Source: a virus
IMG/VR virus record: IMGVR_UViG_3300022188_000059
Coordinates: 1 to 22,242 of that record
Reading direction: 5' to 3' (one strand)
Length of the DNA: 22,242 bases
Shown in pieces: positions 1-22,242 of this stretch. The translations under genes were made by a program, and so were the position numbers. Within the stretch, counting starts at the first letter, position 1. Each line of letters opens with the position of its first letter. The notes beneath the pieces were generated by a model that was given only the letters and a program-made list of their open reading frames with translations, searched no databases and was not told the origin of the DNA.

Positions 1-111
1 GGTGTAGGCGGTGGTGTAGCCGGTGGTGTAGCCGGTGGTGTAGCCGGTGGTGTAGCCGGTGGTGTAGCCGGTGGTGTAGCCGGTGGTGTAGCCGGTGGTG
101 TAGCCGGTGGT
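1..111. repeat. 12-bp tandem repeat, about 9 units
   Basis: The 12-mer GGTGGTGTAGCC is repeated head to tail. Eight perfect copies lie at 10-105 with partial or altered copies at both ends. The period is four codons, so it encodes PPAT on the minus strand without disturbing the frame. Near-perfect identity between units suggests recent expansion by slippage; length may vary between isolates. Confidence 0.95.
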
Positions 112-128
112 GCAATTGGATCAGTCAT
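1..128 (-). CDS. Partial CDS with PPAT tetrapeptide repeats (possible scaffold-like head protein)
   Basis: An ATG at 128-126 follows directly on the stop codon of the upstream gene (TAA-ATG), with a purine-rich GGAGAAG just before it. The frame reads MTDPIAPPAT and then continues as PPAT repeats to the left edge, so only the N-terminus is visible. The repeat is low-complexity, proline-rich and uncharged. In podovirus head modules the scaffolding and capsid genes follow the portal, so an assembly or scaffolding role is possible by position only. Nothing in the visible residues identifies a family. The last visible unit changes Ala to Pro (PPPT), so the repeat is not perfectly uniform. Confidence 0.6.
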   Translation of the reverse strand, partial: MTDPIAPPATPPATPPATPPATPPATPPATPPATPPATPPPT

Positions 129-389
129 TTATTCTTCTCCTCCATCAGCCATAGTAATTATGTCTTCTGGCTTCATGTTTAAAATTGTTAGGATACGCAA
201 CACAGCGTTACGTTCCCCGCTATTAAAAGCATTCATGTAAGGGTCAAGACTAAACCCGCCATCGAATACTCCGTGTGCTCTACACATGTCAGATAACACC
301 GATATTACTTGTGGTGAATCCAAGTCAAAAACTTCTTGGTATTTTCTGTGTAATTTTTTATGTAGTAAGTTATCCAACATGATTGCCAC
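129..389 (-). CDS. Bbp19-like phage protein
   Basis: An 86-aa protein resembling the Bbp19-like phage domain found beside portal genes in Bordetella phage BPP-1 and other podoviruses. The family pattern is visible: a tyrosine/phenylalanine stretch (KYQEVF), a VISVLSDMCRAHGVFDGGF core, and a C-terminal GERNAVLRILTIL helix. The molecular role is not established. The start is ambiguous. A GTG at 389-387 lies 10 nt after GAGGAG (405-400) and falls inside a dispersed palindrome. An in-frame ATG at 380-378 lies 19 nt after it, with the whole palindrome in between. The GAGGAG site abuts the portal stop codon and the stop abuts the next gene's ATG, so the three genes look translationally coupled. Confidence 0.75.
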   Translation of the reverse strand: MAIMLDNLLHKKLHRKYQEVFDLDSPQVISVLSDMCRAHGVFDGGFSLDPYMNAFNSGERNAVLRILTILNMKPEDIITMADGGEE

Positions 390-401
390 TGGTGGCAGTC
401 T
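381..401. repeat. Dispersed palindrome copy, between SD and ATG
   Basis: A copy of the GAYTGCYACYRGTRGCARTC family, nearly perfect as a dyad. It lies between the GAGGAG of the Bbp19-like gene and its in-frame ATG, and supplies the alternative GTG start. Confidence 0.9.
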
Positions 402-404
402 CCT

Positions 405-2063
405 CTACTGTAACACTCCAAAACTTTCTCCGGTTAATCCGGCTTCCTGTGCTGTCGCTCCGGCTCTTGCCATAGAGTCCGCGCCTTGACCGGAAGCTCT
501 AAGATTTTCTGCGCTTTGTCTTTCTTCTTCTGCTTTACGTCTGGCGTCACGAATACCCTTAACTGCTTTTTCATCTTTAAGGTATCTCTGGTTAACACTA
601 AACATCTCAAAAACTCCTCGTCCCATTTCATCAGTATTGAATATGTCTGCCATTTCTGGGTTATATTTCAACATAGGTTCAAGGATTCCTAAAGCTCTCA
701 TGAGACCATTAGCCTCAACTTGTTCCTGCGCGCGGGCTATTGGTGAAGTATATACTATTTTTAACGGCACACCTTGCATAATAGCTGGTTGTTCAGGTAA
801 CTTACCGGCTCTGTTCAGTAAACCATACACTCTCTGTACAAGTGGTCCGAGTAATTCAGTCTGTATCCTGCCTAAAAGTGGTCCAAGTAATCTCAATTTC
901 TCTTCTGTTCTCTGCATTACCTCTGTCGCTGTCATTTGTGGACCAGTATTTAGCTGTAACTGGTTGACAAAGAATATTTCTCTTATCTTCTCATGCAATA
1001 ATTTAGAGTATTCTACCCCTAATCCAGGATTTCCGGTAGGCAGAATGTCAATATCTCTCTTAGAATTTAACCGTCCACGCTGGTAGTAATTAAGTCCTCC
1101 AGGTGTAGTTCTTAACGGACGCAAAAACCCACTATCAGGTAAAATGATAGGGGGATCAACCGTCTTCTGTGCTGCTCTTATAGTAACTTGAGCTACTCTC
1201 ATTAACATTTTGGTGTCTGGTAACGCTGTCGAACCGCATCCACGTCCATATGTTTCGTGTGTTGATTTATAAAATCTCGATGCCATAAAAGGTAATTCAT
1301 GAAAACCGCTTTCCTGCATCAAGTGTTTATTCTCTACATCTATATACAGAGATGCAAAAGGTAAATCTGTTGACTTCAAAGAATAATGATTCACTAAATC
1401 TCTTGGCAGAATAACTTGGATACTCTTCACTTTGGTGTCAAGCTTATCATCAGCAATTAATTTCTTAACCTTCCCAGAAAGATTATCTACTCCAAACTTA
1501 CGCATCAAAAACCCTGCTGTACGAGTGTACTCTCTGTAAAGAGTATCAACTATTCCTTCAGCATTCTCAACAAAATAACACTCGTACAAAGGGAGAGACA
1601 AAAAACGCAAGGCTGACTGTTTTAAATGCTCTTCTACTAAAATAGTCAGATTACCAAAAGCTCCGTACTCAAGATATCCTTCATGTACTGCCGATGAAAA
1701 ACCGGCAATAGGATTATTTATCTCATGGTACATTATCTTAGAGACCGCGCTAAGATATAAAGATATTTCTCTCACATTCGTCAGTGTCGCATCAACAGGA
1801 GCTATATGAAACCAGGGACTCGCTGAACTTGTCAACAAAGAGAATAGCCCAGAAGCCAGAAGTTGATTGGCATGTATTGGAACTGAATCAAACACTTTAG
1901 AATTTCTCTTTTCGCCAGGAGCAGCAGTAAAAGTGAAATTTGCGTGCTCAGGATACATCACTTCTGCTATCTCCTGCCAATGAGAATCGAAATTCCCTCT
2001 GTCAGTTTTAAGAAATTGAGCCTGAGTCACGAGTGTTTCTATGTATGTTTCAGTAGCTTTCAT
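405..2063 (-). CDS. Portal / head-to-tail connector protein (T7-like)
   Basis: A 552-aa protein matching the podovirus head-tail connector family, which forms the dodecameric ring through which DNA enters and leaves the capsid. The N-terminus shows the family signature: a long helix, then RGNFDSHWQEIAEVMYPEHANF, then SKVFDSVPIHANQLLASGLFSLLT. The middle has YLEYGAFGNLTILVEE and TLYREYTRTAGFLMRKFG. The C-terminal third is helical (QMTATEVMQRTEEKLRLLGPLLGRIQ) and the tail is Ala/Gln/Gly rich and probably disordered. Length is normal for the family. An AAGGA precedes the ATG, which lies one base beyond the stop of the upstream 70-aa gene, suggesting coupled translation. Confidence 0.92.
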   Translation of the reverse strand: MKATETYIETLVTQAQFLKTDRGNFDSHWQEIAEVMYPEHANFTFTAAPGEKRNSKVFDSVPIHANQLLASGLFSLLTSSASPWFHIAPVDATLTNVREISLYLSAVSKIMYHEINNPIAGFSSAVHEGYLEYGAFGNLTILVEEHLKQSALRFLSLPLYECYFVENAEGIVDTLYREYTRTAGFLMRKFGVDNLSGKVKKLIADDKLDTKVKSIQVILPRDLVNHYSLKSTDLPFASLYIDVENKHLMQESGFHELPFMASRFYKSTHETYGRGCGSTALPDTKMLMRVAQVTIRAAQKTVDPPIILPDSGFLRPLRTTPGGLNYYQRGRLNSKRDIDILPTGNPGLGVEYSKLLHEKIREIFFVNQLQLNTGPQMTATEVMQRTEEKLRLLGPLLGRIQTELLGPLVQRVYGLLNRAGKLPEQPAIMQGVPLKIVYTSPIARAQEQVEANGLMRALGILEPMLKYNPEMADIFNTDEMGRGVFEMFSVNQRYLKDEKAVKGIRDARRKAEEERQSAENLRASGQGADSMARAGATAQEAGLTGESFGVLQ

Positions 2064-2064
2064 A

Positions 2065-2277
2065 TTAATCCTTGAGTAACTCGTCGACGTTCATAATATG
2101 TATTTTATACTTTCTTTGAAAAGCCTCTATGTCCAAACCCTTGGGGCTCGCTGCCTGTTTTCTCGCTTCCTTCTTTACTTCTTCCATCGTGAGATTGCTA
2201 CCAGTGGCAGTCTGCTCTGTCTTGGACGCAGATGTGGTGTTTTCTTCCTCTTCTGCTGACATAAAATCGAAATCCAT
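2065..2277 (-). CDS. Small acidic protein of unknown function carrying an in-frame palindrome
   Basis: A 70-aa protein starting MDFDFMSAEEEE, with a strong AGGAGG five bases before the ATG. I do not recognise a family. The N-terminal half is acidic and disordered; the C-terminal half (EEVKKEARKQAASPKGLDIEAFQRKYKI) looks helical. Residues TATGSN at about 22-27 are encoded by a dispersed palindrome (2192-2213). The MDFDF start echoes the MDFNF start of the terminase small subunit gene. It sits between terminase large subunit and portal behind its own sigma-70 promoter, so it may be a small head-assembly or packaging accessory protein. Confidence 0.75.
   Translation of the reverse strand: MDFDFMSAEEEENTTSASKTEQTATGSNLTMEEVKKEARKQAASPKGLDIEAFQRKYKIHIMNVDELLKD
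2192..2213. repeat. Dispersed palindrome copy, in frame in the 70-aa gene
   Basis: AGATTGCTACCAGTGGCAGT plus CT on the plus strand. Read on the minus strand it gives T-A-T-G-S-N inside the 70-aa protein. Confidence 0.92.
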
Positions 2278-2309
2278 TTTTCCTCCTATTTATATTTTCT
2301 ATTACCTAC

Positions 2310-2338
2310 ATTATACCACACTATAAAGGGAATGTCAA
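2310..2338 (-). promoter_or_regulatory. Sigma-70-type promoter for the 70-aa/portal transcript
   Basis: On the minus strand TTGACA (2338-2333), a 17-bp spacer and TATAAT (2315-2310): both boxes are perfect and TGG precedes the -10 as an extended TGn element. It lies about 35 bp upstream of the 70-aa gene's start codon. Confidence 0.88.
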
Positions 2339-2371
2339 GAACTATTTTCATGCCCGTATTTTTAAATATTC

Positions 2372-3757
2372 TTAAATATAGTCCTCTAAAGGGTTATACG
2401 CCATGTTAATTGCTTCAAGTTCTTCGAGTTCATCATACCTCTGGTCTGCATAAGTAGGTAGCATTTGGTCTTGTGTAGCCCTCAACCCCATCGCACAGGC
2501 TAACTGTCTAAACCCATCCGCGAAATGCTTTGACCAATCACGCACAGGAGAATCTGAGAACTTTTCTTTCTTCTCATCCCAGTCTCTACGGTATGATTTA
2601 AGCCCCTCAATCCCATCAGCACACTTGTTTCTATCGAACCAACACTTAGGCAAAATCTGTCGCATCGCATGATGCCCTTCTGATAGCCCGTACTTGTCAG
2701 CTAATCCTGTTTTAGGAACCGTAATAATGTTTTGTAAACCAAGATTCTCGAACGTCTCTCTTCGTGTCGTGCCTGTACTATACTCATGCACCTCTACATC
2801 ATGCGGAAAGAAGTGTTCTTCATAAGTGTACGGTTTCCTGTTCACTACATTAACATAGTGCGGAGCTGCTTTTCTATTCGCATAATAGCAATCAATCAAC
2901 CTTATCTCTCTACCTGCAAACTGGGTAAACCATATTACATTAGTATCATCAAAGCCTATATCCCAAGCGGTTGATACTTTAAGATTCGGCTCCCACGGTA
3001 CGTTTGTTATTCTACCCTCTTTACTGGCGGTATCCATCAAATCACCAACAATAGACCCCACAAGACCAGCATCAAAACTACAATAATACTCTTGCTGAAT
3101 CAACTCCTCTGGCATCCCAGACTGACGTTCGGCTTCGATATCTTCGTCGGTAATGACACGTTCTCCAGTCCCTTTACGGGTGTCCTCAACAGTAAGGAAC
3201 TCCGAAAACCACTTCTTGTTCGTCTTAGCATAGTTATACATCTTCCATGCTGTCCCTCTACCTCTGGGAGTACCGTTAAACAACGCCCATCCTTTGTTCT
3301 CGAGGAGTATAGGTCTGAGGTAATTCCATGCAGCAGGTTTATGAAGTGGAAACTCACTAAAGATTACTCCAACTGGATTCGCTCCGACAATGGAATCAAT
3401 GTTATCAGACCCCACCATTCTAATAATAGAACCATTAATAAGCTCCAGCACCATCTGCTGGTTCTCTCTCCGCTTCACCAGCTTCTCTGGAAAATGATCA
3501 ATGAATCTAAAGCCATCAGAGTCCATGCCTTCCCATATAATCAATCGTGCCTGTTTATAATATGGAAGGATATAGAAATAAGTCCCAACTCTCTTAAACG
3601 CTTCACGAGCAAGGATATTTATAAAGGTCTTGTCCTTACCTGCTCTCCGGTGCCATATCACAAAGCCCCTATTATACCCTTTAGACAGAGCATTATAGGT
3701 GTCCTTCTGATAATCACGAGGTGTAAAGTTATGCGGTATAGTTATAACATTATCCAT
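2372..3757 (-). CDS. Terminase large subunit (packaging ATPase/nuclease)
   Basis: A 461-aa packaging motor. Walker A is WHRRAGKDKT at 35-44. The Walker B region is VIFSEF at about 131-136, with the FSE form and following AAWNYLRPIL typical of this terminase group. The ATPase coupling motif is NGTPRGR at 161-167. The RNase H-like nuclease domain begins at AWDIGFDD (D266, D270) and ends near RDWSKHFADGFRQL, which supplies the late acidic residue. The protein cuts concatemeric DNA and pumps it through the portal. Its ATG shares one base with the stop of the small-subunit gene (TAATG), so the pair is translationally coupled. No key motif is missing. Confidence 0.94.
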   Translation of the reverse strand: MDNVITIPHNFTPRDYQKDTYNALSKGYNRGFVIWHRRAGKDKTFINILAREAFKRVGTYFYILPYYKQARLIIWEGMDSDGFRFIDHFPEKLVKRRENQQMVLELINGSIIRMVGSDNIDSIVGANPVGVIFSEFPLHKPAAWNYLRPILLENKGWALFNGTPRGRGTAWKMYNYAKTNKKWFSEFLTVEDTRKGTGERVITDEDIEAERQSGMPEELIQQEYYCSFDAGLVGSIVGDLMDTASKEGRITNVPWEPNLKVSTAWDIGFDDTNVIWFTQFAGREIRLIDCYYANRKAAPHYVNVVNRKPYTYEEHFFPHDVEVHEYSTGTTRRETFENLGLQNIITVPKTGLADKYGLSEGHHAMRQILPKCWFDRNKCADGIEGLKSYRRDWDEKKEKFSDSPVRDWSKHFADGFRQLACAMGLRATQDQMLPTYADQRYDELEELEAINMAYNPLEDYI

Positions 3758-4266
3758 TATTCAAATATATCCTTTATACTCACCTCTGGTGGAGGAGATG
3801 ACCCCTTCAAAGGGGAGGAGGAATTATCCTCTGAAGGAGTCTGACTGCCACCGGTGTCAATCTGAAGTTGACTAAGCTCCGATTGCGAAGGGTCGATGGC
3901 AGGTGCTGCATCATACTTTTGTGGATGTTGAGTATCGGTTGTTTGGTGTTGTGTTTTAGTAGTGGTATTCGCCTCCATCGCGATAGTAGCCCCGAACTGA
4001 TCAATGAGAGTCACTTTCAAATCAGCCAGATCATCAAGCTGCACACTCTTAGGAATGAGCTTGGCAAGCAATGCTAAGAACGCTTTGGGATCAATCGTTG
4101 CTTGTGTTATCAACCACGATGCCCCACCGAGTTGATTATACACCTCAAGAACAGAAGTAGCAAACTTACGTGGTGTCATCTTTACTGTGTCTTTTATATT
4201 CGGACCAACATATTTAGGTTGGTCTGGTATGTCTGGTTGCGGCTCAGTTAGAAAATTAAAGTCCAC
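3757..4266 (-). CDS. Putative terminase small subunit
   Basis: A 169-aa protein directly upstream of and overlapping the terminase large subunit gene. The central segment GGASWLITQATIDPKAFLALLAKLIPKSV resembles the conserved helix-turn stretch of a group of phage terminase small-subunit-like proteins (NPxAFLxLLxKxLP). The C-terminal 70 residues are Ser/Pro/Thr/Gln rich and probably disordered. They contain IDTGGS, encoded by a dispersed palindrome. The start is GTG at 4266-4264, chosen because GGAGG lies a few bases before it and no better ATG exists. The expected role is recognition of packaging DNA; assignment rests on position and the weak motif match. Confidence 0.75.
   Translation of the reverse strand: MDFNFLTEPQPDIPDQPKYVGPNIKDTVKMTPRKFATSVLEVYNQLGGASWLITQATIDPKAFLALLAKLIPKSVQLDDLADLKVTLIDQFGATIAMEANTTTKTQHQTTDTQHPQKYDAAPAIDPSQSELSQLQIDTGGSQTPSEDNSSSPLKGSSPPPEVSIKDIFE
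3843..3862. repeat. Dispersed palindrome copy, in frame in the terminase small subunit gene
   Basis: GACTGCCACCGGTGTCAATC. Read on the minus strand it encodes I-D-T-G-G-S in the disordered C-terminal tail. It is the same variant type (GATTGACAC) as the copies at 7957 and 8177. Confidence 0.85.
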
Positions 4267-4286
4267 GTTCCCTCCTTCTCTTCTTG

Positions 4287-4307
4287 GGTTGCTACTGGTG
4301 GCAGTCC
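4287..4307. repeat. Dispersed palindrome copy in the leader of the terminase small subunit gene
   Basis: GGTTGCTACTGGTGGCAGTCC. It lies between the promoter at 4335-4363 and the GGAGG/GTG start at 4266, a placement also seen for several plus-strand genes. Confidence 0.85.
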
Positions 4308-4334
4308 CGTTTCGTGTGAAAATATAATGTCTTT

Positions 4335-4363
4335 AGTATACCATGTTTAAGGTTGAATGTCAA
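4335..4363 (-). promoter_or_regulatory. Sigma-70-type promoter for terminase genes
   Basis: On the minus strand TTGACA (4363-4358), a 17-bp spacer and TATACT (4340-4335), with TGG before the -10. The -35 is followed by TTC as in the promoter at 2310-2338, so the two minus-strand promoters are close relatives. Confidence 0.85.
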
Positions 4364-4398
4364 GAGTTAAAATAAAGGGCAAAATAATAAATAAATAG

Positions 4399-4416
4399 TT
4401 GGCACGATACTTGCAT
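4399..4416 (+). promoter_or_regulatory. Sigma-54 (RpoN/SigL) promoter
   Basis: TTGGCACGATACTTGCAT matches the sigma-54 consensus TTGGCACR-N4-TTGCW throughout, with the required GG-N10-GC spacing (GG 4401-4402, GC 4413-4414). Transcription would start near 4426 and run rightwards into the hairpin-rich region. No upstream activator site was identified. Confidence 0.7.
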
Positions 4417-4441
4417 AGGGAGAATCCTGGATTTGAGAGTG

Positions 4442-4467
4442 GATTGCCACCAGGCTGCGGGGCAATC
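4442..4467. repeat. Hairpin with palindrome-family arms and an expanded loop
   Basis: GATTGCC (4442-4448) pairs with GGCAATC (4461-4467) across a 12-nt loop. The arms match the dispersed palindrome but the centre is replaced by a longer loop. It lies about 16 nt downstream of the predicted sigma-54 start. Confidence 0.7.
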
Positions 4468-4491
4468 AGGTATTGGAAGAGGGGTGAGTAC

Positions 4492-4563
4492 ATGGGCAAA
4501 CTGATTGGGGTTGTATTAGAGGGGTATACGGTGCGGTGGCAATCTGGTTGGAGGGTAGGCTGA
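4492..4563 (+). CDS. Possible 23-aa peptide downstream of the sigma-54 promoter
   Basis: ATG at 4492 reads MGKLIGVVLEGYTVRWQSG and ends at TGA 4561-4563. A GAGGGGTGA lies at a workable distance before the ATG. The frame runs through the left arm of the hairpin at 4538-4575. This is the only frame with a usable ribosome site near the sigma-54 promoter. No family is recognised and a chance frame this short is quite possible. Confidence 0.25.
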   Translation: MGKLIGVVLEGYTVRWQSGWRVG

Positions 4564-4575
4564 TACCAGATTGCC
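4538..4575. repeat. 11-bp perfect inverted repeat, 16-nt loop
   Basis: GGCAATCTGGT (4538-4548) pairs with ACCAGATTGCC (4565-4575). The arms contain the family half-site GGCAATC/GATTGCC but face each other the opposite way, as if the palindrome were turned inside out. Confidence 0.85.
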
Positions 4576-4590
4576 AACTCAGAACAGTTA

Positions 4591-4609
4591 GACTGCCACC
4601 AGGACAGTC
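4591..4609. repeat. Dispersed palindrome copy, degenerate
   Basis: GACTGCCACCAGGACAGTC: outer arms GACTG/CAGTC kept, right inner arm degraded. Confidence 0.7.
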
Positions 4610-4610
4610 C

Positions 4611-4627
4611 TTAACACTAAGTGTTAT
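4611..4627. promoter_or_regulatory. 17-bp operator-like dyad, copy 1
   Basis: TTAACACTAAGTGTTAT, a near-perfect dyad of the TTARCACY-N-RGTGYTAA type. It directly follows a degenerate dispersed palindrome. Confidence 0.65.
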
Positions 4628-4639
4628 TGGGTAAGCTAT

Positions 4640-4658
4640 GATCGACACCAGTGGCAGT
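4640..4658. repeat. Dispersed palindrome copy, degenerate
   Basis: GATCGACACCAGTGGCAGT: central CACCAGTG and the right arm kept, left arm altered. Confidence 0.65.
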
Positions 4659-4696
4659 ACGGGGGCGACTTAAAATGCTAATTTTTCTTAGTCGAA

Positions 4697-4822
4697 TTTT
4701 TTAAATTGAAAATTTTAAATTGAAAATTTAGGAGGCTAACTTTTTAAATTGAAAATTTTTAAATTGAAAATTTAGGAGGCTAACTTTTTTAAATTGAAAA
4801 TTTTTTAAATTGAAAATTTAGG
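4697..4822. repeat. Three 44-bp AT-rich direct repeats (candidate origin iterons)
   Basis: Units lie at 4697-4740, 4741-4784 and 4785-4822, the last truncated after AGG. Each contains two copies of TTTAAATTGAAAATTT, so AAATTGAAAA occurs six times. Units one and two end in TAGGAGGCTAAC. Units differ mainly in T-run length. The AGGAGG is not followed by a start codon, so this is not a ribosome site array. The form fits initiator-binding iterons or a DNA-unwinding element. Confidence 0.85.
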
Positions 4823-4938
4823 TCCCGCCTACATGCGTCCTTATAATAATAAATACGTCATCCAGTTTGGGGGTATGCCCCTCTGAAGCCCGCCCCATCA
4901 AATGCTATTCTGATATTTACTAAATGCCATTCATTTAA

Positions 4939-5046
4939 CGAATACTACGCAGCCAGTGAATACCCGCCAATCAATAGCTATTACGCAGTCGATAACTATT
5001 ACATATCCACTAAGCTCACCCCATTCGATAGCTATTATATATTCAT
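4939..5046. repeat. 18-bp periodic repeat array, about 6 degenerate units
   Basis: ATAGCTATTA occurs at 4974 and 5028, and ATAACTATTA at 4992. These sit at multiples of 18 bp, with a degenerate unit at 5010. TACGCAG at 4946 and 4982 is offset by 36 bp, extending the same period leftwards. The array ends in ATTCATTGAATGG, whose end pairs with CCATTCA at 4928-4934. Confidence 0.65.
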
Positions 5047-5053
5047 TGAATGG

Positions 5054-5073
5054 GACTGCTGCTGGTGTCAATT
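5054..5073. repeat. Dispersed palindrome copy, degenerate
   Basis: GACTGCTGCTGGTGTCAATT. It sits immediately right of the 18-bp array. A lone half-site GGCAGTCT follows at about 5174-5181. Confidence 0.7.
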
Positions 5074-5138
5074 CAGATATTCAGTGAAGGGCTTACTGCA
5101 AGTATCATGCCAGGTAGTACACAACATGAAGTGTTAAG

Positions 5139-5157
5139 GATTGTCACGGTGGCAATG
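5139..5157. repeat. Dispersed palindrome copy, degenerate
   Basis: GATTGTCACGGTGGCAAT: arms GATTG and CAAT kept, two bases lost at the centre. Confidence 0.6.
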
Positions 5158-5455
5158 TAAATGTTTGGATGTTGGCAGTCTGAAGCAAGGGGATTCGCAC
5201 ACAAAAAGCCTGTTATGAGTAGCGTTTTTGTAACTATCTGATTTTATTCATGTTGTTAGTTGTGCATAGTAAAAGTCGTTTCTATGATTCGAAATTGACA
5301 AAAAGTCAAAAACGTAACCTATGGGGTTACACACCAATATTCTCTATAATCACTAAAAAGCAATCTACTGATAACACTAAGAACATTAGTAAAATCAAGT
5401 ACTTACACCATTTATCCCTGGATATCAGCCATTTATCGGCGGTTCCGGCAAACTT

Positions 5456-5472
5456 TTAACACACGGTGCTAA
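5456..5472. promoter_or_regulatory. 17-bp operator-like dyad, copy 2
   Basis: TTAACACACGGTGCTAA: half-sites TTAACAC and GTGCTAA with the same 17-bp length as the other copies. Confidence 0.6.
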
Positions 5473-5522
5473 TAGAATGACCGCCAACATTCCACAATCT
5501 CATAAAACAGTCTGTTATTTTG

Positions 5523-5539
5523 TTAGCACTGAGTATTAA
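5523..5539. promoter_or_regulatory. 17-bp operator-like dyad, copy 3
   Basis: TTAGCACTGAGTATTAA, an imperfect dyad of the same length and outer half-sites. Confidence 0.55.
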
Positions 5540-5556
5540 AACAGCAGGTTTGCGGG

Positions 5557-5573
5557 TTAACACCAGGTGTTAA
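5557..5573. promoter_or_regulatory. 17-bp operator-like dyad, copy 4 (perfect)
   Basis: TTAACACCAGGTGTTAA is a perfect 8+1+8 palindrome and the best representative of the motif. Confidence 0.7.
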
Positions 5574-5624
5574 AGTTGACCTTATTTAATTTCGGCTAAA
5601 ACCGGAGCTTAAATTTATACCCTG

Positions 5625-5641
5625 GTAGCACTTAGTGTTAC
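5625..5641. promoter_or_regulatory. 17-bp operator-like dyad, copy 5
   Basis: GTAGCACTTAGTGTTAC, one mismatch from a perfect dyad. It abuts a small hairpin, CGGACT (5641-5646) with AGTCCG (5659-5664). Confidence 0.6.
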
Positions 5642-5694
5642 GGACTCAATCGGGTGTCAGTCCGGAATCAGATGTTCTATTTCTATAACTTAAT

Positions 5695-5723
5695 CTAAAA
5701 TAATAAATAATTTATTATTTTAG
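5695..5723. repeat. AT-rich 13-bp inverted repeat upstream of the early promoter
   Basis: CTAAAATAATAAA (5695-5707) pairs perfectly with TTTATTATTTTAG (5711-5723) across 3 nt. It ends 12 bp before the -35 box, where an UP-like element or a regulator site could sit. Confidence 0.75.
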
Positions 5724-5735
5724 CCGTAATAGTTG

Positions 5736-5764
5736 TTGACACTGATTTTTACCCATGCTATTAT
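5736..5764 (+). promoter_or_regulatory. Sigma-70-type early promoter
   Basis: TTGACA (5736-5741), a 17-bp spacer and TATTAT (5759-5764) with TGC before the -10. It is the natural start of the rightward transcript beginning at the 5831 gene. The 17-bp dyads end about 95 bp upstream. Confidence 0.85.
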
Positions 5765-5830
5765 TCTACCTAACAGTGAGAGTTTTAAACACAAACAAAC
5801 AGTCAACCTTTAAACAGGAGGCAACAAAAA

Positions 5831-6040
5831 ATGGCAAAGGTAATAAAACCTTGTAAAGACATAACTGACACTAACAGTAGAACACTTGCAAAACAGCACC
5901 AACAGCTCAGGGAGGAGATTTATCGGTTAACAGCTGATTTGCACCGTGTAGAAGACAAGCTCAAAAAAGCGCTTGTTAACGAAAATCTGAGCCAATTGCT
6001 AATCATAAAACCTGCGGCGCTAAGAAATTTACTTAAATAG
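5831..6040 (+). CDS. Small coiled-coil protein, unknown function
   Basis: A 69-aa protein and the first gene after the early promoter, with AGGAGG before the ATG. Residues from about 20 to 50 (LAKQHQQLREEIYRLTADL, then HRVEDKLKKAL) form a heptad-like amphipathic helix that is probably a coiled coil. No family is recognised. A promoter-proximal position in the rightward transcript is typical of host-takeover or regulatory peptides, but no function can be claimed. Confidence 0.7.
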   Translation: MAKVIKPCKDITDTNSRTLAKQHQQLREEIYRLTADLHRVEDKLKKALVNENLSQLLIIKPAALRNLLK

Positions 6041-6053
6041 GAGGGCAACAAAA

Positions 6054-6869
6054 ATGACTGAAGACAAAAAACCAGTAACAACTTTAAAAAGCGTACTCAA
6101 CAGCAATGAGCTTGAAATGTTAAATCAAGCTCGGGGAGTTTGGCAAAAATTGACCGGTGATTCAACAAACCGCCTGCAAGATATGGCAGATATCGGGTAT
6201 GCCATTGAACTGATTTACTCTAAGGGTAGAAAGAAAGGGCTAAAAAAGCAGGAGATAACGACAATGGTCAATTTGTCATTCCCAGGTTTGAGCGCCGTTG
6301 AGCGTAGCGAATTTCGCAAGCTAAACAAAAATATCGAGCAAGTATCTTGTTTCGTACGTGATACGGGCATAAAATCATGCAATACATCGTACCTGATTTC
6401 GTCATACGTTAAGGCAGTCAAAGAAGACTGCCAATCCTGCAAGGATATTGAAGCGGAATTGAGAAGGGGGTTGATTAAGCTCGCATCTGATTCAAAAGAA
6501 AGTGACGCACCTGATTCAAAAGATTCAGACGATTCAAAGGAAAGCGACGCACCTGATTCAAAAGATTCAGACGATTCAAAGGAAAGTGGTGCACCTGATT
6601 CAGATAATTCAGATGATGGCAAAAGAAAAAAAATCATTTTAGGAGACGTGATTAAGAAGGAAGGATACGACAACATTGTTAGACCGATAAAATCGGCTGA
6701 CATTGTTGAAAATTTCGGGCTGATAGTAAATCAGTTAAAAACCTTGTTTAATGAGGATAAATTGAGCGCGGATCAAAAGATTGAAATTGACAAACACGGG
6801 ACATCTCTGCTAAAACACATGGCAGGAATCGACGCAAGTAGCAGCGAGTTTGATAAAATAGCAATTTAA
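6054..6869 (+). CDS. Hypothetical early protein with internal Ser/Asp repeats
   Basis: A 271-aa protein preceded by GGAGGG. The N-terminal ~140 residues look folded and mostly helical. They include a basic patch (YSKGRKKGLKKQE) and three cysteines in the QSCKDIE and IKSCNTS areas. Residues about 146-190 are three copies of a 14-aa acidic repeat, DSKESDAPDSKDSD, acting as a highly charged flexible linker. The C-terminal ~80 residues (from KRKKIILGDVIKKEGYDNI) look helical again. I do not recognise the family. Two domains joined by an acidic linker would fit a DNA- or protein-binding early protein. Confidence 0.75.
   Translation: MTEDKKPVTTLKSVLNSNELEMLNQARGVWQKLTGDSTNRLQDMADIGYAIELIYSKGRKKGLKKQEITTMVNLSFPGLSAVERSEFRKLNKNIEQVSCFVRDTGIKSCNTSYLISSYVKAVKEDCQSCKDIEAELRRGLIKLASDSKESDAPDSKDSDDSKESDAPDSKDSDDSKESGAPDSDNSDDGKRKKIILGDVIKKEGYDNIVRPIKSADIVENFGLIVNQLKTLFNEDKLSADQKIEIDKHGTSLLKHMAGIDASSSEFDKIAI
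6489..6614 (+). repeat. 42-bp tandem repeat, 3 units, coding
   Basis: Units at 6489-6530, 6531-6572 and 6573-6614, each 14 codons. The first two are nearly identical and the third has diverged, with Asp to Gly and Lys to Asp changes. Confidence 0.85.
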
Positions 6870-6890
6870 CTTTAAAAAGGAGAGTAAAAA

Positions 6891-7136
6891 ATGTTAACAG
6901 GAACAATAATTTTAGAAGATATCAGCATTAGTTTTAGGCAGGATGAAAACAAAACAGGGGGCATAGTTTACACTGTTTCCGATTCTTTGTCTTGCAAGAG
7001 TGAAACGAAAATAGTAGCGCAAGATAAATTTTTTAAAGCCCTTGCGATTGCCGTGCATAACGACGGAATGCCCGATTATAAAAAGGATTATGAAGACGCG
7101 GAGAGTATCCAAAGTTTGATACGATGGATCCCCTGA
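6891..7136 (+). CDS. Small hypothetical protein
   Basis: An 81-aa acidic protein behind AAAAAGGAGAG. Composition suggests a small beta-rich fold: GTIILEDISISFRQDE, then GGIVYTVSDSLS. A short helix follows (FFKALAIAVHNDG). No family is recognised. It ends just before the first of the hairpins at 7144-7336 and may close the first early sub-operon. Confidence 0.7.
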   Translation: MLTGTIILEDISISFRQDENKTGGIVYTVSDSLSCKSETKIVAQDKFFKALAIAVHNDGMPDYKKDYEDAESIQSLIRWIP

Positions 7137-7143
7137 ACAAAAC

Positions 7144-7177
7144 GGTTACAATGTTATAGAGATATAACATTGTAACC
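7144..7177. repeat. 15-bp hairpin with GAGA tetraloop; AATGTTATA dyad copy 1
   Basis: Arms 7144-7158 and 7163-7177 pair perfectly around GAGA, a GNRA loop. The inner part is AATGTTATA-N4-TATAACATT. The hairpin is followed by a run of A, not T, so it is not a standard plus-strand intrinsic terminator. An RNA-stabilising 3' stem or a protein site is more likely. Confidence 0.85.
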
Positions 7178-7242
7178 TAAAAAAAAAAGATTAAAAACCA
7201 TGTGTAAAAAAGTTGTAGAAAACATAGAATTTAAAGACGCCC

Positions 7243-7283
7243 TTTAGCTGTAATGTTATAGAAAATATAACATTACAGCTAAA
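7243..7283. repeat. 18-bp hairpin with GAAAA loop; AATGTTATA dyad copy 2
   Basis: Arms 7243-7260 and 7266-7283 pair perfectly, with inner AATGTTATA-N5-TATAACATT. Again an A-run follows. Confidence 0.85.
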
Positions 7284-7336
7284 AAAATAATTAAAATAAA
7301 TAAATATTAGAACCATATTTATTTTAATTATTTTTT
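7282..7336. terminator. 21-bp AT-rich inverted repeat with terminal T-run (possible terminator)
   Basis: Arms 7282-7302 and 7316-7336 pair perfectly across 13 nt. The right arm ends in six T. The stem has almost no G or C, so termination efficiency is doubtful; a structural or processing role is the alternative. Confidence 0.55.
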
Positions 7337-7386
7337 ATTTATCATATTATTAATATTAACAAATTCCGACAGGAGGGAATTAAGCA

Positions 7387-7590
7387 ATGTTAAAAGAATT
7401 GATAGGCAGGTACAAACTGAAAAGACACGAAAAGAAGTATAAAAAAGGGTATAATTTTGCCGCAGGTGAACTTTTAAGCGGGCGCACTCCCTGGGAGTTG
7501 AGTAGTGGGGTAAATAAAACAAATATGACCGCCTATGATGCAGGGGTATCTGCGGCGGTTAATGACATAAATAAAATAAAGACGAAATAA
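7387..7590 (+). CDS. Small basic hypothetical protein
   Basis: A 67-aa basic protein with AGGAGGG before the ATG. The pattern KKGYNFAAGELLSGRTPWELSSG followed by AYDAGVSAAVNDI resembles small phage proteins of unknown function with a GYxxAAGELL...FDxGxxxA layout. The N-terminal 20 residues are strongly basic. The stop codon lies inside a 15-bp tandem repeat, so the last residues (KIKTK) are repeat-derived. Confidence 0.7.
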   Translation: MLKELIGRYKLKRHEKKYKKGYNFAAGELLSGRTPWELSSGVNKTNMTAYDAGVSAAVNDINKIKTK

Positions 7591-7625
7591 ATAAAGACGA
7601 AATAAATAAAGACGAAATAAATAAA
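7581..7625. repeat. 15-bp tandem repeat, 3 copies
   Basis: GACGAAATAAATAAA at 7581-7595, 7596-7610 and 7611-7625, all identical. It spans the stop codon of the preceding gene and runs up to the -35 box at 7628. Confidence 0.95.
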
Positions 7626-7627
7626 GC

Positions 7628-7656
7628 TTGACACGGGCATAGAAATATGCTATAAT
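7628..7656 (+). promoter_or_regulatory. Consensus sigma-70-type promoter
   Basis: TTGACA (7628-7633), a 17-bp spacer and TATAAT (7651-7656) with TGC before the -10: both hexamers, spacing and extended -10 match consensus. It would drive the 7760 gene and the replication operon beyond. The 12-bp inverted repeat starting at 7658 covers the likely start site. Confidence 0.92.
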
Positions 7657-7657
7657 G

Positions 7658-7697
7658 TTCTTAACACAATGGGAATTGACTGCCGTTGTGTTAAGAA
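7658..7697. promoter_or_regulatory. 12-bp inverted repeat over the transcription start
   Basis: TTCTTAACACAA (7658-7669) pairs perfectly with TTGTGTTAAGAA (7686-7697). It begins one base after the -10 box, so it is either an operator across the start site or a 5' hairpin on the transcript. The arms contain the TTAACAC half-site seen in the 17-bp dyads. Confidence 0.8.
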
Positions 7698-7704
7698 AAA
7701 ACAA

Positions 7705-7728
7705 GAATGTTATAGTTCTATAACATTC
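7705..7728. promoter_or_regulatory. AATGTTATA dyad copy 3
   Basis: GAATGTTATAG, TT, CTATAACATTC: a perfect 11-bp dyad about 40 bp downstream of the likely start of the 7628 promoter. The tight centre suits a DNA operator better than an RNA loop. Confidence 0.75.
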
Positions 7729-7759
7729 AATCGATCAAATTCAGACGGGAGGACAAATC

Positions 7760-7954
7760 ATGGAGCAAAGAAAATCAATCAAAGAAACATTAATGAAGCG
7801 TGATGGGACATCGGCAGAAGAAGCCGATACCATGGTATCCGAAGCCCATGTGGAATTTCTGTATTATCTGGATAACGGCGACATGGATGGGGCGTATAAT
7901 ATTTGTGAGGAGTTTTTTGGTTTGGAGCCTGACTATATAGACGAGTTCATCTAA
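7760..7954 (+). CDS. Small acidic phage protein (FGLEPDY type)
   Basis: A 64-aa acidic protein, first gene after the consensus promoter, with GGGAGG before the ATG. The layout resembles a widespread small phage protein of unknown function: KETLMKRDGTSAEEADTMV, then a helix, then a C-terminal YNICEEFFGLEPDYIDEFI ending. The two predicted helices and acidic C-terminus are the conserved features. Function unknown. Confidence 0.8.
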   Translation: MEQRKSIKETLMKRDGTSAEEADTMVSEAHVEFLYYLDNGDMDGAYNICEEFFGLEPDYIDEFI

Positions 7955-7956
7955 AC

Positions 7957-7980
7957 CGGATTGACACTGGTAGCAATCCG
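7957..7980. repeat. Dispersed palindrome copy upstream of an SD
   Basis: CGGATTG-ACACTGGT-AGCAATCCG, directly followed by AAAGGAG. The 29-bp block from GATTG through AAAGGAG recurs exactly at 8177-8205. Confidence 0.92.
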
Positions 7981-7995
7981 AAAGGAGAATAAAAA

Positions 7996-8213
7996 ATGGA
8001 ACGACTTTTAAAGAGAGTGTTAGAAGAAGGAAGGATACGACAACAGCGGCAGAAGTTGTTGTTGATGAAGTGTATAAAAAATTACTTGAAGTACTGGATG
8101 AAGAAAGTCCGCCGTATGTTTTAGTGGGCAGACTGCACACACTTATTGATGGAACTTTGCTGCCGGAAAGGGGTAAGATTGACACTGGTAGCAATCCGAA
8201 AGGAGGTGGTTAA
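7996..8213 (+). pseudogene. Small gene with a disrupted or shifted reading frame
   Basis: An ATG at 7996 with AAAGGAG opens a frame reading MERLLKRVLEEG, then turns basic and stops at 8122-8124. A different frame is open from at least 7974 to TAA 8211-8213 and looks far more protein-like: TTTAAEVVVDEVYKKLLEV, then LDEESPPYVLVGRLHTLIDG. It has no start codon of its own. Joining the frames by a -1 shift near 8031 gives a sensible ~72-aa protein. The join falls inside a 22-bp stretch (8024-8045) identical to 6654-6675 in another gene, suggesting a recombination scar. The C-terminus (IDTGSN) comes from the palindrome at 8177. Sequencing error or programmed frameshift are alternatives. Confidence 0.55.
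8177..8196. repeat. Dispersed palindrome copy with an orphan SD
   Basis: GATTGACACTGGTAGCAATC, identical to the copy at 7957 and likewise followed by CCGAAAGGAG. Here the AGGAGG has no proper start codon after it; the next ATG is 16 nt on and stops after two codons. Confidence 0.9.
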
Positions 8214-8221
8214 CGGCGCAG

Positions 8222-8243
8222 AATGTTATAGATCTATAACGTT
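8222..8243. promoter_or_regulatory. AATGTTATA dyad copy 4
   Basis: AATGTTATA (8222-8230), GATC, TATAACGTT (8235-8243), one mismatch. The inner GTTATAGATCTATAAC is a perfect 16-bp palindrome. It lies in the leader of the ParB-like gene. Confidence 0.75.
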
Positions 8244-8272
8244 TAAGTACAATTCATTTTTTAAGTACAATT
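8242..8272 (+). repeat. Two 13-bp direct repeats in the ParB-like gene leader
   Basis: TTTAAGTACAATT at 8242-8254 and 8260-8272, followed by a partial TTTAAG. The first overlaps the end of the dyad at 8222-8243. Confidence 0.7.
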
Positions 8273-8305
8273 TAATTTAATTTAAGTTTTTAAGGAGAGC
8301 AAATT

Positions 8306-9415
8306 ATGAGTTTCGTAAAAGTAAAATTGAGTGATATCAAAGACAACCCGTACCGCAATGACGAGAGCTATACATATGACAAAGCAAAAATTGCGGCACT
8401 TGCTGAGTCAATCGGGGACACAAGTTTTTGGGAGAATCTTCTTGCCCGTAAAACAAAGGAAGGTGTAATCCAGCTTGCGTATGGACATCATAGACTCCAG
8501 GCATTGAAGGCGTTAAATGCGGAAGGATACGAAGAGTATTCAGTAATTAAAATTAATGTGAGACCAGAGAATCAGCTCACAGACGAAAGAATGTTGAAAA
8601 TCTTCGCACAGGAGAATAAGGATGACTGGGGGGAGTCTCCGCAGAATCTTTGCATGACAGTGTTACAGTTGCAGGCACATTTGGAAGGGCTTATTAGAGC
8701 AAGCAAGGATAAAGACCAGTTTCTGAAGAAAATCAGCGACCCTGGGGCGTTGTCTGTTGACGACCGGAGTTTTACCAGAATGAAAAATAATGGTGTCGGA
8801 GCGTCTATCATTGCGCAGTTTCTTGGAGACACTTGGTCACGCCAGACTATTCAAGACGCACTTCAAGTAATTGCCAATGATGAAGCCACGTTTAAACTGG
8901 CTCAGAAACTGCCTTCAGTAACACTTGCCAATAGGTTCCAGAAGTTGGTAACAAAAGGAGTAGAAGGGAAAGGCAAAAGTAAAGTGGTTACCATGTTTGA
9001 CGAAGACGTGCAGCGGAAAGTCGCTGACAAAATTGTCAAAGAAAATCTGACACGGGCAGAAGTAGAAGAGGCAGTCAAGATCAGCAAGGATAATGCTGAC
9101 GGGCTTGACCCTTTACTGGCTATTAACACCGTAGTCGAAAAGAAAAAAGCGGCGTTAAAAGAAGTCAAGGAGAAGATTGCGGCTGATAAACCAGCCCCAA
9201 AAACACCCGTTGAAAAAGTACAGGTAGCCCTGGAAAAAGTACTGGTACTGGTACGCAAAGAAAGAGTCAATTTGAGAGATGAAGATATCAAATTGATTAA
9301 AAGCGGCATTAATCTTGTTATTGAGGTACTTGAAGCTCCGATCGAGGATTTTTTGGAAGACGACGAAGACGTACTTGACGAAGGCGAACCCGATAACGAT
9401 ATGCCTTTAGGCTAA
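8306..9415 (+). CDS. ParB-like nuclease-domain protein
   Basis: A 369-aa protein with AAGGAGAG before the ATG. The N-terminal domain is ParB/Srx-like: VKLSDIKDNPYR, a helix with ALAESI, then LLARKTKEGVIQLAYGHHRLQAL with the GHHR box at 60-63. This box is where ParB-fold proteins bind nucleotide or DNA. A long helical middle region follows. Residues from about 270 are rich in Lys/Glu/Val and probably a coiled coil; the last 20 are strongly acidic (EDDEDVLDEGEPD). Phage ParB-like proteins act as DNA-binding partition/regulatory factors or nucleases; which applies here cannot be told. It is the first large gene of the replication operon. Confidence 0.85.
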   Translation: MSFVKVKLSDIKDNPYRNDESYTYDKAKIAALAESIGDTSFWENLLARKTKEGVIQLAYGHHRLQALKALNAEGYEEYSVIKINVRPENQLTDERMLKIFAQENKDDWGESPQNLCMTVLQLQAHLEGLIRASKDKDQFLKKISDPGALSVDDRSFTRMKNNGVGASIIAQFLGDTWSRQTIQDALQVIANDEATFKLAQKLPSVTLANRFQKLVTKGVEGKGKSKVVTMFDEDVQRKVADKIVKENLTRAEVEEAVKISKDNADGLDPLLAINTVVEKKKAALKEVKEKIAADKPAPKTPVEKVQVALEKVLVLVRKERVNLRDEDIKLIKSGINLVIEVLEAPIEDFLEDDEDVLDEGEPDNDMPLG

Positions 9416-9438
9416 AACAAAATTAACCGTAACTGAAA

Positions 9439-9466
9439 TGTAGACTGCCACCAGTGGCAGTCTACA
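9439..9466. repeat. Dispersed palindrome copy, 13-bp perfect arms
   Basis: TGTAGACTGCCAC, CA, GTGGCAGTCTACA: one of the longest perfect members. It lies between the ParB-like and DUF2800 genes, 7 bp before AAAGGAG. Arms have extended beyond the core with matching flanks. Confidence 0.95.
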
Positions 9467-9484
9467 CTTTGAAAGGAGAACAAT

Positions 9485-11119
9485 ATGGGGGAACATGCGT
9501 ATTTCTCACCCTCGGGAGCATCTCGCTGGATTGAATGCCCAGCGAGTTTGTACTTGTCAGAAAAGATTATCGACCGGACAAGTTCATATGCTCATGAGGG
9601 GACAATTTGCCACGACATAGCGGCGAACTGCTTGACCAAAAAACAACAAGCTTCCGACTATGCGGGGCAAATTGTTGAAGGAGTCGCCATAACCCAAGAA
9701 CTCGTCGACGGCGTTCAGATGTATGTCGATGAAGTTCAGGGGTTAACACAGGAATATTCCTGCATTGGTGGACGAATTGAACATAAAGTGGTAATAACGG
9801 AACATTGCTGGGGTACTATTGATGCGATGCTGTGGAATAAAGACACAGTTATAACGATTGATTTAAAAATGGGAAAGGGGATAGTGGTAGCAGCAGAAGA
9901 TAACAATCAGTTGAAAATATACTCAGTCGGGGCTTTAAGGTGGCTTCTTGATGAATATAAAATCATGCCCGAAAAAGTAATTAACATTATTATCCAACCG
10001 AGAACACCGAATCCAATCAGGAAGACGGAACTCGACCGAAAAGAATTAGGCGATTGGTTTAACAACAAAGTGCACCCAGTTATTAAAATGCACGAAAAGG
10101 GCAAACCTTCCCCTTTCCCGTGTAACCCAGGGGAAGCACCGTGTAAGTGGTGCAAGGTAAAAAGGTGCAAAGCAAGAGCGCAGAAGAATATCAACGATGC
10201 CGCCCGTGCTTTTGCTCCGTTTACTAAAGTTGAAACGCCAAAGATTGAGACTGCCACCAGTGGCAGCTCCGTTAGCCCAAAGCTTGCGGTGTTGACTATC
10301 GCTGAAATGGCGGAGTTAAAAAAGTCTTTTAAAGCGATACAGGGGTGGATTAAAGACATAGAAGAGACCATTAGAACTGAAGCCTTGAACGGGGTAACAA
10401 TCCCAGGATATAAACTTGTTGAAGGGAGGTCAGATCGGGCATGGAAAGATACTGAAGAGGAAACGGTACTCTTTTTGGAAGGGGTGGAAGTTAAAGGAAA
10501 ACCGATTGACCCCTACACAAAAAAGCTTATTTCTCCTACTCAAGCAATAAAATTAATGGGTAAGAAAATAGCAGAAAAAAGTGCTATTGTAGACTGGGTT
10601 ATAAAACCACCAGGAAAACCTACACTTGTTCTGGCGACAGATAAGCGTCCAGAATATAAATTAAAGGGGGAAATAGAAAATGATTTTAAAAAAGTAGAGC
10701 CTGTTAAAACCTTGAGCAACACAGAGCCTCTTTTGGTAGACGAAGAAAAAGAGGTTCCCCAAATGAGCGTGATGCAACGTATGCAATTTGCGGAGTTTGA
10801 TAACGAGGAGACTGAGGAGACTGCCACTGGTAGCAATGCGGAACAAGTCGAACAAGAAAAAGGAATAGTCATTGAACCAGATGACACTCCTGTTTCGACA
10901 ATTATGTCAGTCAGCGCTTGCGCAACGTCAAGTCCGCCGGCAAAAGGGACTAAAAGATACCAGTTATTAGGATTGGGAGGAGGTGAGGTTACCATACGCC
11001 AAGCAGCAGTAAAGCTTGGCTGTAGCGAGAACATGATTAAGATGCACTTGAGGTATTTGAACGAACGTGATGGGTACGGGTACGAAGTATTTTCAGACGG
11101 AACTTTTAAAGTATTTTAA
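9485..11119 (+). CDS. DUF2800 family RecB/Cas4-like nuclease with C-terminal extension
   Basis: A 544-aa protein. The N-terminal ~400 residues match the phage DUF2800 family, PD-(D/E)XK nucleases of the RecB/Cas4 type. Visible are SPSGASRWIECPAS at 8-21, EGTICHDIA with H43, GTIDAMLW with D113 and IDLKMGKG with D126/K128. C18 with C220, C223 and C228 (PCKWCKVKRC) gives the one-plus-three cysteine layout of iron-sulfur nucleases; cluster binding is inferred. Two palindromes add TATSGS (about 256-261) and TATGSN (about 445-450) in linkers. The last ~50 residues (EVTIRQAAVKLGCSENMIK) resemble a helix-turn-helix and are not part of the usual family core. It adjoins the SSB gene, as usual for DUF2800. 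Confidence 0.88.
   Translation: MGEHAYFSPSGASRWIECPASLYLSEKIIDRTSSYAHEGTICHDIAANCLTKKQQASDYAGQIVEGVAITQELVDGVQMYVDEVQGLTQEYSCIGGRIEHKVVITEHCWGTIDAMLWNKDTVITIDLKMGKGIVVAAEDNNQLKIYSVGALRWLLDEYKIMPEKVINIIIQPRTPNPIRKTELDRKELGDWFNNKVHPVIKMHEKGKPSPFPCNPGEAPCKWCKVKRCKARAQKNINDAARAFAPFTKVETPKIETATSGSSVSPKLAVLTIAEMAELKKSFKAIQGWIKDIEETIRTEALNGVTIPGYKLVEGRSDRAWKDTEEETVLFLEGVEVKGKPIDPYTKKLISPTQAIKLMGKKIAEKSAIVDWVIKPPGKPTLVLATDKRPEYKLKGEIENDFKKVEPVKTLSNTEPLLVDEEKEVPQMSVMQRMQFAEFDNEETEETATGSNAEQVEQEKGIVIEPDDTPVSTIMSVSACATSSPPAKGTKRYQLLGLGGGEVTIRQAAVKLGCSENMIKMHLRYLNERDGYGYEVFSDGTFKVF
10247..10269. repeat. Dispersed palindrome copy, in frame (DUF2800 gene, first)
   Basis: Core ACTGCCACCAGTGGCAGCT, read T-A-T-S-G-S at the boundary between the nuclease cysteine motif and the next domain. 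Confidence 0.9.
10819..10837. repeat. Dispersed palindrome copy, in frame (DUF2800 gene, second)
   Basis: GACTGCCACTGGTAGCAAT, read T-A-T-G-S-N in an acidic linker before the C-terminal extension. Confidence 0.9.
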
Positions 11120-11138
11120 ATAACAAGGAGACAAAAAC

Positions 11139-11861
11139 ATGGCAGAAAACAAAGGTTACAGTATTGATGTTACAAAGAAAAAATGCGTATCCCCTGAGTG
11201 CAGAGGGTCATATGTACATATACTTGAGCCAGAAATGACGTTAACAAATCAAGAAGATCCCGATTCAAAAAAAATCCCCGTATGGAATATGCAGTGCATA
11301 TTCCCAAAAAGTCCTACCGTTAACAAATGGGTTGAGGAGTTAAAACAGATATATGCTCAAACTCTTACGGATAAATTTGACGCTAAAAAAGCAGGAGAAA
11401 TTGCCAAGATTATTATGGCTAAAAAACGGTTCCCGTTAAGAGACGGGGACAATCCGGCGGACACAATAGAGTTGAAGAACGCTGAACAGTTGGAAGGATG
11501 TTATTTCTTGACCAGCAAAAATAAATTCAGGCAGCCCCATATCATTGGGGTAATGGGTAAAGCAGTTGACCCTGAGACTTTGACACCTGACGATATTTAT
11601 TCTGGAGCATGGTATCGAGCAATGCTGGAATTTTGGTATTACGATGTGAAGGGAAACAAAGGGATATCGACTACTCTTGTAGCAGTGATGAAGACGAAAG
11701 ACGGCGATAGTCTTGGCGGCGGAACTTCAAAATCAGAAGCCACAACTGCTTTTTCTGATTTTGCAGAAGAAGCGGCGAGTATGTTCACTGCGGAATCAGA
11801 AGAGAGTGTAGAAACCCCCGAAGAGACCAAATCGGAAAAGAAAACATTTGACTTTCTTTAA
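11139..11861 (+). CDS. DUF2815 / Enc34-type single-stranded DNA-binding protein
   Basis: A 240-aa protein behind AAGGAG. It matches the phage DUF2815 family of OB-fold SSBs: SYVHILEPEMTL near the start, then IPVWNMQCIFPK, KRFPLRDGDN, and GCYFLTSKNKFRQPHIIG. YSGAWYRAMLEFWYYDVKGN is the most typical segment. The aromatic residues there are probably stacking sites for ssDNA bases. The C-terminal ~35 residues are acidic (FTAESEESVETPEETKSE) and end in FDFL, like the protein-interaction tails of other SSBs. The C-terminal tail may recruit the neighbouring polymerase or helicase; that is inference. Confidence 0.9.
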   Translation: MAENKGYSIDVTKKKCVSPECRGSYVHILEPEMTLTNQEDPDSKKIPVWNMQCIFPKSPTVNKWVEELKQIYAQTLTDKFDAKKAGEIAKIIMAKKRFPLRDGDNPADTIELKNAEQLEGCYFLTSKNKFRQPHIIGVMGKAVDPETLTPDDIYSGAWYRAMLEFWYYDVKGNKGISTTLVAVMKTKDGDSLGGGTSKSEATTAFSDFAEEAASMFTAESEESVETPEETKSEKKTFDFL

Positions 11862-11872
11862 TCTCTAACCCT

Positions 11873-11900
11873 ATCGGATTGCCACGAGTGGCGATCCGAT
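11873..11900. repeat. Dispersed palindrome copy, 13-bp arms
   Basis: ATCGGATTGCCAC, GA, GTGGCGATCCGAT with one G-T pair. It lies between the SSB gene and the next SD. The centre is GA instead of CA or TG. Confidence 0.92.
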
Positions 11901-11922
11901 ACACCCTATGGAGGACAGTATA

Positions 11923-12573
11923 ATGGATGAGAAAATAGTACAGGAAGTGGGTAAGACGTTATGTTCAATACTTAAAATACTGGTGGATAAGAAAAGAAAG
12001 GAAATTAGTACTAATAAAAGAGAAACTTGGGAAAACGCCATTGAGATAGTGACTGAGGCTTTCCGTGGGTACCAGAGTCTTGGCGAAGAAACCACCACCG
12101 AAAAAGAAGAAGAGTCAGACAACGAGACACATAGAGAGGGGCTTGATGACGATACCGGCGTATCGTACAGACAAGGGTTCGCTGAAAAAGAGAGATATAA
12201 ACGGTTCATAAAATGGGAAAACCTTTCGGACGAAGAAGCTAAAATATTATATGAAGAAGTGCTTGACGACGAAGCAATTACAGAAAAAGCGAAAGATGAA
12301 AAAAGGGCACAACCTGGAACTTTCTTTGAAGAATTGTTAGACAATCTTATTAAAATGACGCAAGAAGTACTGGCGTCCAAAGCTGAAGAATACACTTCAG
12401 ACGGCGACCGTTTTTATAATTTTAGACAGGCAGCAATAATGGACTCCACGACCCCGAAGAAATCTTTATGGGGCATGATGTTAAAACAGTTAGTATGCGT
12501 GCGTGGGATGGTGAATAACACCCCCGAAAAGCCCTCTGTAGAATATATTGACGAATTAGATAGGGGATACTAG
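11923..12573 (+). CDS. Hypothetical protein with C-terminal phage 'dRFxNF' domain
   Basis: A 216-aa protein. I start it at ATG 11923 because GGAGG at 11911-11915 is 8 nt upstream; the upstream ATG at 11908 overlaps that SD. The N-terminal half is acidic and helical. The C-terminal ~80 residues resemble a phage domain of unknown or nucleotide-modification-associated function: VLASKAEEYTSDGDRFYNF, then RQAAIMDSTTPKKSLWGMML and KQLVCVRGMV. Relatives usually continue with an EKIxDxxNYLxLL helix. Here the protein ends at YIDELDRGY, so it may be C-terminally shortened. A hairpin (12553-12587) overlaps the end. Confidence 0.75.
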   Translation: MDEKIVQEVGKTLCSILKILVDKKRKEISTNKRETWENAIEIVTEAFRGYQSLGEETTTEKEEESDNETHREGLDDDTGVSYRQGFAEKERYKRFIKWENLSDEEAKILYEEVLDDEAITEKAKDEKRAQPGTFFEELLDNLIKMTQEVLASKAEEYTSDGDRFYNFRQAAIMDSTTPKKSLWGMMLKQLVCVRGMVNNTPEKPSVEYIDELDRGY

Positions 12574-12587
12574 TAACTATCTAATTC
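12553..12587 (+). terminator. Hairpin with T-run at the end of the 11923 gene
   Basis: GAATTAGATAG (12553-12563) pairs with CTATCTAATTC (12577-12587), followed by TTTT. The stem starts inside the coding sequence and is AT-rich, so it is at best an attenuating terminator within the operon. Confidence 0.5.
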
Positions 12588-12617
12588 TTTTGGAAGGACT
12601 GCTAAAGGAGGAATAAA

Positions 12618-12803
12618 GTGGTTACAGCTAAGAGAATACAAGAGTACCAAGAGGAGCAAAAAGGCTCTTTAAAAGAAGCAAAAACGATTTTATACCGGAA
12701 CGCCTTTTGTAACGAGCTTAGGACTGACACAACGGTTTCGGATATGGCGGATACTTTAATAAGAATATTGGAATTTGAGTTCGGCGATGGCTATGAAGGT
12801 TAA
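12618..12803 (+). CDS. Small hypothetical protein
   Basis: A 61-aa protein starting at GTG 12618, chosen for the AGGAGG 6 nt before it. It is helical and charged (RIQEYQEEQKGSLKEAKTIL, then DMADTLIRILEFEFGDG). It ends 12 bp before the polymerase gene, with the polymerase SD (AAGGAGG) overlapping its stop. No family is recognised. Confidence 0.65.
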   Translation: MVTAKRIQEYQEEQKGSLKEAKTILYRNAFCNELRTDTTVSDMADTLIRILEFEFGDGYEG

Positions 12804-12814
12804 GGAGGTAAAAA

Positions 12815-14776
12815 ATGACTAAATTATGGTTGGATTTTGAAACGTACAGTGACTTAGATATCCAAAAAGCTGGAATGTATAAGTATGTAAACCACCCCTC
12901 TTTCCACCCTTGGTGTGCGGCGTATGCTATTGACGACGAAGATACTAAATTATGGGTCCGGGGGGATACTGCGGAAGATTTACATAAGAGTTTATATGAC
13001 CCTGAAATAAAAATTTATGCACACAACGCTGATTTTGAACATGTTGTTTTGAAGTCGATGAAATACGACCTACCCGTTAAAAGATTTGTGGATACACGAG
13101 CTTTAGCAGCTACTTTTGGCTATCCTTTAGGCTTAGATAAATTCTGTAAAGCAGTAGGCTCACCGGTACTTAAAAGTGCCAAAGGTACAAGACTACTTAA
13201 TAAGCTCTGTAAACCCCAGAATAAAACTGTAAAAAATCCGTTAGGTCGGTGGTTTCCAGATACTGCTCCACAAGACTTTTCTGACCTATATTCTTATTGT
13301 GTCCAAGATGTTGAGTCAATGAGGCACGCGGTTAACAAATTACCTACTGATGAACTGTCTTCTTTGGAGCAGTACATCTGGGGGCATACAGTTCTACAAA
13401 ATGAACGTGGGGTAAAGATAGACATAGAAAGTGTTAAGAAGATCAGAAAAATTTTAAGGATGTTTAAATTAAAAGGAGAGCAAAGACTCCAGACTGCCAC
13501 TGGTGGCACTGTGAAAACCCCTAAACAAGTCAAGAAACTAAAAGAGTTTCTCAACGATAGGGGGCTTGACATGCCCAATTTAGCTAAAGCAACAGTCGAG
13601 GAGTATCTTGCGGGTGATACGCGTACTATATGCCGAGAAGTTTTGGAGTTAAGAAAACAATTAGCACATAGTAGTGTAGCTAAGTTCGATAAAATGCAGT
13701 TGATGTGTGAAAAAGATAGTAGAGTACGAGGTAATCTTGTCTATCATGGGGCGCATACTGGGAGATTTGCAGGAAGGGGGGTACAATTACATAACCTTCC
13801 CAGAGCGAGTGTAGCTAATCCTGATGAAGTTATAGCTGATTTCAATTTGTTAAGCTACCAAGATATTCTTGATAGATACCCAGATGTAAACGAAACGGCG
13901 ATGGCTTTGATAAGACCGATGATAACTGCTGAATCAGGAAGTCAACTAATTGTCGCAGATTATTCGAGCATTGAGAATAGAGTGCTCCATTGGTTGGCAG
14001 GAGATGAAAAAACTCTTGATGACTTTAAAAAAGGGGTATGTCAATACAAAATGTATTCTGCAAGTAGGCTCAATATTAAGTACGAAGAGGTAACTAAAGA
14101 ACAGAGAACAGAATCAAAACCTGATGTATTAGGGTTGGGATACGGCGGGGGCTATCGTGCTTTAGTAAGTGTTGCAGCAGGGTATGGAGTTGCATTGGAC
14201 AATAAAAGCGCACAGGAGCGGGTAAATTTTTATCGTAAGAAGTACCATTTGATACCTAAGTTATGGAAAAAGGTTTTCAATAAAGTTTTGGAAGCTGTCG
14301 AAACAAAAGACCCACAGGTACTTATTACTCCTACTGCACAATTAGAATTTAGATGCGCCGGCGGGTATTTGTTTATTCTACTACCCTCAGGGAGGAGGTT
14401 ATCATACCCGCAAGTCAAACTCAACGCAACATGGGAGATTAAAGTTAAAGGAAGACAAGTTCCTATGTCCTCAGTAATAAGCTATATGGGCGTGCGACAA
14501 AGCACGTGGGCAAGAATAGGAACACATCCTGGGATGCTTGTTGAGAATATCGTGCAAGCACTGGCGCGAGATATTTTAGTTTATGGTATGCTTTGCGCAG
14601 AACAGGCAGGATATAAAATCATAGCTTCTGTACATGATGAAGCAATAGCAGAGGTCGATGAATCAGAGGGAAATCTTGAAGATTTTTGTGAGTATCTATG
14701 TATGAAACAAAAATGGGCGGAAACAATTCCATTAAAAGCGGAAGGGTATGTATCTAAAAGGTACAGAAAGGATTAA
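12815..14776 (+). CDS. Family A DNA polymerase with 3'-5' exonuclease domain
   Basis: A 653-aa phage-type PolA that copies the phage genome. The exonuclease domain has Exo I LDFETYSD (D7, E9), Exo II AHNADFEHV (D73) and Exo III YSYCVQDVESM (D165), all catalytic acids present. The polymerase domain has TGRFAGRGVQLHNLPR at 315-330, motif A VADYSSIENRVL (D382), the O-helix RTESKPDVLGLGYGGG at 431-446 (R431, K435, Y443) and motif C ASVHDEAI (H607, D608). A palindrome encodes TATGGT at about 227-232, just before the conserved TPKQVKKLKEFL, between the two domains. The AAGGAGG site is clear. Confidence 0.96.
   Translation: MTKLWLDFETYSDLDIQKAGMYKYVNHPSFHPWCAAYAIDDEDTKLWVRGDTAEDLHKSLYDPEIKIYAHNADFEHVVLKSMKYDLPVKRFVDTRALAATFGYPLGLDKFCKAVGSPVLKSAKGTRLLNKLCKPQNKTVKNPLGRWFPDTAPQDFSDLYSYCVQDVESMRHAVNKLPTDELSSLEQYIWGHTVLQNERGVKIDIESVKKIRKILRMFKLKGEQRLQTATGGTVKTPKQVKKLKEFLNDRGLDMPNLAKATVEEYLAGDTRTICREVLELRKQLAHSSVAKFDKMQLMCEKDSRVRGNLVYHGAHTGRFAGRGVQLHNLPRASVANPDEVIADFNLLSYQDILDRYPDVNETAMALIRPMITAESGSQLIVADYSSIENRVLHWLAGDEKTLDDFKKGVCQYKMYSASRLNIKYEEVTKEQRTESKPDVLGLGYGGGYRALVSVAAGYGVALDNKSAQERVNFYRKKYHLIPKLWKKVFNKVLEAVETKDPQVLITPTAQLEFRCAGGYLFILLPSGRRLSYPQVKLNATWEIKVKGRQVPMSSVISYMGVRQSTWARIGTHPGMLVENIVQALARDILVYGMLCAEQAGYKIIASVHDEAIAEVDESEGNLEDFCEYLCMKQKWAETIPLKAEGYVSKRYRKD
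13490..13511. repeat. Dispersed palindrome copy, in frame in the DNA polymerase gene
   Basis: AGACTGCCACTGGTGGCACT, read T-A-T-G-G-T between exonuclease and polymerase domains. It is the only copy inside a catalytic replication enzyme next to a conserved motif. Confidence 0.9.
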
Positions 14777-14777
14777 T

Positions 14778-14963
14778 ATGAGCACAAATGATGATTTGTT
14801 AAATGAGATAATAACAGAAGTGGAGTACCAGAAACATTTAACTCACCCCAACAGTATAGAAGATGTCATAAGAAGTTGTGGCAGAATTATTCAGTATGCG
14901 TCATTAATAAAAATAGGTAAGATTACAAGACTGCCACTGGTGGCGACCCGAAAGGATAATTGA
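14778..14963 (+). CDS. Small hypothetical protein with palindrome-derived tail
   Basis: A 61-aa protein. ATG 14778 follows AAAGGA and the polymerase stop by 1 bp; an earlier ATG overlaps the polymerase gene and lacks an SD. It is helical (MSTNDDLLNEIITEVEYQK, then EDVIRSCGRIIQYASLIKI). The last 10 residues (RLPLVATRKDN) are encoded by a palindrome plus the next gene's SD, in a different frame from the other in-frame copies, so the original stop was probably overrun. Family unknown. Confidence 0.6.
   Translation: MSTNDDLLNEIITEVEYQKHLTHPNSIEDVIRSCGRIIQYASLIKIGKITRLPLVATRKDN
14929..14947. repeat. Dispersed palindrome copy before an SD
   Basis: GACTGCCACTGGTGGCGAC, followed by CCGAAAGGA as at 7957 and 8177, leading the 14963 gene. 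Confidence 0.88.
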
Positions 14964-15217
14964 TGAATACTTTTAGGGATTTAATTTTATCAGTAGAAAT
15001 TACGGAAGAAGAACATAAAGAACTTATTTTTGTTTGTTCTGAATGGGCTTTATTCTGTGCAAAATTATCTACTTTTGATAAGTTAAAGGTGATAAAGCTT
15101 CTTAAATATTTAATTACTGAACGTACTAAGAGTAAAAAAATGCTTGAAAGAAGTATTGGGAGATTTAATAGACTTAACACCTTAGTAAAGGAGACACTAT
15201 GCACGAGAAAGAGATAG
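14963..15217 (+). CDS. Small helical hypothetical protein
   Basis: An 84-aa protein. ATG 14963 shares a base with the upstream stop (TGATG) and follows AAAGGA by 7 nt. It is helical with a basic C-terminal half: EEEHKELIFVCSEWALFCAK, then LKVIKLLKYLITERTKSKK. It overlaps the next gene's start by 19 bp. No family is recognised. Confidence 0.6.
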   Translation: MNTFRDLILSVEITEEEHKELIFVCSEWALFCAKLSTFDKLKVIKLLKYLITERTKSKKMLERSIGRFNRLNTLVKETLCTRKR

Positions 15218-15501
15218 AAAAATATTTGTGTAAGCAAGTTAAAGAAAAGCTAAATGGCGTTGCTTATAAGTTTACTTCTCCTGGGCGAAGAGCAGTACCA
15301 GACAGACTTTGTGTAGTTAAGGGTCATTGCTTTTTTGTAGAATGCAAAGCCACTGATAAGTATTTGACGGATGCGCAAGAAAGAGAAGCGTATAGATTGA
15401 ATGCGTTAGATCAATGGGTATACATGGTCAACTCTAAAAGTAAAGTGAACGTACTTATAAGAGCATGGGAGTTGAGGTTAAAAGAAGAAAGGGGGTTGTG
15501 A
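15199..15501 (+). CDS. VRR-NUC domain nuclease
   Basis: A 100-aa stand-alone VRR-NUC protein (PD-(D/E)XK superfamily, Holliday-junction-resolvase-like). Visible are an N-terminal helix with E3/E5, GVAYKFTSPGRRAVPDRLCV with D35, and HCFFVECKA with E48 and K50, followed by LTDAQEREAYRLNAL. These are the catalytic residues of the family. AAAGGAG precedes the ATG within the end of the upstream gene. In Firmicutes phages the gene commonly sits beside an SNF2 helicase gene, as here, and is thought to process branched DNA. Confidence 0.9.
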   Translation: MHEKEIEKYLCKQVKEKLNGVAYKFTSPGRRAVPDRLCVVKGHCFFVECKATDKYLTDAQEREAYRLNALDQWVYMVNSKSKVNVLIRAWELRLKEERGL

Positions 15502-15728
15502 TGGAAAGGTGGTTCATATCGTATAGAGTAACTGTTAAAGGTTTCTTAGATAGTGTTCCACGTATACGAATATTAGAAGGTACTGTTGTAACAGATGTAT
15601 CTCCGGCTAACTGGATGCGGGAACACGGAGTGAGTCATACTATACTATACGCAGAACAAATATCAGCGGCGTTAGCAAGTGAATTAGTACACGGTGGTGC
15701 AGGTATTCCTGCTGAATATTATACTTAG
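15501..15728 (+). CDS. Small hypothetical protein
   Basis: A 75-aa protein. I start it at ATG 15501, which overlaps the VRR-NUC stop (TGATG) and follows a GAAAGGGGG stretch; an earlier ATG at 15465 lies inside the upstream gene. The first half looks beta-rich (WFISYRVTVKG, RIRILEGTVVTDVS), the second helical. No family is recognised. Its place between nuclease and helicase suggests co-expression only. Confidence 0.6.
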   Translation: MERWFISYRVTVKGFLDSVPRIRILEGTVVTDVSPANWMREHGVSHTILYAEQISAALASELVHGGAGIPAEYYT

Positions 15729-15736
15729 AGGTACTT

Positions 15737-17188
15737 ATGAAATTATTAACAATAGATAACGACATGCATGAATACCAAAAATACGCTGTATTTACCGCTA
15801 TGGAAAAAAAATATGCTGCGATATTTTTGGGAACAGGACTTGGTAAAACAATAATAAGTCTTACGATAGTTGACCAGTTATTAAAACGTAAGTTAATACG
15901 TGGTGCTTTAATTGTGTGTACTAAAAAAGCTATGTTCAATTCTTGGAGACAAGAAGCGGCACAATGGGAACATACTCAGTACTTAAACTTTTCTATTATA
16001 CATGGTAATGCAGGAAAAGGAACGTCTAAGTTTGTAAAGCGTAAAAACTTAATGGATTCCAAGGCTCGTATCTTTCTAATAAATTATGAGGGTTTACCCT
16101 GGTTGGCAAGAAATCTTAACGCGATATACAAGAACAGATTGCTGCCTTTTGATTGCGTTTTTTATGATGAATCGACAAAGATGAAACACTCAACAACACA
16201 AAGATTTAAAGCTTTCAAACCTTTTATGGACAGATTTACTTACCGATTTCCTATGACAGGAACACCTGCTCCTAATGGATTGATGGATTTATTCGGTCAG
16301 ATGTACGTTATGGATTTAGGGTATAGTTTGGGTACTACTCTCTACAGTTTTAGAAACAGGTTCTTTACTTCTCTCCCCCAAGGTACACACACTCTATACA
16401 CACTGCGAAAAGGAAGTAAAAAAGCAGTGTCAAAACGTATTAAAAACAGAGTGATTAATATGCGGAAGCAAGACTATGTTACGCTGCCCCCTATTATTTA
16501 CAACGAAATAAAAATGGACTTGCCTAAAAAATACAGGAAACAATACGATGAATTAGAGAATACATTTTTTATAGAATTAGAAAAGTCTGAGATAGAAGCG
16601 TTTTCTAAAGCGGCTTTATCAATGAAACTAAGACAATTCTTGCAAGGAAAAATGTATACAGGAGAAGGCAAAGAAAGAAAAACAATAGCTATTCATGACG
16701 AAAAATTGCAAGTGTTAAAAGAAATGGTAGATATTTCTAACAAAACTACACGTATTCTTGAAGGCATAGGCAACTGTATCATAGCATATAATTTTCGATA
16801 CGAACGAGAAGATTTAAAAAGTATATTTCCTAACGCCCCTTCTATTGATGGGCAAACAACTGATAAACAATCGGAGGAGTACATAAAAAGATGGAATTTA
16901 AAACAGATACCTATACTCTTATACAATCCTGCAAGCGACCCGCATGGGTTGAACTTGCAGTTAGGTGGTAATCAAATTCTATGGTATAGTTTAACGTGGA
17001 ACTTAGAACAATTTTTACAACTGATAGATAGGCTGTACCGGCAGAGACAGGATAAAACAGTGTTTGTTCACTGCTTGTTATTTAGAAACACTATAGATGA
17101 AGTAGTGTTTAAGGCTCTAAAAGATAAAGAAGCAACTCAGAATAATTTACTTGCGTCTTTAAAAACATATCGAAAGGAGAAAAGATGA
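15737..17188 (+). CDS. SNF2-family DEAD/H helicase
   Basis: A 483-aa superfamily 2 ATPase of the phage SNF2 type. It has a Q-like start (HEYQKYAVFTAM), Walker A GTGLGKT at 32-38, motif Ia CTKKAMFNSW, Walker B VFYDEST at 141-147 (DES in place of DEAH) and motif III MTGTPAPN at 173-180. C-terminal motifs are ILLYNPASDPHGLNLQ and the arginine-finger motif VI QLIDRLYRQRQ. It probably translocates on or remodels branched duplex DNA during replication, together with the VRR-NUC nuclease. No SD is obvious beyond AGAGG at 15728-15732, so coupling from upstream is likely. Confidence 0.92.
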   Translation: MKLLTIDNDMHEYQKYAVFTAMEKKYAAIFLGTGLGKTIISLTIVDQLLKRKLIRGALIVCTKKAMFNSWRQEAAQWEHTQYLNFSIIHGNAGKGTSKFVKRKNLMDSKARIFLINYEGLPWLARNLNAIYKNRLLPFDCVFYDESTKMKHSTTQRFKAFKPFMDRFTYRFPMTGTPAPNGLMDLFGQMYVMDLGYSLGTTLYSFRNRFFTSLPQGTHTLYTLRKGSKKAVSKRIKNRVINMRKQDYVTLPPIIYNEIKMDLPKKYRKQYDELENTFFIELEKSEIEAFSKAALSMKLRQFLQGKMYTGEGKERKTIAIHDEKLQVLKEMVDISNKTTRILEGIGNCIIAYNFRYEREDLKSIFPNAPSIDGQTTDKQSEEYIKRWNLKQIPILLYNPASDPHGLNLQLGGNQILWYSLTWNLEQFLQLIDRLYRQRQDKTVFVHCLLFRNTIDEVVFKALKDKEATQNNLLASLKTYRKEKR

Positions 17189-17338
17189 ATGATAACACAT
17201 ACTTGTGGCGGAAAAATGACAGTACTAAAAAAGAATAAGATGCGTATTGTGTACCAATGTGATGTGTGTAAAAAAATATTAGTAGTACATGGGCGGACTG
17301 CTACCAGTGGCAATCAAAGGAGTCGTAATGGAGAATAA
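17189..17338 (+). CDS. Small zinc-ribbon-like protein
   Basis: A 49-aa frame starting directly after the helicase stop (TGA-ATG), with AAAGGAG about 10 nt upstream. It reads MITHTCGGKMTVLKKNKMRI, then VYQCDVCKKILVVHG. The H-x-C-G-G and C-x-x-C pairs flanking a short basic stretch are zinc-ribbon-like, although the first pair has His in place of Cys. The C-terminal TATSGN is palindrome-derived. The frame overlaps the start of the next gene by 11 bp. A competing 17-aa frame at 17185 has better SD spacing but no visible character. Confidence 0.5.
   Translation: MITHTCGGKMTVLKKNKMRIVYQCDVCKKILVVHGRTATSGNQRSRNGE
17296..17315. repeat. Dispersed palindrome copy before the primase-helicase SD
   Basis: GACTGCTACCAGTGGCAATC, directly followed by AAAGGAG. 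It is also read in frame (T-A-T-S-G-N) by the zinc-ribbon gene. Confidence 0.92.
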
Positions 17339-20057
17339 AACTACTATTACTCTTGTACGTTCTCGTATAAAAAACAGACCTTATTGTAAAACCGATGGTA
17401 AATATCTCGGTCCAACTTGGAACAATGATATAGGTTTGCAGACTATACCTAACACCCCTGAAGAAATGTTTAACCTTTGTTCTATCTTGCTTACTGCCAG
17501 CAATACTTGTGTTGTTACTGGTGCTGCAGTCAGACCAGAGATACTAAACACTGATAGAACCCTGAAGAACTTTAAAGAAGAACCAATATCTTATATCGTG
17601 TTAGATTTAGATAAATACGAAGTACCTAACTTAAAGAAACTTGAGTATAATCAAGTAGTGAAAGAAGTAGATAAGTTTATTAGAGAGTATCTGCCTCCAG
17701 AATTTCAACGAGTAACTTACACACTATGCTTCAGTTCTTCTTTTCTTATAAAAGAGAAACCATATCTGAGATGTCATATTATCTTTATGTTAGAAGAGCC
17801 ACAATATCCACGTGAGATAGGTGTATGGATTAAAAAGAATGGCGTCCCTGCTGACGCTACTTTCTATTTTAATTTAACGCAACCTATCTTTACAGCACAA
17901 CCTCTATGGGTAGATTTGGTTGACCCTCTAACTCTTAAAGACCCTAAGTTCCCCAGATTAAGTTACATTAAAAAAAATAAAACACATGTAGCTCCAGGGT
18001 GGCAACCATATTTTGTACCTGAAAAGAATTTAACATCTTCTGAAATGCCTACTGCTCGTATGTTGCCTGGTAAAGTAGGGTCATTTTGTAGGAGGGTATC
18101 ACCAGAAAAAATACTATCCTCAATGGGCTACACTCATGTTGATAGCAACAGATACTTAGCCCCTGAATCAAACACTGGTATCCCTGGTGCGCTTGTTTTT
18201 GGTAATGGGTATGTTTATTCGCATCATGACGGCGACCCTATAAATCAGATAATAGGGGAAGTTTTTAAGCACAAACGCAAGAGTTTAAATGCTTATGATA
18301 TCTCTTATAATTGGGCAATGCTTAATAAAGAAAGAGACTCCTCTATACTAAAAGAATTTGAGTTCATGCTTAATCAGGCTATTCTTGGGGACAGTGTGTA
18401 CCAAGATGAAGTTCAACAAGAACTGGTGTACCGAACAGAATGGCTTAGTGAAGGAGAATATAAAGGAGACAACCGGAAAATAATAGATAGTATAATTTTA
18501 GATATGTATGATTTGCATTTGACGGAGTTATCAAGAGACTATCTTTTTAACGCTATTAAAATGCAAACAAAACATATAACTCTTGCGTCAATAAAAAATG
18601 CTTGGAAAAACTTAAAGCGTGAGCAAGCGACACAGCAGGATACTTACGACCCCGAAGCTAACTTACGCCACATGGCTAACATATTTAAAAGACAGAAAAT
18701 TATATACTCACACCATAAAACTGTAACAGGTAATTTCTGGTGCTACTTTTCTGACCGGCGTATCTGGAAATGTTGTAACATATCGCAAACAAAAGCTTTT
18801 ATTTACAACCATATCCACGCTGCTATACCTTTAAAAGTAGAGATTAGTTATAGCAAATCAGAACAACTCGCGAATATCATCACCCGTGAAGCTTGTTTAT
18901 CTATGGCTGATTTTCCTAAAGGACAAGGATGGGCTTTCAACGAAGGCAGTTACGGCATAATCATGTCCGATATCTTTTCAGATAGCCCCCAGTGGCAGTC
19001 TAAAGATTCAGTTAGAACACTAAGAAAAGAAGATTATATATATAAAGAGTTACCCGTTACTTATAAAGAATGGACAAACGCAGAGACTCCGGATAAATAC
19101 ATAGATTTTTTAATAGGGTCTTGCGAAGAGGATTTGGAAACAGTTGAATTAATTAGGGAGTACGGCGGTTATATTTTAGCTGATTCGTATTACATACATA
19201 AGATGTTAATCATTGAGGGTGTACCTGGGAGTGGCAAAAGTATCTTAGCTAAAGTACTGCAAGCTTGCGTAGGTTCCCAATACCATTCAGCGGTATCTAT
19301 TTCAGGGTTAGCTAATAGGTTTGGATTGGGTACGCTTCCTGGAAAAAAGTTAGCAGTGATGTCGGAAGCAAGAGGAGTCGATTTCAATACATTAAAAGCT
19401 TTAGTACCCATACTATTAAAAATCGTAGGTCAAGACTACGTGGATACCGAAGCGAAAGGAGTTGACATAGTAACGGAACTTTTAGAGTGCAAGATCATGA
19501 TGATGACGAACAAAACTCCTGTACTGCCTGATGATACAGGGGCGTTAGCACAGAGACTAATGATGATAAAATTTAATAAAGGGTTTAGAGGAACACCTGA
19601 AGAGGTACTTGGGTTAGATAGACAGATAATACAAACAGGATTAGCAGGAATTATAAAATGGCATTTAACAGGGCTTGAACGTCTTAGTGAACGAGGTGTT
19701 TTTATTGAGCCTGAGAGGGGAAGAAAAGCTAAGGAAGCATTGATAGAACAGATTGACCCACTCAAGAACTACATCACAAAATATTTTACAATAGATTTTA
19801 ATAGCACACAAACAGAATGGATGCGCCAAAGAGAATTTATACTGTACTTCAGAGCATATTGTTTACGAATAGGTCAACCTACTACTGAGAAAAGTATTCA
19901 AAAAAGAGCATCAATAAGAAGTGTTAGAACTTTATTTCCTAACGTATATGTTAAACGTATTCGGAGAGAGGATAAAACAGTTGCAGCGTTAGCAGGAATG
20001 ATACCTAAAATTCAATTAGGTTTAGAATTTGCGGATGAAATTTATGACTTACAATAA
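17328..20057 (+). CDS. Primase-helicase, D5/SF3-type
   Basis: A 909-aa protein. ATG 17328 was chosen for the AAAGGAG 5 nt upstream; the longer in-frame GTG lies inside the palindrome leader. The N-terminal ~300 residues probably hold an archaeo-eukaryotic-type primase fold: ISYIVLDLDKYEV with two close aspartates, and KPYLRCHIIFML with a histidine, fit that fold loosely. The C-terminal third is an SF3/VirE-like helicase: MLIIEGVPGSGKS with Walker A at 631-638, KLAVMSEARGVDFN as the Walker B region, and CKIMMMTNKTPVLPDD as the polar sensor motif. The protein would unwind the fork and make primers for the PolA-type polymerase. A half palindrome encodes SPQWQS. Confidence 0.9.
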   Translation: MENKTTITLVRSRIKNRPYCKTDGKYLGPTWNNDIGLQTIPNTPEEMFNLCSILLTASNTCVVTGAAVRPEILNTDRTLKNFKEEPISYIVLDLDKYEVPNLKKLEYNQVVKEVDKFIREYLPPEFQRVTYTLCFSSSFLIKEKPYLRCHIIFMLEEPQYPREIGVWIKKNGVPADATFYFNLTQPIFTAQPLWVDLVDPLTLKDPKFPRLSYIKKNKTHVAPGWQPYFVPEKNLTSSEMPTARMLPGKVGSFCRRVSPEKILSSMGYTHVDSNRYLAPESNTGIPGALVFGNGYVYSHHDGDPINQIIGEVFKHKRKSLNAYDISYNWAMLNKERDSSILKEFEFMLNQAILGDSVYQDEVQQELVYRTEWLSEGEYKGDNRKIIDSIILDMYDLHLTELSRDYLFNAIKMQTKHITLASIKNAWKNLKREQATQQDTYDPEANLRHMANIFKRQKIIYSHHKTVTGNFWCYFSDRRIWKCCNISQTKAFIYNHIHAAIPLKVEISYSKSEQLANIITREACLSMADFPKGQGWAFNEGSYGIIMSDIFSDSPQWQSKDSVRTLRKEDYIYKELPVTYKEWTNAETPDKYIDFLIGSCEEDLETVELIREYGGYILADSYYIHKMLIIEGVPGSGKSILAKVLQACVGSQYHSAVSISGLANRFGLGTLPGKKLAVMSEARGVDFNTLKALVPILLKIVGQDYVDTEAKGVDIVTELLECKIMMMTNKTPVLPDDTGALAQRLMMIKFNKGFRGTPEEVLGLDRQIIQTGLAGIIKWHLTGLERLSERGVFIEPERGRKAKEALIEQIDPLKNYITKYFTIDFNSTQTEWMRQREFILYFRAYCLRIGQPTTEKSIQKRASIRSVRTLFPNVYVKRIRREDKTVAALAGMIPKIQLGLEFADEIYDLQ
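18987..19001. repeat. Half/degenerate dispersed palindrome inside the primase-helicase gene
   Basis: CCCAGTGGCAGTCT keeps the right arm and centre only. It is read in another frame (S-P-Q-W-Q-S), so it may be a decayed copy or chance. Confidence 0.45.
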
Positions 20058-20061
20058 ACTC

Positions 20062-20083
20062 AGATTGCTACCGGTGGCAGTCT
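20062..20083. repeat. Dispersed palindrome copy before the ligase SD
   Basis: AGATTGCTACCGGTGGCAGT plus CT, followed 5 bp on by AAAAGGAG. It fills the whole gap between primase-helicase and ligase genes. Confidence 0.92.
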
Positions 20084-20101
20084 AATAAAAGGAGAAATAT
20101 A

Positions 20102-20977
20102 ATGGCGTGTAAAAGACAAGGAATAATGTTAGCAACTTTGCTCACGAAGAAACTTTTTGATAAACTTCCTAAACCAGTTTTAGTACAACCAAAAATTGAA
20201 GGAGACAGATTAAGAGCCAAGATAGATAACTACGGGGAACCAACTTTGTTTAGTTCAGGAGCCAAGATAAGAACATGTGTCCCCCACATACAAGAAGAAC
20301 TAAAAGAAGTGTGTGGGTTGTGGAGAGGGATTGAGTTGGATGGTGAAATGTACAAGCACGGGATGGAGCATAGTGAAATACGAAGTATTGTAGGGAGGAC
20401 AAAAAACTTACATCCTGATCATAAAAAAATAGAGTACCATATCTTTGATATCGTTTCGACAGAAGCACAAAACCATCGTACTGCAACATTACAGGAATTT
20501 TTTAAAGATAGGTATTTTGAGTATCTGAGATACGTACCCTCGTGTCAAGTATGTAATTGGGAAGATTTACAAAGATACTATGCTATTTTCATTAGTGAGG
20601 GGTACGAAGGTATAATCATAAGACACCCTTATGCAGTGTATCAAAGAAAAAAAACTAGAACTCTACTAAAGTTTAAACCCAGAGCAAGTGAGAGCTTCAG
20701 AGTATTAAGTGTCATAGAAGAGAAGTCTAAAGACGGGGTACTTAAAGGAACTTTCGGAGCGTTTTGCTGTGAGACTCCAGAAGGACGAGTATTTACAGTA
20801 GGTTCCGGACCAACTAAATACCAACGTACTTTAATATGGGGTAACAAAGAACTATTTGTAGGGAATGAGGTGAAGATACGTTTCCAAAACTATACTAAAA
20901 TTCGTAAAGTCCCCAAGATGCAATCAATAGACAAGGGTTGGTTGAAAAGTGTACAACAACAATTAGGAAGTGCGTAA
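20102..20977 (+). CDS. ATP-dependent DNA ligase
   Basis: A 291-aa ligase of the small phage type, sealing nicks after lagging-strand synthesis. Motif I is QPKIEGDRLR, with adenylated lysine K31. Motif III is IELDGEM at 77-83, IIIa is YHIFDIV at 112-118, motif IV is EGIIIR at 169-174 and motif V is LLKFKP at 188-193. An OB-fold follows, with GTFGAFCCETPEGRVFTVGS and VGNEVKIRFQNYT. Motif I has KIEG where most ligases have KxDG. The conservative Asp-to-Glu change may be natural for this lineage. The AAAAGGAG before the ATG is clear. Confidence 0.92.
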   Translation: MACKRQGIMLATLLTKKLFDKLPKPVLVQPKIEGDRLRAKIDNYGEPTLFSSGAKIRTCVPHIQEELKEVCGLWRGIELDGEMYKHGMEHSEIRSIVGRTKNLHPDHKKIEYHIFDIVSTEAQNHRTATLQEFFKDRYFEYLRYVPSCQVCNWEDLQRYYAIFISEGYEGIIIRHPYAVYQRKKTRTLLKFKPRASESFRVLSVIEEKSKDGVLKGTFGAFCCETPEGRVFTVGSGPTKYQRTLIWGNKELFVGNEVKIRFQNYTKIRKVPKMQSIDKGWLKSVQQQLGSA

Positions 20978-21095
20978 CACGAATGCTTGTACAGGATGTC
21001 CGTTACAATACGATACCAGAGTTGTAAAAAAAAAAATGACTCAGACTGCTACTGGTGGCAGTCTGAGACGCTACACCGGAGTAAAAAAAAAATGA
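20970..21095 (+). pseudogene. Fragment repeating the N-terminus of the following zinc-finger gene
   Basis: The frame from GTG 20970 reads VRNTNACTGCPLQYDTRVVK, then KKMTQTATGGSLRRYTGVKK, and stops at 21093-21095, overlapping the next ATG. ACTGCPLQYD closely matches ACAGCPLEFE of the next protein, and the DNA is alike (GCTTGTACAGGATGTCC at 20985 versus GCTTGTGCAGGATGCCC at 21107). Between the two lie a palindrome and two runs of 10-11 A. A one-base change in the second A-run would fuse both into one frame. It is either a partial duplication, or the true N-terminus joined by slippage or sequencing error. Confidence 0.5.
21040..21067. repeat. Dispersed palindrome copy between duplicated CxxC segments
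   Basis: CTCAGACTGCTAC, TG, GTGGCAGTCTGAG with one G-T pair; 13-bp arms. It shares the CTCAGACTG outer arm with the terminator copy at 21540. Confidence 0.93.
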
Positions 21096-21541
21096 AACTT
21101 AAAACAGCTTGTGCAGGATGCCCTTTAGAATTTGAAGATAAGAACAGTAGACTTTGTGCTTTTTGTGGTAGACGAGTCCAATACGCAAAAGAGGAAACTA
21201 TTTCAATACCTTTTCCAACAGAGGCAGACATGTTAAAAGAACAACAAAAACTCCAAGCTCAAAATAATATGACTCGGTCGTACCTCGTCTCTGCTTTGGA
21301 TAACAGAGTTTGTGAGGATTGTGGCGGTGATGTTTCTCGTTATTCACAATCTAAATTATGCTTTACCTGCTACCACAAATCAGGTGGAACATGTAAAATG
21401 GCGGACTGTGAAAACAAACTTTCACCCAGAAATAATTCAGGATACTGCAGAGGCTGTACAAGAATTGTAAACAACCGAATTAGAAGAGGCTCAGACCCTC
21501 ATGCACCAGTTAAGAGACGAAAAAAGAAAATCGAATGGTAA
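21092..21541 (+). CDS. Multi-zinc-finger protein
   Basis: A 149-aa basic protein, last gene of the plus-strand operon. ATG 21092 follows CCGGAG and an A-run; the longer TTG-started frame upstream is poor in character. It has three cysteine modules: CAGCPLEF...LCAFCGRR at about 7-30, CEDCGGDV...LCFTCYHK at about 72-93, and CKMADCEN...YCRGCTRI at about 98-120. The C-terminus is strongly basic (VKRRKKKIEW). Each module can bind one zinc as a ribbon or knuckle. A nucleic-acid-binding or regulatory role is likely; no specific family is claimed. Confidence 0.78.
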   Translation: MKLKTACAGCPLEFEDKNSRLCAFCGRRVQYAKEETISIPFPTEADMLKEQQKLQAQNNMTRSYLVSALDNRVCEDCGGDVSRYSQSKLCFTCYHKSGGTCKMADCENKLSPRNNSGYCRGCTRIVNNRIRRGSDPHAPVKRRKKKIEW

Positions 21542-21574
21542 CTCAGACTGCCACTGGTAGCAGTCTGAGTTTTT
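21540..21574. terminator. Terminator hairpin built from a dispersed palindrome
   Basis: AACTCAGACTGCCAC, TG, GTAGCAGTCTGAGTT followed by TTT: a 12-bp perfect outer stem, one mismatch and a five-T run (21570-21574). It starts at the stop codon of the zinc-finger gene and lies 2 bp from the stop of the convergent minus-strand gene. It therefore ends the plus-strand operon and may block the opposing transcript too. Confidence 0.88.
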
Positions 21575-21575
21575 C

Positions 21576-21761
21576 CTACATTAAAGAGCACAACAAATTA
21601 AGTTTATTTTTAATGATATTCGTGTCCATTCGTAAAGATTCTACCGGTATCTTTCTCTCACAGCAAATACCTGGATTATGCGCACCTATATCCTCTCGCA
21701 AATGTCTCGCCATTGTCTCGATACCTAAAGATAACTCAAACGCTTGCTCCATATCATTCAT
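21576..21761 (-). CDS. Small hypothetical protein, end of lysis-like cassette
   Basis: A 61-aa frame, ATG 21761 overlapping the upstream gene's stop (ATGA). It reads MNDMEQAFELSLGIETMARH and ends KLNLLCSLM. The first 25 residues are amphipathic; two cysteines sit at 33-34. No family is recognised. Support comes mainly from the ATGA coupling and from ending next to the convergent terminator. Confidence 0.5.
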   Translation of the reverse strand: MNDMEQAFELSLGIETMARHLREDIGAHNPGICCERKIPVESLRMDTNIIKNKLNLLCSLM

Positions 21762-21928
21762 TTCTTAAGCATCCCCGACCGCATGAAGACACCAATTAAT
21801 CCTGTAAACCCTGTCTGCAAAGCCATAGCCGCCGGAAGTGTCCCTGTGAAAAAACCTGCGGCTGCTGAAGTAATAGCTGCAACTCCTGTCCAAAATGTTT
21901 TTGATTGGTATAATTTTTTCTGTTCCAT
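21758..21928 (-). CDS. Holin-like small membrane protein
   Basis: A 56-aa frame starting at ATG 21928, one base shared with the upstream stop (TAATG), behind GAGAGG. It reads MEQKKLYQSKTFWTGVAAIT, then SAAAGFFTGTLPAAMALQTG, and ends FTGLIGVFMRSGMLKK. Two hydrophobic segments (about 11-27 and 32-48) and the SKTFWTGVAAI...LIGVFMR layout match a common class of small phage membrane proteins of holin-like type. The basic C-terminus would stay in the cytoplasm. It would control timing of lysis by opening the membrane. The lysin gene is not in the window. Confidence 0.75.
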   Translation of the reverse strand: MEQKKLYQSKTFWTGVAAITSAAAGFFTGTLPAAMALQTGFTGLIGVFMRSGMLKK

Positions 21929-22185
21929 TACTTACCTCTCTTTCCTTTTAAAAGTTCTTTAATGTCTTTAGCCATAACGTCTATATTTTCGTCAATTCTG
22001 TCAAGTCTTTTTGTTTGCCCTTTATTCAAAGCATCACATGTTGCCGAGTATCTTACATTTTTATGGAGTATTACAATATCTTGTTTAACATCTTTAATCT
22101 GATTTTTTAATCCTACCCAAGCAAGTAACGCCCCTAAAAGACTACTCGAACCCGCTGTAAGTGCTTTTGCTGTGGTTTCATCCAT
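21928..22185 (-). CDS. Membrane-anchored coiled-coil protein (lysis-associated, XhlA/spanin-like)
   Basis: An 85-aa protein with GGAGTAGGAAAG before the ATG. Residues 8-27 (ALTAGSSSLLGALLAWVGL) form one membrane segment. The remainder is a charged heptad-like helix (NQIKDVKQDIVILHKNV, then RLDRIDENIDVMAKDIKELL). One membrane helix plus a coiled coil is seen in XhlA-like and spanin-like lysis proteins, though XhlA usually has the membrane segment at the other end. Assignment rests on architecture and on coupling to the holin-like gene. Minus-strand transcription enters from beyond the right edge. Confidence 0.6.
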   Translation of the reverse strand: MDETTAKALTAGSSSLLGALLAWVGLKNQIKDVKQDIVILHKNVRYSATCDALNKGQTKRLDRIDENIDVMAKDIKELLKGKRGK

Positions 22186-22242
22186 ACTTTCCTACTCCGC
22201 TTCAAGTTTATAGTTTATTATGATATTAGCAGTTCATTATGT

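Follow-up and report, generated by a model that had tools for sequence, protein, structure and literature searches.

The palindrome-bearing window

The window, i.e. the whole 22,242-nucleotide stretch of IMG/VR virus record IMGVR_UViG_3300022188_000059, encodes a portal protein, a terminase, a ParB-like protein, a DUF2800 exonuclease, a DUF2815-type gene and a family A DNA polymerase, together with a VRR-type nuclease, an SNF2-type helicase, a DUF5906 primase/helicase and a ligase; the names DUF2815, VRR and SNF2 were assigned by inspecting the translations and by synteny. A short palindrome is scattered within and between these genes, at 19 sites matching GAYTGCYACYRGTRGCARTC with at most 3 mismatches (Table 1), the null of 100 dinucleotide shuffles averaging 0.03 sites and never exceeding 1.

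Other features were also observed in the window. The left end (1-112) is a tandem repeat of the 12-nt unit GTGTAGCCGGTG, and comparable low-complexity repeats (PPVDPPVD, GGEGGGEGG) occur near the head-protein start in relatives. AT-rich tandem repeats (AAATTGAAAATTTAGGAGGCTAAC) at 4697-4830 lie in a long non-coding region and are possibly an origin, and ORF 6054-6869 contains three 42-nt repeats (6489-6614) encoding DSKESDAPDSKDSD. A second palindrome family, TGTTATAG..CTATAACA, is found upstream of parB at 7148-7174, 7249-7275, 7704-7730 and 8220-8246 and is a possible operator of another regulator. The start of the zinc-ribbon gene is duplicated and truncated at 20978-21110 (NACTGCPLQYDTR versus TACAGCPLEFEDK). 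Perfect TTGACA-17-TATAAT promoter-like sites at 7628-7656 (+) and 2310-2338 (-) suggest that the host sigma-70 RNA polymerase is used.

Table 1. Palindrome sites and the candidate binding protein in the window, with sites and motif versions from related records
Feature	Position	Strand	Basis or reading
Palindrome upstream of 86-aa head-protein ORF (129-389, -)	381..400		exact match
Palindrome in 70-aa protein linker	2193..2212	-	frame Q-T-A-T-G-S-N
Palindrome in terminase small subunit C-terminal linker	3843..3862	-	frame Q-I-D-T-G-G-S
Palindrome between promoter-like site 4335-4363 (-) and terS start	4287..4306		pattern match
Degenerate palindrome, non-coding region	4640..4659		3 mismatches
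Degenerate palindrome, non-coding region	5054..5073		3 mismatches
Palindrome between stop of ORF 7760-7954 and next RBS	7959..7978		pattern match
Palindrome at end of broken gene, ~110 bp upstream of parB start	8177..8196		pattern match
Orphan ParB/Noc/KorB-like protein, candidate palindrome binder	8306..9415	+	PHROG ParB match 1e-6 and fold match
Palindrome between parB and DUF2800, upstream of RBS	9443..9462		pattern match
Palindrome in DUF2800 gene linker	10249..10268	+	frame E-T-A-T-S-G-S
Palindrome in DUF2800 gene, variable acidic stretch/tail	10819..10838	+	frame E-T-A-T-G-S-N
Palindrome, intergenic	11877..11896		2 mismatches
Palindrome in polA	13492..13511	+	frame Q-T-A-T-G-G-T
Palindrome, intergenic, directly upstream of ORF 14963	14929..14948		pattern match
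Palindrome in tail of short zinc-ribbon ORF, directly upstream of primase start	17296..17315	+	frame R-T-A-T-S-G-N
Decayed palindrome in DUF5906 primase/helicase	18981..19000	+	other frame, D-S-P-Q-W-Q-S
Palindrome between primase and ligase genes	20063..20082		intergenic, pattern match
Palindrome in truncated duplicate of zinc-ribbon gene start	21044..21063		terminator-like on - strand
Palindrome past zinc-ribbon ORF, then GAGTTTTT	21546..21565		pattern match
Hydrophobic-frame sites	L027 1933 and 3323, L030 509, L044 9345		signal-peptide-like N-termini
Palindrome version with window ParB			GATTGCCACCAGTGGCAATC
Palindrome version with G013 ParB			GATTGCTACCTGTAGCAATC

Consensus, spacing and distribution

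The palindromic unit is about 20-24 bp long. Either pyrimidine or either purine is accepted at positions 3/18 and 7/14, the flanks (0/21) have the same leaning, and the centre is nearly always a YR step (CA 112, TG 98, CG 10, TA 5). The exact GAYTGCYACYRGTRGCARTC pattern was found in 58 stretches, on 36 IMG/VR contigs besides the window, a sample that consists of fragmentary records from a single phage clade. Exact copies predominate in this larger set and decayed ones are few, with about 15-23 palindromes per record, or one every 1-2 kb. Wholly intergenic sites account for 92 of the 187 unique sites, the non-coding share of the sequence being 15%, and intergenic copies lie a median of 14.5 bp after the previous stop and a median of 25 bp before the next start. 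In five records the sites are spaced more evenly than random placement would give (p 0.001-0.05; CV 0.48-0.63 versus 0.93 at random), and gaps between intergenic copies are filled by intragenic ones (p 0.008 and 0.004, and 0.11 in a third genome).

A scan of 84,980 genomes returned stray sites only, the matches in Desulfobacteraceae MAGs amounting to 1-2 copies per genome, and a host chromosomal repeat was therefore ruled out. One contig assigned to a Thorarchaeota MAG (L074) appears to be of phage origin and mis-binned. In the examined parts of 64 portal relatives that lack the palindrome, no other comparable dispersed palindrome was seen, and no report of the palindrome or of such an arrangement in phages was found in the open-access literature.

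Reading frames of the intragenic copies

In the initial annotation of the window, eight in-frame copies were said to share a single reading frame, outside which the palindrome would not be tolerated. The five copies in secure genes (2193, 3843, 10249, 10819 and 13492) do share one frame and all read T/I-A/D-T-[GS]-[GS]-[SNT]. The copies at 8177 and 21044, one in a broken gene and the other in a duplicated gene fragment, do not lie in convincing genes and carry little weight, and a copy in the DUF5906 primase/helicase (18981), which had been overlooked, reads DSPQWQS; the DUF5906 palindrome is also present in the homologues L033, L028 and L038. The zinc-ribbon copy (17296) is alignable with L151 at the DNA level.

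Frame use is likewise non-random in the larger set. Among unique intragenic sites, TAT[GS][GS][SN] accounts for 55, L-P-x-V-A-V for 7 and D-C-H-x-W-Q for 3 (chi-square p 2e-17), as counted with a home-made codon-based gene caller and with orthologous sites partly counted repeatedly. A plain stop-to-stop frame count is contaminated by copies lying just upstream of start codons; under the stricter ORF criterion that was used, the preferred frame holds 27-34 sites versus 2-5 and 4 (p 1e-7 to 1e-9). When each protein family is counted once per frame the ratio becomes 15:6:2 (p 0.003), and random positions gave no phase bias.

Tolerance in one frame only is, however, too strong a statement. The hydrophobic frame, L-P-L-V-A-V, falls in signal-peptide cores, at residue 11-12 of signal-peptide-like N-termini, and the Trp frame, D-S-H-Q-W-Q-S, coincides with a conserved Trp of the DUF5906 protein and also occurs in a repeat protein containing DNxWxS motifs; these exceptions fit the proteins in which they occur. 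In the preferred frame, the sequence itself shows the degenerate DNA positions to be silent or to cause only I/T, G/S and N/S changes, which makes it also the mildest of the frames.

Comparison with homologues lacking the palindrome

As had been proposed, many copies lie in variable, gap-rich linkers, namely those of the 70-aa protein (palindrome in 14 of 14 aligned sequences), the terminase small subunit (11 of 11) and the DUF2800 protein, as well as the acidic tail of the latter. The accompanying idea of insertion in the manner of Rickettsia palindromic elements was not borne out, since alignable protein regions mostly differ by 0-1 residue in length from homologues without the site, and since the unit is short and about half of the unique sites are fully intergenic. 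Examples without lengthening are FRRLATKTATGGYSDKY versus FRRLVANNRSGGYSDSY, GTGLTLVANLDHLEGEE versus GSGFTTFDGLDHLEGEE and, in polA, QRLQTATGGTVKTPKQ versus EFSEATCGSVETPRQ; the polA copy (13492) leaves the length unchanged relative to three homologues. At the FRRLATKTATGGYSDKY/FRRLVANNRSGGYSDSY site the peptide residues pre-exist without the palindrome, which contradicts the insertion idea there, and the homologue L046 already has the G-G-Y residues without a palindrome. The polA gene of L151 retains the inner bases GCCACTTGTGG, so the site may once have held a palindrome that has since decayed, instead of never having been occupied. The predicted polA structure was a poor model (mean pLDDT 43).

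Exceptions to constant length are found in floppy linkers and at some intergenic sites, and it is these that favour the initially suggested alternative, a selfish or mobile palindrome of the RPE, MITE or REP type whose insertion is tolerated in a single frame. Relative to L009, the intergenic sites L035 2704 and L023 5129 are clean 22-bp presence/absence differences, which could be explained by insertion or deletion and count against an origin in place; L045 has two palindromes 27 bp apart; and at the DUF2800 copy 10249 the window is about 7 residues longer in the linker than L151 and L033. We nevertheless consider such an element improbable, given a unit of just 20-24 bp, no target duplication seen and no transposase identified, the near-constant length of alignable protein regions, the residues pre-existing in L046, the even and gap-filling spacing, and a switch of all copies in concert in one phage (G013, below).

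Half-site variation and the switched motif of phage G013

The two half-sites vary nearly independently, paired counts being near the expectation for independent halves with a slight paired excess only at positions 3/18 and 7/14, and the compensatory base-pair changes that would mark an RNA hairpin were not found. In sense orientation, A.C mismatches at positions 3/18 are not rarer than G.U (39 versus 23). The lack of covariation and of a G.U preference points to DNA rather than RNA as the form that is read. The sense-orientation centre has a mild excess of CA over TG (85 versus 56, p 0.018), a weak overall bias that counts against a DNA site because it is unexpected for a fully symmetric one.

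Action of the palindrome in the transcript, as a terminator tip, RNase III site or attenuator, would agree with the position of intergenic copies between stop and RBS, with the terminator-like scores at 21044 and 4287, with contigs in which every centre is CA in sense (L035, L036), and with a longer inverted repeat in L012 and L036 that has the palindrome as its tip. Such an RNA role is nonetheless very improbable in view of the missing covariation and the mismatch counts above; moreover, a T run accompanies few copies and an Rfam search gave no match. At L012 1347 and L036 689, compared with L051 and L049, the palindrome stands in place of the loop, and the arms of the longer inverted repeat are complementary in either version.

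In the divergent phage G013, all 16 of 16 copies carry T at position 7 and A at position 14 (the GCTAC...GTAGC form) and the centre is relaxed. Five of its intragenic copies in long ORFs are in the preferred frame and one is in the signal-peptide frame, and the encoded peptides are altered with the motif, e.g. W-TATGSN, K-IATSSN and E-IATGSD. Because the switch is common to genic and intergenic copies, it argues for DNA-level selection by a trans-acting reader, an argument drawn from one independent switch; and because the residues follow the concerted DNA change, the linker in the proteins appears to be a side effect of that selection. The ParB of G013 is 32-36% identical to the other ParBs, and its other proteins diverge too (about 24-56% identity).

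A ParB-like candidate reader

The ParB-like protein of the window has an N-terminal (CTPase-type) domain in which the GxxRxxA motif takes the form GHHRxxA, invariant in six of six homologues. Its Pfam HTH_ParB match is weak (0.0017, under the curated cut-off), and a PDB sequence-profile search returned nothing real, so that fold comparison was needed. The model matched Noc (7nfu; Z 11.7, rmsd 3.6 over 139) and KorB (8qa9; Z 10.3, rmsd 3.4 over 138), and the alignment of Noc 7nfu_B over model residues 1-190 (rmsd 3.6) places an HTH after the N-domain. No relative was detectable in GenBank phages, and distant relatives sought by peptide pattern were only 25% partial matches, without palindromes.

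The window, record G015 (14.8 kb) and all five palindrome records of at least 34 kb encode the protein, which is absent from the examined parts of the 64 palindrome-less portal relatives. A ParA ATPase (PF13614) was found in 0 of 7 records, which may be fragments, versus 14 of 14 controls; judged by a ParA partner, the protein would not qualify as part of a ParABS partition system. No tyrosine integrase was found either. Genes common to G013 and the near-complete records include no other obvious sequence-specific HTH regulator, and from this together with the co-occurrence we infer that ParB is the reader and binds the palindrome. All detected ParB genes of the subfamily come from one phage clade, and their co-occurrence with the palindrome may therefore reflect shared descent.

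G010 has no palindrome just upstream of parB, a point against the ParB reading. Short ORFs in two records (G007:C1:20569-20649 and G009:C1:17574-17654) encode 27 residues resembling the ParB HTH stretch 179-205 and are perhaps a decoy or partial duplicate.

Proposed function of the palindrome

The conserved sites, the independent and symmetric half-sites, the G013 switch, the even spacing and the ParB co-occurrence all speak for a DNA site. On balance, the scattered palindromes probably serve as recognition sites in double-stranded DNA for a homodimer encoded by the phage, its orphan ParB-fold protein (8306-9415) being the likeliest candidate. The half-sites, the G013 switch, the spacing and the gap filling are equally compatible with an operator read by a different phage or host protein, such as an immunity repressor or an architectural or host nucleoid protein, and some proteins of these phages have no annotation; we regard a different reader as unlikely, as host genomes hold the motif only as stray copies and the near-complete records share no obvious sequence-specific HTH protein besides ParB.

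If ParB is the reader, its clamp loading and spreading might silence or stagger transcription and/or organise the phage DNA. Where no intergenic gap is nearby, a site would arise within a gene, mostly via substitution, and selection at the protein level would then filter frame and place, admitting TAT[GS][GS][SN] to linkers and turns, LPLVAV to signal peptides and DSHQWQS where a Trp is needed. More tentatively, we envisage a ParB-type site array that is required at intervals of about 1-2 kb to silence or organise the genome; selection for it would be strong enough to overwrite coding sequence, the specificity of one protein would dictate TATGGS/TATGSN, LPLVAV and DSHQWQS peptides in the polymerase, terminase, exonuclease and others, and a specificity switch would rewrite all of them together.

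Relation to known systems

The nearest working models are KorB-OB of plasmid RK2 and the stoperators of cluster A mycobacteriophages. KorB is a ParB-family CTPase clamp with OB sites (PMC11790492). Both systems have a ParB-fold protein with an HTH and short palindromes scattered over a mobile genome, KorB acting from a distance, whereas the sites described here are denser, many are intragenic in a preferred frame, the genome is that of a phage and no KorA partner was identified. OB is a shorter palindrome with no YR spacer. Noc/NBS and ParB/parS resemble the phage system in fold and in having multiple scattered palindromes, and differ from it in the two-base YR spacer, the longer site, the phage genome and the ParA that was not found. 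An inner CAC...GTG is common to parS and the phage palindrome.

Stoperators are 13-bp, asymmetric sites, mostly in one orientation, for a monomeric repressor (PMC6550527, PMC9283540). They too are dispersed in many copies per phage genome, with a motif that varies between phages along with the binding protein, but the present palindrome is near-symmetric over 20-22 bp, has both central steps relative to transcription and probably has a ParB-like reader. Rickettsia palindromic elements are inserts of 100-150 bp which, like the phage sites, place palindromic DNA within genes with the frame intact, often at solvent-exposed positions (PMC3767692); the phage sites are far shorter and residues are mostly replaced. 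DNA uptake sequences of Pasteurellaceae and Neisseria provide an earlier example of a short DNA motif that has a function and is biased in orientation and placement within reading frames (PMC2346458), though they are non-palindromic, chromosomal and unrelated in function.

Dispersed sites of the parS, OB and stoperator kind are already known, and by this comparison the phage palindrome array would belong with them. It would offer a clear natural case in which selection on a DNA-binding site shapes many proteins at once, with the G013 switch as a built-in control: short segments of otherwise unrelated proteins are set by a signal in the DNA, nearly always in the frame in which the added linker, Thr-Ala-Thr-Gly/Ser-Gly/Ser, is harmless. 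Orphan ParB-type proteins without ParA are widespread and little understood (PMC12704722), and the array suggests that such a protein can run a genome-wide set of sites in lytic-looking phages.

Follow-up and report, generated by a model that had tools for sequence, protein, structure and literature searches.

Bacterial RNA polymerase carrying sigma-54 (RpoN) stays inactive until it is unlocked by an activator that responds to a signal. Bacterial RpoN promoters of the -24/-12 class share a GG-N10-GC core within a TGGCAY...TTGCW context, as in the E. coli pspG promoter, TTGGCATGATTCTTGTA (PMC4591121). Phages have been linked to the sigma-54 system through proteins, as with the phage-encoded sigma-54-type regulator of phi1422 (PMC3391216) and the putative sigma-54-like factor of phage Q19 (PMC7693777). 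Within the open phage literature sigma-54 figures only in the form of proteins or host factors, and our search of that literature, which takes in few subscription journals, returned no account of phage genomes with conserved sigma-54 promoters or with arrays of them. We regard the novelty of such promoters as provisional.

The locus described here differs from each of its closest described counterparts. Like phi1422 and Q19 it links phages to sigma-54, but it does so through cis sites, and no phage-encoded sigma-54 activator (PF00158) was found in 25 phage records of its relatives, many of which are fragments. It shares the core and context of bacterial RpoN promoters and scores in the range of verified sites, yet it lies on a phage genome, beside a terminase operon and with no gene directly downstream. 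Finally, it resembles the divergent control regions of tailed phages, with their sigma-70 promoters and phage repressors, in being a regulatory spacer between leftward packaging and rightward replication genes, except that one arm is sigma-54-type rather than a sigma-70 or phage polymerase promoter.

The sigma-54-type site and its genomic setting

The window, by which we mean the whole stretch of DNA analysed, is a virus contig of 22,242 bases. Its plus strand carries a putative sigma-54-type promoter, TTGGCACGATACTTGCAT, at 4399-4416, with GG at 4401-4402, GC at 4413-4414 and ten bases between them in a TGGCAY-N5-TTGCW context; transcription is predicted to start at about 4425-4427. The initial annotation had read this 18-mer as a -24/-12 consensus with GG-N10-GC spacing, and our check of the sequence agrees. 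Scored on a matrix derived from 29 sigma-54 sites in intergenic DNA of S. Typhimurium (PMC3844500), the 18-mer reaches 21.2 bits, inside the 15.5-24.5 bits of the reference sites and above their median of 19.2. In 100 Markov shuffles of the window the best score was 20.4, short of this value. The same matrix assigned 16.8 bits to a second sigma-54-type site, CTGGCATGATACTTGCAG, which the initial annotation had missed, and 12.7 bits to the next best position in the window. This second site, at 5096-5113 on the minus strand, is an inverted near-copy of the 18-mer and is convergent with it across about 0.7 kb. A single 18-mer could arise by chance in a large scan, but only 0.02 copies with three or fewer mismatches are expected per window and two were found, which counts against a match without function.

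Both sites fall within 4267-5830, a 1.56-kb interval between operons that holds no convincing gene, so that the gene-poor surroundings originally described for the 18-mer hold for this interval. Leftward of it, on the minus strand, lie a 169-aa gene for a probable small terminase (3757-4266), with homologues in L118 and L002, directly before the gene for the 461-aa terminase large subunit (TerL; 2372-3757), recognised by tblastn to annotated TerL, and a head-tail connector or portal gene (405-2063; PF12236, E 9e-121). This terminase operon has its own predicted sigma-70 promoter, TTGACA-17-TATACT, at 4335-4363 on the minus strand (11/12 matches), back to back with the sigma-54-type site. On the other side, a sigma-70 promoter at 5736-5764 on the plus strand (TTGACA-17-TATTAT, 11/12 matches) would serve the rightward replication operon, whose genes start at 5831. 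The earlier statement that all other promoters are of sigma-70 type is therefore true of the recognisable promoters of the flanking operons. The first two rightward genes (5831-6869, plus strand) are followed by ParB-like, DUF2800, SSB/annealing-like, DNA polymerase A and primase-helicase genes. No homology was found between the 271-aa gene of the window and a similarly placed 244-aa gene in L002. Two small ORFs of the spacer, one of 54 aa that starts inside the motif and one of 23 codons at 4493, were discarded as candidate genes, neither being kept in the relatives when the alignment was inspected by eye.

Several repeats were seen elsewhere in the window. The 271-aa gene contains an in-frame 42-bp tandem repeat (6489-6628), and its counterpart in G001 ends in a DELDEL repeat. 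Three copies of a 27-bp near-palindrome, AGAATGTTATAG..CTATAACATTC, stand upstream of small rightward genes at 7148-7174, 7704-7730 and 8220-8246, and at 7282-7336 two 21-bp arms made up of A and T form a perfect inverted repeat around a 13-base loop. The contig opens with a 12-bp tandem repeat, GGTGTAGCCGGT, at 1-112, where the assembly probably broke.

Conservation of the site and its flanking elements

TerL searches yielded two groups of relatives, with identities of 67-78% and 51-55%. Among the eight distinct close relatives in which the spacer is covered, the strict site is kept in seven (L122, L124, L125/L126, which are one phage, L127, L129, L132, which is G001, and L002), always with the same strand and neighbours: it lies upstream of the small terminase gene and by the divergent sigma-70 promoter from which the terminase operon would be transcribed, itself recognisable as TATA..TGTCAAG. 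Substitutions occur only at positions on which the consensus places no demand: the C/T of TGGCAY, the central bases and the base after TTGCA. The form found in relatives, TTGGCATGATTCTTGCA, differs from the E. coli pspG site at one of 17 bases. The rest of the spacer is poorly conserved, save for the sigma-70 elements, hairpin-like repeats and a block some 190 bp downstream (CAGTTAGAYTGCCACC..GACARTCC(G/T)TAACA; 4584-4616, plus strand). The initial annotation had named the loss of GG or GC from close relatives as an observation that would speak against the promoter, and none of these seven shows it. The sole exception among the eight, L123, is without the entire promoter-leader segment from the sigma-70 promoter to the conserved downstream block. 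L123 retains both of those bordering elements, which makes it a natural comparison useful for function.

The near-complete genomes G001, G006 and G007 (34-42 kb) each contain exactly one strict site, at this place. In G016, G017 and G018, a subgroup about 53% identical to the window, there is instead a convergent pair of sites about 220 bp apart, and the window likewise has a convergent pair. The reversed-pattern control matched once in each of these three genomes and nowhere else among the genomes compared. More distant TerL relatives (36-48%) gave only background matches to the motif. Conservation of place and strand, together with the matrix score, supports the sigma-54 promoter call and the conclusion that 4399-4416 is a sigma-54-type promoter site under selection.

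Downstream of the site, the hairpin that comes first in the predicted leader, GATTGCCACC...GGGCAATC (4441-4469, plus strand), occurs in the same place in most relatives. The predicted leader fold is no more stable than that of shuffled sequences (z -0.53) and the leader has no match in Rfam; a structured noncoding RNA was set aside as a candidate on these grounds. No strong terminator was found between the site and an array of about eight AT-rich direct repeats, TTTTTAAATTGAAAA, at 4697-4822. Because the leader fold is ordinary and no strong terminator precedes the array, read-through is as plausible a fate for a transcript as a discrete RNA. The array is possibly a replication origin or unwinding region. 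An equivalent array is present in L118 (about 3180-3300), and the AT-rich arrays of relatives, which differ in sequence and keep the same place, are likewise reminiscent of a replication origin or unwinding element.

Upstream, the initial annotation had suggested looking for activator-binding repeats 80-200 bp from the site. A dyad, GGTTGCTACTGGTGGCAGTC, does lie in that range (4287-4306, centred 104 bp upstream), but it recurs throughout the window, 19 copies in all, and is therefore not specific evidence for an activator site. The distance between dyad and site in relatives varies from 38 to 140 bp, and in L124 and L127 it is only about 40 bp, too near for a usual enhancer. The dyad was dropped as a candidate activator site in view of its copy number and these variable distances. 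Viewed genome-wide, this 20-bp dyad, GAYTGCYACNNGTRGCARTC, has 19 copies in the window (381-21565), 19 in G001 and 23 in G007, and is also present in L002, L124 and others. Copies recur at intervals of roughly 1-2 kb, both within genes and at their borders, and a Markov control predicts none. The dyad looks like a dispersed operator of the stoperator or parS kind. The 53% subgroup is without it and seems to carry a different palindrome in its sigma-54 spacer.

Sites and arrays across viral contigs

The window site is one instance of a widespread phage feature. Scanning of a viral collection located TGGCAYGATACTTGCA in 103 stretches and its reversed control in 11; for TTGGCAYGATTCTTGCAT the number was at least 120. 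Most of the unique contexts (148 of 192) are intergenic, and many have extra sites within 400 bp on either strand, as against none of seven control contexts. When the seed sites were excluded, the neighbourhoods contained 190 TGGYAY sites at N10 spacing compared with 9 at N9 and 5 at N11. The base preferences of these neighbourhood sites follow the sigma-54 consensus, weak flank positions included; the flank comparison uses the consensus reportedly published by Barrios and colleagues. Enrichment specific to the N10 spacing, and retention of the site by relatives in a spacer that is otherwise poorly conserved, led us to reject a chance match, the probability of which we consider negligible.

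Tandem pairs are found in at least 120 viral stretches, compared with three when the internal spacing is made one base short. Some contigs carry arrays of five to ten sites, both tandem and inverted, unlike bacterial RpoN promoters: the tandem form occurs in two of the 398 Pseudomonadota genomes sampled and is absent from the other 396. Up to ten sites in one intergenic region were noted in apparently unrelated phages (L052, L280, L233, L042, L225, L229, L267, L282 and L246). Position relative to TerL was counted over 57 distinct loci with a TerL detectable from that of the window; every one of the 145 nearby sites was upstream of that gene, with 98 directed away from it and 47 toward it, although these loci were selected by motif and many are related, so the counts do not represent independent events. 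Within a clade the sites keep a consistent orientation, as would be expected of a promoter. The genes opposite the main direction of the arrays often encode endolysin or terminase of several families, while those downstream are mostly without recognised function, apart from one ArdC-like anti-restriction gene.

Two other explanations of such a distribution deserve attention. Many phages carry as many as ten sites, in both orientations and next to packaging genes, and around the window site neither a conserved activator site nor a notable RNA fold was found. This might be expected if the sites were decoys or roadblocks, at which inert closed complexes titrate RpoN or park polymerase to control genome entry, replication or packaging, with no RNA as their purpose. 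We think this unlikely, though not negligible: the window family keeps a single site with a fixed strand and neighbourhood, and array orientation is biased and clade-consistent, which a sponge would not need. Alternatively, the motif could resemble a sigma-54 promoter by coincidence and be bound by a phage-encoded protein, perhaps a replication initiator or, at pac/cos, the small terminase. Its invariable position upstream of a recognised TerL, the nearby AT-rich array and the inverted pairs of several phages would suit such a protein, but the motif matches chromosomal sigma-54 sites, and the consensus, its free positions and its flank preferences are the same across different terminase families. 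Phage proteins that evolve fast would not preserve a single 16-bp motif in this way, and we consider this explanation very improbable. A terminase recognition (pac/cos) site in particular was rejected, the motif being common to several TerL families rather than family-specific in sequence.

A probable host-dependent promoter and its predicted hosts

Our preferred interpretation is that 4399-4416 is probably a promoter for the host sigma-54 RNA polymerase, firing rightwards into the noncoding spacer. Its observed basis is the motif, the match to real sigma-54 sites, the conserved place and strand, and membership in a widespread feature. Against it stand the arrays in both orientations in other phages, which are unusual for bacterial sigma-54 promoters, the lack of the site in L123, and the identity of the upstream dyad as a genome-wide repeat. 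We hypothesize that sigma-54 holoenzyme would bind GG and GC at -24 and -12 as a closed complex, which an activated host enhancer-binding protein would convert into a transcript starting near 4426. Such a transcript would cross the noncoding spacer with its AT-rich repeats in the rightward direction, leaving the terminase operon behind it. It may extend into the replication genes and could affect phage growth. That strand and position are fixed within clades argues for a directional role. With sigma-54 and sigma-70 promoters back to back, the junction would give the phage one promoter that depends on host state and one ordinary promoter.

More broadly, we put at about even the chance that many diverse uncultivated tailed phages carry sigma-54 promoter sites, frequently as tandem or inverted arrays, beside the packaging operon, and that the host's enhancer-dependent polymerase is thereby a standard control input to, or target of, their infection cycle. 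Such phages may use a tightly regulated host transcription system that is not usually regarded as a phage control point. Because this polymerase depends on an activator, a phage that relied on it would read the state of its host (nitrogen, envelope stress or other) before part of its programme.

This interpretation predicts rpoN in the hosts of array-bearing phages. Three MAGs with distant TerL relatives (42-52% identity) all have rpoN (PF04552), a weak indication that the host has it, although the contigs concerned are possibly misbinned phage DNA. Named phages are less than 60% identical to the window in TerL, portal and polymerase, and no DNA-level relatives of the spacer were found among named phages and plasmids. 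Strict and relaxed sites alike are absent from two Pelagibacter phages, whose hosts, to our knowledge, are without sigma-54. ZP6, BUCT555 and ct3Et533 also have neither strict nor relaxed sites, and the hosts of ZP6 and BUCT555 presumably have sigma-54, so the absence from Pelagibacter phages is weak evidence. None of the TerL relatives examined is an array-bearing isolate with a known host; only the uncultivated ctVRi840 (MW202742) has a site pair, with two strict sites 0.5-0.7 kb upstream of TerL.
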